64,000 nt of DNA, taken from an uncultured Rhizobiaceae group bacterium. GTDB lineage: Bacteria > Pseudomonadota > Alphaproteobacteria > Rhizobiales > Rhizobiaceae. The position numbers were made by a program, and so were the translations under genes. This document shows, piece after piece, positions 1-64,000 of the stretch (within the stretch, counting starts at the first letter, position 1; each line of letters begins with the position of its first letter). Location: contig CANMVS010000016.1 in the NCBI GenBank assembly GCA_947501445.1, forward strand, positions 1-64,000. Reading direction: 5' to 3'. Below the pieces are notes generated by a model. The model was not told the origin of the DNA. It saw nothing but the letters and a program-made list of their open reading frames with translations, and did no database searches.

Positions 1-39
1 TCTTAAAAAAGCCAATAGAAAACCGATCCATCCCCTATC

Positions 40-73
40 GCCAGCTGCGGTGTTGCGAACGCCCGCAGCTGGC
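40..73. terminator. Hairpin, probable terminator of a gene left of the window
   Basis: Two perfect 11-base arms (40-50 and 63-73) flank a 12-base loop, followed by TCTTAAAAT. The upstream gene lies outside the window. The T-tract is weak, so this is a probable rather than certain terminator. Confidence 0.5.
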
Positions 74-250
74 ATCTTAAAATACATTAATGTTCAAAAA
101 TCATGAGACAAATAGAAAACAATCATCCCCACCTACCAAACCCACGTGTTCACAGGACGTCTCATATCGCGCTTAAACATTACCTCTGGCCTTTTTAAAT
201 CGATTAGATTATGTAAAGTGTGAGATCATACGCAATGTGAGCGAAGAGCT

Positions 251-1726
251 ATGAGCAGTCAGACTATACCTGTTGATCCATTTGACTATGTCGTATTCGG
301 CGGCACGGGTGATCTAGCGGAACGTAAATTGCTTCCGGCGCTCTATCACCGGCAGATTGCCGGCCAGCTGTCCGAGCCGACGCGTATTATTGGTGCGTCA
401 CGCTCGGAGCTTGATGATGAGGGTTTTCGCTCATTTGCACGGGAAGCCCTGAAGCAACACATCAAGGACGACGAGTTTGATGAGCCACAAATCAGTCAGT
501 TTTTGCAGCGACTTCACTATGTATCCGTTGATGCAACCTCAGACCGGGGTTGGGATAATCTCTCGACCCTGTTGAAAAGCGGCGAAGATCGTGTCCGGGC
601 ATTCTATCTGGCGGTTGGACCGTCCCTGTTCGGCGAAATCAGCGAACGCATTCGCGGGCACAAATTGATCCACGACAGGACGCGCGTCGTCGTGGAAAAG
701 CCCATCGGTCGCGATCTGGCAACGGCACAGGCGTTGAATGATACGATTGGTCAGGTCTTTGCCGAGGAGCAGATTTTCCGCATTGACCATTATCTTGGCA
801 AGGAAACCGTACAGAACCTGATGGCGCTGCGGTTTGCCAATGCCCTGTATGAGCCCTTGTGGAATTCCGCCCATATCGATCACGTCCAGATAACTGTTGC
901 TGAATCAGTTGGGCTGGAAGGCCGTGCAGGCTATTATGACAAGGCCGGCGCGCTTCGTGATATGGTGCAAAATCATATGCTGCAGCTGCTTTGCCTCGTG
1001 GCCATGGAGGCCCCGCCCTCTGCCGCTGCTGAAGCCGTGCGCGACGAAAAGCTCAAGGTCTTGCGGGCGCTTCGTCCAATCGATGCCGGCAATGCATCAA
1101 AAATGACTGTGCGCGGTCAATATCGTGCGGGTGCATCGGCAGGCGGTGCCGTCAAAGGATATCTGGATGAATTGGGGGACGCAGATTCCAATACCGAAAC
1201 ATTTGTTGCCATCAAGGCGGAAATTGAAAACTGGCGGTGGGCAGGTGTGCCCTTTTACATGAGGACGGGCAAGCGCATGGCAGAGCGTGCGTCTGAAATC
1301 GTCATCAATTTCAAGCCAATCCCCCACTCGATCTTCAGTGCAAGCGCCGGACATGTCATTGCCAACCAGCTGGTCATACGGTTGCAGCCCGATGAGGGGG
1401 TAAAACAATGGATCATGATCAAGGATCCGGGTCCCGGCGGCATGCGCCTAAAACATGTGCCACTGGATATGAGTTTTGCGCAGAGCTTTGGTGTGCGCAA
1501 TCCGGACGCCTATGAGCGTCTGCTGATGGATGTCATTCGTTGCAATCAGACATTGTTCATGCGGCGTGACGAAGTTGAGGCAGCCTGGCAGTGGGTCGAT
1601 CCCATTCTCAAAGCCTGGGAAGAAACGGCCCAGCCCTGTCAGGGATACACCGCCGGCACGTCCGGCCCCACAAATGCGATCGCACTCATTGAGCGTGATG
1701 GTCGCACCTGGCATGAAAGCCGCTAG
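251..1726 (+). CDS. zwf: Glucose-6-phosphate 1-dehydrogenase
   Basis: Oxidises glucose 6-phosphate to 6-phosphogluconolactone with NAD(P)+, the first step of the Entner-Doudoroff and oxidative pentose phosphate routes, in the cytoplasm. The protein is 491 aa, the usual family length. The nucleotide-binding loop is seen as FGGTGDLAERK (16-26), with GGT where GAS is usual. The active-site motif RIDHYLGKE lies at 177-185, with the catalytic His of the DHYLGK core at 180. A purine-rich stretch (GAAGAG) precedes ATG 251. pgl starts 8 bases after its stop, so the two are co-transcribed. No clear operator is seen in the 250 bases upstream. Confidence 0.97.
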   Translation: MSSQTIPVDPFDYVVFGGTGDLAERKLLPALYHRQIAGQLSEPTRIIGASRSELDDEGFRSFAREALKQHIKDDEFDEPQISQFLQRLHYVSVDATSDRGWDNLSTLLKSGEDRVRAFYLAVGPSLFGEISERIRGHKLIHDRTRVVVEKPIGRDLATAQALNDTIGQVFAEEQIFRIDHYLGKETVQNLMALRFANALYEPLWNSAHIDHVQITVAESVGLEGRAGYYDKAGALRDMVQNHMLQLLCLVAMEAPPSAAAEAVRDEKLKVLRALRPIDAGNASKMTVRGQYRAGASAGGAVKGYLDELGDADSNTETFVAIKAEIENWRWAGVPFYMRTGKRMAERASEIVINFKPIPHSIFSASAGHVIANQLVIRLQPDEGVKQWIMIKDPGPGGMRLKHVPLDMSFAQSFGVRNPDAYERLLMDVIRCNQTLFMRRDEVEAAWQWVDPILKAWEETAQPCQGYTAGTSGPTNAIALIERDGRTWHESR

Positions 1727-1734
1727 GAACAACG

Positions 1735-2436
1735 ATGTCCGAGCCTCATTTCAACCGTTTTGCGACGAGCCGTGCGCTGGCAACTGCGCTGTCCGGGAAA
1801 ATAGCGCAAACTCTTGGCACTGCGATTGACCGGGATGGTTCGGCCTTGATGGCCGTTTCAGGCGGTTCAACACCGCGCCAGCTTTTTCAGATTCTGAGCA
1901 TGGAACAAATCGACTGGACCAAGGTGACGGTTACACTTGTGGACGAGCGTTTTGTGCCGCCATCGCATGAGCGTTCCAACCATCGTCTGGTGGCAACCTA
2001 TCTCTTGCAAAATGCAGCGGCCTATGCCGATTTTCTACCGCTTTACACCCCAAACACAACGCCGGAGGATGCCGCCGTACAGGCAGCCTCAAAGGTGGAT
2101 GCGCTTGGAAAACAACTGGATATGGCCATATTAGGCATGGGTACGGACGGTCATACGGCATCCTGGTTTCCGCAAAGCGAGCAGCTTGACGCTGTTACAG
2201 ACCCTAACCAGAGTGCCAGCATCATGGCTGCTTTTGATCCGTCACAGGCGGAAGCCCGTCTGACAATGACACAGCCGTTCATCCGGAAGGCGGGCGCTGT
2301 TGTGCTGCATATCGAGGGGCAGGAAAAAAACCTCGTTGTTGAAAGAGCACTGAGTGATGGCCCGGTGGCAGCGTTACCGGTGCGCGCTATCTTAACCAAG
2401 ACACAGCAACCAATACAGATTTACTGGGCGCCCTGA
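1735..2436 (+). CDS. pgl: 6-phosphogluconolactonase
   Basis: Hydrolyses 6-phosphogluconolactone to 6-phosphogluconate. The protein is 233 aa, of the DevB/Pgl (SugarP isomerase-like) type. VSGGSTP (41-47), VDERFVP (69-75) and GMGTDGHTAS (134-143) match the conserved phosphate-binding and active-site segments of the family. It is the second gene of zwf-pgl-edd, starting 8 bases after zwf. The 86-base gap to edd holds a weak GGCC-containing inverted repeat (GAGGCCAAAAGGCCATC) but no convincing terminator, so read-through into edd is expected. Confidence 0.95.
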   Translation: MSEPHFNRFATSRALATALSGKIAQTLGTAIDRDGSALMAVSGGSTPRQLFQILSMEQIDWTKVTVTLVDERFVPPSHERSNHRLVATYLLQNAAAYADFLPLYTPNTTPEDAAVQAASKVDALGKQLDMAILGMGTDGHTASWFPQSEQLDAVTDPNQSASIMAAFDPSQAEARLTMTQPFIRKAGAVVLHIEGQEKNLVVERALSDGPVAALPVRAILTKTQQPIQIYWAP

Positions 2437-2522
2437 CACAGCGCCACCGACTTCGAAACGACCAAGAGGCCAAAAGGCCATCTGACAGAAAATTGTGAAC
2501 CAACCCTATCGGCAGGAAGACC

Positions 2523-4343
2523 ATGGCTGCAACAGCGTCCGTTCTCTCAATCACAAAACGCCTCATTGAGCGTTCAAAACCAACACGCGAGATCTATCTG
2601 CAACACATTCACGAAGCAGCAGCAGATGGCCCCAATCGTGGTGTTTTATCCTGCGGAAACCTGGCACACGGCTTTGCCGCCTGCGGCACGGGAGACAAAC
2701 AGGCACTTGCCGGTGACCGGGTGGCAAATCTTGGCATTATCACGTCCTATAACGACATGCTGTCGGCACACCAGCCTTTTGAACATTTTCCCGAACTGAT
2801 ACGCAAAGCCGCGGCTGAGGCTGGCGGTGTTGCACAAGTGGCCGGGGGTGTGCCTGCGATGTGCGATGGCGTGACCCAGGGTCAACCGGGCATGGACCTG
2901 TCGCTCTTCTCACGTGACGTTATTGCCATGTCTGCTGCGGTGGGGCTTTCGCACAACATGTTTGACGCGGCTGCCTATCTTGGCGTTTGTGACAAGATCG
3001 TCCCCGGACTGCTGATCGCAGCGCTGACATTTGGGCATCTGCCGGCAGTATTTATTCCTGCGGGACCGATGACAACGGGCCTGTCCAATGATGAAAAGGT
3101 CCGCATCCGCCAACTCTATGCGGAAGGCAAAGTTGGTCGTGATGCATTGCTGGAGGCGGAATCCAAATCCTACCATGGCCCCGGTACCTGCACATTTTAC
3201 GGCACAGCCAACTCCAATCAGATGCTGATGGAAATCATGGGCTTTCATTTGCCGGGAGCCTCTTTCATCAATCCGGGCACGCCACTGCGTGATGCACTGA
3301 CCCGTGAGGCAACCAAGCGGGCACTGGCAATTACCGCGATGGGCAATGACTATACGCCCGCTGGTGTGATGTGCGATGAACGCAGCGTTATCAACGGCAT
3401 TGTTGGCCTTCACGCAACGGGTGGTTCAACAAACCACACGATGCATCTTGTCGCCATGGCCCGTGCAGCCGGAATCAAATTGACCTGGGAGGACATTTCA
3501 GAGCTTTCCGATGTCGTACCGCTGCTTGCCCGCGTCTATCCAAACGGCCCGGCGGATGTGAACCACTTTCACGCCGCAGGTGGTCTTGGGTATCTGATAT
3601 CGCAACTGCTTGCCAACGGCATGCTGCATGACGATGTGCGCACGGTATGGGGTGAAGGACTGGCTGCCTATGCCATTGAACCAAAACTCAATGATGACGG
3701 CAGCGTTTCACGCGAAAGCCTGCCAGCCATAAGCCCCAGCCCGAAAATTCTGGCGCAATTTGAAAAACCTTTTCAACCCAACGGCGGGCTCAAAATGCTT
3801 GTTGGCAATCTTGGAAAATCAGTCATCAAGATTTCGGCGGTCAAAAAGGAGCGCCACATCGTTGAAGCACCGGCAATCATATTTCAATCGCAGCAGGCAT
3901 TGCTGGACGCCTTTAATGGTGATGAACTCAACAAGGATTTCATTGCGGTTGTTCGCTTCCAGGGTCCGAAAGCCATGGGCATGCCTGAATTGCACAAATT
4001 GACGCCACCGCTGGGCGTTCTGCAGGACCGTGGTTTCAATGTCGCCCTGGTTACCGATGGCCGCATGTCCGGCGCATCGGGAAAAGTACCCGCGGCCATC
4101 CATGTCACGCCCGAGGCGCTGGACGGAGGTGCCATCGCCAAATTGCGCGACGGTGACCTGATACGTCTGGATGCCATTGGCGGAACGCTGGAAGTATTGG
4201 TTGACGCAAAGGAATTTACGGCACGTCCTGATGCCACGGCAGATTTATCCGGCAGTGGATACGGCATGGGCCGCGAGTTATTTGCCAATTTTCGCGCGAT
4301 TGCTGGTCCGGCAGACGAAGGTGCCAGTGTGTTTCACGGCTAG
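2523..4343 (+). CDS. edd: Phosphogluconate dehydratase
   Basis: Dehydrates 6-phosphogluconate to KDPG, the committed Entner-Doudoroff step; the family (IlvD/Edd) uses a [4Fe-4S] cluster. The length of 606 aa is typical. Hallmark segments are present: [15 protein letters not shown] (about residues 118-132), [25 protein letters not shown] and [17 protein letters not shown] near the C-terminus. AGGAAG sits just before ATG 2523. The TAG stop (4341-4343) lies inside the CTAG that forms the left edge of an intergenic repeat. The KDPG aldolase gene eda is not in the window. Confidence 0.96.
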
Positions 4344-4444
4344 AGCAACACAGGTTTTGGCGGAACCGGCAAAACCTGAATGCATCAACAAAATCAAAGG
4401 ACGACACAGTCGTCCCATTTCTGACAAATCGTGAAACGGTTTAG
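4340..4444 (+). repeat. Bipartite palindromic intergenic repeat, copy A
   Basis: Full-length copy of a repeat of about 105 bases. Hairpin 1 has perfect 9-base arms CAGGTTTTG (4351-4359) and CAAAACCTG (4370-4378). A conserved middle, AATGCATCAACAAAATCAA, follows, then a second hairpin region ending GTGAAACGGT. It fills the whole space between two convergent genes: its left edge CTAG contains the edd stop, and its right edge TTTAG contains the TAA stop (minus strand) of the membrane-protein gene. It could also act as a bidirectional terminator. Confidence 0.85.
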
Positions 4445-5091
4445 CCGGCAAACGGGGCCGGCTTGCGCTTTCGCAGTATATTGCGGCTGACCGAATTAAT
4501 TCTGATCGCGAAGCCCACCACAATCGCACCAATGTAGAGATAGCCCAGATATTCAAGACCAGTCGAACCAAGAAGAACCGAAAACAGGGTCCCCAGAACC
4601 ACGATCCAACTACAGACATGCCTCAAAACACCCAACAGGGCAGATCTGGATTCAGACAGGACTGAAAGTCCGATCGCAATCCAGGCGACGCTGATGACTT
4701 GTGCGCCTACGGCGACCGGAAATGTCTGAGCAGCCACAATCTGCTGCCAACTTCCGTTCAGGAAAACAATACAGGTCAAATAGTAGTGCACCACATAGGG
4801 CACGAGGCTTGCCAGAACAAAAATTTTCCAGACGGCAAATCTGCGTGGCGACTGTATTCCAGCCAATAGCAAAAGCGCTGCGGGAATGTACAGATAAGAC
4901 GCTGCTCGAAAGGTGTAGCGGATGAACAAGGCCCCTGTCTCATCTATGCTATTGACCGCCGGGTAAGATGGAACATAGGTGGCAGTCCCACCCAGATAGA
5001 TTGATAGACCATAGGCAACAAGGGTTGCCGCAAGGCCAAGCAAAGCGGCGATAACAAAGTTATTATTATTGGGGGCCAATCTACTCGGCAT
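4441..5091 (-). CDS. Hypothetical polytopic membrane protein
   Basis: No family recognised. The protein is 216 aa from ATG 5091, preferred over the upstream in-frame start at 5139 because AAGAGG lies nine bases before it and the membrane-protein character begins shortly after. About six hydrophobic segments are visible, starting with NFVIAALLGLAATLVAYGL. The C-terminus is basic (RNILRKRKPAPFAG), suggesting a cytoplasmic tail. It follows another membrane protein on the same strand by about 50 bases, a likely two-gene unit. Its stop codon is formed at the edge of repeat copy A. Confidence 0.6.
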   Translation of the reverse strand: MPSRLAPNNNNFVIAALLGLAATLVAYGLSIYLGGTATYVPSYPAVNSIDETGALFIRYTFRAASYLYIPAALLLLAGIQSPRRFAVWKIFVLASLVPYVVHYYLTCIVFLNGSWQQIVAAQTFPVAVGAQVISVAWIAIGLSVLSESRSALLGVLRHVCSWIVVLGTLFSVLLGSTGLEYLGYLYIGAIVVGFAIRINSVSRNILRKRKPAPFAG

Positions 5092-5140
5092 TTCTAACAC
5101 CTCTTCTGTGTTGATGATCGTTGAGTGCATGAATATCAAT

Positions 5141-5881
5141 TTATGGCTGCACGACTGTTCGTCGATTCCTGATCAGTTCAGAACCGAGAACCACCCCGAA
5201 GAACAATCCAAAGAACCAAAATGTGGGCCAATTGGTATTGAGCACCTCTGGCAGGTAAACCTGCACACGCAACCACAATGCAGAGAAACACACAGCTACC
5301 GTCCAGATCATTTTAAATGAATGTGCCAGCCGCCAGTTAACCGCGTCACAATGAGGGCGCGCCACATATGTAAACAGATCAAACCCAATGCTGATAAGCG
5401 GAATAAGGATGGGAACAAAACCTTCCCATGCCCGCCAATATTCCCCGCGCATCGAGACAATCACGACATAATACCCGGCAATTGCCACGGCTACGCACAT
5501 CATGCCGGTCAGCGCATAATCAAGTGCAAATGATTGAATTCGGTCTTGAGAACGCTTCAACCTGATCCAGATACGCGCACCACTTGCACTTGAATACACG
5601 CCAACTACCGAGATGAAAGTCAACGCAAGAATAGCTGTACTTTGATCCGAAACATGCGCCCCGAATGCAGTCACCGCCGTCGATTCAGCCAGGAGAGATG
5701 CAAATCCGGGCATAAAGACTGCACCAAGACCAGCAACGGCCATAACCATTACCGCCGTCAGGTGGACTTGTCCCAGTCGCCTGTGATGGCCAACTCTGCC
5801 CAATGTACAAGCCAAGTATATGCCTGAAAACAAAACAAAAAAGGCCGCAAATATGTGAATCTTGATTGTTAACTCGACCAT
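5141..5881 (-). CDS. Hypothetical polytopic membrane protein
   Basis: The 246 aa protein has about seven hydrophobic segments. It opens with IKIHIFAAFFVLFSGIYLA followed by a short HHRRLGQVH loop, which resembles the start of DUF2306-type membrane proteins, but the match is by eye only and no function is proposed. GGTGAG directly precedes ATG 5881. It probably forms a two-gene transcript with the downstream membrane-protein gene. The 450 bases upstream are AT-rich and could carry its promoter. Confidence 0.6.
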   Translation of the reverse strand: MVELTIKIHIFAAFFVLFSGIYLACTLGRVGHHRRLGQVHLTAVMVMAVAGLGAVFMPGFASLLAESTAVTAFGAHVSDQSTAILALTFISVVGVYSSASGARIWIRLKRSQDRIQSFALDYALTGMMCVAVAIAGYYVVIVSMRGEYWRAWEGFVPILIPLISIGFDLFTYVARPHCDAVNWRLAHSFKMIWTVAVCFSALWLRVQVYLPEVLNTNWPTFWFFGLFFGVVLGSELIRNRRTVVQP

Positions 5882-6137
5882 CTCACCAACTCTGATTGCC
5901 TTAAATATGAATTAAACGAACTTCTAATAATATATATTTCTATATCATTTATGTATATTTGTAAATATACAAAATTTCAAGATGTTTTCTACTTGGATTG
6001 ATAAAAACCAATCAAACCTTCACAATTAGTGTGTCAGTTATCTAATTTTTTGCCGCTCTATTTCTTATTCAATGCTCGCAAATACGGCATCACACCACTT
6101 AGTTCTTCAAAGGCCATGTTCCTGCCCGGGACTACCC
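5882..6137. other. AT-rich intergenic region
   Basis: A spacer of about 250 bases, strongly AT-rich (runs such as TAATATATATTTCTATATC), before repeat copy B. It should contain the promoter of the minus-strand membrane-protein pair. I see no coding potential and no recognisable operator. Confidence 0.5.
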
Positions 6138-6238
6138 TGGTAGCACTTCAGGTTTTTACAGAACCGGCAAATCCTGAATGCATCTACAAAATCAACGGCC
6201 GACACCCTTGTCCCGTTTTGACAAAACGCGAAACGGTC
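6138..6238 (+). repeat. Bipartite palindromic intergenic repeat, copy B
   Basis: Same order of elements as copy A: TTCAGGTTTTTACAGAACCG, then CAAATCCTGAATGCATC, ACAAAATCAACGGCCGACAC, and a second hairpin with CCGTTTT and GAAACGG. Hairpin 1 has mismatches. It lies about 95 bases from the stop of the acyltransferase-like gene and does not overlap a gene. Confidence 0.8.
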
Positions 6239-6331
6239 AAAAACGCGACTTTCAGCTTATTGCCTGATCACAGCACAAACCACGACCAATTGTCCGACGC
6301 AAAAGCCTAAAACGCATGCTGGAACAGCTTT

Positions 6332-8026
6332 TCAGCTCCTGATACACGTCACGAGACGTTCCATCATTTCCGCAATATCATTCATGACATCTTCGGCACT
6401 TTCCAAATCGCTGGACATATCTATTCTGACTTGGTTCTTCCCCACATAGGCGCAAACCATCCACCCGTTCCTGACCATCGGGGGGCACACGTATATACGC
6501 GCGCCGACGGCCTCTGGTGCAGACATAATAGTGAGCATAACAGTCGGAATGGAACGGCGGGCGGATATCAATTTGTGATCGAATAATCGGTGATGCATAC
6601 CAGCTGCCTGCGCCTTGGCCAAAACAGCCTTCAACCGCGACTCGATACCAGATCCAAGCAATCCCCTGCGAAACCAGCGCCGCCAATCCTGCATCGCATT
6701 CCTCACCAGCACAGGATCGGGCAGAACATCCGTCTTCGCGTCCTCAAACAATATCAGCGCGCTCTCGAAAGCAGCATGAATATAGTCTGCGGATTCGGAC
6801 GAAGAACCAACCTGTTTGACCGGCACAAGAATTTCCTGAACCATCCCGCGTCGTCGAGCCGCCACCAACTGTGCGGCAACCGCCAAAATTTCGGCCAATT
6901 CGGTGCGCTTCACATCAGGATATTCCAGCGTCCGGCCAGCCGTTGTAAATGCCGTCTCAATCTGCCCGCTTGAACGATATGCCGGCAAAAGCAGATCCAT
7001 CGCGGATTGTGTTGTCGGAGGAACAAGCCGTTGCATCTCAATTTGCGGCTCAGCATGCACTTCCTGCCTTCCATTCAGGTCGCAGTGAAGCTGCTTGCTG
7101 CGCATCAACAGCAAGGCAACCAATTTCTGGCCGCGCTCGCCGTTAAATACCCCGTGGTCAAGCTGTATACCTGCCCATCGCCCTGTGCCGAAGACAAATG
7201 TTGTCTTGCCAAACCAGCGGTCAAATCCGTTACCAATCATCATCTTATATTGAAATTCGGCGCCTGATGTCTCAGCAGGGCGATGATCGAGTACGACAAC
7301 TCCCAGCGCCGATTCTATCCGCTGAATTGGTTCCGCCGTCTCGTCTATATCAAGAAGCGCTTCTCGCAACCGCGCGGCCCGCCCCCTGTCTACGGCAGTG
7401 ATGGCAGGCAGCAGATTAGGCACACTCTCCTGTTGGGCATGTATAATTGCCTCGAAAGCGGCAACAATTCCCGCATAGGCCTCAACATCGGCCACCCTTG
7501 GAACTTCGAGCACATATATTGTGCCTTTTGACAGAATACACCAATGGTCGGCACCGTCACAAAAGCTTATGCTGTCGCATTCCTCTCCGGGTAATCTGGT
7601 TGTGGCTGCCAACCGCAGCACATCGGCATTGTTACCCGCCTGGCGGGATCGCATGGCCACTTTACCGGCCAGCCGAATGAGGTTGGTCATCGACAACAAA
7701 AATGTGGCTGCAACCTCCGACTGCCTGGCACCTTCTTCGTAGATCCCGTAATCCAATTGTTGAAGGTTTACACCGACACTTATTGTCGTTCCCATAGACC
7801 CCTTGGGTAAAGCTGTCCTCATTTTCAGATATTTTGCCCAGTAGGCCTCGTCAGTTGGCCGTCCGTGTCCCTGTTCGGGCACATCGCATTTCAGCAATTC
7901 CGGATGTCGGCCATACTTCTTGACAAAATCATCTGCCGCCACCTCAAAATGCTGCGCCTCATTCGGAGTCATTGCACCCAATCCGCATTCTTTGAGGTCC
8001 AGAAACAACTCAGAGATATCGTCCAT
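6332..8026 (-). CDS. Choline/carnitine O-acyltransferase-like protein, divergent
   Basis: The 564 aa length is close to the family norm of about 600. Family landmarks appear in the right order: YLKMRTALPKGSMG (66-79), LPAITAVDRGRAARLREALL (206-225; compare the family LT-x-DR-x-W-A-x-x-R block), GNGFDRWFGKT (265-275; compare NRWFDKS), then the catalytic-histidine region QLDHGVFNGE (288-297). Family enzymes transfer acyl groups between CoA and carnitine or choline using this His. Here His291 is kept, but the acidic residue of HxxxDG/HxxxEG is Asn295, and the later STS motif appears as LTIMS. Activity is therefore uncertain. No carnitine genes are nearby. No good ribosome site precedes ATG 8026. 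Confidence 0.6.
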   Translation of the reverse strand: MDDISELFLDLKECGLGAMTPNEAQHFEVAADDFVKKYGRHPELLKCDVPEQGHGRPTDEAYWAKYLKMRTALPKGSMGTTISVGVNLQQLDYGIYEEGARQSEVAATFLLSMTNLIRLAGKVAMRSRQAGNNADVLRLAATTRLPGEECDSISFCDGADHWCILSKGTIYVLEVPRVADVEAYAGIVAAFEAIIHAQQESVPNLLPAITAVDRGRAARLREALLDIDETAEPIQRIESALGVVVLDHRPAETSGAEFQYKMMIGNGFDRWFGKTTFVFGTGRWAGIQLDHGVFNGERGQKLVALLLMRSKQLHCDLNGRQEVHAEPQIEMQRLVPPTTQSAMDLLLPAYRSSGQIETAFTTAGRTLEYPDVKRTELAEILAVAAQLVAARRRGMVQEILVPVKQVGSSSESADYIHAAFESALILFEDAKTDVLPDPVLVRNAMQDWRRWFRRGLLGSGIESRLKAVLAKAQAAGMHHRLFDHKLISARRSIPTVMLTIMSAPEAVGARIYVCPPMVRNGWMVCAYVGKNQVRIDMSSDLESAEDVMNDIAEMMERLVTCIRS

Positions 8027-8402
8027 GATTGTAATTAACTCTCCTGCTCTCGAAATTGAGCCACCGGGTTTCGGGTTGTTTCTTTGGTCTCAGAAAAATC
8101 GTGTGTAACCTTCAAATTAATTTTTTCTGCATCAATTATAGAAACCAACACCCAATTATTATGAAATATTTTCCAGCAAGATATACGTCAGATATGGATA
8201 TCATAAATACACTTCTTATGTAAATTGTATATTATTAGTAGATATTGATCAATTCAAATAAGTTAGCAATCATGAAATATATCTATATTGATATTTGAAG
8301 ATGACTCAAGCAATAGAATGTATCTGCATATTCAACTCAAATTTTAAATTTTGAGGCAGCCTTTGCAATACATGCAAATCCAGTGAGCGGGCAGTTGGAT
8401 TT
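8027..8402. other. AT-rich intergenic region
   Basis: About 375 bases, very AT-rich between about 8100 and 8350, unlike the surrounding genes. It must hold the promoter of the minus-strand acyltransferase-like gene. No ORF, hairpin or known operator is recognised. Confidence 0.5.
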
Positions 8403-8663
8403 ATGCCCAAAACCCTCGCGGCAGAAGCATTGACGACGGAAGCACAATTATTCTTCGTGCCTTACTTCCTGCCAACCGATCAGGAACTTCTGGCGCGGTT
8501 CGATAGGCAACGCAGGGCAATCAATCAGGAATTTGCCGAACTCTGCCCTGACAGGGCCCTGGAACTCACTGTGATGTTCCCGGAAGGCGTGCTTGCCACG
8601 GCACCCCGGCCGTTTCATATTTCGTCAGAACGGGGCAACGGTATCGGCCTTTGGTTTTGTTGA
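8403..8663 (+). pseudogene. Short ORF truncated by a repeat, probable gene remnant
   Basis: An open frame of 86 codons, of which about the last 17 (from 8609) are simply translated repeat copy C. The first part, containing FLPTDQELLARFDRQRRAIN, looks protein-like (charged helix) but is not recognised. No clear ribosome site is visible. It is either the N-terminal remnant of a gene cut by the repeat or a chance ORF. Confidence 0.25.
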
Positions 8664-8708
8664 TGCATTCAGGTTTTTCCGGTTCCTTCAAAACCTGAAT
8701 TGCGCCAG
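8609..8708 (-). repeat. Bipartite palindromic intergenic repeat, copy C (inverted)
   Basis: Reads on the minus strand in the same order as copies A and G: GCAATTCAGGTTTTG, GGAACCGG, AAAACCTGAATGCATCAAC, AAAGGCCGATACCGTTG, then an imperfect second hairpin ending GAAACGGCC. It lies 77 bases from the stop of citF. Confidence 0.8.
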
Positions 8709-8785
8709 ACCACCGGGCGCAGTTGTGGAGATCGCGATTGGATTTTATACCGTGACAATTGGCTTCATCCAGCTCAGTTTCCGGC

Positions 8786-10303
8786 TTAACCGAAGCCGCC
8801 CTGCCGAACAACGTCCAGAATTGAGCCATCGCGATATTCAACTGCAATCAGGGGCCGTCCACCGCCAATTCGGATATCCGGCTTTGAATCACGGGCAATC
8901 AGATCATCCATTGCCACCAACGGCAGTCCGGCATGCGTGAACCGATCAGCAAGATCAGCTCGCTGCGGATGGACGACCAATCCGCGTTCTGTGACAATCA
9001 GATCGATATCACAGCCGGGTGTGGTAATGCAGTTCACCCGGTCTACCAGTTTGGCAAAACCATGTGCCGTCGTGCGCGTCGTCACGATTGCCAACTTGGC
9101 GCCGGCGGCTGTATCAGGATGCCCGCCCGGGCCACCAAGAAGTCGGCCATTACTCCCGGTCGTCACATTGACATTGAATTGCCTGTCGATTTCAGCAGCA
9201 CCCAGGATCATGACATCCAGCTGATTGCAGATGGCATCGGGCACCAGGGGGCTGGCGTATTGTGCCGCTGACATCACATGGTGCCAGGGGTCCTGATGAA
9301 ACGAGCGCACTGCCTCCAGGTCAAAACTCTGCACATTGTGAATACGTTCAAATAGTCCCGCACGCACAAGTTCAACCGATGCGGCTGAAATGCCTCCGGA
9401 TACAAAGCTCCCCTTGATGTGACTGTCGATCATTGCCGCACCGATGCGTTGTGCAACCGCCAGTGATATCCCACCTGTTCCGGTTTGAAACGAGAACCCG
9501 TCACGCATGACGGATGATGCCTTTATGGCTGCTACGCAAAGTGACGCGATCCTGGCACTCGTGGCATCCTGCGCTGGCCGCGTCGTGCCGGATTCAATGC
9601 CGGAGGGATCACCAATTCTATCCAGCAGAACAATACAATCTGTGCGATCTGCGCCGATCTCTGCTTCATCGAGCTGCTGTTGTGATATTTCTTCTGCCAC
9701 CACAATCACCGTTGCCGCGTGATTCGCATCAACCATTGCATAGCCAAGCGGACCACAGGCAGCGCGGCCAATGCCACCGGTGGCACCACCGAACCGGTCT
9801 GCAACCGGCGCGGCAATAAATGCTGCGTCAATGGCCAACTCGCCGGAGGTTATCGCCCGGGCACGGCCACCATGACTTTGCAAAATCAGTGGTGTTCCCA
9901 GGTGACCCTGAATAATTGCATCACCTACGGCGCCATTGACATAGTCGGTGCATATACGTGTCACCACACCGCTTTTGATGTGTTCGACCAAAGGCGCATG
10001 AACGGGAAAGAGTGAGCTTGGGGCCACAGTCAGGCCGCGCAAACCCAATTGTGCGGCTTTATCCAACACCAGATTGAGGACGCCATCACCGTTGCGCAGG
10101 TGATGATGAAACGACAGTACCGAGCCATCGCGAATGCCGGCCAGTTCAAACGCGGCATCTAGATCAAGTACCGGTTTTGAACCTTGTCCGCGTGATCCCG
10201 TTGGATGACGCGCCGTTACCCGTGCTGCGCGTTTGCTGACGTCAAAGGCGCGAACCGGTCCGAACCCTTCAAGGCTGTCGGGCAGAATAGGGGCCGTGTC
10301 CAT
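8786..10303 (-). CDS. citF: Citrate lyase alpha subunit (citrate:ACP transferase), orphan
   Basis: Resembles the CitF/AcoT-like CoA-transferase family: 505 aa, with SFHHHLRNGDGVLN (64-77), FSFQTGTGGISLAVAQ (about 270-285), VSGGIS and a glycine-rich GGPGGHPDTAAGAK. In the complete enzyme the alpha subunit moves the acyl carrier thioester onto citrate. The beta subunit CitE, the carrier CitD and the ligase and prosthetic-group genes are absent from both sides, so either partners lie elsewhere or the protein acts as a stand-alone CoA transferase. It follows folD by 42 bases on the same strand. Confidence 0.85.
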   Translation of the reverse strand: MDTAPILPDSLEGFGPVRAFDVSKRAARVTARHPTGSRGQGSKPVLDLDAAFELAGIRDGSVLSFHHHLRNGDGVLNLVLDKAAQLGLRGLTVAPSSLFPVHAPLVEHIKSGVVTRICTDYVNGAVGDAIIQGHLGTPLILQSHGGRARAITSGELAIDAAFIAAPVADRFGGATGGIGRAACGPLGYAMVDANHAATVIVVAEEISQQQLDEAEIGADRTDCIVLLDRIGDPSGIESGTTRPAQDATSARIASLCVAAIKASSVMRDGFSFQTGTGGISLAVAQRIGAAMIDSHIKGSFVSGGISAASVELVRAGLFERIHNVQSFDLEAVRSFHQDPWHHVMSAAQYASPLVPDAICNQLDVMILGAAEIDRQFNVNVTTGSNGRLLGGPGGHPDTAAGAKLAIVTTRTTAHGFAKLVDRVNCITTPGCDIDLIVTERGLVVHPQRADLADRFTHAGLPLVAMDDLIARDSKPDIRIGGGRPLIAVEYRDGSILDVVRQGGFG

Positions 10304-10345
10304 TTGATCAATCTGCCATGACGTGCTTGCGATATTTGACGCCCA

Positions 10346-11245
10346 TTAGAAAGAGGGAGGTGTTTGACCGGCGTGACGATAGGCCGAAACCAGCGTATTT
10401 GCCATCAGCATGGCGATTGTCATGGGACCAACACCACCAGGGACAGGTGTTATCGCACCGGCAACCTGTGCACATTCTTCATAGGCGACGTCGCCCACCA
10501 AACGGGATTTGCCTTCACCGCGTTCCGGAGCAGGTATACGGTTAATGCCAACATCAATGACAGTTGCACCGGGCTTGACCCAATCACCCTTGACCATTTC
10601 CGGTCGGCCAACCGCGGCGACCAGAATATCCGCATTTCGACACAAAGCCGGCAGATCAGCTGTGCGACTGTGGCCGACCGTAACCGTCGCATTGGCCATC
10701 AAAAGCAGGCTGGCCATGGGTTTGCCAACGATATTTGACCGACCTATGACCACCGCGTTCAACCCGGACAGATCCTTGCCTCTGGCCCGTTCGATCAACA
10801 GCATCGAACCGGCCGGTGTACAGGGCACAAATGCACTGTCCACATCTCCGGTTGTCAGTTTTCCGGTATTGATAACATGGAACCCATCAACATCCTTGGC
10901 AGGATTGATTGCCTGAATGACCCGCCCATCATCGATATGGCCTGGCAGCGGCAATTGAACCAGAATGCCGTGAATGGCGGGATCGATGTTCAATGCTTCG
11001 ACAAGCGCCAACAGGTCCGCTTCACTCGTGGTCTCCGCCAGCGTGTGCTGGACTGAATGAAAACCACACTCCTTGGCTTTCTTCCCCTTGGACGACACAT
11101 AGACCTGACTGGCGGGATCTTCACCGACTATGACAACTGCGATGCCAGGCACCACATTGCTGGAAGATTTCAGCGCCGCAGCGCCGGCTTTCACAGTCTC
11201 AATCACACTGGCGGCAACGTCCTTGCCATCAATCCTTGTTGTCAT
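10346..11245 (-). CDS. folD: Bifunctional methylenetetrahydrofolate dehydrogenase/cyclohydrolase
   Basis: Interconverts 5,10-methylene-, 5,10-methenyl- and 10-formyl-tetrahydrofolate. The protein is 299 aa from ATG 11245, which has GGAGAG a few bases upstream; an in-frame extension to 11407 is rejected because it lacks family similarity. Conserved blocks are [13 protein letters not shown] with the catalytic Lys, [22 protein letters not shown] and [18 protein letters not shown]. It is followed by citF, which it probably drives. Confidence 0.95.
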
Positions 11246-11421
11246 ATTCTGCTCTCCGCATCCTGTTGGGTCCGCGTAGTTTCGCAATGCAAAAGCAATC
11301 GGACAGTTGCTAAATCCTGTATTGTGCATAATGCAGAATTGACCAGGACGGAATGTCTTTCTGACGCCGTTTGATGTCAAATGTGACACCAGACAGAAAA
11401 ATCGCACTTATGCGCGTGTCC

Positions 11422-11563
11422 AGTCCGTTTCACATTTTGTCAGAAACGGGACAACGGTGCACTATGAAACATCGGCGGCAAGCACCGCAAAACTCAATTC
11501 AGTGGAGACAATCGTCACCCATGACTCGTGCGACAAACCTGCAACCATTGAATTGAAATCTAG
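11422..11563 (-). repeat. Palindromic repeat, copy D (degenerate, inverted)
   Basis: Only the second hairpin is well kept: CCGTTTCACATTTTGTCAG, then AAACGGGACAACGGTG (11425-11460). The rest is decayed, but the far edge still reads GAATTGAAATCTAG, comparable to the GAATTGCTCTAG edge of inverted copies. That CTAG contains the stop codon of the neighbouring minus-strand gene. Confidence 0.55.
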
Positions 11564-12051
11564 TTCTCGCTGCTTTTGGGTAATTTCCGACGGCGCGCAT
11601 TGTTACGAATTTCGGATTTTGTCAGAAACTCAATCTGTTCGATGAGCACTTCGTGAAACACTTTCTGACCGAGACGCTCATTTAACCCGTCGCGCACAAG
11701 CACCTTGAATGCTTCCAGATCAAATTCATCCATCCGGCTAAGATCAATGACCCGGTTTCCGACAAGAAGCGTGAAAAGTTCATCCGTGATCAGCACTTGC
11801 GGGGTCACTGTCAATTTACGCAGGATATCCGGCTCCGCCGTGTAGACAAGCCGGGTGATGAAATATCCATTGATTTCGCCACCACTAATCGCCGGTATTG
11901 AAATAATGTCGGTTCTTACATAATCCAGACCGCCGAAGAAATCTGATTTCTCTTCCTTGTCCACATGTGCAGAAGACATTTGCAGGGAAAAATAGACCGA
12001 TGCCAGCGTTACCAGGCAAATCCAGATTCCGGAAACAACAAGCTTAATCAT
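11560..12051 (-). CDS. FliL-like membrane protein of the flagellar cluster
   Basis: The 163 aa protein has one N-terminal membrane anchor (about residues 3-23) and a periplasmic domain. The pattern of a basal strand (NGYFITRLVYT), a central DGLNERLG-type helix and a C-terminal EQIEFLTKSEIR block resembles FliL, which sits at the stator-basal body interface. A second, more orthodox fliL lies at 34126-34638. It is the last gene of the flhA-fliR segment; its start overlaps the FlgN-like gene by four bases. The stop TAG is part of CTAG at the edge of repeat copy D. The family call is by eye. Confidence 0.55.
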   Translation of the reverse strand: MIKLVVSGIWICLVTLASVYFSLQMSSAHVDKEEKSDFFGGLDYVRTDIISIPAISGGEINGYFITRLVYTAEPDILRKLTVTPQVLITDELFTLLVGNRVIDLSRMDEFDLEAFKVLVRDGLNERLGQKVFHEVLIEQIEFLTKSEIRNNARRRKLPKSSEN

Positions 12052-12416
12052 ACGGCCTCACGCATGTAGAACTGTTCTGCTGTATAGGTGCCATCTGCCT
12101 CAGCTTCCTTTGCTGCATCGCGAAGCAGTTCGGTTACCTGCTGCACGGCATCCATATGTGCTTTGACCCTGATCGCGTTCAATTCAAGCCGGGTGTGAAT
12201 TTGTTGCAGCAAAACCGCATGGCTCTCAGTCATCTCACCTGGAGGCACGGATCGAACAAGCGCCGAAAGCTCGTAAAGGCTCTTGCTTTTTCGGATATTG
12301 GAGGCATTCACATCAAAAGCCGGGTCCGTGCCAAGCGCCTCGTTTTCCGCCTCAAGTATGCCATCGAGGCGCTTGAGCACCAGCGTTACACGGCTATCCT
12401 GCGTGCTTTTAGTCAT
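12048..12416 (-). CDS. FlgN-like flagellar export chaperone (putative)
   Basis: The 122 aa protein is predicted almost entirely helical. LDGILEAENEALGTDPAF followed by SKSLYELSALVR is the pattern of FlgN-type chaperones of alphaproteobacteria, which hold the hook-associated proteins FlgK and FlgL before export. Its position after an flgJ-like gene, and the presence of flgK/flgL in the window, fit. It overlaps the next gene by four bases (translational coupling). Confidence 0.6.
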   Translation of the reverse strand: MTKSTQDSRVTLVLKRLDGILEAENEALGTDPAFDVNASNIRKSKSLYELSALVRSVPPGEMTESHAVLLQQIHTRLELNAIRVKAHMDAVQQVTELLRDAAKEAEADGTYTAEQFYMREAV

Positions 12417-12506
12417 CTTTGAATTGCCTTTTGCTCAAGCGGAATGGCGCCAACCAAATCGCGGTCGGGTTGGCGCACGATTGCCAATTTTATTTGTATG
12501 AAATCC

Positions 12507-13022
12507 TCAGGGCTGCACATCAAACTGATCCGCACTGTTGGTCGCATCACGAAATATCTGCATTTGGATTTGCTGCATGAGCCCTGTCGCATAATTACGA
12601 TTGTCGCCCGAATGGGTCAATTTTACCGGCTGGTTTTCATCTTTGCCTCTGGCCTCCGCCAGTTGCTTTGCGATGCCAATACCGCCGCCGTCAGCCAGAA
12701 CCTGGCCCAATTGCTCAGCCATCATGCCTTTCCACATATCACCTGCCATGCCGCCGCCGAATACGGTTTGTGCATCTGTCGGCAACATGCTCTTGATGAA
12801 TGTCTGCAGGACCATCGCTTCAAAATCGCGGTAGGTGTTTTCATCACCCCCGGTGACGGGCTGTGCATGGGCACCTGTGGGCATGCGCACGGCGGCATCA
12901 AATAGGGGTTCATTTCCGGCCGTTGCCCTGTTGAGCAGATTGCGATGGGCTTCGCGTACTTCCGCCGGGTCGGCAGCACGCACGACGTCCAGAACGAGGT
13001 CACTTGGTGGCGATATTGACAA
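12507..13022 (-). CDS. flgJ: FlgJ-like rod-binding protein
   Basis: The C-terminal part carries a rod-binding domain: YRDFEAMVLQTFIKSMLP, GGGMAGDMWKGMMAEQLG and GGGIGIAKQLAE. The muramidase half of enterobacterial FlgJ is absent, as usual in alphaproteobacteria. No ATG lies near the expected N-terminus; I prefer a TTG at 13022 preceded by AGGG, giving 171 aa. The open frame runs in from 13142 but its first 40 residues look non-coding. The product is expected to cap or bind rod subunits in the periplasm. Confidence 0.75.
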   Translation of the reverse strand: MSISPPSDLVLDVVRAADPAEVREAHRNLLNRATAGNEPLFDAAVRMPTGAHAQPVTGGDENTYRDFEAMVLQTFIKSMLPTDAQTVFGGGMAGDMWKGMMAEQLGQVLADGGGIGIAKQLAEARGKDENQPVKLTHSGDNRNYATGLMQQIQMQIFRDATNSADQFDVQP

Positions 13023-13161
13023 GTTTGCAGCCCTATTGAATGTGATGAGGCAGGTTAGCAAATGAAGCTTACGGCAAGCTTGAGAAATAAAACCTATGCA
13101 ACAACTGAAGGTCGTATTGCGAAATATCCGTACTTTTGGCATAGGCAGTAAAGCACCAAAT

Positions 13162-13563
13162 TCACACGCGCTTCGCGAAACGCAGTTCTATAAGATCCAT
13201 AAGTTCCTCCTCTTCGACCTGTCTTGCCACCTGTTTGCGTGCTTCCCCAAGGCGCTGTGCCATGCGATCCGATTTCGTGCGTTCTGTCAGAATTTTCTGC
13301 TCCTGCAGTGCAGACTGCCCGATCAGCACCTGCTCGCGTCCCCGCAGGTTGTCCAACTGCCTGGCGTAAAGATGGGGAAACAGCCGGTGCGGGGTCGACA
13401 TGCCATTCATCGCCTCCATCAACTTGGCGATCTGCTCATTCAACAGATCACGCTGACGATGTGTTTGCGCCAACTCGGCCTGTGCCAAATTGAGCAACTG
13501 CAGTTGCAAACCTGTCAGTTTTTGCAGGCTTTTGGCCCTGGCCTTGTGATTGTTACCGGCCAT
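13162..13563 (-). CDS. Coiled-coil flagellar protein, candidate FliJ analogue
   Basis: The 133 aa protein from ATG 13563 overlaps the fliR stop by 11 bases; an upstream in-frame ATG at 13608 is less likely. Nearly the whole protein is charged helix with heptad character (LQLQLLNLAQAELAQ, REQVLIGQSALQEQK). Length, coiled coil and place beside export genes recall FliJ, the stalk of the FliI ATPase, but no sequence signature proves it. Otherwise it is a hypothetical flagellar protein. Confidence 0.55.
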   Translation of the reverse strand: MAGNNHKARAKSLQKLTGLQLQLLNLAQAELAQTHRQRDLLNEQIAKLMEAMNGMSTPHRLFPHLYARQLDNLRGREQVLIGQSALQEQKILTERTKSDRMAQRLGEARKQVARQVEEEELMDLIELRFAKRV

Positions 13564-14305
13564 CAAACACCGGCAGGAATCCATCGGCATATTGGCGAAA
13601 GAAATCACCCGATCCGAAAAACAACAAAAACAGACCGCCAGTCAGGATGAAGGGCAGAGAAATGAAATAGACAGGGATCTGCGGAGCAAGCTTGTTGACC
13701 ATGCCAACCGACAGATTGAAGATCAGCCCATAAATCACAAATGGGCTGACCAGCCGCAACATTGTCGTGAATGAAGCCGAAAGCGTATCTGATAGGGTCA
13801 CGAGCGCAAGTTGCGGATCGAAGGAACTGCCCACTGGCATAAGCACGTAGGAAAAAGCCAGAGCCTCTATCAGAATATGGTGAAAATCCATCAGAAAGAG
13901 GATCAAAAGCCCGGTAAAACCGATCAGAGAACTTAATTCGGTTTGGGCTTCCTGTTCGTCAATCCCCATTGATGGTGCTGTGTTGAACCCAATCATCATG
14001 GAGATGGTTGACCCGGCAAATTGCAAAGCAAGCCCATAGAAACGGGCCACCAAACCGATGACGGAACCAATCAGCACCTCGGATAAGACAATGCCCAGAT
14101 AGCCAACTGTCACGCCTCTGGTTGCCGGATAGATGGATTGCCACATCAGTGGCAGCAGCGCCATGGAAGCAGCAATGGCAACAAACAGGCGAATTTGGCT
14201 TGGGATGCGAAAGCTGCCAAGCCCGGGCATAAGCATGAAGCAGGCACCGATGCGGCAAAACGCGGCAAACAGAGCCAGAACCGTTCCTTCCGGATCGGTG
14301 ATCAT
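13553..14305 (-). CDS. fliR: Flagellar export apparatus protein FliR
   Basis: The 250 aa protein has about six membrane segments, forming part of the FliP-FliQ-FliR export gate. Typical features are [18 protein letters not shown] near the N-terminus, then GEVL-like [16 protein letters not shown] and the final [16 protein letters not shown] segment. Its start overlaps the flhA stop by four bases. Confidence 0.93.
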
Positions 14306-16389
14306 GAAATGGAACCGAGAATCTGGATCTCTACGCCCTTGGCAATCTCCACGTGGGATATCACCGGCAGCGTCGCGAACAACCGTTCTATGATCATGCG
14401 AATGTAGGGGCGCGCATCAGGTGCCGTTACGAGAACGAAGCGGGTGCCCGCATCAAGATGCTTGCGTATGACTTTGGTTGCCTGTTCGCTGAATTCTTCC
14501 AGCAAGGCCGGTTCAATATCAAACTCGACCACATCCCCTTTTGGGTCCCGCTTGAGCGCCTGATGAAAGGCAAGGTCCCAGCGATTGCCAAGTCGTAAGA
14601 CACGCAAAACCCCATTGTCTGTCATGTCACCACACAACTGCTGTGCCATGCGAATGCGCACATGTTCGACGATCTGTTCTGTTTTGCGCAGATGTGGCGC
14701 CAGTTCCGCAACCGCCTCCAGTATCAGGTGAAGATTTCGAATGGAAACGCGTTCAGCCAGCAACAATTTGAGAACGGCCTGCAGGCCGGAATAGGACATG
14801 TGGTTTGAGCAAATCTCATCGGCAAGCTTACGGTATTCCGGATCCAGCCGATCAAGCAGCGCCTTCATGTCTTTATAAGACAGAAGCTGTGGCAGATTGT
14901 TGCGAATGACCTCACTTAAATGCGTCAGGACAACCGACACATTGTCGATTGGATGAAATCCTTCGCGTTTGAGTTCTTCTGTTAGGCTTTCAACCACTGA
15001 AACGGCAGGCAATCCGAAGGCGGGTTCACGTATCTCTTCACCCATTACACTTGGTTTATTGCCACTGCCAGTAACAACCATCACTTCGCCGACCCGCAAT
15101 TCATTTGCCGCTATGGCGGTGCCGTGGATGCGTATCTGATAGGATTTATCCGGCACGGCGAAATCATCCGTCACTTTGATCTCAGGCACAACAAATCCAT
15201 ATTGGGTTGCGAATTTCTTGCGTATTTTGCCAACCCTGAACGCAAGTTCCTGATGTGAACCCAGCAATCTGGCCGAGACATGCTTACCAAGACAAAGTTC
15301 GATTTCCGCCGTATGCAGGATATTTTTAACCGAGTCTTTCTCCTTGTTCTGCACTTCCAGGAGTGCCTGTTCCTCATTTTGCCTGACAAGAAGGTTCTGT
15401 TGCTCCAACTGACGCGGAATGAACCAGCCACCAAACGCCATTGCACCGCCCAGGATTGTAAAGGGCAAAAACGGCAATCCGGGCACGACCGCGAGCAGGA
15501 ACATCAATCCGGCAGCAACAAAGAGCGCTTTGGGATAGTTGGAGAGCTGACCGATGACGGCGACGTTGGTTGAGCCGGTATTGCCGCCACGCGAAACCAG
15601 TAAGCCGGCTGCAAGCGATACAATCAGCGCTGGTATCTGCGAGACCAGTCCGTCCCCTACAGACAGTTTGGTAAATACATCCGCTGCTTCACCAATGGGC
15701 ATGTCATGGCGGCTGTAACCGATGACAATACCGCCAAAAATATTGATCGCCGTAATGATAAGACCGGCAATAGCATCACCGCGCACAAATTTTGAAGCAC
15801 CATCCATGGAGCCATAAAATGAGCTTTCCTGCTCCAGCTCCTTGCGCCGGTTTTGTGCGGTTTTTTCATCAATCAGCCCAGCGGACAGATCCGCATCAAT
15901 CGACATTTGCTTGCCAGGTATCGCATCCAGCGTAAACCGCGCCCCAACTTCTGCAATACGGGTGGCACCTTTGGTGATGACAACGAAATTGACCACCACC
16001 AATATCAAAAACACGATGACACCGATGACGAAATCGCCGGACATGACCATTTGCGAAAACCCACCGATCACATGACCGGCGGCGGTATATCCCTCGTGTC
16101 CCTCAGCCAGAATAACACGGGTCGTGGCAATATTGAGCGACAACCGGATCATTGTTGCAATCAACAGGATTGTCGGAAAAGACGAAAAATCCAGCGGCCG
16201 CTGTATCCATAGCGCGACCATCAATATCAGCACGGAAAATGCGATGGAAAAAGCCAACCCGATGTCAATCAGAAAAGGCGGGATCGGCAAGAACAGCACA
16301 GACAGAATGATGACAATGCCAATGGCAAATGCAACATCGCCGCCTGTCTTCTGAATGGGCGAAACTGCGACGGCTTGAGCTTGCGCCAT
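14302..16389 (-). CDS. flhA: Flagellar export apparatus protein FlhA
   Basis: The 695 aa length is typical. Seven to eight N-terminal membrane helices are followed by the FHIPEP-type cytoplasmic linker ([20 protein letters not shown], then [18 protein letters not shown]) and the large cytoplasmic ring domain that receives substrate-chaperone complexes. The family pattern [15 protein letters not shown] is present. A conserved promoter-like motif lies 91 bases upstream at 16464-16489, so flhA probably starts its own transcript of flhA-fliR-(fliJ-like)-flgJ-(flgN-like)-(fliL-like). Confidence 0.96.
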
Positions 16390-16463
16390 GATACTATTGA
16401 GCCTGTTGTCAGCTATTCTGGTGGATCAGCCGGCTGGATGATCCACCGGCACATTCACGCCGG

Positions 16464-16489
16464 ACATTACGCATCGAAACTTGCGCGAA
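16464..16489 (-). promoter_or_regulatory. Bipartite promoter motif upstream of flhA
   Basis: On the minus strand TTCGCGCAAG is followed after nine bases by GTAATGT. The same arrangement precedes flgE, the fliH-like gene, the flgF operon, motA and fliF. Probably an activator site overlapping the -35 region plus a -10 element. Confidence 0.6.
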
Positions 16490-16717
16490 AGTGGTAGCGG
16501 TGCAGCCGGGGCAAAAAAGGATGATAAGGATTACCGGGACCGGACGCTTTCAGGAGACCAGAACGGCAGGACGCGCCTGAGCGCACACAGTCCCACTGGG
16601 CATCACATAGCGCAGTGCTGACGTGGCATTACCTATGAACCAGCATACCCCAAGTCCATGACAGCATTTGAGCCTGTCAGGCAGGACGAACACCATCGAG
16701 ATATACGCAAGACCAGC
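16490..16717. other. Unassigned spacer between fliQ and flhA
   Basis: The fliQ-flhA gap is 328 bases, large for this compact cluster. One end holds the flhA promoter motif. The rest has no supported ORF, and apart from a short GCCTGTCAGGC inverted repeat at about 16672-16682 I see nothing structured in it. Confidence 0.4.
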
Positions 16718-16984
16718 CTAAAAACCACTCTCGATGCGTGAAAATACCAGGTTGGTAAATCCGGCTATCTGCGCGCCGACAAATGGCGCAGATACAGCGA
16801 CGGTCACCAGTATGGCGACAATTTTCGGTACAAATGTCAGGGTGATTTCCTGCACCTGTGTCAATGCCTGAAGAAACGCAATGCCAACGCCTACAAACAT
16901 GGCAACAAAGACCGCCGGGCCAGAGGCAACCAGAATGGTCCAGATTGCCCTTTGAACGATATCCAGTGCGTCCGATTCACTCAT
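16718..16984 (-). CDS. fliQ: Flagellar export apparatus protein FliQ
   Basis: The 88 aa protein has two membrane helices; the FliQ consensus VGIAFLQALTQVQEITLTFVPK is clearly visible. It is a subunit of the export gate with FliP and FliR. It lies two bases after flgD. Confidence 0.94.
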   Translation of the reverse strand: MSESDALDIVQRAIWTILVASGPAVFVAMFVGVGIAFLQALTQVQEITLTFVPKIVAILVTVAVSAPFVGAQIAGFTNLVFSRIESGF

Positions 16985-16986
16985 GG

Positions 16987-17388
16987 TCAGGACACTTGCA
17001 GTCCTGGACCCATGACAACTTTCTCTCCGCTGTCGAGCGTTGCCACAACGCCGTCATCATAAATCTCGACGCTTTCAACAACACCGGTGACTGAGCCGTC
17101 CTGTGAACTGATCGTACGACCAATCAGCGATCCGGCCTGTGAAATGGAGGATGATTTCAGCAATTCCTCCAGACGTGTATTCGTCTGAATTGTCTGCTCG
17201 ACCTGAGAGAAGGTCGCAAGCTGTGCAACGTACTCGGTTGAATCCATCGGTTCGGTCGGATCCTGGTTCTGCATTTCAGCTACCAGCAGTTTCAGGAAAG
17301 TATCATAATCCAAGGCTGCCTTATTGGCCGCCGTGGATGAGGCTGTGCCCGGCTGGCTGCCTGCTGCCCCAACTGCGTCTACCGCCAT
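16987..17388 (-). CDS. flgD: Flagellar hook assembly scaffold FlgD
   Basis: The 133 aa protein is short, as in other rhizobia, and consists essentially of the conserved N-terminal half: [37 protein letters not shown], and then the GSLIGR segment. The protein caps the growing hook. Its start overlaps the end of flbT by 10 bases. Confidence 0.93.
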
Positions 17389-17828
17389 GGTGCAATCTCC
17401 CTTCTGATGTCTTCCAGTGTGTCCAGCGGCATCTGCTGGTTTTCGAGGATCTCTTCTTCCGTTTTGTAGAGACCTCGAATGGACTTTAATGCCTCAAAAA
17501 CCCGCCCCTCGGTAACCATTGCATCTACGTGCTTAAGCTCCGACAGAATCTGTTCATTGGTGAAACAATTGAGCAGCATCACAACGGATTTCTTGAACAT
17601 GGTTCTTGACTGTTCAGCCCCTTCCGGGTTGATCAACATCATCTGCACAATGAAGTAAAGTTGCCGCAATGGGGTCGATGCTTCCTCCGGCTGCAGAACA
17701 TGGTTTTCCAATAGAAAGGTCACGTCGTTCAGGAATTCGAGGCCAACCTTGCGGTCGACTTTCAAAACCGCACCGTTGATAAAAATTTTCTCGCCTGTCT
17801 TCAGGGAAATCCTCAAAGAACTTTTCAT
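17379..17828 (-). CDS. flbT: Flagellin post-transcriptional regulator FlbT
   Basis: The 149 aa protein has the FlbT pattern: [20 protein letters not shown], then [13 protein letters not shown] and a C-terminal [16 protein letters not shown]. In Caulobacter FlbT acts on the 5' leader of flagellin mRNA and promotes decay; in Brucella it acts positively. The three flagellin genes in this window share a conserved leader hairpin that could be its target. It overlaps flaF by four bases. Confidence 0.93.
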
Positions 17829-18172
17829 TGCAATCCATCCCGAATAATTTCGGAGATATCGATGATGCCATCGAAATTTTCTGATTCCCCGATTCTGATT
17901 TTTTCCGCCTCTCGCAGGATCCAGATGCCAATTGATATCAGATTGGCACGCAATTCCTGCTCCAACTCATTATCCGGAGAACCCAAATCTTCTATAAAGC
18001 GCACCCATATCCGATTGACGAAAAACAGGGCTTCAATGGACTCGCGGGATTTTTGTCCCTTTTCCCGAGCAGCCACAAGCATTTTAATTGATTTATCAAG
18101 AACTTGACGTTCGCGATCTTTGGAGTCAGCAACTGCATCTTGCTGAACTTCCGCATATGAGAACTGATACAT
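17825..18172 (-). CDS. flaF: Flagellar biosynthesis regulator FlaF
   Basis: The 115 aa helical protein contains the FlaF-type [22 protein letters not shown] and [28 protein letters not shown] blocks. FlaF works with FlbT in flagellin synthesis and secretion in alphaproteobacteria. It lies between flgL and flbT, the standard rhizobial order. Confidence 0.92.
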
Positions 18173-18217
18173 TCAGCCACCCTTTGCCTTCTCGGTTACT
18201 CTCGTTGCGCTTTGCAA

Positions 18218-19273
18218 TTACAGATAGTTTGTCAAACTCAACTGCTGAATCCTTGCGGTTAATTTGTATGACGTCTCAACCTGCGCCAGCAGGGTGGTAA
18301 GACGGGTGGATGCTTCATAAACGTCGACATTTTCCAATTCGCCGATGTAAAGCGACATCAGATCAATCTGCGCATTCAGGGACTCATTCGACTTGACGAT
18401 CCTCTGCTCGGAGACACCAAGCTGAGCCCGTTGAAAATCGACGCCGGAGATGCCCTGACCTGCATAATTAATGGCTTTTTCAGTTAAAGCCTGACGGGTT
18501 TCTCCTGACAGCGGAGAACTGAGCATCTCTGTTATCAGGACGGCAGCCATGGCCATGTTTTTGGCACCGTCAGAATTGATGTTGGTGGAGCTGGCGACAA
18601 CCTCATTGCTGTTGATACGGCTGGTCATATTGTTGTCGTCGGCACTGGACCAATCGGCCTGCCAGCCTGGTCCCATTATCAGCGGCTCAACGTGATTGGC
18701 GATAAAATCATCCAGTTGTGCCGGGGTAATTCCACCGGCTGCCGGGTCATTTTGTGTGAATCCAAAATACCCCAGATAAGCTGCATCAAAACTGGTCTTG
18801 GCCGCAGAAGTCGGCGTCCCATTGTAGTCGGCCATTGGCCGCACGTCTGTATTGACACCTGAGAATATGAATTCTCCATTGGCGGATGTATTGGCCACGC
18901 TGATAAAACTGTCGAGCGATGTCATTGCTGTTTCACTGGCAATGTTCAGCCGGTTCTTGTCATCTGAGCCAGTGACGCTGATAAGAGAATCGAGAAGCTG
19001 CTGGGCACTGCCGGACATCTGCTCCAGGGCATTTTGCGATGTCGATAACCGGTTTTGCACCAGTGCGTTGCTGTCGATGATCGTGCGCATTCTCAAGACA
19101 TCGCGGTTCAGCGAAATATTGCGCGATGACGAGGCACCCAGTTCAAGACCAATATCAGCGTGCCGACCGGTCACGGCCTCGGTTTGGGCTTTGAGAACGC
19201 CGGCCTGCGTGCGCTGCACGGTCAACCGAAGTGCATTCTGTATGGCTTGGGTGGATACAAATGTTGTTTTCAT
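18218..19273 (-). CDS. flgL: Hook-filament junction protein FlgL
   Basis: The 351 aa protein is flagellin-like at both ends: N-terminal RLTVQRTQAGVLKAQTEAVT with TGRHADIGLELG, and C-terminal LTTLLAQVETSYKLTARIQQ. It is the second hook-associated protein, joining FlgK to the filament. It starts four bases after flgK. Confidence 0.92.
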   Translation of the reverse strand: MKTTFVSTQAIQNALRLTVQRTQAGVLKAQTEAVTGRHADIGLELGASSSRNISLNRDVLRMRTIIDSNALVQNRLSTSQNALEQMSGSAQQLLDSLISVTGSDDKNRLNIASETAMTSLDSFISVANTSANGEFIFSGVNTDVRPMADYNGTPTSAAKTSFDAAYLGYFGFTQNDPAAGGITPAQLDDFIANHVEPLIMGPGWQADWSSADDNNMTSRINSNEVVASSTNINSDGAKNMAMAAVLITEMLSSPLSGETRQALTEKAINYAGQGISGVDFQRAQLGVSEQRIVKSNESLNAQIDLMSLYIGELENVDVYEASTRLTTLLAQVETSYKLTARIQQLSLTNYL

Positions 19274-19277
19274 CGCG

Positions 19278-20738
19278 TTACCGTGTTGCCGCCAGAAGCG
19301 CGTTGATCATTTCATCAATGGTGGTCAAAAGTTGCGTTGAAGCCTTGTAGGATTGCTCAAGATTGAGCAGGAGTGCCATCTCCTCATCAAGATTCACCCC
19401 GGTCGCATTTGAATAGGCTTCCAGCGTTCGTGTATTTGCCGCATTGCGATTTTCGGCAGCCAGACTGGCCTGCTGACGATTCAACTCCAGCCAACCGATC
19501 GAATCTGATGCGTAATTGATAAGGCTGCTGCTGGTTCCGGCCACCGCAGAACCATCAAAGGCCATGGGCGTGTCGAAACCGGTTATGTAGCCATCCAGAA
19601 GCTCGGTAAAACCCGCATTGCCCGCAGAGTTTGCATTATAGGATGCGCCATTGATACCACCATCGCGCAACAGCACCGGGTTGCCGGACCCTGGCAACAG
19701 TGCCGGATTAACCGTGAGACTGGCTGCCATTCCCGTAACAACGGTTGCGCCCGAGGGCACGGTTCCACCGGCCCAGGTAAACAGGCCCGGTAAATCCGGC
19801 AGGACAGCAGGGACAGACTGATCATGTTCTGCAAATGATACCACCAGTGCCCGGGCGATTTCATCAAGCTGGCTCTGGTAGGTGGTTGCCAGTTCATCGC
19901 GAATTTGCAGATTGGCAGCCAAACTGCCGGTTGCTGTGGTCTGCGCGCCCTGCCCTGCCTCCAGCGGAACACCATCAATCAGTACCTGACTGCCGGTGGT
20001 GGTTGCATCGAACCCGGACGTTGCCGTAAATTCGACCGGGCGCGGCACGGTTTCAAAAAGTGTCTGGCCGCTGTCGGTATAGATGGCAATATCATTACCC
20101 CCGCGCGCAACCGTTTGAATGCCAATAAGGGACGAAACCTCCCGCAGCAACATGTCGCGCTGATCCAGCAGATGCGAGGCGTCCTCGCCGGTCTGACTTG
20201 CCGCAAGAACGGCATTATTCACATCTTCGAAACGCCCAAGCAGAGAATTGAGCGTATCAACACCATGGGCAATTGCCGCGTCGGCATCCTTGCGAATGGA
20301 TTGGACTTCCCTGGACGCCTGGGAAAGGCTGTTGGCAACATCCTGAGCATTGGAAATAACAGATGCAGCCAATGTCGCATCACCCGGCGTCGCAGCCAGT
20401 GTTTGCAGACCATTTCTCAAATCACCAAGATATTTTGACGGTGACAACTCATAATCATTGCCACCAAGGGTCAGTTTCATGCGTTCAAGGCCGCCCGATA
20501 CGACCGTTTGTGCACTGCTGTTTGAGATACTGCCCAGCGACTGCACAAACAGGACCTGATCCTGCGCCCGGCGAATGCTCAGCGTCACACCACCACCAAA
20601 TTGCGGTTGCGTCTGCGACGCCCGGCGCGAATAATTTGGATTGCTTGCATTGGCTATATTGTCTGAAACCACCAAGGTCTGCCTTGATGTGTTCGACAAT
20701 ATTGACTGTGCAGTGCTGATCGCCGATGACAATGACAT
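19278..20738 (-). CDS. flgK: Hook-associated protein FlgK
   Basis: The 486 aa protein has the D0 rod/hook signature ALSISNIA-type segment (VVSDNIANASNPNYSRR) at about residues 24-40 and the C-terminal GVNLDEEMALLLNLEQSYKA. It forms the hook-filament junction. It lies 36 bases downstream of flgE and probably shares its transcript. Confidence 0.93.
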   Translation of the reverse strand: MSLSSAISTAQSILSNTSRQTLVVSDNIANASNPNYSRRASQTQPQFGGGVTLSIRRAQDQVLFVQSLGSISNSSAQTVVSGGLERMKLTLGGNDYELSPSKYLGDLRNGLQTLAATPGDATLAASVISNAQDVANSLSQASREVQSIRKDADAAIAHGVDTLNSLLGRFEDVNNAVLAASQTGEDASHLLDQRDMLLREVSSLIGIQTVARGGNDIAIYTDSGQTLFETVPRPVEFTATSGFDATTTGSQVLIDGVPLEAGQGAQTTATGSLAANLQIRDELATTYQSQLDEIARALVVSFAEHDQSVPAVLPDLPGLFTWAGGTVPSGATVVTGMAASLTVNPALLPGSGNPVLLRDGGINGASYNANSAGNAGFTELLDGYITGFDTPMAFDGSAVAGTSSSLINYASDSIGWLELNRQQASLAAENRNAANTRTLEAYSNATGVNLDEEMALLLNLEQSYKASTQLLTTIDEMINALLAATR

Positions 20739-20774
20739 ATGCGGGCCTTAAGCCTCCAAACGGGTTAGAAACGC

Positions 20775-22055
20775 CTATCGTTTCAGATTTACGAGAACAT
20801 CCATCAGATCCGAGCCGGTCTGAAACACTTTTGAATTGGCCGTATAACTGCGTTGCGAGGCAATCATATTTGTCAGCTCTTCCGCGATATCCACGTTCGA
20901 GCCCTCCAGTGCCCCTGAAACAATTTTTCCGAAATTGCCTGATCCGGCAAAACCTGTCGTGACGACACCTGATTCACTGTTCTGGGCAAAAATGTCACCC
21001 GACAGGGACTTCAGATTGTCCGGGCTTTGGACATTTGCCAGCGCAATTCTGTATTTCGGTTCGAGCGTGCCGTTTTCATATTTTGCAAAAACGGTTCCAT
21101 CATTGGTAATTTCGACACTCTTGACCTTGCTCGGAGCATTGCCGTTGACATTGGCATCGCCAATATTGAGCTCATGCGCCAATTGCGTCATGGCCGAAAA
21201 ATCCATGACCAGGTCGCGGTTGTCCGGATAACCGGCGGCAGTGGTAAATGGAATTGTCAGCCCCGGTGCAGCGCCGAGAATTTTACCATTGGTCGGATCA
21301 AAATTAATCGTTCCGCTGGCAAGTGGCGCCGACCCGGCGGCACCGTAGGGAAACGACGTACCAGCTGTTGCGTCGGCGCGATCATATACGGCCACCTCCC
21401 AGGTATTGGCAGCGGTTTTTGTATAATAGAAGTCCAGCAGAACTTCCTGCCCAAGCTCGTCATAGGTCACAAGCGAGCTCTTGGCCGTAAACTCTGAGGT
21501 CGCAACATTGTCCGCTGGCGTGTCGCCTGTCACCGCATCGGCATCAGAGGGAAGGTTTGCCGGAAATTTACCCGTCGTTGAGGCCTCGGCAACCAGTTCT
21601 CCCTGCAGCACGTTAATGGGCACGAGGCCGTCAAAACCGTTTACCACCGGTGTCGGTGCACCGTCAGTGTAATTGTACCCCATCAACGTAAAGCCGGCCG
21701 CATTGACCAGATTGCCATCGCTGTCCGGAATGAAAGCGCCTGCTCTTGTCAGGTAGGAAACACCTGCACCGTCCTGCACCACGAAGAACCCGTCGCCACC
21801 GATGGCCAGGTCCGTGATGGACGTGGTAAACTGCAGTGCACCTTCTTCAGAAATGGCATATCGCACTGATGTACTGACACCACCGGAATTGTAGCCGCCA
21901 CCTGCATTTGGAAGGATGAGCGAGGAAAATTCTGTTGAGCTGCGCTTGTAGCCCGTCGTATTGGCGTTGGCGATATTATCTGCGACAGTTCCCAAACGTG
22001 CCGCTTGCGCATTCATGCCGGAAACACCGGTTCGCATCATTCCATATAGGCTCAT
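20775..22055 (-). CDS. flgE: Flagellar hook protein FlgE
   Basis: The 426 aa protein has the N-terminal rod/hook motif LGTVADNIANANTTGYKRSS, the D1 region, and the C-terminal EGSNVDIAEELTNMIASQRS plus NSKVFQTGSDLMDVLVNLKR. It is the hook subunit. It is first in the flgE-flgK-flgL-flaF-flbT-flgD-fliQ run; a bipartite promoter motif lies 45 bases upstream. Confidence 0.95.
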   Translation of the reverse strand: MSLYGMMRTGVSGMNAQAARLGTVADNIANANTTGYKRSSTEFSSLILPNAGGGYNSGGVSTSVRYAISEEGALQFTTSITDLAIGGDGFFVVQDGAGVSYLTRAGAFIPDSDGNLVNAAGFTLMGYNYTDGAPTPVVNGFDGLVPINVLQGELVAEASTTGKFPANLPSDADAVTGDTPADNVATSEFTAKSSLVTYDELGQEVLLDFYYTKTAANTWEVAVYDRADATAGTSFPYGAAGSAPLASGTINFDPTNGKILGAAPGLTIPFTTAAGYPDNRDLVMDFSAMTQLAHELNIGDANVNGNAPSKVKSVEITNDGTVFAKYENGTLEPKYRIALANVQSPDNLKSLSGDIFAQNSESGVVTTGFAGSGNFGKIVSGALEGSNVDIAEELTNMIASQRSYTANSKVFQTGSDLMDVLVNLKR

Positions 22056-22083
22056 AGCACATATCCTCGCTGGTATCTTTCAC

Positions 22084-22109
22084 ACAGTAGATTTGCTGGC
22101 TTGTGCGAA
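22084..22109 (-). promoter_or_regulatory. Bipartite promoter motif upstream of flgE
   Basis: Minus strand: TTCGCACAAG, nine bases, CTACTGT. Spacing is identical to the flhA, fliH-like and fliF sites, but this one is closer to the start codon (45 bases). Confidence 0.55.
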
Positions 22110-22241
22110 ACTGGTTTGTGTGCGGCCTTTTCAATTTTCCTGAACAGGAAAACAAAGAAACGCCAAGTACTATAGGCTGTGCAGGGGTTGTAATATTAAG
22201 TAGTCAAGCCGGGCCTGTTTTCTTGCTGGCCCACCTGTGCG

Positions 22242-22913
22242 TCAGGACCAATCGATCAGATAACCAAGAAACCGCTTTGAATCGATTGGATCGAAATCAA
22301 GCCGCATGCGCAGCTTCTTGCGCAGTTTGCTGATGTGACTTTCGACGACATTCTCTTCAACATCATCATCAAAAATTCCGTAAATTGCGTTGAATATCTG
22401 CGACTTGCTTACCCGCCGTCCGCGGTTGGCAACGAGATACTCCAAAATTCGTCTTTCGCGCCTTGGCAAAGCAAATTGCTGACCATCAATTTCCGGGTCA
22501 CGCCCGTCGGAATAAACCCTGATACGACCAATTTCAGTATAGTCGGAACCTGGCTCCAACCGCCGTCTGATTGCCGCGGCCCGGGCCAGAATTTCGCGTG
22601 GATGGATAGGCTTGCGCACCACATCGTCAGCGCCATTGTCAAAGAAGGCGAGCGTGGAATCCAACGAGGGATGATCGCTGACTGCAATGACAGGCGCTTT
22701 TGAGCGATCCCGAATAACCCGCGGCAATACAATATTGCCGTTGCCCTGTCCTATCAAAAATGCTTCCACCGCATCTATATCTGAGTCAGCAGCAGAATGG
22801 ACCCATTCTCCGAACTCCTGCGGATCGAACCCGGTGGAGGGAACGCCCTCTCTAAAAAACAGTGATGTATAGCCAGCCGTAACCAGCTCCCGTTCATCAA
22901 CCACAACGATCAT
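22242..22913 (-). CDS. rem: Flagellar transcriptional regulator Rem/FtcR (OmpR family)
   Basis: The 223 aa protein closely resembles Brucella FtcR and S. meliloti Rem, activators of flagellar genes. The receiver-like N-terminus starts [10 protein letters not shown], and the winged-helix domain contains [19 protein letters not shown] and [16 protein letters not shown]. The position where a receiver normally has its phosphorylated Asp has no Asp ([10 protein letters not shown]), so it probably acts without phosphorylation, as is known for this group. It lies between the transglycosylase gene and flgE. Its promoter region holds a CtrA-type box and a variant of the flagellar promoter motif. Confidence 0.93.
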
Positions 22914-22944
22914 GTGTTCGCCCCCGAATCACTTTGTTGCTTCA

Positions 22945-22960
22945 TTAACCAATAGTTAAC
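22945..22960. promoter_or_regulatory. CtrA-type box in the rem promoter
   Basis: TTAACCAATAGTTAAC, that is TTAA, seven bases, TTAA followed by C, matching the CtrA consensus. It lies about 32 bases upstream of the rem start. A poorer half-match (TTAACGAATCTTGACC) is at 23091-23106. Confidence 0.6.
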
Positions 22961-22995
22961 GAATTGACTGATTCTTCGACAACTACATAAAATGA

Positions 22996-23021
22996 GGGGT
23001 ACTTTTTCGTAGTTGCGCGAA
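22996..23021 (-). promoter_or_regulatory. Variant flagellar promoter motif upstream of rem
   Basis: Minus strand TTCGCGCAAC (one mismatch to the shared motif), 99 bases before the rem start, but the downstream heptamer is only GTACCCC. Possible autoregulatory site. Confidence 0.35.
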
Positions 23022-23192
23022 TCCGAGCGGGTGATTTGCCACTAGATATAGTATGCCTGACGTCATACACGCATATTTTCTGTGGAAATGTTAACGAATC
23101 TTGACCTTCATTAACCAAAATTTTGTTGACTCATTAATTTTTGCCACAATCCAAATTACACAAAAAATTGCCATGCAAACAACTTTTGGTTG

Positions 23193-23804
23193 CTATTCAC
23201 AAAAAATCCTTGCCGGCTCTGTCCACCGCCCATAACCGGTTGCCACAAGGTTGCGAATAACCCGGCAAACATATTTTTTTTGTGCCGGATCATTGTTGGG
23301 ACCGGCGTGATAGCGCGCAACAGCCATCGTCCAGCTTTTGTGCCGTTGTTTCAATTGCGCCAGAAATTTGGCCGCATAATTTACATTCAGCACCGGATCG
23401 AGCATCGCCGACAGGCCGGTAAACTGATCCTGGTGATAGTGATGATTTATCTGCATGCAGCCCAGATCAATGAGCTTTTTTCCTCGGCTACGGGCCTGAT
23501 AAAAGACCTTGAGTGCCTCACCCAGATTGCGCGCGAACACAGCGCGCCCCTCAATATTCAGCGCATAGGGCTGCAGGGAACCCTTTCTGCCCGTCTCAGA
23601 CAGTCCTACAGCATATAGGATCCCAATGGGTACATCGTGCAGTTGGGCAGCGTTGGCAATCGCGTCCTCACAGGACGGACGGCCGTTTATCTGGCGCTGG
23701 CCTGCCTGAATCTCACAGGTAAACTGAGCCAGCAGTACCAGAACGATGAGGCTGCGGCTCCACAGGCTGGCTGCTATCGGGATCGATTGCGTCCTGTTTT
23801 CCAT
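23193..23804 (-). CDS. Lytic transglycosylase of the flagellar cluster (SLT fold)
   Basis: The 203 aa protein from ATG 23804 has a signal peptide (hydrophobic LIVLVLLAQFTCEIQA); an upstream in-frame start at 23966 lies deep in the previous gene and is rejected. The catalytic region reads ILYAVGLSETGRKGS, with Glu in SETG, followed by LGCMQINHHYH and NVNYAAKFLAQL typical of SLT domains. It probably opens peptidoglycan for the flagellum, filling the role of the muramidase domain missing from FlgJ. It overlaps the end of the fliK-like gene by 92 bases. Confidence 0.85.
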   Translation of the reverse strand: MENRTQSIPIAASLWSRSLIVLVLLAQFTCEIQAGQRQINGRPSCEDAIANAAQLHDVPIGILYAVGLSETGRKGSLQPYALNIEGRAVFARNLGEALKVFYQARSRGKKLIDLGCMQINHHYHQDQFTGLSAMLDPVLNVNYAAKFLAQLKQRHKSWTMAVARYHAGPNNDPAQKKYVCRVIRNLVATGYGRWTEPARIFCE

Positions 23805-25215
23805 TCTGTTGATGTCCGTTATTGTTCTCGCCTGCTCCAGGAGAGTTTCCACCACCCGATTGATGCGAAGCGTTGCCCGATGATTGCCCAAAGCCCTGGG
23901 TGGCGCCGGTAGACGCCTGCCCGCGGTCCACAGTGGCTTGCTGAATGGACAACTGCTCGACGGCAAACCCTTGCGCCTTCAGTGATTTCAGGATCGACTG
24001 TTGACTGTCCGATAGTTGCCGATAGGCCTCCAGCGTCTCCACCTTGAGTTCAACAGTCAGTTGCTCTCCAGACAGGCGCAATGTCGCATTGACCACACCC
24101 AGCTCTGCAGGGTTGAGCTGTATCTTGAGTGTATTGACCGGCTTGCTGGCTTGATTGAGTGTTGTTGCAGCAACGGCCTCGCTTCGGCGCAATGCTGAAC
24201 TCCAGGCCTGATTATCAGAGATGGCACCAACGACCGCTGCGGCACTGGATTGCGTGGCCGAAACCGCCGGATACTGGCGGGCTTCAACGACGGACAATTT
24301 GTCAGCCATAGAAATTTGCATTATTTTTTTGGGTTCTTCGGCACCAGGTTGGTCCTGCCCCAATTCTCCTGCAGCACTTTGATTGCGTGCTGATTTGAAC
24401 AAATCCAGTGCTCTGGACGCACCGTCTGCACGGGCAAAGACAGAACTGTCGGGTATTTCACCCGCATCACCTTGCCCCGGCATCGTGAGCGGTGTGGTGC
24501 TGTTCCTGGTGTGGGCCTGCCCAATAAAAGCAGGCACTACTCTGGTGGAACGTCCGTTTTCCAGAGCTGACTGCATTTGTCTATTGTCATCTGACTGTAC
24601 CGGCTGCTGTTGTGATCGGCGGTCGGACGTTTGGGTGTCGGGGATTGTTGTGCCGGGTTGTGTCGTGCTGGACCGTGTTGTGTTGGGAAGCGCTGTGACA
24701 TGCTGCTCGGTGCTGTCACCGGTTGAATGGGCGGATCCTTCGGACGGCGTTTGATCTGGACCGGGAACAGTCGGCGTTTTCTGCTGCGCCTGCGCCACCT
24801 GCTTTACGTCTGGCATATCAGGCGAGCCCGTGTCGGTTGCGCGCGGCTGGACCGGCAATTCTTCGGCTGAGCGCCGGGTTCGCTCAGGCGCGCCGTGCGG
24901 GTGCACCGATTGATTGTCCGAGCGCAACCTACTGAGCTTTTGCACAAGATCTGCATCCGAATTGCCCGCATCTGCCTTGTGCGCAGGCAGCGATGGATTG
25001 TCAGGCCCATTCTCACCGCTCTGCTTACGCCCCAATGAATTTTTTTCCTTTGCAGGTGCTTCATTGCCACCGGCTGCGTCAACCGCATCACCAAATGCGT
25101 CTTTGGATACATTTCGGGCATCCTCTTCAGAACCACCTGCTGCAGGTTTTACGTGGGTCGGTCCAGTCTGCAGCCGCGGCGAATAGGGCAGCCCTGTTGC
25201 GCTTGTATTATTCAT
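23713..25215 (-). CDS. fliK: Flagellar hook-length control protein, FliK/MotD type
   Basis: The 500 aa protein from ATG 25215, which overlaps the motC stop by eight bases. A long low-complexity Gln/Ser/Thr/Pro-rich N-terminal region is followed by the FliK C-terminal domain (LKIQLNPAELGVVNATLRLS, then LKSLKAQGFAVEQLSIQ). In S. meliloti the gene was first called motD and later recognised as fliK. It controls hook length and the export switch. The repetitive N-terminal region is typical of the family and not a sign of damage. Confidence 0.88.
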   Translation of the reverse strand: MNNTSATGLPYSPRLQTGPTHVKPAAGGSEEDARNVSKDAFGDAVDAAGGNEAPAKEKNSLGRKQSGENGPDNPSLPAHKADAGNSDADLVQKLSRLRSDNQSVHPHGAPERTRRSAEELPVQPRATDTGSPDMPDVKQVAQAQQKTPTVPGPDQTPSEGSAHSTGDSTEQHVTALPNTTRSSTTQPGTTIPDTQTSDRRSQQQPVQSDDNRQMQSALENGRSTRVVPAFIGQAHTRNSTTPLTMPGQGDAGEIPDSSVFARADGASRALDLFKSARNQSAAGELGQDQPGAEEPKKIMQISMADKLSVVEARQYPAVSATQSSAAAVVGAISDNQAWSSALRRSEAVAATTLNQASKPVNTLKIQLNPAELGVVNATLRLSGEQLTVELKVETLEAYRQLSDSQQSILKSLKAQGFAVEQLSIQQATVDRGQASTGATQGFGQSSGNASHQSGGGNSPGAGENNNGHQQNGKQDAIDPDSSQPVEPQPHRSGTAGSVYL

Positions 25216-26488
25216 CCAAATTTCCATCCAGCAGTAAATCAATATCACGCAGTGCAGCACGGTTGGCTGTCAGAAAACCATCAAAGGGCGATACCGGCAC
25301 ATCCAGGGCCTCTTCTGCCACGGCCATTGAACCGGCTTCCACGCCTGCTGCAGAGACAGGCGGCACGAAGTCGATGGCGACGGGCACAGGTGCACGTGTC
25401 ACTTGGCTGGCCACCATACGTGCCGCGTCCCTGAGTGCCCGATCACGCTTTGACAGCTTATTATCCGGCAGGACGGCGATGGCCTTGATGGCAGCGGTGA
25501 TATCGCCTGATTGAACAGATGCCACACCGGCGTAAAATCCGGCGAGATCTGTTACGATGTCTTTGGTGTTTCCTGAGAGTGCTTCAGCCCGTGAAGCAGC
25601 CAACAGAGCAAGTTGCTCCTTGCCGGCAATTGTGCTCATGCGCGCCATGCGCAGGTAAATTTCCCGTTGCCTGGCTACATCCATCAATGAGAGGATATAT
25701 TCCATTCGCTGCTGATCAACCTGCGGCGAATGGGTAACAATGGCATGGACGAAAATATCGACGAACTGACTGGCATAGGGTGAATGCAGGAAGCGACGCA
25801 CATAGCGCTCTGCATTGTCCATGGCCTGCTCAATCCTGTCGACACGGGAGGCAACATGTATCGCCCGTCGCAATGCAGATTCCTCTACAATTGTGCCAGG
25901 GGCCAGCAGGCGGGCTTTGTCAAATAATCGCAGTGCCTCGTTTTCATCAGCGGTGGCAAGCACATTGGCGGTAACGAGTGTCAGATAGGCCGCAATCGGG
26001 CTTTCCTTAAATTCAGGCAGCAGCACCCGTAATTGTTGCCTGGCCTTGCCTGTGTCACCAGCCAGATAATGGGTCAGTGCTTCGGCAAGGCGCGGGTCGA
26101 ATTGCTGCCGCTCGTCACTTTCCAGCAGTTCAATCAAGGTTTGCGGATTCCCGCCGCTCATCGCATAGACAAAAACCGCATCCACATTACGTTGATCATC
26201 AAAGACTGCAGCATCTGCCGCGCGCAATCGCGTATCAACCATGGTCAGGAGATGGCGCTGCATCTCACCGGCTGAATGATCTCCGCGCACAACAGAATCC
26301 TGTACAAACTGCAGCGAGCGAACGAGCTTATAGGGCGGCATCTGTGCGTCATTGTCTGCCTGAGCACGGACATCCCCCAGGCCCAATACCAAAATAGCCA
26401 AGGATAGCAGTGCCAAACCTGTTGGCGGAAATATGGCACTGACACGCCAACCTTTACGCGATGCGGTGGGGCACAGTTTCATCGCCAT
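25208..26488 (-). CDS. motC: Periplasmic motor protein MotC
   Basis: The 426 aa protein has an N-terminal export signal (GLALLSLAILVLGLGDVRAQA). The helical, tetratricopeptide-like body matches the expected MotC of rhizobia, a periplasmic partner of MotB. Its identity rests partly on position, directly after motB and before the fliK/motD gene, and on the presence of motE, its dedicated chaperone. Its start directly abuts the motB stop. Confidence 0.85.
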   Translation of the reverse strand: MAMKLCPTASRKGWRVSAIFPPTGLALLSLAILVLGLGDVRAQADNDAQMPPYKLVRSLQFVQDSVVRGDHSAGEMQRHLLTMVDTRLRAADAAVFDDQRNVDAVFVYAMSGGNPQTLIELLESDERQQFDPRLAEALTHYLAGDTGKARQQLRVLLPEFKESPIAAYLTLVTANVLATADENEALRLFDKARLLAPGTIVEESALRRAIHVASRVDRIEQAMDNAERYVRRFLHSPYASQFVDIFVHAIVTHSPQVDQQRMEYILSLMDVARQREIYLRMARMSTIAGKEQLALLAASRAEALSGNTKDIVTDLAGFYAGVASVQSGDITAAIKAIAVLPDNKLSKRDRALRDAARMVASQVTRAPVPVAIDFVPPVSAAGVEAGSMAVAEEALDVPVSPFDGFLTANRAALRDIDLLLDGNLDE

Positions 26489-27727
26489 CTACCCGGTCGG
26501 CTTCACAATGAGAATTTCAATGCGGCGATTGGCATCGGCAAATGGTTTATCAACAACTTTCAGACGTCGATCCGCAAAGCCCGAAACCTGCGTGATACGC
26601 GCTTCGTTCAGTCCACCGCGAACCAGCATGTAATAGGCGCTGTGAGCACGGGCCATCGACAATTTCCAGTTATCGTTGCCCTCGCCTGCAAACGGGCGGC
26701 TATCCGTGTGTCCACGTATGCTGACTGAACCGTTTTGAGCCACAAGCAACTGCCCGATTTTCTCCATGGCAACGACAAGATCGCGTTGAGGCACCGCTGA
26801 ACCAACATTGAACATCGTGCCCTTGACCTCATCCGTCAGGGAGATCAGTAATCCCCCTTCGGCCGGTGCGACACTCAGCCCTTTGCCTAAATCAATTCGC
26901 TCCGATTTCAGTGATTGCTGTATTTGGGTCTGCAATTGTCTGGCAGCTTCGTCCTGACGGGTGTCGTCTTCAACATCAACAGGCTTTTCGGACTCAACTT
27001 TGTGCAAAACCACTTTGCTATCTGCCGCTTTTTTCTCCGAAGCATTATCCACCTGCGCTGCCTGCAATGCTTCTTCGATAGCATCGCGGCCATCGGCAAT
27101 AATGACGGCGCGTTCGGCATTATTGCCGGGTGTCACAAGTGCCTTTGTCTCGACCTCAACCGACCGCGACCAGAAATCCGGATCAAACGGATCACGATAG
27201 GCTTCACCACCTGATGCACCACTGGCTGGTCCGGACGTTTGGGCACCACCATCTCCTGCAGCGCTGACATTTGTCTGCTGCCCGGTCTCGAGTGCTATTT
27301 CAGCCAGCACGGAGTAGGGATTTTCAAAATAGTCCGCATCAGAGTATTTTGTTTTATCGCCCGCTGCAGCATTAAGTTCGTCCCCACCACCAATCTTGGT
27401 GCCGGACTGGTAACCAGCCTCCGTTGAATCGGACAAATAACTGATTTCGTCGCCGGACGTTGTCTGGTTGAGTTCGCGCAATCCCCGCTCCGCCGGCTTG
27501 TCATCTGTCAGTCGGATCGGATTGAAATAGCTGGCAACCGCGGCACGGGTTTCATCATTGGCCGCATTGATCAGCCACATGACAAGAAAGAAAGCCATCA
27601 TTGCCGTCATGAAGTCTGCATAGGCAATTTTCCAGGCACCACCATGGTGACCGACGTGCCCCTTGTTGCGCCTTTTGACGATGATGATTTCGTTTGGCGT
27701 GTGATGAGTGGATTGTTCTGTGCTCAT
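26489..27727 (-). CDS. motB: Flagellar stator protein MotB
   Basis: The 412 aa protein has a single membrane helix after GGAWKIAYADFMTAMMAFFL, with the proton-conducting Asp at 38. A long periplasmic linker leads to an OmpA-type peptidoglycan-binding domain (SIRGHTDSRPF, LSMARAHSAY). The linker is longer than in enterobacteria, as in other rhizobia with MotC. Overlaps the fliH-like gene by four bases. Confidence 0.95.
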   Translation of the reverse strand: MSTEQSTHHTPNEIIIVKRRNKGHVGHHGGAWKIAYADFMTAMMAFFLVMWLINAANDETRAAVASYFNPIRLTDDKPAERGLRELNQTTSGDEISYLSDSTEAGYQSGTKIGGGDELNAAAGDKTKYSDADYFENPYSVLAEIALETGQQTNVSAAGDGGAQTSGPASGASGGEAYRDPFDPDFWSRSVEVETKALVTPGNNAERAVIIADGRDAIEEALQAAQVDNASEKKAADSKVVLHKVESEKPVDVEDDTRQDEAARQLQTQIQQSLKSERIDLGKGLSVAPAEGGLLISLTDEVKGTMFNVGSAVPQRDLVVAMEKIGQLLVAQNGSVSIRGHTDSRPFAGEGNDNWKLSMARAHSAYYMLVRGGLNEARITQVSGFADRRLKVVDKPFADANRRIEILIVKPTG

Positions 27728-28383
27728 GCAAGAACCTCACGAAGCCGACCGGCCCATTCACTTAAGCGAGTTGAGAGAATGGCATCATCGATCGAAACGT
27801 TAAGGTCAAACACATCATTTTCAACAAATTTGAGACGGGCAGACTTGTCTTTCAGCGCGCGCTTGAGTTCTTCACATAAAGAGGGCGCACCTGATGCGGT
27901 AATGCGACTGACTTCAGGTTCCTCAAATGCCTCACCGAGCAAAACAACAAGCTGCTCGATCATCCTGTCGCTCATGGCTTTTTCCATAACCGGCGCCAGA
28001 ACACGCGTAACCTGTGCGCCAATGGTTTCGATCAGTTCAGCTGCAAGAATGTCATAACGCTCGGCAATCAACGTCGACACACCCTGCTCATATTCGGTTC
28101 TCAATGCATTGAGTTCATCAACATGCAGGCTGCGCAATTCTTCAACAACTGCACTGTGCTTTGTATCATGCGCCAGCGCAGCTTCCTGCCGCCCAAGCTC
28201 AAACGCCTCAGCCCGCACAGAGTCCAGATCAATCGCCGGTGCCTGCGCCATTTCAACCGTCTCCGGGGGCAGCACAATGGCTTCCCGGGTGACACCGGTT
28301 GTTGCTGTCGGGGTTTCGACAGATAGAACAACGCGTTCAGGCTGGCTGAAATCTTTCAGATAGCGTTCAATCGCAAGTGCCAT
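27724..28383 (-). CDS. fliH: FliH-like regulator of the export ATPase (putative)
   Basis: The 219 aa protein has a central Glu/Ala-rich helix (AEAFELGRQEAALAHDTKHS) and a C-terminal domain with ALKDKSARLKFVENDVFDLN and DDAILSTRLSEWAGRLREVL, consistent with FliH/YscL-type stator proteins that bind FliI. It is first gene of the transcript leading into motB-motC-fliK. It has a strong copy of the flagellar promoter motif 103 bases upstream. Confidence 0.7.
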   Translation of the reverse strand: MALAIERYLKDFSQPERVVLSVETPTATTGVTREAIVLPPETVEMAQAPAIDLDSVRAEAFELGRQEAALAHDTKHSAVVEELRSLHVDELNALRTEYEQGVSTLIAERYDILAAELIETIGAQVTRVLAPVMEKAMSDRMIEQLVVLLGEAFEEPEVSRITASGAPSLCEELKRALKDKSARLKFVENDVFDLNVSIDDAILSTRLSEWAGRLREVLA

Positions 28384-28469
28384 TCACGCACCTTTCAAAG
28401 ACGTGACAGACAGCCAAATCCTGTACTGCCCACAGAATCTAACCGTGAGAACGGGGAAATATTGCCGGT

Positions 28470-28495
28470 ACATTAGAGGGTGAAACTTGCGCGAA
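28470..28495 (-). promoter_or_regulatory. Bipartite promoter motif upstream of fliH-motB-motC
   Basis: Minus strand TTCGCGCAAG, nine bases, CTAATGT. It has the consensus form of both elements and lies 103 bases before the start codon. Confidence 0.6.
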
Positions 28496-28568
28496 GATGA
28501 TGGTGAGCGGTGTGGAAAACAGAGGCTGTTGCTGTGGGGGAGGTCATATGGACCGGCAACACATGGCT

Positions 28569-28605
28569 CAGGCCTCAGCGCGGCTGTGTATCACGCCGAG
28601 GCCTG
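28569..28605 (-). terminator. Hairpin after flagellin gene 1
   Basis: Arms CAGGCCTC (28569-28576) and GAGGCCTG (28598-28605), extended by a further GCG/CGC pairing. It lies 11 bases after the flagellin stop. There is no clear T-tract. Confidence 0.55.
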
Positions 28606-28615
28606 ACTTGAACGG

Positions 28616-29584
28616 TTAATTCTGGAACAGCGTCAGGATATTCTGCGAGTTCGAGTTGGCTATTGAAAGAGATTGAATGCCCAACTGCTGTTGTGTCTGA
28701 AGTGCTTTTAATCTTGTTGATTCTTCATTCATATCTGCATCAACCAGTCGACCGACACCCTTGTTAATCGAATCCATCAGGTTAGAAACGAAAGTTTCCT
28801 GCATGCCAACACGCTTGTTGATCGCACCAAGATTGGATGCCGCATCGGTCAATTCTGTCAAAATGGAATCTACAACGCTGATCATCGCGTCTACCTGAAC
28901 ATCGCTTGTTGCAGCAGTGAGTGTAATTTCCTGACCTGTTGCTGCCACGGTTGACGACGCATTTATCAGGAACCAGTTATCCGCTGTGCCGGTTGGAGTA
29001 TCAAGCAGCGCATCTGCATCGACATCTTTGGTCAGGATACCGCGAGAGGCATCTGCTGTATCAAGAAGGATTGTGTCACTTGTATCAATATCAAGCGTTG
29101 TTACAGACACTGTTCCACTGGACGATCGATTGAACGAGCCAACTACTGATTTGATTCCTGCGGCACCTGTTGCCGAATTCAGAAGCCAATTTTCACCGCT
29201 GAACGATGCAGACTCCGACGTTGAAACAAGTTGGTTCTTAAGCTGAAGCAACTCTTTGTTGATCTTTGTCTTGTCCACACCAGGTTCACGTGCCGCAACC
29301 AGTTTAGCTTTGATTTCAGTGACCACATCGATCGAACTATTCATACCGGTATAGGCTAAATCAATTTTCGACGCCCCCAACCCAAGTGCGTCTTTAACTG
29401 TTGACAGCGCTTTGTTATCCGAACGCATGGTTGTTGCAATCGACCAATAGGCAGCATTGTCGCCTGCTGTTTCCACCCGGAATCCGGATGATACACGGGC
29501 CTGCGTCATTTCCATTTCGGAGTTAATACCACGCAACGTCTGCAGGGCTGCCATTGCTGCGGCGTTGGTCATAATGCTTGTCAT
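28616..29584 (-). CDS. Flagellin (copy 1 of 3)
   Basis: The 322 aa protein has the conserved N-terminal (MAALQTLRGINSEMEMTQ, SSGFRVETAGDNAAYWSIAT) and C-terminal (ESTRLKALQTQQQLGIQSLS) coiled-coil arms, with only a short variable middle. It is shorter than the roughly 390 aa flagellins of S. meliloti. AAGGGG precedes ATG 29584. It is flanked by its own leader and a downstream hairpin, so it is probably monocistronic. Compared by eye it is the most divergent of the three copies in the central region. Confidence 0.96.
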   Translation of the reverse strand: MTSIMTNAAAMAALQTLRGINSEMEMTQARVSSGFRVETAGDNAAYWSIATTMRSDNKALSTVKDALGLGASKIDLAYTGMNSSIDVVTEIKAKLVAAREPGVDKTKINKELLQLKNQLVSTSESASFSGENWLLNSATGAAGIKSVVGSFNRSSSGTVSVTTLDIDTSDTILLDTADASRGILTKDVDADALLDTPTGTADNWFLINASSTVAATGQEITLTAATSDVQVDAMISVVDSILTELTDAASNLGAINKRVGMQETFVSNLMDSINKGVGRLVDADMNEESTRLKALQTQQQLGIQSLSIANSNSQNILTLFQN

Positions 29585-29614
29585 GGTGCTGCCCCTTCAG
29601 GCGAGAATATTAGT

Positions 29615-29663
29615 AAGGGACATACCGGATTGCTTGAGCCGGCAATGGTGGAATGCTTCATGC
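29615..29663 (-). promoter_or_regulatory. Conserved flagellin leader element, copy 1
   Basis: Minus strand order: GCATGAAGC, then TGCCGG, a 10-base loop, CCGGTA, then TGTCCCTT. The arms pair with one G-U. The element is shared by all three flagellin genes. Confidence 0.6.
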
Positions 29664-29721
29664 TTGCTGTATCACTCGGATCAGCCCACCATTTCAAATA
29701 TCAGAAATACTGAGCTTATGG

Positions 29722-29737
29722 TTAACAGACAATTAAC
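29722..29737. promoter_or_regulatory. CtrA-type box upstream of flagellin 1
   Basis: TTAACAGACAATTAAC: TTAA, seven bases, TTAA then C. It is about 138 bases before the flagellin 1 start and outside any gene. Flagellins 2 and 3 lack an exact equivalent. Confidence 0.55.
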
Positions 29738-29842
29738 GCCGGTAGCAAGTTGTTAATTATTGTCAATAAATTATGAATAACTATAGGTTCAAACGGCTGA
29801 TTGTTGGTTTGGTCGATGCCTGATTTGGCTATGCCTAAATAA

Positions 29843-29879
29843 CAACAAAAAGGCCGCGCCTGCATGGGCGCGACCTTTC
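29843..29879 (-). terminator. Rho-independent terminator of flagellin gene 2
   Basis: On the minus strand GAAAGGTCGCGCC, a five-base loop region, GGCGCGGCCTTTTT, followed by GTTGTT. GC-rich stem plus T-run, 65 bases after the stop. Confidence 0.8.
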
Positions 29880-29943
29880 AATAGCAAAACTGCTGCTGCG
29901 GGATAACCTGTCATGTAATCATTTTGACGCTTTAGCCATTATT

Positions 29944-30909
29944 CTACTGGAAGAGCGAAAGAATGTTCTGAGAGTTGGAGTTGGCAATGGACAGCGATTG
30001 GATTCCCAACTGCTGTTGAGTCTGTAAAGCTTTCAATCGCGTCGATTCATCATTCATATTGGCGTCAACAAGACGACCCACGCCTTTGTCAATTGAATCC
30101 ATCAGATTAGTAACAAACTCATCCTGCATTGAAACACGCGCATTGATTGCGCCAAGGTCAGCCGCAGCATCTGTCATTTTGATCATGATAGAGTCGACTA
30201 CCCTGATCATGGAATCCACCTGCGCATCTGTCGTCGCTGACGTTAACGCAATTTCTGTACCGGTTGCTGCGGTTGTGGAGCCCGCATTGATGAGAAACCA
30301 GTTTTCTGCTGTACCTGATGGCGTCTCCAGCAGTGCATCGGCGTCGACATCACCAGTCAGAATACCATCCGCCGCATCTGCGGTGTCGATGAGTATTGAA
30401 GCTGATGTGTCAATATCCAATGTGGTTACGCTGACATTGCCGGTTGCGGACCGGTTAAACGAACCAACAATCGACTTTGTACCAGCACCACCAACTGCCG
30501 CATTATGCAGCCAGTTTTCACCACTGAATGAAGCAGATTCCGTTGTTGAGACCAGCTGATTTTTCAACTGCTCCAGCTCTTTGTTTATCTTTTCCTTATC
30601 GACACCTGGTTCCCGTGCGGCAACCAGCTTTGCCTTAATTTCGGTAACAACGTCAATCGCACTCTTCATGCCCGTGTAGGCAACGTCGATTTTCGCGGCA
30701 CCCAATCCCAATGCGTCCTTGACAGTTGAAAGTGCCTTGTTGTCAGAGCGCATTGTTGTGGCAATTGACCAGTAGGCTGCATTGTCTGCTGCCGTTTCAA
30801 CACGGTAACCGGAAGAAATTCGGCCCTGTGTCATTTCCATTTCGGAATTGATGCCGCGCAAAGTCTGAAGAGCGGCCATGGAGGCCGTGTTTGTCATAAT
30901 GCTTGTCAT
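29944..30909 (-). CDS. Flagellin (copy 2 of 3)
   Basis: The 321 aa protein has the same architecture and strong identity with copies 1 and 3 at both ends (SSGYRVETAADNAAYWSIAT, DVVTEIKAKLVAAREPGVDK). It has its own leader block upstream and a rho-independent terminator downstream, so it is an independent transcript. The three tandem paralogs probably form a mixed (complex) filament, as in rhizobia. Confidence 0.96.
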   Translation of the reverse strand: MTSIMTNTASMAALQTLRGINSEMEMTQGRISSGYRVETAADNAAYWSIATTMRSDNKALSTVKDALGLGAAKIDVAYTGMKSAIDVVTEIKAKLVAAREPGVDKEKINKELEQLKNQLVSTTESASFSGENWLHNAAVGGAGTKSIVGSFNRSATGNVSVTTLDIDTSASILIDTADAADGILTGDVDADALLETPSGTAENWFLINAGSTTAATGTEIALTSATTDAQVDSMIRVVDSIMIKMTDAAADLGAINARVSMQDEFVTNLMDSIDKGVGRLVDANMNDESTRLKALQTQQQLGIQSLSIANSNSQNILSLFQ

Positions 30910-30938
30910 TGGTCTGCCCCTTTTGACAGTTAACTTGG

Positions 30939-30987
30939 AAGGGACATGCCGGACTTACTAACCGGCAATGACGGTGTCGCATCATGC
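30939..30987 (-). promoter_or_regulatory. Conserved flagellin leader element, copy 2
   Basis: Minus strand: GCATGATGC, then TGCCGG, a nine-base loop, CCGGCA, then TGTCCCTT. The two six-base arms are perfectly complementary here. Confidence 0.6.
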
Positions 30988-31159
30988 TCACCTGGGGTTC
31001 TTCCTTTCAAGGTCAAACCCGGTCCGTCACTTGTTGACCTAACAACACATTATTAAGGTTAATGAATGCTGAATTTTTGACCGTAACACTTTGTTTTTTT
31101 TAATTAAATCAACGTGCGCGTTTACTTCCCGTTAACTTTTTCATCCATATCAGCACAAA

Positions 31160-31188
31160 GCACCGCCTTCCCTTGGGGAACACGGTGC
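31160..31188. terminator. Second hairpin downstream of flagellin gene 3
   Basis: Arms GCACCG and CGGTGC with an inner TTCCC/GGGAA pairing. On the minus strand it is followed by TTTGTG. It could be a back-up terminator after the larger one at 31221-31285. Confidence 0.45.
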
Positions 31189-31220
31189 CTTGCGCTGCTG
31201 TGCGAACAAATGAAAAATCA

Positions 31221-31285
31221 GGTGCGGCGACTTCAGACAGGTTCCACAGGTTGAACCGGGAACCTGTCAGTCGGGACGCCGCACC
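31221..31285 (-). terminator. Nested double-stem terminator of flagellin gene 3
   Basis: The outer arms GGTGCGGCG and CGCCGCACC (nine bases, perfect) enclose inner arms ACAGGTTCC and GGAACCTGT (nine bases, perfect). On the minus strand the structure is followed by TGATTTTTC. It starts 14 bases after the stop codon. Confidence 0.75.
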
Positions 31286-31298
31286 CTATTGATCAGAA

Positions 31299-32264
31299 CT
31301 ACCTGAAGAGAGACAGGACGTTCTGCGAGTTCGAATTCGCAATGGATAGTGACTGAATGCCGAGCTGCTGCTGTGTCTGCAGGGCCTTCAAGCGAGTGGA
31401 TTCTTCACTCATGTCGGCATCGACCAGGCGACCAACACCCTTGTCGATGGAATCCATCAGACTGGAAACGAAGTTCTCCTGCATGGAAACACGTGAACTC
31501 ACGGAACCAAGATCGGCGGCGGAGTCCGTCAACTGACCCAGAATGGAATCGACAGCACGGATCATGCTACCAACTTCTGCGTCAGTTGTTGTTGCGGAAA
31601 GAGATATCTCCGAACCCGTCGCAGCTGTTGTTGAGCCAGCGTCTACGAGGAAATAGTTGTCTGCGGTGCCGGACGGTGTTTCCAGCAGTGCGTCCGCATC
31701 AATGTCCTTGGTCAAAATTCCACGACCGGCATCTTCTGTGTCAATGAGTGTGGTTGCCGACGTATCAACATCAAGCGTTGTGACACTCACATTACCGGAG
31801 GCAGATCGATTAAAAGATCCGACAATGGATTTGGTCCCGGCTGCACCTGTCGCCGAGTTATGAAGCCAGTTTTCACCACTGAATGAGGCTGATTCCGTTG
31901 TCGAAACCAGCTGGTTTTTCAGTTGTGTCAGTTCCTTGTTGATCTTTTCCTTGTCAACACCCGGCTCGCTGGCTGCAACGAGTTTGGATTTGATTTCACT
32001 GACAACGTCGATTGCACTTTGCAGACCGGTAGAGGCAACATCGATTTTTGCCGCACCAAGACCAAGAGCGTCCTTGACGGTAGAAAGCGCTTTATTGTCC
32101 GAACGCATGGTTGTTGCGATTGACCAATAGGCAGCATTGTCTGAAGCGGTTTCGACACGGTATCCGGAAGAAATACGCGACTGGGTTGTTTCCATATCGG
32201 AATTGATACCACGCAGTGTCTGCAGTGCAGCCATGGCGGAAGAATTTGTCATAATGCTTGTCAT
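31299..32264 (-). CDS. Flagellin (copy 3 of 3)
   Basis: The 321 aa protein has the same N- and C-terminal arms as the other two copies (SSGYRVETASDNAAYWSIAT; GIQSLSIANSNSQN). It carries small central changes such as VASTGLQSAIDVVSEIKSKL. It is the most upstream of the flagellins with respect to transcription, with the common leader element 36 bases before its start and the strongest terminator structure. Confidence 0.96.
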   Translation of the reverse strand: MTSIMTNSSAMAALQTLRGINSDMETTQSRISSGYRVETASDNAAYWSIATTMRSDNKALSTVKDALGLGAAKIDVASTGLQSAIDVVSEIKSKLVAASEPGVDKEKINKELTQLKNQLVSTTESASFSGENWLHNSATGAAGTKSIVGSFNRSASGNVSVTTLDVDTSATTLIDTEDAGRGILTKDIDADALLETPSGTADNYFLVDAGSTTAATGSEISLSATTTDAEVGSMIRAVDSILGQLTDSAADLGSVSSRVSMQENFVSSLMDSIDKGVGRLVDADMSEESTRLKALQTQQQLGIQSLSIANSNSQNVLSLFR

Positions 32265-32299
32265 AATAGTGTCCCTGAAATTACGCGATACAGTTTAAG

Positions 32300-32348
32300 A
32301 AGGGACATACCGGACTTGATTACCGGTGATGGCGGTTTGGCTTCATGC
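32300..32348 (-). promoter_or_regulatory. Conserved flagellin leader element, copy 3
   Basis: Minus strand: GCATGAAGC, CACCGG, a nine-base loop, CCGGTA, TGTCCCTT. ACCGG pairs with CCGGT; relative to copy 2 a G-C pair is replaced by A-U, a compensatory change. Confidence 0.6.
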
Positions 32349-32571
32349 CCAAAGGTTCGCCAGTCTTGCTGAAAGAACCATTCCCGCCATGTTGGTTGCA
32401 ACATCGCAGCCGTCTGTTACGAAAAACCTAACACAAAGCCCGCCATTGGCTTGTGGGATGCGCTACCCCAAAACATGGTAAACAAAGGGATAATGATACA
32501 GCTATTTCAAAATACGCGCCGCCAGCACAGGCGACAGGCGATTGACAAGGCGCAGCCATCGGGCTTTCGCC

Positions 32572-32772
32572 ACCCAGACCGGCTTTTGTCGCGCAATAGA
32601 CCGGCGCCGCCATTTTGGGCGCAATCGCCAGACCGGAACTGATATTGATGATCGAGGCCGCCTTGCGGTCTCGCAACACAGGCAGCATCATCATGGTGAG
32701 TGTAATTGCCGCTTCAAGGTTAGGGGCGATTTCGTCACGGGCAATGGCCACGATGCGGCAATAGAGCACCAA
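32572..32772 (-). pseudogene. Remnant of a short-chain dehydrogenase/reductase
   Basis: About 66 codons retain an SDR core: LEAAITLTMMMLPVLRDRKA, IINISSGLAIAPKMA and the active-site YCATKAGL. The reading frame then breaks: the downstream peptide in frame has no SDR character, and a shifted frame gives only weak resemblance. No N-terminal Rossmann motif is present. The fragment lies next to a broken TetR-like gene on the other strand, suggesting a decayed regulator-dehydrogenase pair. Confidence 0.6.
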
Positions 32773-32797
32773 CTGAAATGGCCTAAACTCGCCCGCG

Positions 32798-33031
32798 CTG
32801 GAGTATGCAGAAGCGTTTCTACCGCTACAGGCAGAAACCGATCATCTGAACAAGGCGATAACCGATGGCATTGTCGGGTTTCTTGATGCGCATGGCATTG
32901 CCCAACCGCAGGTCTGTGCGCAGGATATTGTTGCCATGGCAAGAGGCATGTTTGATGCTGCGGGTCTCGCGGGTGAAACCGACGGCAAAGCGCTGGGGCG
33001 ATGGGTCTGTCCGGCGGACCTAGTGGATTGA
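32798..33031 (+). pseudogene. C-terminal remnant of a TetR-family regulator (probable)
   Basis: 77 codons, including LNKAITDGIVGFLDAHGIAQ and AQDIVAMARGMFDAAG, read like the C-terminal ligand/dimer domain of a TetR regulator. An in-frame stop lies upstream at 32774 and no DNA-binding domain is found, so it is a fragment. Its stop codon falls within the first bases of the palindromic element starting at 33020. Confidence 0.45.
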
Positions 33032-33282
33032 TCGAGACAGATGGTACCCATAGATCCAATATCCCGGGTTCTGGGTAGGAGAGGTTTCGCAGTCGATGCG
33101 GGCCATCTGCAAGAAAGCTCGACGCATCCAGAACCTGCGATATTGGACCCGAAGGGCGGGTATACAGGCCCACCGGATGCGTTGCGCGATGTTTATGATG
33201 AAAATCACGGCACATCACGCGCCTACCCGGATGAACCTGCAAATCCGTCTATGGGCATCATCCGTCTCGATCAAACCACTAG
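33020..33282. mobile_element. MITE-like palindromic element with 32-base terminal inverted repeats
   Basis: The ends 33020-33051 (starting CTAGTGGATTGATCGAGAC) and 33251-33282 are inverted copies matching at 28 of 32 positions; similarity continues inward more weakly (GGTTC, GGGTAGG). Inside, 33056-33077 and 33126-33147 form another imperfect inverted pair (about 19 of 22). It begins and ends with CTAG and codes for nothing convincing. The first 21 bases recur directly at 33279-33299, which creates a near-perfect 34-base palindrome at 33264-33297. It is non-autonomous; I see no transposase in the window. Confidence 0.6.
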
Positions 33283-33293
33283 TGGATTGATCG

Positions 33294-33389
33294 AGACAGG
33301 TTTTGACGGAATAGGCATGACCTGAATGCAGCAACAAAATCAAAGGCCGGCGCAGTTGTCCTGTTTCTGACAAAACGCAAAACGGTCTG
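33294..33389 (+). repeat. Bipartite palindromic intergenic repeat, copy E
   Basis: CAGGTTTTGACGGAATAGG, GACCTGAATGCAGCAAC, AAAATCAAAGGCCGGC, GTTGTCCTGTTTCTGAC and AAAACGGTCTGG follow in the usual order. It directly joins the MITE-like element and ends 3 bases from the fliP stop codon. Confidence 0.8.
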
Positions 33390-33391
33390 GC

Positions 33392-34129
33392 TCATACAAA
33401 GGAACGAACCAGACTGCCGACCAGCAGATTCCAGCCATCAATCAACACAAAAAACAGGATCTTGAACGGCAGCGATATGGCGGTTGGCGGCAACATCATC
33501 ATGCCCATCGACATTGTAATTGTCGCAACCACAAGGTCGATAACCAGGAAGGGCAGAACCACAAGAAAACCAATCTCGAACCCTCGCCTGATTTCTGAAA
33601 TCATAAAGGCAGGGACAAGCACGCGCAGGTCCACCTTGTCATCAGTGGCAACATTTTGCCCGCGCTCTGTTGCCAGATCGACAAACAGATTAAGATCCTT
33701 GTCCCGTGTATTGGACAGCATGAACTCCCTGAAGGGTTCGCTTACACGGGTAAAGGCAGTCGCCTCATCAATTTGTTCATTGAGCAAAGGCTGAATGCCA
33801 TTTTCCCAGGCGCGGTCAAATGTGGGTGCCATGACATAGAATGTCATGAACAGCGCCAGACTGATCAAAATCATATTGGCAGGTGTGGTCTGCAGACCCA
33901 TGCCTCCGCGCAGGATCGCAAAGGCGATGACAAAACGCGGAAAGCTTGTCACCATAATCAAAATGCCCGGTGCAATGGACAAAACAGTCAACAGACCGAA
34001 TGTCCTGATTATCCAGGATACAACGGATCCGTCGACCGGCGGGGTCAATACACCAGGATCAAACGTCTGGCCGGTGGCCGGGACCAGCATTGCCATCATG
34101 GCAAGGATTGTCAGAATTATACGAGTCAT
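33392..34129 (-). CDS. fliP: Flagellar export apparatus protein FliP
   Basis: The 245 aa protein has an N-terminal signal sequence and about four membrane helices. The family motifs FVIAFAILRGGMGLQTTP and the C-terminal MGMMMLPPTAISLPFKILFF are present. It is the core of the export gate and the last gene of the flgF-fliI-flgBC operon. Starts four bases inside the end of fliL. Confidence 0.95.
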   Translation of the reverse strand: MTRIILTILAMMAMLVPATGQTFDPGVLTPPVDGSVVSWIIRTFGLLTVLSIAPGILIMVTSFPRFVIAFAILRGGMGLQTTPANMILISLALFMTFYVMAPTFDRAWENGIQPLLNEQIDEATAFTRVSEPFREFMLSNTRDKDLNLFVDLATERGQNVATDDKVDLRVLVPAFMISEIRRGFEIGFLVVLPFLVIDLVVATITMSMGMMMLPPTAISLPFKILFFVLIDGWNLLVGSLVRSFV

Positions 34130-34638
34130 TCGATTAAAAATGTCCTGAACAAAAGAGATTTGACCTGACCGTCCGAGCGTATTTCAGCACGTTCTGTCAG
34201 ATCATCACGCAAGTGCTGGAAACCACGGGGGCCTTCAATTTGCTGCAGTGAAACCGTGCGGACGTAGGCCAATATGTCCTGATGGACTGCCTGGGCTATT
34301 GAGGGATCAGCCTGCCCATCCAAAACAAGTGCAATCTCAAGGCGGACCCAATTGTCCGATGGATAATTCAAATTGGTGGTGATCGGTGCCAACGTTACGA
34401 TTTGCTGTTCGCCAACCTGCGCGGACTGTTCAGCGTCATTTTCAGCATCCGATGAAGCCGACGATTGCCCATCTTTCATGGCAGACTGCATACGGACTTC
34501 AGATTGCTGATCGCCGACGACCATGCCAACCAACCACCCGCCACCGCCGGCCAGAACCGTAAGCAGCAGGACGGCTGCCAGGGTTATCATATTGGTCTTT
34601 TTGTCTGATCCCGGGGAATCTTTATCAGGTGTCATCAT
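34126..34638 (-). CDS. fliL: Flagellar basal body-associated protein FliL
   Basis: The 170 aa protein has one N-terminal membrane helix (MITLAAVLLLTVLAGGGGWL region), an acidic linker, and a periplasmic domain with NWVRLEIALVLDGQADP and a C-terminal KSLLFRTFLIE. It stabilises the stator near the basal body. It lies between flgH and fliP. A second FliL-like protein is encoded at 11560-12051. Confidence 0.88.
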   Translation of the reverse strand: MMTPDKDSPGSDKKTNMITLAAVLLLTVLAGGGGWLVGMVVGDQQSEVRMQSAMKDGQSSASSDAENDAEQSAQVGEQQIVTLAPITTNLNYPSDNWVRLEIALVLDGQADPSIAQAVHQDILAYVRTVSLQQIEGPRGFQHLRDDLTERAEIRSDGQVKSLLFRTFLIE

Positions 34639-34683
34639 GTCACCTAGTTTTGCCTTTTGTCGGAAGCCTGATCAGGTCAGGCC

Positions 34684-35394
34684 TCAAATGGGTGAAAATT
34701 TGTCGATAATCTGTTGACCCCAGGGTGGTTGCTGCACTTCCATAAGCCGCCCTCTGCCACCGTAGGAAACACGTGCTTCTGCCACTTTTTCATAGGCAAT
34801 CGTATTGAAACCATCGACGTCGCGCGGTCGAACAATGCCTGCAATGTTCAATATGCGCATTTCGAAGTTAACCCGTACTTCCTGTGAACCACTGATAACC
34901 AGATTACCGTTGTCGAGTATGCCGGTCACAACAGCGGCCACACGCAGCTCAAGTCTTTCAGAGCGCGCCGTCGTCCCCTTGCCTTGCGTTTTGGTATTGG
35001 AGCCAAAGGTCAGGCCTGCTCCGGCGCTGGATCCAGCGCCAGCGATGGTATAATCGCCGGTTGCATTTATACCGCTGGAATTTTTGCGATCGCGGTCCGT
35101 CTTATTGTCAAAAGTTGCCCGGTCATTGATTGCGATATTGACCGTCAAAATGTCACCGACCGACATGGCGCGCGAATCCTTGAAGAGATCGCTCTGGGTA
35201 TCGCTCCACAGGGAATATCCGGATGAGGTCTTGCGGGGCGGTTTGGGATATAGCGCCATTTGCGGCGTTTGCCCGTATTGCAGACCACTGCCCACGGGGC
35301 TCATAGATGGTGCCCGACCGATATCGTTGAGCGCGTTTGAACCGCACCCCGCCAGCGCAAAACAAACCGCAAGGAGCGACCAGTGTGCCGTCAT
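34684..35394 (-). CDS. flgH: Flagellar L-ring lipoprotein FlgH
   Basis: The 236 aa lipoprotein has a lipobox LAGC (14-17) after a hydrophobic signal. The L-ring pattern MSVGDILTVNIAINDRATFD and GNLVISGSQEVRVNFEMRIL, with the final NIAGIVRPRDVDGFNTI, is clear. It forms the outer-membrane ring. It overlaps motE by four bases. Confidence 0.94.
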   Translation of the reverse strand: MTAHWSLLAVCFALAGCGSNALNDIGRAPSMSPVGSGLQYGQTPQMALYPKPPRKTSSGYSLWSDTQSDLFKDSRAMSVGDILTVNIAINDRATFDNKTDRDRKNSSGINATGDYTIAGAGSSAGAGLTFGSNTKTQGKGTTARSERLELRVAAVVTGILDNGNLVISGSQEVRVNFEMRILNIAGIVRPRDVDGFNTIAYEKVAEARVSYGGRGRLMEVQQPPWGQQIIDKFSPI

Positions 35395-35939
35395 GTCGGA
35401 TCTTTCTGCAAGCCGCTGGTAGCAGCACTGGCGATGATACCGGTCAGATTTGCCGCCGTCTTTGCATCCATTTCATTGAGTATCTGGCTCGCCAGGCGCG
35501 GGCTCAGTTTCATCACAATGGCAGCCGCCACATTGATATTGACCAATTCCAGTTTTTCCGCTGCGCTGTCTGCCCGCATATTCTTGTAAATGTTGACCAG
35601 GCCACCCTCAGCCTTAAGCAGGAACTCATTGCGTAGCTGCAACCAGTTCTCATAATCGTCGCGGCGTTCTTTAAGCGTGATAATGCGCTCTTCAATATCG
35701 GCCTGAAGTTTTTCCAGCTCCTGTTTTTGCAGCAGATAGCGCTGGTCTCTGGCAGAATCGGCAATATTTGTGCAAAAGGCGCGAATCTCGTCGGTAATTT
35801 CGCTATGAGGCGCTGTCAGCGTCGCCTGATTTGCCGCAGCCAATGCCGTTGGCAATGCGGACGCCGCAAGCAGTGTTATGAGCACAGCAGCCATTTTTCC
35901 CATTTGTCCAAATGTCGAACTGCGTTTGATATTCATCAT
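35391..35939 (-). CDS. motE: MotE-type chaperone of the motor protein MotC
   Basis: The 182 aa protein has a signal peptide (VLITLLAASALPTALAAA), a central coiled coil (QKQELEKLQADIEERIITLK) and a C-terminal MgtE-N-like helical unit (VAAAIVMKLSPRLASQILNE, MDAKTAANLTGIIA). In S. meliloti MotE is a periplasmic chaperone needed for MotC. Position between flgI and flgH agrees. Confidence 0.85.
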   Translation of the reverse strand: MMNIKRSSTFGQMGKMAAVLITLLAASALPTALAAANQATLTAPHSEITDEIRAFCTNIADSARDQRYLLQKQELEKLQADIEERIITLKERRDDYENWLQLRNEFLLKAEGGLVNIYKNMRADSAAEKLELVNINVAAAIVMKLSPRLASQILNEMDAKTAANLTGIIASAATSGLQKDPT

Positions 35940-37042
35940 TGCAAAACAAGCTCCGCCTGAAGGGCTCCCGCCGACTTGATGCCCTGCAGGATCGAGATAA
36001 TGCCATCGGGCCGTACCCCGATACTGTTTAAGCCGGCAACAAGCGTCTGCAGGTTTGGTCCATTCAATATGGCAACCTGTCCGCCATCAGCCATGGCAGT
36101 GATGTCGGTGAGTGGCTCAACAGCAGTCACACCGTCACTGAAAGGGAGCGGTTGCGATATGACCGGTGCCTCAGTCACACGTATGGTCAATGTTCCATAG
36201 CTGACAGCCACCTTTGATACGCGCACATCATGGCCAATGACGATGGTGCCGGTTCGCTCATTGATGACCACACGTGCCGGTGCATCCGTCTCCACCAGCA
36301 GGCGTTCGATCTCGGCAACGAACCGTGGCAATGATGTGTTTTTGGGACGCCTGACACGTACGGTCGTTGAATCATTGGCGCTCGCCATGACATTGCCAAA
36401 ACGGCGTCCCGTATAACTGTTGATCACATCGACAATGGCAATTGCCGTTGTGAAATCAGGGTTTCTCAGTTGAAAGATCAGGTGCCCGGCATCATTGAAA
36501 CGAACAGGAATTTCGCGTTCAATAATCGCGCCACCGGGCACCCGTCCGGCTGTGGTAACACCCTGAGTTAACGTCTGGGCGTCACCTTCTGCCGTAAAAC
36601 CGGAAACAACGACCGAGCCTTGCGACACCGCATATATCTGCCCATCAGCAGCTGATAGCGGCGTCATGACCAATGTGCCTCCACGAAGCGACGTTGCATC
36701 CCCCATGGAAGATACGGTCGTATCAATGCGTGACCCGACGCTGGCAAACGGTGGCAGATTGGCCGTAACTATAACGGCAGCCACATTATTGGCTCGTGTC
36801 GCCTGACCCTGTGTGGCGATACCCAGATTTTCCAGCATGGCACGCAGTGATTGTTCGGTAAAAGGCGAACTGCGCAAACTGTCTCCGGTGCCCTGCAGGC
36901 CTATCACCAGACCGTAGCCGATCAACTGGTTCTGCCGTGCACTTTGCAGCGAGGCGATATCCTTGATGCGTGAGGTGGCTTGCACTGACGGCATCAACAT
37001 CAGGCTGGCAATAATGAGTGCGATTGAGCGAAAAACTGTCAT
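35936..37042 (-). CDS. flgI: Flagellar P-ring protein FlgI
   Basis: The 368 aa protein has an N-terminal signal peptide. Signature segments: NQLIGYGLVIGLQGTGDSLR, NVAAVIVTANLPPFASVGSR and INERTGTIVIGHDVRVSKVA. It forms the periplasmic ring round the rod. It overlaps flgA and motE by four bases each. Confidence 0.96.
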   Translation of the reverse strand: MTVFRSIALIIASLMLMPSVQATSRIKDIASLQSARQNQLIGYGLVIGLQGTGDSLRSSPFTEQSLRAMLENLGIATQGQATRANNVAAVIVTANLPPFASVGSRIDTTVSSMGDATSLRGGTLVMTPLSAADGQIYAVSQGSVVVSGFTAEGDAQTLTQGVTTAGRVPGGAIIEREIPVRFNDAGHLIFQLRNPDFTTAIAIVDVINSYTGRRFGNVMASANDSTTVRVRRPKNTSLPRFVAEIERLLVETDAPARVVINERTGTIVIGHDVRVSKVAVSYGTLTIRVTEAPVISQPLPFSDGVTAVEPLTDITAMADGGQVAILNGPNLQTLVAGLNSIGVRPDGIISILQGIKSAGALQAELVLQ

Positions 37043-37506
37043 TTTGCCGCAACCCTGACAGTTCCGTCAGCCATGACCGTACCGGAAACAACGACGCCTG
37101 TGGCAACATTGCGTATACGCACAAAATCACCAACCGAAGCCTGTTTGAGCGGGGTGCCCTGAGTTGATATGGTCAGCCCGCCATGGGCAAAGACCATGGT
37201 GACCACCGATCCGCGTTTGATGATGTAATCCTCACGTACGGCTGCAACCGGCACAACGCGCCCGGGCAACAATGTGCGTTTGGCAACCATACCAACAACT
37301 TTTTCGAGCGATGATATGTAGTCACGACGAATATTTCGGTTGGTAACAGCGACGACTTCCAGCATATGCGGTTCTACAGTGTCTCCTGGATAGATGATTT
37401 GTGTCGGGACAACTGCAACCGGCGTATCGGCACGGGCCTGCAAACTGCTCGAAAGCAGCAGCACAAAGACAAAAAATGCGGCCCGCTTATACAATAACAG
37501 ATCCAA
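37039..37506 (-). CDS. flgA: Flagella basal body P-ring formation protein FlgA
   Basis: The 155 aa protein has a signal peptide (FFVFVLLLSSSLQARA), then the SAF-like FlgA domain ending VGDFVRIRNVATGVVVSGTV. It is the periplasmic chaperone for P-ring assembly. Its start codon directly follows the flgG stop. Confidence 0.92.
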   Translation of the reverse strand: MDLLLYKRAAFFVFVLLLSSSLQARADTPVAVVPTQIIYPGDTVEPHMLEVVAVTNRNIRRDYISSLEKVVGMVAKRTLLPGRVVPVAAVREDYIIKRGSVVTMVFAHGGLTISTQGTPLKQASVGDFVRIRNVATGVVVSGTVMADGTVRVAAK

Positions 37507-38292
37507 TCACAGGTTCTTCGAAACGATCGATGCCATTTCATCGGCCGCCTGAATAATTTTTGAATTCATTTCATAGGCACGTTGCGCCGAGATCAGGTCG
37601 GTGATTTCCTTGACGGCATCAACATTTGACGCCTCCAGATAGCCCTGCTGAATGGATGCAAAGCCCGGGTCATCAGGAACACCGATTATGGACGCACCGG
37701 ATGCTTCGGTTTCTCTGAAAAGATTGTCACCGAGCGGTTCAAGTCCTGCCTCATTGACAAAGTTTGCCAAGGTTATCTGACCGACTTCCTGCAGGTCAAC
37801 ATCATCGCCCGCACGTACAAATACCTGTCCGGATTTGCTGATGACAATTTCACTGGCATCAGCAGGAAGAACAATTGCCGGCTCGAGACGATAACCGTCT
37901 GCTGTCACGATCTCGCCATCAGCATTGGTATTGAGCGCACCGGCTCTGGTGTAATTTACCTCACCATCGGCGCTTTGGATCTGCAGCCAGCCCCGACCGA
38001 CGAGGGCCAGATCGAGATTATTGCCGGTATTGACCAGCGAGCCCTGCACATGAACGTTACGTACCGCCATTGTCTGTACACCAAGTCCGACATGGGCACC
38101 TTCAGGCACAATGGACTGGTTGGCGCGACTTGGAACCCCCTGAACCTTTTCCACCTGATAAAGAAGATCGGAAAATTCTGCCCGCGCCCGCTTGAACCCG
38201 GTTGTATTGATATTGGCAATATTATTCGCAATGACTTCCAGATTGAGTTGCTGGGCGTTCATGCCGGTTGCTGCTATGGCCAGAGCCTTCAT
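37507..38292 (-). CDS. flgG: Flagellar distal rod protein FlgG
   Basis: The 261 aa protein is of normal length. It has the N-terminal rod motif [20 protein letters not shown] and the C-terminal [31 protein letters not shown]. It lies 48 bases after fliE. Confidence 0.95.
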
Positions 38293-38340
38293 AGGAAATT
38301 CTCCCCTGTCTTTTCAAAATTCCTGAAACAGGAAAATGCT

Positions 38341-38664
38341 TTAAATGGCCATGCGGCTGATTTCGAGATAAGCGGTAACGACCTTGTCGCGCACTGCTAA
38401 CGCAGTCTGAAGTGTTCGTTCTGCACTCATCACAGCCTCAACCACTTCCTGGGTATTTGCCTGGCCGCGTATCGCATCGAGTGAAGCCGTTTCACCGCGG
38501 CGCATATTGTCCTGCATGTCAGCAGCCATGTTTGACAAGGTTGCCGAAAAACTCTCTGACGTGGACGCGGCAGAGGCCGTGGGCATTTGAGGCTGCGCCG
38601 CATCCAGCGCACCGACCTGACGGGTCAATGACGTTGTTGCGAGTGATGTCAACGGATCAATCAT
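38341..38664 (-). CDS. fliE: Flagellar hook-basal body protein FliE
   Basis: The 107 aa protein shows [20 protein letters not shown] followed by [20 protein letters not shown] and [15 protein letters not shown], the FliE pattern. It joins the MS ring to the rod. It overlaps flgC by four bases. Confidence 0.93.
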
Positions 38665-39089
38665 GAAGATGCTCTCAGCAGATCTATGGTCATGGATATG
38701 AGTTCCCGCGCCTGTTTTATTGTTTGCAGATTGGCTTCATAGGAGCGGTTGGCTTCACGCATATCGGCCATTTCGATCAACACATTGACATTAGGCAGCT
38801 TGACCATTCCGTCAGCGTCTGCTGCTGAATTACCGGGGTCATATTCTATGCCAAAATCTGAATCGTCCTGACCGATTGTATCTATTTTTACCGTTGCAGC
38901 GCCTGTCAGAGAATCGAGCTGCGAGACGAAACCGATCGTCTTTCGCTGATAGGGATCACCACCGGGAACACTGCCGGTTGTTTGAGCATTGGCCATGTTT
39001 TCCGATACGACACGCAGTCTTATGGATTGCGCTTCCAGGCCGGAAGCAGCCGTTTTCAAGGCTGTTGAAAGCGGATCAATCAGATTCAT
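38661..39089 (-). CDS. flgC: Flagellar proximal rod protein FlgC
   Basis: The 142 aa protein has the rod motif [20 protein letters not shown] and a C-terminal [20 protein letters not shown]. It overlaps flgB and fliE by four bases each. Confidence 0.95.
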
Positions 39090-39469
39090 TTGCGCACCGT
39101 CATCAACATCATGCGGTGGAAGGATTTAACCAGCCCTGTATTCAACTCGAAGGCATGACGCACTTCACCGGCCTTGACCAGTTCCTGTTCAAGAGAAACC
39201 GAATTGCCTGAGGGCGATACATCGGTGTTTTCACCGGCGTCGGCTGTGCCAACCGCACCGCGCATGCGATCTTCACTAAAGTGCATGGGATGGGTCGCAG
39301 CCATGCGTCCGCTGCTGACAGTGTCCAAAACAGCCTCAAATGGCTGTATATCCATGGCAACAAATCCGGGTGTATTGGCATTGGCAATATTGCCCGCAAC
39401 AACGTTCTGGCGCACCGACAACCAATGTGCCTGATTTGATGCAAGTTCAAATAGTTGGATCGGCTGCAT
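39086..39469 (-). CDS. flgB: Flagellar proximal rod protein FlgB
   Basis: The 127 aa protein from ATG 39469 ([13 protein letters not shown]); an ORF extension of eight codons to 39493 is less likely. The rod motif [20 protein letters not shown] is clear. It starts 185 bases after the preceding operon gene, a gap partly filled by repeat copy F; a weak version of the flagellar promoter motif (minus-strand CACGCAAG) lies 39 bases upstream. Confidence 0.93.
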
Positions 39470-39585
39470 CCGAATCTCCCTCTGCAGCAACAATCTATGA
39501 ATTCAATCTTGCGTGGGACTTGCGGTTTAAAAGGCCTGCCATTTCCGGCGGCTATTTCAGCACGATTGGGGCTGGTCTTTTCTAA

Positions 39586-39657
39586 CCAACGGTGTCGGCC
39601 TTTGATCTGTTGATGCACTCAGGTTTTGCCAATTCCATCAAAATCTGAAGTGCTCTA
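39586..39657 (-). repeat. Palindromic intergenic repeat, copy F (inverted, partial)
   Basis: Keeps the first hairpin and middle: CAGATTTTGATGGAATTGG, CAAAACCTGAGTGCATCAAC, AAAGGCCGACACCGTTGG on the minus strand. The second hairpin is missing. The edge TGCTCTA contains the TAG stop codon of the gene at 39655-40212. It sits inside the flgF-fliP operon, between this gene and flgB. Confidence 0.75.
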
Positions 39658-40212
39658 TTGGCTGATGGCATTGCCGTCGGACGTTATGATCGTCCAGCCA
39701 TCATCACGCTCTTCCATGGTCGCAAGCCGGCTGTCATCGGGCAATACGGAACCAACACGCACAAGATAAACACCATTGTCATCTTCAATGAGCGCGCGAC
39801 CATTGACGACATGCAACAATCGAAAGCGCGGATTTGCACCCGGAAACGCCTGGACACTGTCGGCCCCCGCCAGCTCTTCGGGTTCCGGCTCACTCTCCGG
39901 CAAGACCGTTGCGGTGGTGATAACATCCAGACTGTCGCTGGTTGAATCTGTGTCCGCATCTGGTATTGCCAAGGGCGAAACCCCGACAATGCTGCGCCCG
40001 GGCAATTCGGACAAATCTCTGCTGGATTCATATCCCATCGGACGGACACCAAATTTTTCCTGATTGAGAAACACATACCAGGGAAAAAATGCGGCAAAAG
40101 CTGCGATCGCCAACCCACCTGTGATGAGATAGCGGTCAACATTATCGCGGCTACCTGTTTTTGCCGGCGTTGCCATTGGGGGTGTCTGTTCCATGGTGTT
40201 TTCTGTCATCAT
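39655..40212 (-). CDS. Conserved hypothetical membrane-anchored flagellar protein
   Basis: The 185 aa protein has a short cytoplasmic N-terminus, one membrane helix (GGLAIAAFAAFFPWYVFL), a Ser/Asp/Pro-rich linker and a compact C-terminal domain with LLHVVNGRALIEDDNGVYLV and VGSVLPDDSRL. A protein at the same place, between fliI and flgB, exists in other rhizobia, but I know no function. The domain looks like a small SH3-like or SAF-like fold, an impression only. Its stop codon lies in the edge of repeat copy F. Confidence 0.7.
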   Translation of the reverse strand: MMTENTMEQTPPMATPAKTGSRDNVDRYLITGGLAIAAFAAFFPWYVFLNQEKFGVRPMGYESSRDLSELPGRSIVGVSPLAIPDADTDSTSDSLDVITTATVLPESEPEPEELAGADSVQAFPGANPRFRLLHVVNGRALIEDDNGVYLVRVGSVLPDDSRLATMEERDDGWTIITSDGNAISQ

Positions 40213-40227
40213 TTTCCCGCAATTGCC

Positions 40228-41607
40228 TTATTGACCGGACGGCTGTTCCTGGGTTGCCATGGCCGCAGCGTGTTTCATCGCATCGGCAAGATCGTTGAAT
40301 GCATCGCGGGCCGGTTTATCGTCCGGGCGCTGCTTGAGAACATCATAAATGACCGGAACCTGGCGGATGGCCATGTCCAGTTCACCATCACTTCCCGCCC
40401 TATAGCCGCCCAGTAACCGCAGGTCACGGGTTTCCTCATAGCGTTGAATGAGCGATTTGAGGGTAAGCACCAGTTTTTCCTCATCGGACTGCCAGGCCAT
40501 GCGCGCCAGGCGTGATATAGAGGCCAGTGGATCAATGGGAGGGTAGCGCCCTTCTTCGGCCAATGTGCGGTCAAGCACGATATGACCATCCAGGATGCCG
40601 CGGGTGGAATCTGCGATAGGATCATTGTGATTATCGCCATCAACCAAAATGGAAACGATTGCGGTTATTGAACCTGCCCCTTCCCGTCCAGGCCCCGCCC
40701 TTTCGAGAAGACCCGGCAATTCTGTAAAGACCGAAGCCGGGTAGCCACGTGCAACCGGCAGCTCCCCCGAAGCGACACCAATCTCACGAATGGCGTGTGC
40801 AAATCGCGTAACGCTGTCAACAATCAGCAGCACATTTTCACCGGCATCACGAAAATGTTCTGCAACGGTCATCGCTGTCAGCGGCGCCATGCGACGCACC
40901 ATGGGGCTTTCATCACTAGTGGCGACAACAGCAACCGATTTTTTCATGTGCTCACCGAGCGTATCCTCAATGAATTCACGCACTTCCCGCCCCCGTTCAC
41001 CGACAAGCGCGATAACCGCCCGGTCAAAGGCCTCTGTGCGGGTGAACATTGAAAGAAGCGTCGACTTACCCACACCGGAACCGGCAAAAACGCCAAGGCG
41101 CTGCCCCAGGCACAAGGGGGAAAATATGTCGATTGCCCGAATGCCGGTTTTGAACGGTTTATTCACCCGCTGACGGCTCATGGAAGCGGGCGCCCTGTTG
41201 ACAACTTCTCTTGGGTGATGCCCGGCTTTCAGTGGCCCAATCGCGTCCAGCGGCTGACCAAGTGCATTGATGGTTCGCCCGCACCAACTTTCATCCGGCG
41301 CTATGCGAAATGCGCCAAAGCGAAGAACCTGATCACCAATGCCGATGGGTTCGGCCTGTTCGACCGGGCATACGACAATTGTATCCGCTTGAACTTTGAC
41401 AACCTCACCCAGCGAGGCGCCAGCTGCACCGCGATGTTCAACATAATCACCAAGACGCACGTGGGCCGACAGGCCCGCAACATGATAATTGCCTGCCGAT
41501 ATCATGGTTACCCGACCGCCGCGGCGGATGATCTCGCCGGGTTGAGCAAACTGGCGAACCAATTGCTCCATCGCATCCAGACTGGACGATGTGGCTTGAG
41601 CCATCAC
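40228..41607 (-). CDS. fliI: Flagellum-specific ATPase FliI
   Basis: The 459 aa protein has Walker A GVFAGSGVGKSTL (172-184, Lys181), the ATPase signature EVREFIEDTLGEH, and IVDSVTRFAHAIREIG as Walker B region. It energises export of flagellar substrates with the FliH-like protein encoded at 27724-28383. Overlaps flgF by four bases. Confidence 0.96.
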   Translation of the reverse strand: MMAQATSSSLDAMEQLVRQFAQPGEIIRRGGRVTMISAGNYHVAGLSAHVRLGDYVEHRGAAGASLGEVVKVQADTIVVCPVEQAEPIGIGDQVLRFGAFRIAPDESWCGRTINALGQPLDAIGPLKAGHHPREVVNRAPASMSRQRVNKPFKTGIRAIDIFSPLCLGQRLGVFAGSGVGKSTLLSMFTRTEAFDRAVIALVGERGREVREFIEDTLGEHMKKSVAVVATSDESPMVRRMAPLTAMTVAEHFRDAGENVLLIVDSVTRFAHAIREIGVASGELPVARGYPASVFTELPGLLERAGPGREGAGSITAIVSILVDGDNHNDPIADSTRGILDGHIVLDRTLAEEGRYPPIDPLASISRLARMAWQSDEEKLVLTLKSLIQRYEETRDLRLLGGYRAGSDGELDMAIRQVPVIYDVLKQRPDDKPARDAFNDLADAMKHAAAMATQEQPSGQ

Positions 41608-42314
41608 GAACCACCAAGCGTCCTGATGGCGTCCTTGACCGAGGACTCACTGTCCTTGACCAGATTTGCGGCATTTTCAAACGCCCGGGTCACCATGATC
41701 AATCGGCTCATTTCAGACATGGCATTGACCCCTGATTGCTCAAGATAGCCCTGCACAACGCCGGTATCCGGGTTGTCAACGATTGGCTCCGATTTGGCAT
41801 TGGGAATAATCCCACTGTTTTCAAAACGCACAAAGCCGGCAGTTGTGTCCAGCGTATATAATCCAATCGAACCAACGGTCACGCCATCCTGGCGCAACAG
41901 GCCGTCGCGTGACGCTTCGGGCGGAGCTGAGTTTCCATTGAGCTGAATGCGGCCGCCGCCCGGATCAAGCACCGGGTATCCGGCAAGCGTGATCAGTTCG
42001 CCCTGATCTGAAATGGTGAAGCGGCCATCGCGTGTCAGAACCTGCCCGGCAGGCGTTTCAATGGCAAACCAGCCGTCTCCCTGAATGGCGAAATCCAGCA
42101 TGCTTTTGGTTTGATCAAGACCGCCGCCCGATTGTGAAAGGTAGGTTTCACCCGATGAGACGAAAGACGAACCATTGCTGATCAGCGATTCAAATCGAAT
42201 TTCGGTAGGTCGGTAACCAACAGTGCTGGCATTGGCAACGTTGTCCGCAAGCGTGTTGAGCCTGTTTTCAAGAGCTATTTGAGATGACAGCGCAACATAG
42301 AGTGAAGATTGCAT
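41604..42314 (-). CDS. flgF: Flagellar proximal rod protein FlgF
   Basis: The 236 aa protein has RLNTLADNVANASTVGYRPT near the N-terminus and the C-terminal QSGVNAMSEMSRLIMVTRAF. It is related to FlgG but slightly shorter. The start follows the DUF1217 gene stop by one base. Confidence 0.93.
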   Translation of the reverse strand: MQSSLYVALSSQIALENRLNTLADNVANASTVGYRPTEIRFESLISNGSSFVSSGETYLSQSGGGLDQTKSMLDFAIQGDGWFAIETPAGQVLTRDGRFTISDQGELITLAGYPVLDPGGGRIQLNGNSAPPEASRDGLLRQDGVTVGSIGLYTLDTTAGFVRFENSGIIPNAKSEPIVDNPDTGVVQGYLEQSGVNAMSEMSRLIMVTRAFENAANLVKDSESSVKDAIRTLGGS

Positions 42315-42315
42315 A

Positions 42316-43089
42316 TTATCCGCCCAGTTTCAGACTGTTTATGGCCAACAGCAAATCGGACGATATGTCCCCGCTGCCCGACTGGTTCAGCAATAAATTG
42401 GGTGCTGCAGATGTCGAATTCTCAATGTCCCACAGACTGGTGAAACGCTGCAAAAACGTCATCATTTTATCGGGATCAGAAAAGTCGGCAAAATCGAGCC
42501 GCTCAGACAAAACCGCTGCCTGTTTGTCGATATCAGAATAGGCAAACTCCTGCGGCAATCCCAACGCGGTGCGAACGACGACCGAAAGGGCAGAATCAGC
42601 CAAAATTCCATAGGGTTCTGTAACGCTCGCCGCCATACGTTCAAAATACAGGGCAAGCCGGACACCCTCATCGTCGCTGCCGGCGTCTTCCTCCAGGGTC
42701 TGACGCATGTATTTGTCAACCGTCCCCTGCTGCGCCTTGTTGAAGACTGTCGCCGTTTCACCATTTCTTGCAAAATTGAATGTCTCGACAAAATCGGCGT
42801 AGCGGGTGTCGGTCAGCTGGTTGGCAAAACTGTTATCATCGTCAATACCTTCATCCAGCGCCTTGCGAATAAAGGCCTTGGCATAACTCATCTCTTCCAG
42901 GCCATGGGCTTTGAGCGCATAATTATAGAGCCTGCTATCGGCGATAAATTCGTCAACAGACTTCACGTCACCGATGTTCTCGAGGTAGTATTCTGTCTCA
43001 CGCGAAACAACCGGTTGTTCGCTGATCCTCTCTATGGAACGTGGCAAATCGGTTGCAACCAGCAGGTAGTTTGTAAAGGTCGTGACCAT
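42316..43089 (-). CDS. DUF1217-type flagellar protein of unknown function
   Basis: The 257 aa protein matches, by eye, the DUF1217 family found in alphaproteobacterial flagellar clusters (YLENIGDVKSVDEFIADSRL, YALKAHGLEEMSYAKAFIRK). It is largely helical, with no signal peptide or membrane segment seen. It is first in the transcript leading to flgF-fliI-flgB and onward, 130 bases downstream of a bipartite promoter motif. The role is unknown; its position suggests a rod or basal body assembly function. Confidence 0.8.
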   Translation of the reverse strand: MVTTFTNYLLVATDLPRSIERISEQPVVSRETEYYLENIGDVKSVDEFIADSRLYNYALKAHGLEEMSYAKAFIRKALDEGIDDDNSFANQLTDTRYADFVETFNFARNGETATVFNKAQQGTVDKYMRQTLEEDAGSDDEGVRLALYFERMAASVTEPYGILADSALSVVVRTALGLPQEFAYSDIDKQAAVLSERLDFADFSDPDKMMTFLQRFTSLWDIENSTSAAPNLLLNQSGSGDISSDLLLAINSLKLGG

Positions 43090-43202
43090 CTAGTATCCAA
43101 TTTTGGGTTCTATCCAATATCGGCCAGGACTGAATCAGACAGGCCTGACAACACCCGCAAGCCCCCTGTGAAACCGCACCTTGCTCCATTCCCGGCAACA
43201 TA

Positions 43203-43228
43203 GATTTACGTGTCATTGCTTGCGCGAG
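43203..43228 (-). promoter_or_regulatory. Bipartite promoter motif of the flgF operon
   Basis: Minus strand CTCGCGCAAG, nine bases, GTAAATC, 130 bases before the DUF1217 gene. It is the outward-facing partner of the motA motif in the same divergent intergenic region. Confidence 0.5.
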
Positions 43229-43285
43229 GCTTTCCACGGGCCATGCCGTCAATTCCTTTGCTCTGTGTGCATGCGAACGACCAGC

Positions 43286-43311
43286 TTCACGCAAGCCAAG
43301 CCGCTTAATTC
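43286..43311 (+). promoter_or_regulatory. Bipartite promoter motif of the motA operon
   Basis: Plus strand TTCACGCAAG, nine bases, TTAATTC, 107 bases before motA. One mismatch in the first element. The divergent spacer 43090-43401 (312 bases) otherwise shows no recognised feature. Confidence 0.5.
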
Positions 43312-43401
43312 TGTCAGCGTCGACATCGGAAATTGATTGCATGAAGCACAATCCGGTCATCGGCTGGTCCTGTGCACAGGCAAAATGGAGTCGGCCTATC
43401 A

Positions 43402-44280
43402 ATGAATATCATCATCGGACTTGTCGTAACCTTTGGGTGTATTCTTGGTGGCTATATGGCCATGGGTGGCCACCTCAGCGTCCTGATGCAACCCTATGAA
43501 CTGCTAATCATAGGTGGTGCGGCTTTCGGTGGCTTTCTCGTTGCCAACCCCATGAAAACAATCAAGGATTCTGGAACCGCAATCTGGGAGGCATTCAGGA
43601 ATGCAGTCCCGGCAGAGCGTGACTATCTGGACACATTATCGGTTTTATATGGCCTGATGCGTGATCTGCGTTCCAAATCACGAAACGAAATTGAAGCGCA
43701 TATTGATAATCCTGATGAGTCGTCAATTTTCCAGGCATCACCCAGCATTCTAGCCAACCGTGATCTGACGGCCTTCATTTGTGATTATGTTCGTTTGATC
43801 ATTATCGGCAACGCTCGTCCGCATGAGATTGAAGCGCTCATGGAAGAAGAGATCAATACGATCGAGCATGACAAGCTCAAATCATACGATGCGATCATGA
43901 CCGTGTCGGATGCCTGCCCCGCCATCGGCATTATTGCCGCTGTGCTGGGTGTGATCAAGGCGATGGGTGCCATTGATCAGTCGCCTGAGATTCTGGGCGG
44001 TCTCATTGGTGCGGCACTGGTTGGCACGTTTTTGGGCATTTTTCTTTCCTATTCAATTCTCACACCCATTGCCGCACAGATCAAACTGGTACGCGAAAAA
44101 CAGAACCGGCTCTATGTCATCGTCAAACAAACGCTGCTTGCCTATATGAATGGCTCTGTACCGCAGGTGGCGCTTGAGCATGGTCGCAAAACTATTTCTT
44201 CCCATGAGCGCCCCTCAATCGATGCCGTCGAGCAGGAGATGATGAGCGCAGGCAGCGGTGGCGATGCACATGCGGCCTGA
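43402..44280 (+). CDS. motA: Flagellar stator protein MotA
   Basis: The 292 aa protein from ATG 43402, preceded by GGAG; an in-frame upstream start at 43372 is less likely. It has four membrane helices ([18 protein letters not shown] at the start) and the signature [20 protein letters not shown] with the conserved Pro. It is the proton-channel partner of MotB, whose gene lies 16 kb away. It overlaps fliM. Confidence 0.95.
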
Positions 44281-45229
44281 CAAATTGCACCCGTCACACA
44301 CGTCGGTCTCTGCCCGCATTGACCGTGCCCTGCTCTCACGTATGACAGGCCAGTCAGGCGACCGGACAACACTGGAAGCAATCTGCACTGAATTGGCCAT
44401 CTCAACGGCTCAATCGCTTGAAACGACTGCCAGCAATGCATTGGGACTTTCACTGGACGTCAGTTTTGACGACTTCGATGAAGGCACATTTGGAGAAATG
44501 CTCGCAGCACCCGAGCCCGATGCGTTGATGTGTCGTACGGCGATCGGCGGATGGTGTGAGACAATCATATTAACCGGTGACAATGTCTTCTTCATCGCAT
44601 TGATGGAATCCATGCTTGGTGGACCGCTGCCGGGTGAGTCAATCATTCTTTCACGTTCATTGTCAGACATTGAGCTCGATGTTGCCTCTGACATATTTAC
44701 GCATTTGGCCAACGCTTTGAAGACAGCCATTGCCAAACCGGCAACCGAAGGTATCTGCGTGGATCCAGCCACTGAAACGCATTACACGCCCGACGAAATC
44801 GAAGAGCACCTGCCCCATGTACTTATGAAGCTGGTGCTGACAGCCGGAACATTGCGGGCACCGTTCTTCATCATAATGCCACAGCGTCCGCTGCTAAAAA
44901 CCGTTGTCGCACAAGTGACTGAACAGGCTGCGGCGCCCGTTGATAAACCCGCCTGGTCGGAACAATTGTCAACACAAGTCAGTCAGTCACACGTGGCCCT
45001 TGAGGCAAAAATAGACCTTCGTCAGCTCAACCTGGATGAAGTTGCACGCCTGCGGATTGGAGATGTTATTCCATTTGCCGATGAGGGGCCGGTTCGCGCA
45101 CTCCTTTCAGCCAGCGAGCAATCCTTGTTCTGGTGTGAATTTGGCAGGTCAGGCAACCGCTATACCGTTCGCGTGGAAGAACCATACCGTCACAAGCAGG
45201 AATTGATGAAGGAACTGACCTGCAAATAA
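44264..45229 (+). CDS. fliM: Flagellar motor switch protein FliM
   Basis: About 321 aa. Starts are possible at GTG 44258, ATG 44264 or ATG 44270, all overlapping the end of motA. The central CheC-like domain ([30 protein letters not shown]) and C-terminal SpoA domain ([20 protein letters not shown]) identify FliM. The N-terminal CheY-binding peptide is not conspicuous. It is a C-ring component. Confidence 0.88.
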
Positions 45230-45293
45230 ACAGGCAGATCATCGCACGACGTTCAGCGCTGGCTAACGTCAATAAATGAACAACAAGGGACGC

Positions 45294-45890
45294 ATGATAA
45301 TGTCTAGTAACGAAGCCATGAAGGGCGAAGACTGCACAGAGGAAGATACTGGCGCTGAACTGGATCAGGCTATCAACGATCTGCGCGGTGTTCTGGACAA
45401 GGATGCAAGCGGCCAACTTGATGATATGCCCGCCGTCGAGCAACCCTTTGCAGCGGCTGACTTTTCCATGGATGATTTCACCCAATCACCGTCGGATGAA
45501 ATGCCTGCCGGCGGGATCGCAGATGACATGTCAGACACCGGTGCATCAGCATTTTCGATGGACACAATGGACACAGGCTCTGTACCAAAAAGTGCAGTTC
45601 CCACGACCGGCCCCAGCGGCACGGTTGCCAATCGTGACATCATCATGGACATCCCGATTGATGTGCAGATCCTGCTCGGAAAAACCCGGATGAAGGTTTC
45701 CAGTCTCATGTCACTGGAGGAAGGCGCCACCATCTCGCTTGACCGGCGTATTGGTGAGACAGTTGATATCATGGTCAACGGCAGATTGATCGGGCACGGC
45801 GAGATTACCGTTCTGGAGGAAGATGAAACCCGTTTTGGTGTACGACTTACCAATATTATTGGCGATAACACGACGTCGGATAAGCAATAA
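45294..45890 (+). CDS. fliN: Flagellar motor switch protein FliN
   Basis: The 198 aa protein from ATG 45294 (AGGG upstream). The acidic N-terminal half is low-complexity (DFSMDDFTQSPSDEMPAGGI); the C-terminal SpoA domain (IPIDVQILLGKTRMKVSSLM, RLIGHGEITVLEEDETRFGV) is typical. It is longer than enterobacterial FliN. Its stop overlaps the fliG start in TAATG. Confidence 0.93.
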   Translation: MIMSSNEAMKGEDCTEEDTGAELDQAINDLRGVLDKDASGQLDDMPAVEQPFAAADFSMDDFTQSPSDEMPAGGIADDMSDTGASAFSMDTMDTGSVPKSAVPTTGPSGTVANRDIIMDIPIDVQILLGKTRMKVSSLMSLEEGATISLDRRIGETVDIMVNGRLIGHGEITVLEEDETRFGVRLTNIIGDNTTSDKQ

Positions 45891-46930
45891 TGCAAAGTTT
45901 CGACGAATTTTCAGCTAACCCCGCCCTCGAACAACCGCTGAACCGTGCACAAAAGGCCGCCGCCGTTCTCATTGCCATGGGAAAACCTGTTGCGGGAAAA
46001 CTGCTAAAATTCTTTTCATCCAGTGAATTGCAAACAATCATCGACAGTGCCCAGTCACTCAGGAGCATACCACCGCACGAACTCGACGATGTGGTTAGCG
46101 AATTTGAGGACCTGTTCACTGAAGGCACCGGGCTCATGGACAATGCCCAGGCCATGGAGGGAATACTCGAGGAAGGGCTTTCACCGGATGAGGTTGATGG
46201 TCTTTTGGGCCGTCAGGCGGCATTTCAAAAACTCGAAACAACCATCTGGGATAGAATTCAGGATGCTGATCCTGTCTACATCGGTAAATATCTGAAAAAG
46301 GAACACCCGCAGACCATAGCCTATGTGGTTTCCATGCTGCCTTCATCATTTGGTGCAAAAATCCTGCTGCAGATCGCCCAGGATCAACGGGCAGACATCA
46401 TTCACCGAGCGGTCAACATGAAATCCGTCAATCCAAAGGTTGCGGATATTATTGAACAACGTGTCAGACAGATGCTGGAAGGTCTTGAGGCGGAACAAAA
46501 TACAACGGCGACCAACCGGATGGCAGATCTGATGAATGAATTGGACAAGCCGGTTGTCGACGCGCTTTTGGGCGATCTGGAATCCATCAGTGCCAGTGAT
46601 GTTGCGCGGGTCAAACCTAAAGTGTTCCTGTTTGAGGATATTCTGACCATGCCGCACCGCAGCAGGATTACCCTCTTCAATGATATCAGCAATGACAATA
46701 TAACCCTGTCCCTTCGCAGCGCTCCGGGCCACCTGCGTGAAGCGGTTCTATCGTCCATCGGCGCCCGCCAGCGACGCATGATCGAGGCCGACCTTACCGA
46801 TGGCGCGCAAAATGTGACTGCCCGCGATATTGCTGTCGCCCGCAGGTCCATCACCCAGGAAGCCATGCGGTTGGCCTCTCTTGGTCAGTTAAGCCTGATT
46901 GACAAAAGCCAGGATGAACAGGCGGCCTGA
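45890..46930 (+). CDS. fliG: Flagellar motor switch protein FliG
   Basis: The 346 aa protein has the N-, middle (EHPQTIAYVVSMLPSSFGAK) and C-terminal domains (VFLFEDILTMPHRSR, LREAVLSSIGARQRRMIEAD) present. It transmits torque between the stator and the MS ring. Translationally coupled to fliN. Confidence 0.95.
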   Translation: MQSFDEFSANPALEQPLNRAQKAAAVLIAMGKPVAGKLLKFFSSSELQTIIDSAQSLRSIPPHELDDVVSEFEDLFTEGTGLMDNAQAMEGILEEGLSPDEVDGLLGRQAAFQKLETTIWDRIQDADPVYIGKYLKKEHPQTIAYVVSMLPSSFGAKILLQIAQDQRADIIHRAVNMKSVNPKVADIIEQRVRQMLEGLEAEQNTTATNRMADLMNELDKPVVDALLGDLESISASDVARVKPKVFLFEDILTMPHRSRITLFNDISNDNITLSLRSAPGHLREAVLSSIGARQRRMIEADLTDGAQNVTARDIAVARRSITQEAMRLASLGQLSLIDKSQDEQAA

Positions 46931-47020
46931 TATCTGTGGCCATGATGCGGCAAACCACACCACCAAAGTTCAGGATCATCGCTCCGCAAAACCATTTTCT
47001 CACGATCAGGAATTCGGATC

Positions 47021-48100
47021 ATGTCTGAAGAACAGGATAAGGAAAGCAAGACCGAAGAGCCGACCGAGAAAAAGATTCGCGACGCGGTCGAAAAGGGTAA
47101 TATCCCCTTCTCGCGGGAGGTGCCGATATTCGCCTCTTCGATGGCCATTCTGGTTTTTTGCATATTTTTCATGCCGTCTGGCGCTGCCTATGTGACTGTT
47201 TCGCTGGCGGATGTTTTTGAAAAAGCGGACAAATGGCCGCTATCAAGTGGCGAAGACAGCCTATCGCTGTTCAATCATCTGTTTTGGGAGACAAGTCATC
47301 TCCTGCTACCGGCCTTCGCACTGATGATGGCCTTTGGCATCGCAGCCTCTGTTCTGCAGAACATTCCAAGACCCGCACTGGACCGTGTGCAACCGAAACT
47401 TTCAAGACTGTCGATCAGCAAGGGGTTCAAGCGCATTTACGGGGCGCAGGGTCTGGTCGAATTTGCAAAATCCCTGACAAAAATTCTGGTAATCTCAACA
47501 ATCGTTGCCCTGGTCATGTTGAGTGACTATTTTGAATCACTCGCGGGCATGTTCTCAGATCCGATAACCATTCCCCAGATCATGGCCCGTCTTGCAGCAA
47601 AGGTATTTGCAATAATCCTGATCGCGACGGCGCTTCTTGCCATCGTGGACTTATTGTGGACGCGTTTCCATTGGCACAATGAGTTACGCATGACCCGCCA
47701 GGAATTGAAAGACGAAATCAAACAGTCTGACGGGGATCCAATCATCAAGGCAAGGCAACGTTCCCTGGCGCGAGACCGTGCACGCAACAGGATGATGTCT
47801 GACGTGCCACGCGCTACACTGGTGATTGCGAATCCAACCCATTTTGCTGTCGCTCTACGCTATGTGCGCGAAGAAAATGAAGCGCCTGTCATTGTGGCAA
47901 AGGGACAGGATCTGGTTGCATTGAAAATTCGGGAAATCGCCGAAAAAAATGATGTTCCTGTCTTCGAAGACCCGCCATTGGCACGCTCCATTTTTGCACA
48001 AGCTTCGGTTGGTAGTGTCATTCCAGCGGCATTTTACAAGGCCGTCGCAGAATTGATCCATGTGATCTACGCCAAGGCAGGGGAGCAGGGGCGGTCATGA
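47021..48100 (+). CDS. flhB: Flagellar export switch protein FlhB
   Basis: The 359 aa protein has four membrane helices and a cytoplasmic domain with the autocleavage site NPTH at 271-274. The N-terminal [20 protein letters not shown] is characteristic. It lies 90 bases after fliG, probably in the same transcript. The C-terminal domain follows FliK signals to change export specificity. Confidence 0.96.
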
Positions 48101-48170
48101 AGAGAACGCACGCCATTTATAATGCTCATCTGTATATGTTCAGCGCCAACAGACTTTAGATTTATTATTC

Positions 48171-48599
48171 ATGAAAAAATGCCCCTATACAAAACAGCGT
48201 GAAGAAATAGTCGCTCATGCCATTCGAAGTGTTGCCAGCGAATTGCGGTTGCTCGACGCCGCCGATCTGATAGCGTTGCTGCGTCTGGAATGCCACGGCG
48301 ATCTTGCCGATCTGGTTTCCTCGGCAGCCGAACTTTTCTTTCTGCCAGGGACGGTCAATTTCGGTATCGGCGGCGATTACAGCCTTGATTGGGGAACAAC
48401 ACCTCAAGTCACGCTCGACATCGAGTTGAAACCGGTCGGCATGACAGTCTTTGCCCGTTTGACCTTACTGGAAAGCCATGGTGCGGTTGAGATCAATCAC
48501 ATTACTTTTGACGACCCATCACAGGATCCACACGAAAACACAGCCCTGCTGGCCGCCAGCCTCGAGGCCAGTTGCTTTCAAATAGCAAGTGCTGCCTAG
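48171..48599 (+). CDS. Hypothetical protein downstream of flhB
   Basis: The 142 aa protein is not a family I recognise. It begins with a helical segment (REEIVAHAIRSVASELRLLD, LIALLRLECHGDLADLVSS) and ends in a beta-rich half (LDIELKPVGMTVFARLTLLE). No signal or membrane segment. A small hypothetical gene also occupies this place in S. meliloti as I recall. It ends just before a strong bidirectional terminator. Confidence 0.65.
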   Translation: MKKCPYTKQREEIVAHAIRSVASELRLLDAADLIALLRLECHGDLADLVSSAAELFFLPGTVNFGIGGDYSLDWGTTPQVTLDIELKPVGMTVFARLTLLESHGAVEINHITFDDPSQDPHENTALLAASLEASCFQIASAA

Positions 48600-48639
48600 A
48601 ACCTGTTTCGCGGCACCACTTTCCAGGCGGCGTTGAGAA

Positions 48640-48663
48640 AACAGGGGCGCGAGCGCCCCTGTT
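48640..48663. terminator. Bidirectional terminator between the flhB operon and visR
   Basis: Perfect 11-base arms AACAGGGGCGC and GCGCCCCTGTT around GA. On the minus strand the stem is followed by TTCTC. It separates two convergent genes. Confidence 0.85.
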
Positions 48664-48690
48664 CCAATCCAACCCACATCAAGCGCTGAG

Positions 48691-49425
48691 CTAGCCAATC
48701 AATCCCAGGCGTATCGCCTTGGCAATGGCCTGTATTCTGTTGACAGCATCCAGCTTGCTTGCGGCAAAGCCCAGATAGGCATTTACCGTATGCACAGACA
48801 GCCCCAGATCCTCGGCAATGCCTTCACTCTTGTAACCGTCAGCAGCCAGTTGCAGGCACTGCAGTTCCCGGTCATTCAGGCTTTGTTGAGGCGCAAATTT
48901 CTGGACATCCAGTGCCAGTAATTCACGCATGATCCGATAGGCATCGCCGTGGAACTCCACCGCCCGATCACCGGAAATATCCAGATCGCGCCCGAAAAAC
49001 AGGACAAATCCATTGCCCATAATGCCCAGCTTCACCGGAAAACCAACACCAGCACTGCCGATACCGGATATGGGTAATATATCCACAAAACCGTCGCCAT
49101 CAGGCAGCCCGTTGATTTCCACAGGCCAGCGGAATGGCAGAAGTGACCTTTCCATATGCAGCTCAATCGCATCGCTGAGCGCAGGCAGGCTAAGCCGCAT
49201 TTGCCTGTCTATGGAACTGAAAACAACCGTGGTTCTGTTTTGCACATTAGGTGCAAACCGGTTAACTCTGCACACCGCATAGCCATCAGCACCAAGAATA
49301 TATCTTAGTTCTTGAGCTGCATCCTCAAGCTCTACAGATCCACGTGATTTAGTATTCGTTTTTTGTGGCCATGGCTGACAATCCTCTAGATTATCATTGA
49401 CCGAATCTCGCAATGCCGTCTCCAA
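48691..49425 (-). CDS. visR: LuxR-type flagellar regulator VisR
   Basis: The 244 aa protein has an N-terminal ligand-binding-like domain followed by a LuxR helix-turn-helix (NDRELQCLQLAADGYKSEGI, LSVHTVNAYLGFAASKLDAV). VisR works as a heterodimer with VisN at the top of the rhizobial flagellar cascade, activating rem. It is assigned as VisR because it is the second of the tandem pair after fliF, the S. meliloti order; the two names could be exchanged. Confidence 0.8.
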   Translation of the reverse strand: METALRDSVNDNLEDCQPWPQKTNTKSRGSVELEDAAQELRYILGADGYAVCRVNRFAPNVQNRTTVVFSSIDRQMRLSLPALSDAIELHMERSLLPFRWPVEINGLPDGDGFVDILPISGIGSAGVGFPVKLGIMGNGFVLFFGRDLDISGDRAVEFHGDAYRIMRELLALDVQKFAPQQSLNDRELQCLQLAADGYKSEGIAEDLGLSVHTVNAYLGFAASKLDAVNRIQAIAKAIRLGLIG

Positions 49426-49531
49426 CGTCTCGCCCCCGTTTTTGACTTCATTTCATTTATGTATTTTGTAAAACAGACTTCATGCCCATTCTCAAAATGT
49501 CGAATGGCGGATCCAATTTACCCGCTCGGGC

Positions 49532-50200
49532 TCATATCAAATTGTTTCGTACTGCATGGGCAATCGCCTCCGATCGGGTTTTGGTTGATGTCTTTCTCAT
49601 TATGCCAGTTATGTAATTGTTTACCGTATTGCGTGAGATACCGATGATCAGGGAAATCTCATCGCTGGTCTTGCCTTCTGCAATCCAGGACAAGCACTCC
49701 ATTTCACGCTCTGTCAGATCCTGCAGAACCTCAACACCAAATATACTCTGCTGAAAGCCTGCCAAATGATAAGCACATATCTGCCCAACATCGCGTAAGC
49801 GGTTCTCGGAAAATATCATGCCCTCCGGAAACAGCAAAAGCATTGCCATGCGTGCGGGGCCAACATCAAACGGAATGATGCAAATTTGCTGACCTACATT
49901 TTGCGGCATCCTGATTGTTTTGGGACAATCCGCATAGGTGGGCAGCATTGCCGACATGCACCGTTCAATCTCGGTAACCTTCAACTGCGCGCGCACCAGG
50001 ATAACACCCAGCTTTCGCACCAGATCATAAGGCCAGTTTGACGAAACAGCAAAATCAAGGCTGCCTTCGCTGTAAATATCCCAACGCACCAGCAGATAGT
50101 TGCAAGCGCTGGCATACTGGGCGATCAGCCCAAGTCCATCGGAAATATCGCCTGACTTTCCAGCGATCCTCACGTCTTCCAATAGGCGCGCCCGGCTCAT
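49532..50200 (-). CDS. visN: LuxR-type flagellar regulator VisN
   Basis: The 222 aa protein has the same layout as VisR: an N-terminal sensor-like domain, then a LuxR DNA-binding domain (LTEREMECLSWIAEGKTSDE, ISRNTVNNYITGIMRKTSTK). It is adjacent to visR in the same orientation. Partner of VisR in controlling rem. The gap of 106 bases to visR leaves room for a second promoter. Confidence 0.8.
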   Translation of the reverse strand: MSRARLLEDVRIAGKSGDISDGLGLIAQYASACNYLLVRWDIYSEGSLDFAVSSNWPYDLVRKLGVILVRAQLKVTEIERCMSAMLPTYADCPKTIRMPQNVGQQICIIPFDVGPARMAMLLLFPEGMIFSENRLRDVGQICAYHLAGFQQSIFGVEVLQDLTEREMECLSWIAEGKTSDEISLIIGISRNTVNNYITGIMRKTSTKTRSEAIAHAVRNNLI

Positions 50201-50631
50201 AGCAGGTCACCATTGATAGAAGTCATGCCTTTTGCGGTGGTGTGCTGAATATTCAACAGACCACTCGTCATCACTGCCGTTGGATTATATCCAGCGGCAG
50301 GATATGTAATGCCTCGTCCCGGCACATAGACCCCCAGTGTTATATTTCGCCGTAACACCATATCTTATATTTATCACATCGCCCGAAATTTGCCTACATG
50401 GACCGCCTCAGCCGCACGCGCCCAATTGACCAATTCAACAGGGCACAGCAAATTCCAAAAACAAGCTAGCATGCATTTTTACTATTTCGAATTGTGATTT
50501 CTGACACTTTACAGGCAATTCGTATTGTTGCAGCCACCTTCTGAAGGTCCGAAGAAGCAGGCGTCTGTGATCTCTGATCATATTAATGTCCGACCCGCGA
50601 CACACCACGCGATCAATCTGTCTTGTGCAGG
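50201..50631. other. Intergenic region upstream of visN
   Basis: About 430 bases that must hold the visN promoter. AT-rich stretch ATATCTTATATTTATCAC at 50360-50377. No copy of the flagellar promoter motif, no CtrA box, and no supported ORF. Confidence 0.45.
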
Positions 50632-50696
50632 GCAAAATCTGAATACATCAACAGATTCAGCGGCCGACAGCACAAGCCTGATCCTCAATCCACTAG
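50632..50696 (+). repeat. Palindromic intergenic repeat, copy H (degenerate)
   Basis: CAAAATCTGAATACATCAAC followed by AGATTCAGCGGCCGACAGCA matches the middle of the family with decay; hairpins are largely lost. It ends in CTAG (50692-50695), which contains the fliF stop codon. Confidence 0.5.
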
Positions 50697-52396
50697 GCAG
50701 CATCTTCCAATGCCCACTTGCGCAATATTTTGGCCGCACGTTCTTCGTTGATCTCAACCATACGGGCCAGTCTTTTTTCCGGCCCTTCCTTGACCCGCGA
50801 ACTGATATCTTCACCTGCCGGCGCGAAATTCGGCATGGCCCCCATTGTCGGAGCGCCCTCACCCAGGGCAAAGCCACCTGCGTCAGCCGGATTTTCTGCT
50901 GCATCAAAGCCAAAATCAGCACCAAACCCTTCCATGCCGCCGGTTGCGGGGCTGAAGTCCGGCAAGTCCGTTCCACCCTCTTCTTCCATCGCCGCAGAGA
51001 CCGTCAGCGCCTTGGCGAGTGGTCGAAAGCCAAACCATATGACCAGTAACGCGACAAGAACAAAGGCTCCGGCATTGATCATGGAGCCTATATGGCGGCT
51101 TGCCGATTGCACAAATCCGCCAGACTGCGCGCTACCGCTCAACAGCTCTGTGTCCAGAAACTGAACAACTGTCAGATTGATCTGATCGCCACGCTCGCTA
51201 TCAAGTCCTGCCGCAGATCTGACAATCTGCTCCAACTCGGCCAGGTGCGCGCTTCGCTCATCCGGGGTCGCAGCCTCCCCAAGCATTGCAGCAACGCGAC
51301 TTTCATTGATGACGACAGCGATGGAAAGCCGTTCAACATTGTAACTGTTGCGCACTGTCGCAACCGTACGCGAGTTAATCTCGTAGTTGGTTTGTTCTTC
51401 CTTGCGTTCATTCGATTCCGTTGATTGAGGCCCGGATGTGCTTTGCACCTGCTCGTTAGGCAGATTTTGCTCAACGGTTGCAGGTGTATTGGCGTCAGTG
51501 CTGTTCGAAGCCTTGTTTTCACGGGTGATTCTGATGGAACGCTCAACGCGTGATTCGGGATCAAAAACGGTCTCCTGAATCTGTTGGGTGTCGGTATTTA
51601 TCTGCGCTCTGACACTGGCGCGAAAGTTATCCACACCGAGAAAGGGAGCCAGAGCCTTGTCAATATTACTGACGACTTCCGCCTCAACGGTCTGCACAAT
51701 ATTCAATGATCTGTTCATCGTGCTGTTGGAATAATCATCTCCGGAAGCCAGCAACTGCCCGGTTGAATCGAGCACGGTCACATCATCGATGCCGAGCCCC
51801 GGCACGGACGAAGCCACAAGGTGCCGGATTGATTCCGCCGACCGGCGACCATCGTTGCCGACCGCACGCACCATCACCGATGCAGATGGTTTTTGTTCGC
51901 CACGACGAAAGCTGCCACGATCCGGCATAACAATGTGAACACGCGCAGCGCTAATTCCATTTATTGAACGTATTGTACGGGCAATCTCACCCTCAAGGGC
52001 CCGAACGCGGGTCACTTCCTGCATGAATGACGTCAGACCAAGTGAGCCAACATTGTCAAACAGCTCGTAACCGGAATTTGCACTATTGGGCAAACCACGC
52101 TCTGCAAGTGTCATGCGGGCTCTGCCGGTCATACCAACCGGAACACTGATGGCTGCACCATCTGCGCTGACTTGCGTCGGAACATTTATCTCAGCCAGTG
52201 CGATCGCAATCTGATTGGAATCATTTGCTTCAAGGCCAACATAAAGCGTTTCATAGGCCGGCTTGTTCAAAAAAACGGCCGCCAGCACAATAAGCACAAT
52301 GGCCAACCCGCCTGCCGCTGCAAGTGCAACGAGACGTTTTGTTCCAAGTTCCGCAAGGGTTCCTGGCAAACTGGAAAGTTGGTTCAACAGATTCAT
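50693..52396 (-). CDS. fliF: Flagellar MS-ring protein FliF
   Basis: The 567 aa protein has two membrane helices (residues about 24-44 and 433-453) flanking the periplasmic ring-building domains (ALAEINVPTQVSADGAAISV, ALEGEIARTIRSINGISAAR, VHIVMPDRGSFRR). Its FliG-binding C-terminus ends in AAKILRKWALEDAA. It has its own promoter motif 93 bases upstream and a stop codon in the CTAG edge of a degenerate repeat. Confidence 0.95.
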   Translation of the reverse strand: MNLLNQLSSLPGTLAELGTKRLVALAAAGGLAIVLIVLAAVFLNKPAYETLYVGLEANDSNQIAIALAEINVPTQVSADGAAISVPVGMTGRARMTLAERGLPNSANSGYELFDNVGSLGLTSFMQEVTRVRALEGEIARTIRSINGISAARVHIVMPDRGSFRRGEQKPSASVMVRAVGNDGRRSAESIRHLVASSVPGLGIDDVTVLDSTGQLLASGDDYSNSTMNRSLNIVQTVEAEVVSNIDKALAPFLGVDNFRASVRAQINTDTQQIQETVFDPESRVERSIRITRENKASNSTDANTPATVEQNLPNEQVQSTSGPQSTESNERKEEQTNYEINSRTVATVRNSYNVERLSIAVVINESRVAAMLGEAATPDERSAHLAELEQIVRSAAGLDSERGDQINLTVVQFLDTELLSGSAQSGGFVQSASRHIGSMINAGAFVLVALLVIWFGFRPLAKALTVSAAMEEEGGTDLPDFSPATGGMEGFGADFGFDAAENPADAGGFALGEGAPTMGAMPNFAPAGEDISSRVKEGPEKRLARMVEINEERAAKILRKWALEDAA

Positions 52397-52472
52397 TCTG
52401 TCTCCACATCACCATCGGGCGGCTTCAATACGCAACATCGGCCAGGCAGCATGTGCCCGTCCGACAAAATGC

Positions 52473-52498
52473 ACACTAGATAATGAAGCTTGCGCGAA
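52473..52498 (-). promoter_or_regulatory. Bipartite promoter motif upstream of fliF
   Basis: Minus strand TTCGCGCAAG, nine bases, CTAGTGT, 93 bases before the fliF start. Confidence 0.6.
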
Positions 52499-52594
52499 GA
52501 TGTAGTAGAGACGAAGGATATTCAAATATGTTGATGATGAATTCAGCCTCCTATACGGGCATTATTTCCATATTTGGAAGACACGTAACAGCAT

Positions 52595-52698
52595 CAGAGC
52601 AATTCAGGTTTTGACGGAATCGGCAAAACCTGAATGCATCAACAAAATCAACGGCCGACACCGTTGTCCCGTTTCTGACAAAACGTGAAACGGTCTAG
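52595..52698 (+). repeat. Bipartite palindromic intergenic repeat, copy G (best preserved)
   Basis: Start AGAGCAATTCAGG; hairpin 1 CAGGTTTTG/CAAAACCTG; middle AATGCATCAACAAAATCAAC and GGCCGACACCGTTG; hairpin 2 CCGTTTC/GAAACGG (seven-base arms); end GGTCTAGA. The end edge CTAG contains the stop codon of the minus-strand cheT-like gene. Confidence 0.85.
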
Positions 52699-53117
52699 AA
52701 AAGATCGATATCACCCGCATTCACTGGATCACTGTCCGGTTCCTGGTTCTGCAGCGATGTCCGTAACCGCCGCTGCATGTCAGCCAGCTTGACGACATTC
52801 AGTGCCGTTGTTGTATCAATCAGATATTGTTGCGGCAGGGTCGAGGATAGTTCGGCGAGAAATTCGCCAAGGCCATGGACCTTCTGAATTGCCAGATCCA
52901 TGCCCTGCACGGCGACGACGTTGGAGGCAGCCACTGTACTTGTTGAAGTCTCCGGTCCACATAGCACCTGCTCCGCAGCTTCAATCAGATTGGCAATATC
53001 GGTTAACTCAGACTGGCATTTCAACAAAAGATCACCCAGCGTGTCTACCTGCCTGCCATCTGTCGAACGAGCGGGGGCAATATGATCTTCGGAATGTGCC
53101 AGATTATCGTAATTCAT
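52695..53117 (-). CDS. cheT: CheT/CheZ-like CheY phosphatase candidate
   Basis: The 140 aa protein from ATG 53117 (GGGTGGG upstream; a GTG three codons earlier is in frame). It carries DLAIQ (74-78), the DxxxQ motif of the CheZ active site, in a helical context, and ends with DIDLF, resembling the acidic-hydrophobic C-terminal CheY-binding peptide of CheZ. It lies last in the che operon, where S. meliloti has the small gene now described as CheT. The repeat edge provides its TAG stop. Confidence 0.7.
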   Translation of the reverse strand: MNYDNLAHSEDHIAPARSTDGRQVDTLGDLLLKCQSELTDIANLIEAAEQVLCGPETSTSTVAASNVVAVQGMDLAIQKVHGLGEFLAELSSTLPQQYLIDTTTALNVVKLADMQRRLRTSLQNQEPDSDPVNAGDIDLF

Positions 53118-53252
53118 TATACCCACCCAGTTATTATTGGACCATTGGCCAAATTGGGAAATTCCGTGTGAACGGGAATTTCCGTAGTGCTTTCAAACAA
53201 TTCACAGATTCGTATCTTTACAAGTTTCCTCAATCAGAAAGTAAAAGAGGTT

Positions 53253-53795
53253 TCAAAAGAACTCCACATCATCTGCCACTACAGGCTTGCTCACAATTGG
53301 TTTTTCACGCGCAACCGCCTTCAATGTGTCAGCACCGTTCAACGCGCTTTGTCGTGCCCGACCACTGACGGGCCAAAATTCAACCTTTCGGCCCGATGCA
53401 CCGCCAAGGCTGGAGTTGACGATCCTGATTCCCTCATCGCGCAGGAACTGTTCTGCAAAGATACCGTTTTGACGACCGACATCGCTGAATTGCGCCATTG
53501 TCTGCGCACCACCAAAGACCTTTGCTTCCAGTCGGTTTTTGCGTGCCCCCATTTGCAGCAATCCATTAATCAGCAATTCCATCAAATGAACGCCATACCG
53601 GTTTGCTTCACCACCACCATTGCCCGAACCTGGCAGCAGGAAGTGGTTCATGCCGCCGACTTCAGCCGTTGGATCGCGCAGACATGCCGCCACGCAGGAT
53701 CCGAGAATGGTAGACAGAACAATATCGGGCTGATCCGACACCTGATACTGCCCCTGAATGACATGCAATCGGTTTTGACGTGGCGCCACACTCAT
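53253..53795 (-). CDS. cheD: Chemoreceptor glutamine deamidase CheD
   Basis: The 180 aa protein has the catalytic Cys33 in [10 protein letters not shown] and His51 in GMNHFLLPG as in the family. It deamidates receptor glutamines. Overlaps cheY2 by four bases. Confidence 0.95.
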
Positions 53796-54181
53796 TTGAG
53801 GGCCCCGAAAACACCTTCAATCGCACCCTTCATTTTTTCGATCGTGAAGGGTTTTGCCAGCACATTATTAGCGCCGAGAGAAGCCGCTTTTTGCACCAGT
53901 GCCCTGTCCCCCTGAGCGGTCAGGATAATAACTGCGGCGCGTTTTGTGGACGCCGTGCTGCGGATTGCCTGCAACAGGCCAAGACCATCCATCTTGGGCA
54001 TGTTGAAATCCGAAATTACCAGATGATGCGGATCCTTTTGCATAATCTGAAAGGCCTGTTCACCATCACCTGCAACGGTAATCTGGGTAAAGCCCAACTG
54101 CTGCAAAGCGTCTCCAAGCAATAGACGGCTGGTGACCTGATCATCCACGATGAGTGCTTTTATCTTTTGGGCAATAGACAT
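53792..54181 (-). CDS. cheY: Chemotaxis response regulator CheY2
   Basis: The 129 aa single receiver domain has Asp13/Asp14, phosphoacceptor Asp58 in [12 protein letters not shown], Thr89 and Lys110. Named CheY2 by position after cheB; in S. meliloti CheY2 is the main motor-binding regulator and CheY1 a phosphate sink. Confidence 0.9.
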
Positions 54182-55239
54182 TATTTTGGCCCCCCTCCAC
54201 GGGATGTTGTTTGATTCAGTATTTCTTCGCCGATCCGTCTTAGTGGGACCTGATTTGCAACGGCACCAATTTCAAAAGCAGCGCGCGGCATGCCGTAAAC
54301 AACGCAACTGTTTTCATTCTGGCCAATGGTAACCGCGCCCGCCTGGCGCATTTCCAGCAGACCCGCAGCACCATCACGGCCCATACCGGTCAGGATAGTT
54401 CCGACCGCACGCCGACCGCACTGGGCAGCCATTGAGCGAAACAGCACATCAACAGATGGCCGGTGACCGTTCACCGGGTCTGCCTCGCGCAATCGACACC
54501 GCTTTGTTGTCGTACCGGCAATTTCCAGATGACGGTTGCCGCCAGGTGCCAGATAAACCTGCCCAACACGCAGTGGTGCGCCATCGGTTGCTTCACTGAC
54601 AGCGGGTTTGCACAGGCGGTTGAGCCGGGCTGCAAAACTGCTGGTGAATGCTTCAGGCATATGTTGTGTGATAATGGTTGGCGGACAGTTTTGCGGAAAA
54701 GATGAAAGCACCGAAATCAGCGCTTCCACGCCTCCTGTTGATGCACCGATGGCGACGACTTTGGCATCGGGCCGGTAATGCCTCTGTTCACTGCCACAAT
54801 CACCGGCGGCAGATTGTACGGTCCGGGACGCCATTATACCCGGCCTGGATTTGCCTGCCTGCTTGATTTTTTCGGCAAGCCCCATGAAAGGGCTGTCATC
54901 ACCCAGAACCGGCTTTCCAACACAGTCGAAGGCACCCAGTTCCAATGCGGCAAGAGATACATCCGCCCCCTTGCTGGTCAGGGTGGAAACCATAATCACC
55001 GGCATGGGGCGAAGCCGCATAATCTTTTCAAGAAACTCAAGCCCGTTCATATTGGGCATTTCCACGTCGAGTGTAATCACATCCGGATTGAGTTGCTTTA
55101 TTGCCGCACGCGCCTGTGACGCGTCTCCGGCATTGCCAACAACATCAATGTCGGGATCCGCATCCAATGTAGAACTGATCAGGGAGCGCATTGTGGCTGA
55201 ATCATCAACCACCAGAACACGTACAGCGGCTTGGCTCAT
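54181..55239 (-). CDS. cheB: Protein-glutamate methylesterase CheB
   Basis: The 352 aa protein has an N-terminal receiver (Asp58) and C-terminal methylesterase with the triad Ser167 (GASTGG), His193 (QHMP) and Asp289 (GMGRDG). It removes methyl groups from receptors. Overlaps cheR by four bases. Confidence 0.96.
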
Positions 55240-56162
55240 GCGGCGCCCCCCGTCAGTTTTTCATAGGTGGTGATGCCAGCATTCCTGAAATCCGTTTTCG
55301 CAGCTCCTGACAGCCGTTCCGAGTGACCGATATACAGCCAACCACCCTTGCTGATCTTGTTGCTGTAACGCCCCCATATGCGCTCCTGTGTCTGCTCATC
55401 AAAATAGATGACCACGTTGCGACAAAATACAACGTCGAATTGGCCACGAAACGGCCATTCCGTCATCAGGTTCAATTCCCGAAAGGAAATCAGCCGCTGC
55501 AAAGCAGGATCAACACGCCACTGGCCCGTGCGTTCATCGGAACGAAACCATTGATTTCGCAGCTGCGGCGAAACAGTTTCAATTGCTGCAGCATCATAAA
55601 GCCCGGCGCGCGCATGGGCGATGACCTTTGGATCAATATCGGTTGCCAGGATCTTGACATCATGACGTTCCGCGTCCGGCATCATGGACAGAACTGTCAG
55701 GGCAATCGTGTAGGGTTCCTGCCCCTGTGAACATCCGGCCGACCATATGCGCACCCGCCCTCCGGCACGTGCCCTGCTTATCAGACCGGGCAATACCGTT
55801 TGGCGCAAATGATCAAAATGGTGTTCTTCACGGAAAAACCGGGTAAAATTTGTTGTCAGGAGCGAAAGCATGCCACGGCGTTCTTCCTGCCCTTCGCGGC
55901 TTGAAACCAACTGACAGTAACTGTGAAAACTGTCGAGACCAATCTGACGTATGCGTTTTGCCAACCGCGAATAAACCAGCGTTGCCTTTGATTCATTGAG
56001 ATAAATCCCGGCATCTTCGTAAATCAGGGACGCGATCGTCTTCAGATCCTGATCTGTCATGGCGAATTCACCATCGACCAGCGTCTGTCCCCGTTGATCG
56101 GAGACAGGCCTGTCGGGATGACGTGAATATTTGACCGGTCTGGTGGCCACAACAGCACTCAT
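55236..56162 (-). CDS. cheR: Chemoreceptor methyltransferase CheR
   Basis: About 308 aa. SAM-binding [20 protein letters not shown] and [20 protein letters not shown] are typical. An internal Met (MTDQDLKTI, residue 35) is an alternative start nearer the family N-terminus, but the ATGA overlap with cheW supports 56162. One membrane transducer in this operon ends in a CheR-docking pentapeptide. Confidence 0.94.
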
Positions 56163-56626
56163 GCAGCTTCACTTTCAACTTCAGGGAAAAGCCGCTCAAG
56201 TTCAATGAGGCAGATCATCCGCCCCTCAATGGCAAGGACACCTTTGGCAAAGGATTTATCCAGTTCAGAGGACACCTCAGGCGTCGGCTGAATGTTTTCG
56301 TCTGTTGCGGTGAGAATATCGGAAACAGCATCGACAAGCAGGCCCACGACCTTGCTGTAAACCTGAGCAACGATAATGACATGCCGGGCCGATGGGTCAG
56401 ATTCCTTCATGCCCAACCGGCTTGAAAGATCGACAATCGGCAATACGGCTCCTCGTAGATTGATGACACCCAGCACATAGCCCGGTGAATGGGGCAATGA
56501 TGTCGCCGGTGTCCATCCGCGTATTTCGCGAACCGACATGATGTCAACACAGAATTCCTGTTCGCCAATTCTGAACGCAATCAGTTCGCGTGCGCCATCG
56601 GCAAGGTTTTTTGACGTCTGATGCAT
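56159..56626 (-). CDS. cheW: Chemotaxis coupling protein CheW
   Basis: The 155 aa protein has the CheW pattern [40 protein letters not shown] and [20 protein letters not shown]. It links receptors to CheA. Starts four bases after cheA. Confidence 0.96.
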
Positions 56627-56630
56627 GGTC

Positions 56631-58943
56631 TTACCCCACTGCTGCTAAGGACATTTCGGATTTCAATGCACCACTGCGTGAAGCAGAAACGACCGCTTCG
56701 ACATCGACTATAAGGGCAACCTGCCCATCGCCGAGGATTGTCGCCGCTGCGATACCCGGTACATTTGCGTAATTTGCTTCAAGGCTTTTGATGACAACCT
56801 GTCGCTGCCCTTGAATGGCATCCACAAGCAAGGCACTTTGTCCGCCATCATCTGAATCAACGAGCAGTGCCACACCGGCCAGAGGATCGGTCGGCACATG
56901 GGTGAAATTGAGGATCTGCCCAACATCCACCATGGGCTTGAAACTGTCGCGGATGGCGATCAATCGACCACTGGCACCAAAGCCGTGAATATGATCCGCT
57001 TCGGGTTTGAGTGTTTCAATGATCGAGGTCAGCGGCACAACAAGGGTCTGGTCAGCCACCGTGACAACCATTCCGTCGAGAACCGCCAGGGTCAACGGCA
57101 GGCTCATGGTGAATACAGACCCCTTGCCCGGCGTGGAGACAATCGTGATGCGCCCGCCCAATGCCTGGATGGACCGTTTGACCACATCCATACCGACGCC
57201 ACGGCCCGAAATATCCGATAATGTCTCAGCCGTTGAAAAACCGGCGTGGAAAATAAGGTTGTCAATCTCATCGTCCGCCAGAACTGTTTCGGCGGTTATC
57301 AATCCGTTATCAATGGCCTTTTGTCGAACACGCTTGCGATCTATGCCCGCGCCATCATCTGCAATTTCAAGAACAATTCTTCCCGAGCGGTGTTTGGCGG
57401 ACAACCGTAATACGCCTTCGGTCGGCTTGCCCGCCGCCTGGCGTTTTTCTGGCGTTTCAAGACCATGATCAACAGCGTTGCGGATCATATGCGTCAATGG
57501 TTCGGCAAGTTTGTCGATGACTGTTTTGTCAACTTCGGTATTTTCGCCTTCGGTGACCAGCCGTACATTTTTACCGGTCATATCTGCAATTTCCCGCACG
57601 GTTCTGGACATGCGCTGGAAAATCGGCTTAACGGGCTGAGCCCGAATTGCCATGACACTGTCCTGAATTTCTCGTGTTAGTTGCTGCAGGTCCTCCAATC
57701 CCATCGTAACGGCGGATGTGCCTGAACTGGCTGATTCGGTTACGCTTTGAGCAAGCATGGCCTGATTGATGACGAGTTCACCAACCAGATTAATCAGCCG
57801 ATCAACCCGTTCCAGTTCGACGCGAATCGTGGAAGCTGCTGCTGATTTGGCGGGTCGGGACTGTGTTGCCTGTGTATTGAGCGCAGTTGGTTCTGCCTCT
57901 TGTGTTTTTTGTGAAACTGCGGATGGAAGGTTTACAACATTGGGCCCTGTTGACGCTGCATCTTCAGCATTGCCTGCAATTTCTGCCACCGCAGAATTTA
58001 CAAAAGCAGACGGCTGTGCCAGCGCGATGTCGTCGCCCTTCAGACCGTCATTGACCGGGCTCACGTCATCGTCTGCGTCGCTCATTTCTTCGTTGCTCAC
58101 ATCGGGCGGTCCGGCCTCGGCAGGATCAACAGACTGTATGTCGAGTTCACAATCCCATTCAGCAAACTCAAAGACAGCGCGTATGGCATCTTCACCTGCA
58201 GAACTGGTTAGAGTTATGGTCCATGTCAGATACGCACCTTCAGGATCGATCTGTTCGATCCCCGGCAGTTGCGTCGTATCGCAGGATACAGCGATCTCCC
58301 CCAACTGACTGAGTTCACGCAGCAAAAGCACGGTCTCGTTACCCTTCAGGTACAGATCCGCTTTCGGCGTCAGTGTGATCAGAAACTTGGCGGCGCACGG
58401 CACATCGTCACCAAAGGCATCAAAGGAAAACGGTACCGGCGTAAAAGATGTATCCGGCTCAAGATCATCAAATTGCACCTGAACAGGGGTAAAACCGATG
58501 TCCGGCTCGGCTGCAATAACAGCTGCATCGTCAACCTCGGCAGTTTGCGCCGGAGCCGCAGCGCCATTTGCCAGGGCCTGCAAATCCACGATCAGCGCGC
58601 TGCAACGACTTTCCTCAACGGTGCCGCCATCGCGGGCAGCATTGGTCAGATCCGCGAGCACATCTGCCGACTTAAGCAGAACCTTGATGACATCTTTTGT
58701 CGGCTCAAGCTGGTTTGAGCGCACACAGTCGAGGGTGGTTTCAAAGACATGAGCAAACCGGACAAGATCATCGAGTGCAAAAGCACCCGCACCGCCCTTG
58801 ATTGAATGGACAGCCCGAAACACCGCGTTCACGGTTTCGCTATCATCATCCCCCTCATCGAGGGCCATCAGACCCGTTTCCAACTCGGCGAGCTGTTCCT
58901 CACATTCCTGGAAAAAGATCTCTTTGATTTCGTTCATATCCAT
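56631..58943 (-). CDS. cheA: Chemotaxis histidine kinase CheA
   Basis: The 770 aa protein has an Hpt domain with His46 ([14 protein letters not shown]), an acidic variable region, a dimerisation helix ([20 protein letters not shown]), a GHKL kinase ([29 protein letters not shown]) and a C-terminal CheW-like domain. No damage seen. It is transcribed with the surrounding che genes; 13 bases after cheY1. Confidence 0.97.
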
Positions 58944-58956
58944 CGCCGCGTTCCCC

Positions 58957-59325
58957 TCAGGCTGTTACACGCTGAATCGCGTTAATGAGTTTTTCCGGAT
59001 CAAATGGTTTTATGATCCACCCGGTCGCCCCGGCATTTCGGGCACGGTTCTTCTTTTCGCCATCGCTTTCCGTGGTCAGCACAAGGATGGGAATTGCACG
59101 ATAGCGGTCGCTTTTGCGGACGTTCTCAATGAATTCAAAACCATCCATGCGTGGCATATTGATATCAGTGATAATGACATCCGGACTGTTGGCACCAAGA
59201 ACATCCAGACCGTGAACACCGTCTTCCGCCTGAAGTGTTTCATAACCGGCGCCGTTGAGTGTCATCAGCAACATATTGCGAATGGTGCGTGAATCATCCA
59301 CGGTTAAAACTGTGGTTTTTTTCAT
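58957..59325 (-). CDS. cheY: Chemotaxis response regulator CheY1
   Basis: The 122 aa receiver has Asp10/Asp11, Asp54 (IITDINMPRMDG), Thr84 and Lys106. It lies upstream of cheA. By analogy with S. meliloti it would be the phosphate-sink CheY1. Overlaps the STAS gene by four bases. Confidence 0.92.
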   Translation of the reverse strand: MKKTTVLTVDDSRTIRNMLLMTLNGAGYETLQAEDGVHGLDVLGANSPDVIITDINMPRMDGFEFIENVRKSDRYRAIPILVLTTESDGEKKNRARNAGATGWIIKPFDPEKLINAIQRVTA

Positions 59326-59624
59326 AATTCCTGCTCCTTCACATGCAGATTGCCGGGCAGTATGCCGAGCAGATCAAGCGTTGATAAAAAGGGCTGGGAG
59401 ACGTTTTCAATCTGAAACGGCAATTTGTCCTCCTGCCAGCTTCTGCAGGCACAAAGAAGAAGTTGCACGCACTGCCCACCAGCGCGTTCTACTGCCGATG
59501 CATCAATCATTAACGCGCTCCCACGCATCGACAAAAGGCTCTCGTGCAATGGCGTGACAGCTGTCAGGTCAAGATTTTCAACCAGTTTCAGGTGTCCAAT
59601 CTCGGTTTGACTTAAATCGTTCAT
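59322..59624 (-). CDS. STAS-domain chemotaxis protein, CheS-like
   Basis: The 100 aa protein from ATG 59624; the frame is open to 59858 but that part overlaps the transducer gene in another frame. The STAS fold is seen in ALMIDASAVERAGGQCVQLL; the serine usually phosphorylated in anti-sigma antagonists is replaced (AGGQ). The second gene of the S. meliloti che operon encodes CheS, about 97 aa, which helps CheA bind CheY1; position and size fit. No membrane segment. Confidence 0.7.
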   Translation of the reverse strand: MNDLSQTEIGHLKLVENLDLTAVTPLHESLLSMRGSALMIDASAVERAGGQCVQLLLCACRSWQEDKLPFQIENVSQPFLSTLDLLGILPGNLHVKEQEL

Positions 59625-59667
59625 CTCTATCCCATCCTTTTGATGATCGCTTTGCGGGCATGACAGC

Positions 59668-61623
59668 TCAAAATTCGCTCCAATCGTCGCCCGAGGGCAG
59701 GGCGAGCGCCGTGGCACCACCACCAAATGCACTGGCCAGTTTCCGGTTAAGGTTGCGGGCAGGCGAATCAACCGGCGCAACACTCTCGTTGGCCACCGCA
59801 GCAACGGGAGAAGACGCAAAACCGCGGGCACTGGATGATGTTGTTGAAAACCCGGCAACCAATCCCTTGAGTTTGCTGCTTTCAGAGGTCAGGTTTTGGC
59901 AAGCGGCATTGGTCTGCTCGACCATTGCAGCATTTTGCTGTGTTACCTGATCCATCTGATTGATTGCTGTATTAATTTCCTGCAGTCCTGCAGTCTGTTC
60001 CCGCGAGGAGGTGACAATTGATGCGACACGGTCATTGATCTTGAGAACGTGTTGTTCAATTTCTTCCAGTGCCTGTCCTGTCTGACTGACCAGTGAAACC
60101 CCCTCACCGACTTCGTTGACGGAATTATTGATCAGGTCCTTGATTTCCTTTGCAGCATTGGCGGAACGCTGAGCAAGTTCGCGCACCTCCTGTGCCACGA
60201 CGGCAAACCCTCTTCCCGCATCCCCTGCCCTTGCGGCTTCAACGCCAGCATTGAGTGCCAGCAAATTGGTTTGAAAGGCAATATCATCGATGACGCCAAT
60301 GATCTGACTGATCTGCCCCGAAGACTGCTCAATCCGCTGCATCGCTGTTATGGCGTTCTTGACGACCATGCCGGACTTTTGTGCGCCATCCTTGGCATCA
60401 TCCACCATGTGGCGCGCCTCTTCAGCCGCTGTGGATGAATTACGCACAGTCGCAGTAATCTCATCCAAAGCTGCTGCCGTTTCTTCCAGTGCTGCTGCCT
60501 GCTGTTCGGTACGCCGTGACAAATCATCAGCGGCCTGTGAAATTTCAGTTGATCCCGTCTGAACAATCTCCGTTGATCCTGAGATATCACCCAGGGTCTG
60601 GTTCAAAATCTGCACGGTTTGATTAAATGCCTGTCTTAATTCTTCATACTCGGCACAGAACGGTTCCGACAGTTCACTTGACAGATCACCCTCCGCCATT
60701 TGCTTGAGCCCCGTCGACAGACTTTCGATGACCGTTTTTCGCTGACTGTCTTCCTGTTCGCGCACAGCACTGATACCAGCTTCGGCTTCTTCTCTGTTGC
60801 GCCGTTCAAGATCGACTGAATTACGTGCATCCTGCCCGTCTATGATGGCCTGGCGGAAGACTTCAACAGACTGCGCCATCTGGCCAATCTCATCGCCGCG
60901 TTGCGTGTAAGGTGGGGCTTCGTCATAGGTGCCTGACGCCAAAACACCCATATATTGGGTCATTCGGCCAATGGGGCGCACCACAAATTTGCGGATCCCA
61001 ATCAACCCGGCGACAAGAAGCACAAAAGCGACAAGCGCAGCCACAAAGGCAGCGGTCTGGTAGGTTGCAACGGTTTTGTCAGCCGCAGCCTGCTCACTCT
61101 TCAGTGACGTATCTGTCTCGGCAACAATGCCCTGCAGATAATTTTGATGTTCGTGAAAAATGGTCCGCAACTGAGCCAGCGCATCCGGCAGGACCCGAAA
61201 ATCGCTTGTTTCAAGCGCAGGAATGATAGTTCCGTCAACCAGCTCCCAAAACCGGTTTCCGTCTTTTTGAACGCTGGTTTCTATGCCTTCCTTGAGCGTA
61301 CTGCTGATATTGGACTCATGCCAGTAATTGTAGCGGGTGCGATAATCGGTTTCCAGCACCTCCAGTCTGGCGACGTTTTCCGCGAGCAAACTGCTGGAGT
61401 TGGATGCCTCCATGACAAGCATATATGCCTCTGCCAGAAACAGTGGCGGCGGCAGAATATCCGCCCTCAAATCATTAAGGTCGATAATGCGATTATAGGC
61501 TTTTGAACCAATTTCGGTCTTGTTGATCGTTATTGAACTGATCGCGATGGCGCCGATAAATCCGGCTGAAACAACCGTGCCAAACAGCATCAGTCCTTTT
61601 GCTATAGATAATCTCATCTGCAT
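59668..61623 (-). CDS. Methyl-accepting chemotaxis protein, membrane type
   Basis: The 651 aa protein has TM1 at about 9-31, a periplasmic helical sensor domain, TM2 at about 190-211, HAMP, and the signalling tip ([20 protein letters not shown]). The C-terminus ends DDWSEF; DWSEF fits the xWxxF-type CheR/CheB docking pentapeptide. It lies 43 bases upstream of the STAS gene and is thus part of the che operon. Its ligand is unknown. Confidence 0.95.
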
Positions 61624-61702
61624 TCCCCCTTGATCGCGATGCTTACAGCCCCCTGTGGTTTTTAAGCATCTGTTGAATTATATTTCTGCATGACACACGC
61701 GC

Positions 61703-63316
61703 TCATGCGGAGCGTCTCAAATCTGAATTTACTGTGGTTTGCGGCGCCGTCCCGGTCGTGTTTTCGGAAGACAATTGAGGCGTCTTATCTGGTGTATGGT
61801 CGTCTTGGATCTGCCCGGCCTGTCTATTCGCCTGATCGCAAACAGGCTGAAACCTTTGAACAATCTTACCGAGCTGCGCCAGGACGGCGTAAACCGTTTC
61901 ACCGCTCGCGCGCGTCTGGCTGGTTCGTTTTGCCAATTGCTGGGCATAGTGTGTGACAGCGGTCAATTCGCTTATCAAACTGTCTTCCTGCGCTGGCTGG
62001 TTTTCAGACGCAATCGCTTGCGACGAGCCAATTTGGGTGACCTGGCTTATCACCTCATGTATCGCTGCGCCCGCATCATTGACCGCGCTGACACCTGTTT
62101 CAATTTTCGATTTGGTATCACTGACCAGCGTCTCAATCTCTTTCGCAGCATCAGCAGAGCGTTGAGCCAGAGCTCTGACTTCCTGCGCAACCACTGCAAA
62201 TCCACGCCCTGCATCGCCGGCACGGGCAGCTTCAATGCCCGCATTGAGCGCCAGCAGGTTGGTTTGAAATGCAATATCTTCGATGGCTGAGGTTATCTTG
62301 CCGATGCGGTCTGCCGCCCCCTCGATACCATCCATTGCGGCAACGGCCGCATTCATCGTTTGGCCACCACCTTCGGCACACGCCCGCACCTGTTGAACCT
62401 TGTCACTGATCTCGCTTGATGGATCATCCGAAGATTGCTCATTGTATTGGGCCATCTTCGAAACATGCTGCAATTTCGCAACCATTTGGGTGGAATGGGT
62501 CTCGATATCACCCAGTCCATCGACAAAGGTTCCCGCCTTGCCCTGGCCGATTTCAACACCCTTTGCGACGGTGTTTATATTCGCCTGACAGCGTTCCAGT
62601 GCCACATTGAACAGGGCAGCCAGTTCAAGGTGTTCAGCGGGAATATTGCCACTGAGGCGGCAACCAAAATCTCCGGCCATCAACTGGCGAAAGACACGCC
62701 CGAATTCTGAATTGATCCGATCACGCCCGTCTTCAATCTGCCTCGTGTGTGTCCTGGCTGCGACGTGCTGATCTTCGCGTATGTAGCCTGCCCATATGAG
62801 GTCGGTGTGCCGTTGAAAAACTGAAAAAATCTGCGACAGGGTTGTCGCGGCACGCTCAAGGTTTTCTCTCTTAGCGGCAGACCCGGCAAATCGGTTCTGT
62901 GGCCAAACGTCAGTCAGGACCTGCTCGATGAGGCTTTCAAAATACAGACATTGCGTTGAGAGTGCCCACTTTGGCTCGATCCCCTCGTGCCTGAGCACTT
63001 CTCCGGTTGCTTCAACTCTTTTTTCATGATCCCCGGTGCCGGACGCATCGATCTGTGCTTCCGACATGCCAAGATTGCTGATGATTGATGCCATGATTGC
63101 CAGAAATTTGTCATTTCCGGCGCCGCAACCGTCCTCTCCTGCAGGTGGATTGGATGCATGCAGCGCAGACTGGACCTGTGGCATGACATCGCAAAACAAT
63201 TGCCGGAGATCCAGGTCGATGTTAGCCCCGACGTCGTCCAGATTCAGGAAATCACGCCGTCGCAATCGACCAGCACCGTCTCCCCTTCCGTGTCGTTTAG
63301 ACGTCTGCTTGCGCAC
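61703..63316 (-). CDS. Soluble chemoreceptor, IcpA/globin-coupled-like N-terminus
   Basis: The 537 aa protein from GTG 63316 (start uncertain) has no membrane segment. The N-terminal part ([31 protein letters not shown]) resembles globin-coupled sensors and the cytoplasmic receptor IcpA that opens the S. meliloti che operon. The usual heme-ligating His position is not clearly kept (a His is two residues before the Gly of GIEPKW rather than four). The C-terminus has a complete signalling tip but no docking pentapeptide. First gene of the che operon. Confidence 0.85.
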
Positions 63317-63777
63317 ACGGGCCCCCGATAGGTTTCAACCACCAACACCAGGGTCAGCGTGGAACCATCAACCGAAAGCCACATAGCTCAATGGATCGGG
63401 CAGTTTACTGCCGTATCCGTCAACAGCATGGAAATGCCGAACGGATATCCATCGCATCGGACTGTTCAGTCATATTGTGTCTTGTGGAAATACCGGATTG
63501 TCCCGGTTCAACGGATCAGCATCATGCCTATGGTGTGTCGCGCTTGCGAATACCCATCCCGTTGCACATAAAACGCTAGGGCCAAATCATTTCCCAGAAG
63601 TTAACAGCTTCGGTAAAAGTGGCTCAAAATCAATACAATGCCAACTATCTGCAAATATCACCCCAAATGTCGCAGCAGGTCGGACAACCCACGGGTGATG
63701 TGAACACGCGCCCTGCAACGCAAGGTCCAGACAAGGTTCCTCTGAAAGGCTGCGAACAGTGTTTGAAGGAAATCGAA
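63317..63777. other. Intergenic region upstream of the che operon
   Basis: About 460 bases that should contain the che promoter. Small open frames here lack ribosome sites and family features. CGCGCTTGCGAA at 63540-63551 partly resembles the flagellar promoter motif, but the second element is missing. Confidence 0.4.
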
Positions 63778-63891
63778 ATGTTCATATTCGGCCTAACTGC
63801 CACTTTGATTGTTGCATTCACTATACTGGCGGTCTCTTTGCTTGAGCTTCTGGATGCAAAACGGCTTCAAAACAGCCGTTTACTGCAGTAA
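63778..63891 (+). CDS. Small single-span membrane protein (putative)
   Basis: 37 codons from ATG 63778 with GAAGGAAA well placed upstream. One hydrophobic helix (FIFGLTATLIVAFTILAVSL), then a charged tail LLDAKRLQNSRLLQ. The frame is open further upstream (from 63619), but that part has no ribosome site. No family recognised. The last codons overlap a small hairpin (AAACGGCT/AGCCGTTT). Confidence 0.35.
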   Translation: MFIFGLTATLIVAFTILAVSLLELLDAKRLQNSRLLQ

Positions 63892-63918
63892 CAATCTGAC
63901 TTGTATTGCCGGGCCAAT

Positions 63919-64000
63919 TTCAACACTCCGGATGCCCGATCGATCGCAACACAAATTCAACCCGCTCCCTGACGCTGCATTTCGGGATCAACACCGTTTT
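63919..64000 (-). CDS. C-terminal end of an unidentified gene (partial)
   Basis: 26 in-frame codons enter from the right edge and end at TGA 63919-63921. The peptide includes VRERVEFVLRSIGHPEC, which reads like genuine protein. Too short to identify. Confidence 0.25.

Follow-up and report, generated by a model that had tools for sequence, protein, structure and literature searches.

A tandem direct repeat upstream of flagellar operons in a Rhizobiaceae bacterium, probably a Rem-type binding site in class II promoters

The flagellar gene cluster of the uncultured Rhizobiaceae bacterium of assembly GCA_947501445.1 raises the question whether its operons share a promoter element, and which protein would act on it. 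In the window, i.e. the whole 64-kb stretch of contig CANMVS010000016.1 that was analysed, the original prediction placed a decamer, TTCGCRCAAG, and a heptamer before six flagellar operons, and attributed the pair to the activator Rem/FtcR. Rem control of such operons is already known. The accessible parts of the respective papers describe a VisNR-Rem cascade in Sinorhizobium meliloti and Rhizobium leguminosarum (PMC8429497) and state that Rem activates class II genes directly and without phosphorylation (PMC9812332). As far as these parts go, the regulator family and the targets (export, basal body, hook, motor) are the same as in the present cluster, whereas the 22-bp repeat, the flgB site and the flhB-internal site are defined here. 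For this flagellar master activator, no DNA consensus of a rhizobial site was found in the accessible parts of the literature searched, and literature searches with decamer strings gave no title on flagella of this group among the matches listed. It is in our view highly probable that the sites bind Rem (FtcR family) and form part of class II flagellar promoters.

The six 26-mers are all present in the sequence, coordinates and strands included, with exactly nine bases between decamer and heptamer in each of them (6/6). The distance to the start codon, for which 45–130 bases had been given, required slight correction, to 54–139 when counted from the decamer's first base or 28–113 from the end of the heptamer, the value for motA being measured to a GTG at 43372 while an ATG further downstream is the likely start. 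Taken at their full length as established below, the predicted Rem-type promoters are those of flhA (16464–16496, minus strand; 22-bp tandem repeat, 5 bp, TAATGT; 19.5 bits), flgE (22084–22116, minus; tandem repeat, 5 bp, TACTGT; 16.0 bits), a gene for a 219-aa protein at 27724–28383 (28470–28502, minus; 23.4 bits, the best of the genome), the DUF1217-flgF-fliI operon (43203–43235, minus; 13.7 bits), the divergent motA-fliM-fliN-fliG-flhB operon (43279–43311, plus; 18.4 bits) and fliF (52473–52505, minus; 21.5 bits). The list of six was incomplete, as two further 26-mers had been overlooked. One of these, at 39492–39517 on the minus strand, belongs to a weaker predicted promoter of flgB (39492–39524; 10.9 bits) with CGCAAG in both half-sites; the other, at 47993–48018 on the plus strand, belongs to a predicted promoter that lies within the coding region of flhB and ahead of a gene for a 142-aa protein (47986–48018; 14.7 bits). 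The 219-aa gene heads the motB-motC-fliK operon, in which motB and motC are named by gene order; flgB, a rod gene, is named by its Pfam rod domain and gene order.

Comparison of the sites revealed that the element is a 22-bp tandem direct repeat with a period of 11 bp, near RCMAGCYTCRCRCAAGCYTSG, followed by 5 bp and TANNNT, and that the decamer first described is just the most conserved part of this longer repeat. Each 11-bp half-site is roughly RCMAGCYTCRN. The promoter-proximal half (CRCAAG) is nearly invariant, and the distal half is looser, with CMRN around an A that does not vary. The self-match at period 11 is 0.51 in the eight window sites as compared to 0.25 after shuffling (maximum of 20000 shuffles 0.43), and 0.50 and 0.48 in two further sets of sites, with other periods at 0.35 or below. 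Covariation of the half-sites at period 11 was no stronger within than between sites (z 0.2–0.3); the repeat is a property of the consensus rather than of compensating changes. In 184 selected sites, the TA of the hexamer is invariant and lies 10 bp after CAAG.

Two conserved boxes at a fixed spacing before flagellar operons could also be the -35 and -10 elements of a promoter for an alternative or flagellar sigma factor, with no activator involved. We consider this very improbable and rejected it on the basis of the spacing and the repeat: the decamer ends merely 10 bp from the hexamer, which is too close for a -35, the conservation extends along a direct repeat of 22 bp whose period is 11 bp, and the hexamer beyond its TA is the more variable part of the element. 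An activator site overlapping the -35 position and followed by a -10 element, as originally proposed, is in agreement with an 11-bp tandem repeat that ends 5 bp before TANNNT. Two direct half-sites spaced by 10–11 bp are typical of OmpR/PhoB-type promoters, and period 11 is the one that stands out here, so that the layout fits a head-to-tail OmpR/PhoB-type dimer that would replace the -35. The pho-box of PhoB also consists of two direct repeats 11 bp apart; they replace the -35 and end some 10 bp from the -10, an arrangement that is predicted for the present sites as well. It differs in its sequence (TGTCA instead of the CMAGCYTCR found here) and in its regulator, as Rem is said to act without phosphorylation. 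The same 11-bp period occurs in the candidate site of another response regulator, FeuP of S. meliloti (TTCA-N7-TTCA), which differs in sequence and targets, and in the accessible part of that study none of its three new motifs equals the repeat (PMC3616915).

Rem itself (22242–22913, minus strand), named as an FtcR family member by similarity and gene order, consists of a degenerate receiver and an OmpR/PhoB winged helix (residues 144–219, PF00486, E 5.8e-16), with RegX3 and response regulator D as the nearest solved chains. The winged helix is well conserved over the order. Rem belongs to the OmpR/PhoB-type activators, a class that binds repeats of this kind, and is the proposed binder. The related FtcR of Brucella melitensis has a flagellar role as well, and according to the accessible part of a ChIP-seq study of it, 118 of 363 peaks carry the motif TGTGGGCA (PMC9456535). 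This published 8-mer, which speaks against the assignment of the repeat to Rem, is unlike the repeat and, as judged by eye, not contained in its consensus; the defined repeat now allows an exact test against the Brucella motif.

The concentration of the element at flagellar operons is evident from searches of the complete 6.82-Mb genome. The pattern TTCGCRCAAG-N10-TANTGT has four exact matches, all within the flagellar cluster, and at up to two mismatches the count is 28, as compared to 17 in the reversed control, so that most of the weak matches elsewhere are attributable to background. A matrix scan had been suggested, and here a sequence model trained on 64 sites from other genomes was used: its seven best matches were seven window sites, namely the six noted first and the flhB-internal one, at 23.4 to 13.7 bits and E values of 3.1e-4 to 0.45, which means that the weakest three are not significant alone. 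The chance that all seven would fall in the cluster is about 6e-15 if matches are placed independently at random. The next two matches (12.8 and 10.4 bits) fall within long open frames of other contigs.

In relatives, a site scoring above 13 bits precedes flgE in 80 of 80 named loci, flhA in 72 of 78 (0.92) and the counterpart of the 219-aa gene in a fraction of 0.43 of 77, whereas none was found before flgK (79 loci), flgL (79), motB (79), a flagellin gene (78) or rem (80). The exact decamer precedes motA in 8 of 11 genomes and fliF in 6 of 13, the window included in both counts, and with one changed base it precedes flgB in 6 genomes, where a stricter criterion had located flgB in 9. Thus, the site precedes structural flagellar operons and not flagellin or regulator genes, as expected for class II, with the exception of a decamer before a flagellin gene in three other families (3 of 11 genomes). 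Over 18 clusters across the order together with the window, 40 matches scored at least 15, against one in reversed sequence; six of these 18 clusters (G167, G139, G028, G022, G085 and G100) are of little informative value, because no more than 11 of the 49 genes of the window could be located close to rem. A random-window control, taking the best score per 269 bases, gave 10.3 bits at 95% and 19.2 bits at 99%; since it was drawn from the same loci it contains true sites, and the gene-by-gene controls are fairer.

Scanning other genomes of the order, also suggested earlier, indicated that the site tracks Rem. At E≤0.01, a cut-off picked after viewing the match lists, the model matched 30 of 43 flagellated genomes that have Rem and 2 of 106 that lack it, leaving 13 of the 43 without a match; with the nine training genomes left out, 22 of 34 flagellated Rem-positive genomes were matched. 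At E 0.02 the counts over all genomes were 36 of 47 Rem-positive and 8 of 152 Rem-negative. In a set from the family, 38 of 51 Rem-positive and 0 of 10 Rem-negative genomes had a match at E≤0.01, and at E 0.1 a match appeared in 5 of the 10. These counts are to be read with the fact that related genomes are not independent and that some species may be in both the training loci and the searched sets. The exact 26-base pattern gave 41 matches in the 47 Rem-positive genomes (reversed control 14) and 28 in the 152 Rem-negative genomes (reversed control 41); the model is preferred, as the exact pattern misses shifted hexamers. Of the 65 order-wide matches at E 0.01, 44 are at most 70 kb away from rem or its FlhA, which indicates nearness only, 3 more precede motA, and the remaining 18 comprise 1 before a chemoreceptor gene, 14 elsewhere in Rem-positive genomes and 3 in Rem-negative genomes. 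The off-cluster matches in Rem-positive genomes number 18 (3 before motA, 1 before a chemoreceptor gene), and a Pfam run on the downstream genes of 8 of them gave DUF2336, glutamyl-tRNA synthetase-type, periplasmic binding protein and weak glycosyltransferase-like neighbours as well as genes with no match.

Because Rem accompanies one type of FlhA, a different regulator passed on together with that flagellum would show the same distribution. Such a regulator, for example a VisN/VisR heterodimer, might bind the repeat with Rem only accompanying it, and the window does hold visN and a visR-like gene, the visR match being below the curated cut-off. Nevertheless, we regard this as improbable. VisN was found in only 6 of 199 genomes of the order (E≤1e-20), all in the family of the window, which makes VisNR unlikely as a general binder, whereas the site is present in Rem-positive genomes of several other families. 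Moreover, a head-to-tail 11-bp repeat suits OmpR-type rather than LuxR-type proteins. The assignment to Rem/FtcR, as first proposed, is supported by the tandem repeat, by the co-occurrence with Rem and by the fact that VisN is not needed; very probably, judging from sequence, the eight spots share a site that binds Rem and co-activates the operons.

We infer binding, dimer geometry, start points and activation as follows. Two Rem winged-helix domains would sit head to tail on the two 11-bp half-sites; the repeat would stand in for the -35, with TANNNT, 10 bp after its CAAG, as the -10 hexamer; and Rem would recruit the housekeeping RNA polymerase, as PhoB does at pho-box promoters. Because the sites are common to them, one rise of Rem would turn on the flhA, flgE, motB, DUF1217-flgF, motA, fliF and flgB operons together, and an additional promoter within flhB would drive the following 142-aa gene. 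The defined repeat suggests how a phosphorylation-independent activator can work on many operons simultaneously, and it makes the Rem regulon readable from a genome.

A weaker copy had also been claimed before rem (22996–23021, minus strand). This sequence is not a member of the set: its decamer ends in CAAC, its halves match at none of the 11 positions, no site above 13 bits precedes rem in the 80 relatives, and the exact decamer is absent before rem in 19 clusters. It was therefore rejected as a Rem site. It lies at the slot where relatives carry TTAA-N7-TTAA, which is the form of the CtrA box: this box occurs 63 times in relatives at 105–108 bases before rem, and somewhere upstream of rem in 68 of 81 aligned stretches. 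At that slot it is missing in this genome. The CtrA box differs in sequence from the repeat, and by eye none was seen in the eight site sequences.

The site inside flhB precedes a 142-aa protein (48171–48599, plus strand; no Pfam match) and probably serves as the promoter of that gene, a reading based on its position: the stretch of flhB on which it lies shows the strongest synonymous constraint in 16 genera, ranking first among 81 eight-codon windows. As a promoter that would constrain its host coding sequence, it is a clear candidate. On balance, a single 11-bp tandem-repeat Rem code across the order, with a Rhizobiaceae copy in flhB that fixes codons and acts as class II promoter for the 142-aa gene, appears likely. 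For this site, a by-product of a conserved protein motif, with no regulatory role, is an unlikely alternative but one with arguments of its own, as the FlhB residues encoded there are conserved and the score at this position does not exceed 6.2 in 14 of 30 loci, several of which carry a degenerate TACAARCAAG. Of the 49 flhB loci found, 30 were fetched, and 16 of these have the site at the corresponding position. Against a by-product, codon choice over the site is frozen in the 16 genera (TTT 16/16, CAA 16/16, GTC 15/15, GAT 14/14, AGT 13/13), as it is in two codons of the distal half-site, while one spacer codon is free and codon choice beyond the site is mostly free. Furthermore, in the present genome two FlhB residues within the site differ, yet the motif bases are retained.

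Six two-part sites, each a TTCGCRCAAG-type decamer followed by a heptamer, had been proposed to precede flagellar operons of the window, and all six 26-mers were confirmed; in each, decamer and heptamer are separated by exactly nine bases. The genes 3' of the sites are flhA (site at 16464-16489), flgE (22084-22109), a 219-aa gene without family match that is the first gene of a motB-motC-fliK operon (28470-28495), a DUF1217 gene that heads flgF and fliI (43203-43228), motA, followed by fliM, fliN, fliG and flhB (43286-43311), and fliF (52473-52498); the names motB, motC and some others in the window are assumed from gene order. The DUF1217 and motA sites (43203-43311) form a divergent promoter pair with 57 bases separating the decamer starts, and comparable pairs occur in three related genomes (G136, G187 and G131).

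Column conservation starts about 7 bases before the decamer and extends through position 26, weakening on either side. The 22 bases from -7 to +15 form a direct repeat with a period of 11: in eight window sites (the six, one upstream of flgB and one inside flhB) a base equals the base 11 positions further on in 0.51 of cases, as compared to 0.25 after shuffling (maximum 0.43 in 20000 shuffles), and the self-match at other periods from 7 to 15 is at most 0.29. Two larger site sets, the first of which includes the window sites, reached 0.50 and 0.48 at this period, and no more than 0.35 at any other. The repeat is plainest at the flgB site, where each half carries CGCAAG. Covariation of the halves within sites did not exceed the between-site level in the larger sets, and the repeat therefore belongs to the consensus. 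It is followed by 5 bp and the hexamer TANNNT. The leading T and A never vary among 184 sites selected for three genes; these same columns had served in the selection, but the flgE sites still keep 77 different flanks out of 80. Outside the family to which the window belongs the hexamer is looser. In pho boxes, head-to-tail half-sites 11 bp apart replace the -35 element and lie about 10 bp from the -10 element. The window element has the same 11-bp period and would likewise stand in for the -35 element, about 10 bp from a putative -10 hexamer, and on the basis of sequence the sites are predicted to be promoters of the OmpR/PhoB tandem-repeat type.

Control of such flagellar operons by Rem is already known. 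In the portions of the literature covered, outside which lies Rotter 2006, the likeliest source of any earlier proposal, no description was found of the repeat, of its flgB and flhB-internal members or of their reach, and a search with six decamer strings gave no relevant title among the matches listed. Since the regulation is known and the repeat is undescribed in those portions, the site is filed here as a further putative OmpR/PhoB-type tandem-repeat promoter.

In the 6.82-Mb source genome, the pattern TTCGCRCAAG-N10-TANTGT has 4 exact matches, every one in the flagellar cluster, and 28 matches with up to two mismatches versus 17 for a reversed control. Because circularity was to be avoided, a sequence-only model was trained exclusively on other genomes; its 64 sites came from order-wide clusters (28) and named loci (36). 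The best seven matches of this model in the source genome all lie in the flagellar cluster; they are the six sites and the one inside flhB, scoring from 23.4 down to 13.7 bits (E from 3.1e-4 up to 0.45, model E-values being rough and 150 of 1788 first-look candidates having been scored). The next two matches (12.8 and 10.4 bits) are located on other contigs, within long open frames. The flgB site is eighth when the window alone is searched (10.9 bits) and is missing from the genome-wide list.

FlhB was found in 49 of the 61 genomes searched in the family. Among the best 30 of these 49 loci, 16, including the window genome, carry the sequence TTTGCRCAAG-N9-RTANNNT, which starts 96-120 bases upstream of the flhB stop and ends 85-196 bases upstream of a 142-aa gene; the other 14 loci score at most 6.2 there. 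Synonymous variation was measured because the site encodes conserved FlhB residues. Across the 16 genera that carry the site its codon choice is frozen except for one spacer codon, two codons of the distal half-site are frozen as well, and no other of 81 eight-codon windows is as constrained. In the window genome two residues within the site differ and the motif bases are kept. The flhB-internal site is probably an intragenic promoter.

A matrix of the six window sites was applied to 80 named loci, mostly of Rhizobium, Ensifer/Sinorhizobium and Shinella. Scores above 13 bits were obtained upstream of flgE in 80/80 loci and of flhA in 72 of 78 (0.92); for the 219-aa gene the fraction was 0.43 of 77 loci. 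No such score was obtained before rem (80), flgK (79), flgL (79), motB (79) or a flagellin gene (78). In 18 order-wide clusters of Rem-bearing genomes plus the window there were 69 matches at a score of at least 11 and 40 at a score of at least 15, versus 18 and 1, respectively, in reversed sequence. The exact decamer YTCRCRCAAG, sought up to 250 bp upstream of genes with the window included in the counts, precedes flgE in 9/14 genomes, motA in 8/11, fliF in 6/13, flhA in 4/12, the 219-aa gene in 2/3, DUF1217 in 2/10, flgF in 2/14, flgH in 1/9, a flagellin gene in 3/11 and rem in 0/19; the reversed decamer is absent upstream of every gene checked in these clusters. A site with one altered decamer base lies upstream of flgB in 6 genomes, flgB having been located in 9. 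Upstream of flagellin genes, the genomes L176, L170 and L161, from three families, share a stretch near CATGGCAGRTTGR from the 22nd base past the decamer, which suggests another promoter or leader element.

The weaker copy that the original prediction placed before rem (22996-23021) was rejected: it ends in CAAC, lacks the repeat (0/11) and is not conserved. In aligned upstream regions (loci L059-L138 and the window), TTAA-N7-TTAA occurs 63 times at 105-108 bases before rem, and it is found somewhere in 68/81 upstream stretches; at that slot it is absent from the window genome and L059-L061. The box is CtrA-like in form. A CtrA motif is reported to have been noted at the S. meliloti rem promoter, yet by ChIP-seq CtrA reportedly did not bind to it (PMC4433202). 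Further conserved blocks upstream of rem are GTTAAC, CAAATCG and GAATC..GATTCG, which are candidate sites for VisNR or other regulators.

Rem, the proposed binder, is a 223-aa protein (22242-22913) with a degenerate receiver below the Pfam cut-off and an OmpR-type winged helix. In 30 order-wide proteins the winged helix is more conserved than the receiver (0.79 versus 0.66) and ExHxSKLRKxL is fixed; the acceptor aspartate of RegX3 aligns to a glutamate of Rem, and that of response regulator D to a gap. Relatives of Rem at E ≤1e-44 occur in 47 of 199 order genomes (two matches partial), the remaining 17 of 64 reported matches being 1e-24 or weaker. Among the 149 order genomes with FlhA, a model match at E ≤0.01 was found in 30/43 with Rem versus 2/106 without; leaving out nine training genomes gave 22/34 for those with Rem. 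At E ≤0.02 the counts for all order genomes are 36/47 versus 8/152. In a family set of 61 genomes, one per genus, they are 38/51 versus 0/10 at E ≤0.01, and at E 0.1 five of the ten genomes without Rem have a match; this set mainly tests the presence of flagella, since FlhB is missing in nine of those ten.

VisN (49532-50200), which with a visR-like gene (48691-49425, match below the curated cut-off) is also encoded in the window, was found at E ≤1e-20 in 6/199 order genomes, all of the same family as the window and three below the VisN cut-off. Being rare and family-confined in this set, it is unlikely to be the general binder. The 222-aa visN frame (49532-50209) covers family-profile positions 25-246, with an in-frame TGA just 5' of the ATG, and possibly has a shorter start. 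In published work, Rem is described as a direct activator of class II genes that is active without phosphorylation (PMC9812332) and as a target of inhibition by MirA (PMC12632262); Rem homologues are reported to occur without VisNR in Bradyrhizobium and Azorhizobium (PMC8429497). On the other hand, the reported ChIP-seq motif of Brucella melitensis FtcR is TGTGGGCA (PMC9456535), which differs from the repeat found here and counts against Rem as the binder. Order-wide, FlhA proteins form two clearly distinct groups, with about 57-78% and about 43-48% identity to the window FlhA; some genomes have both, and the 41 listed first-group genomes all have Rem.

The model gave 65 order-wide matches at E ≤0.01, of which 44 lie no further than 70 kb from rem or its FlhA; genomes with Rem hold another 18 at other places, and genomes without Rem hold 3. 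Three of the 18 precede motA in split clusters and one a chemoreceptor gene. The other 14 are all outside open frames of more than 450 bases, many are near-perfect repeats, several are common to species of one family, and the genes that they precede are not known for motility; they may be background or further targets. In one family (genomes L267, L268, L270, L273 and L274), tandem repeats such as GGCAAGCTTCGCGCAAGG are kept between species far from flagellar genes, upstream of genes without known motility role.
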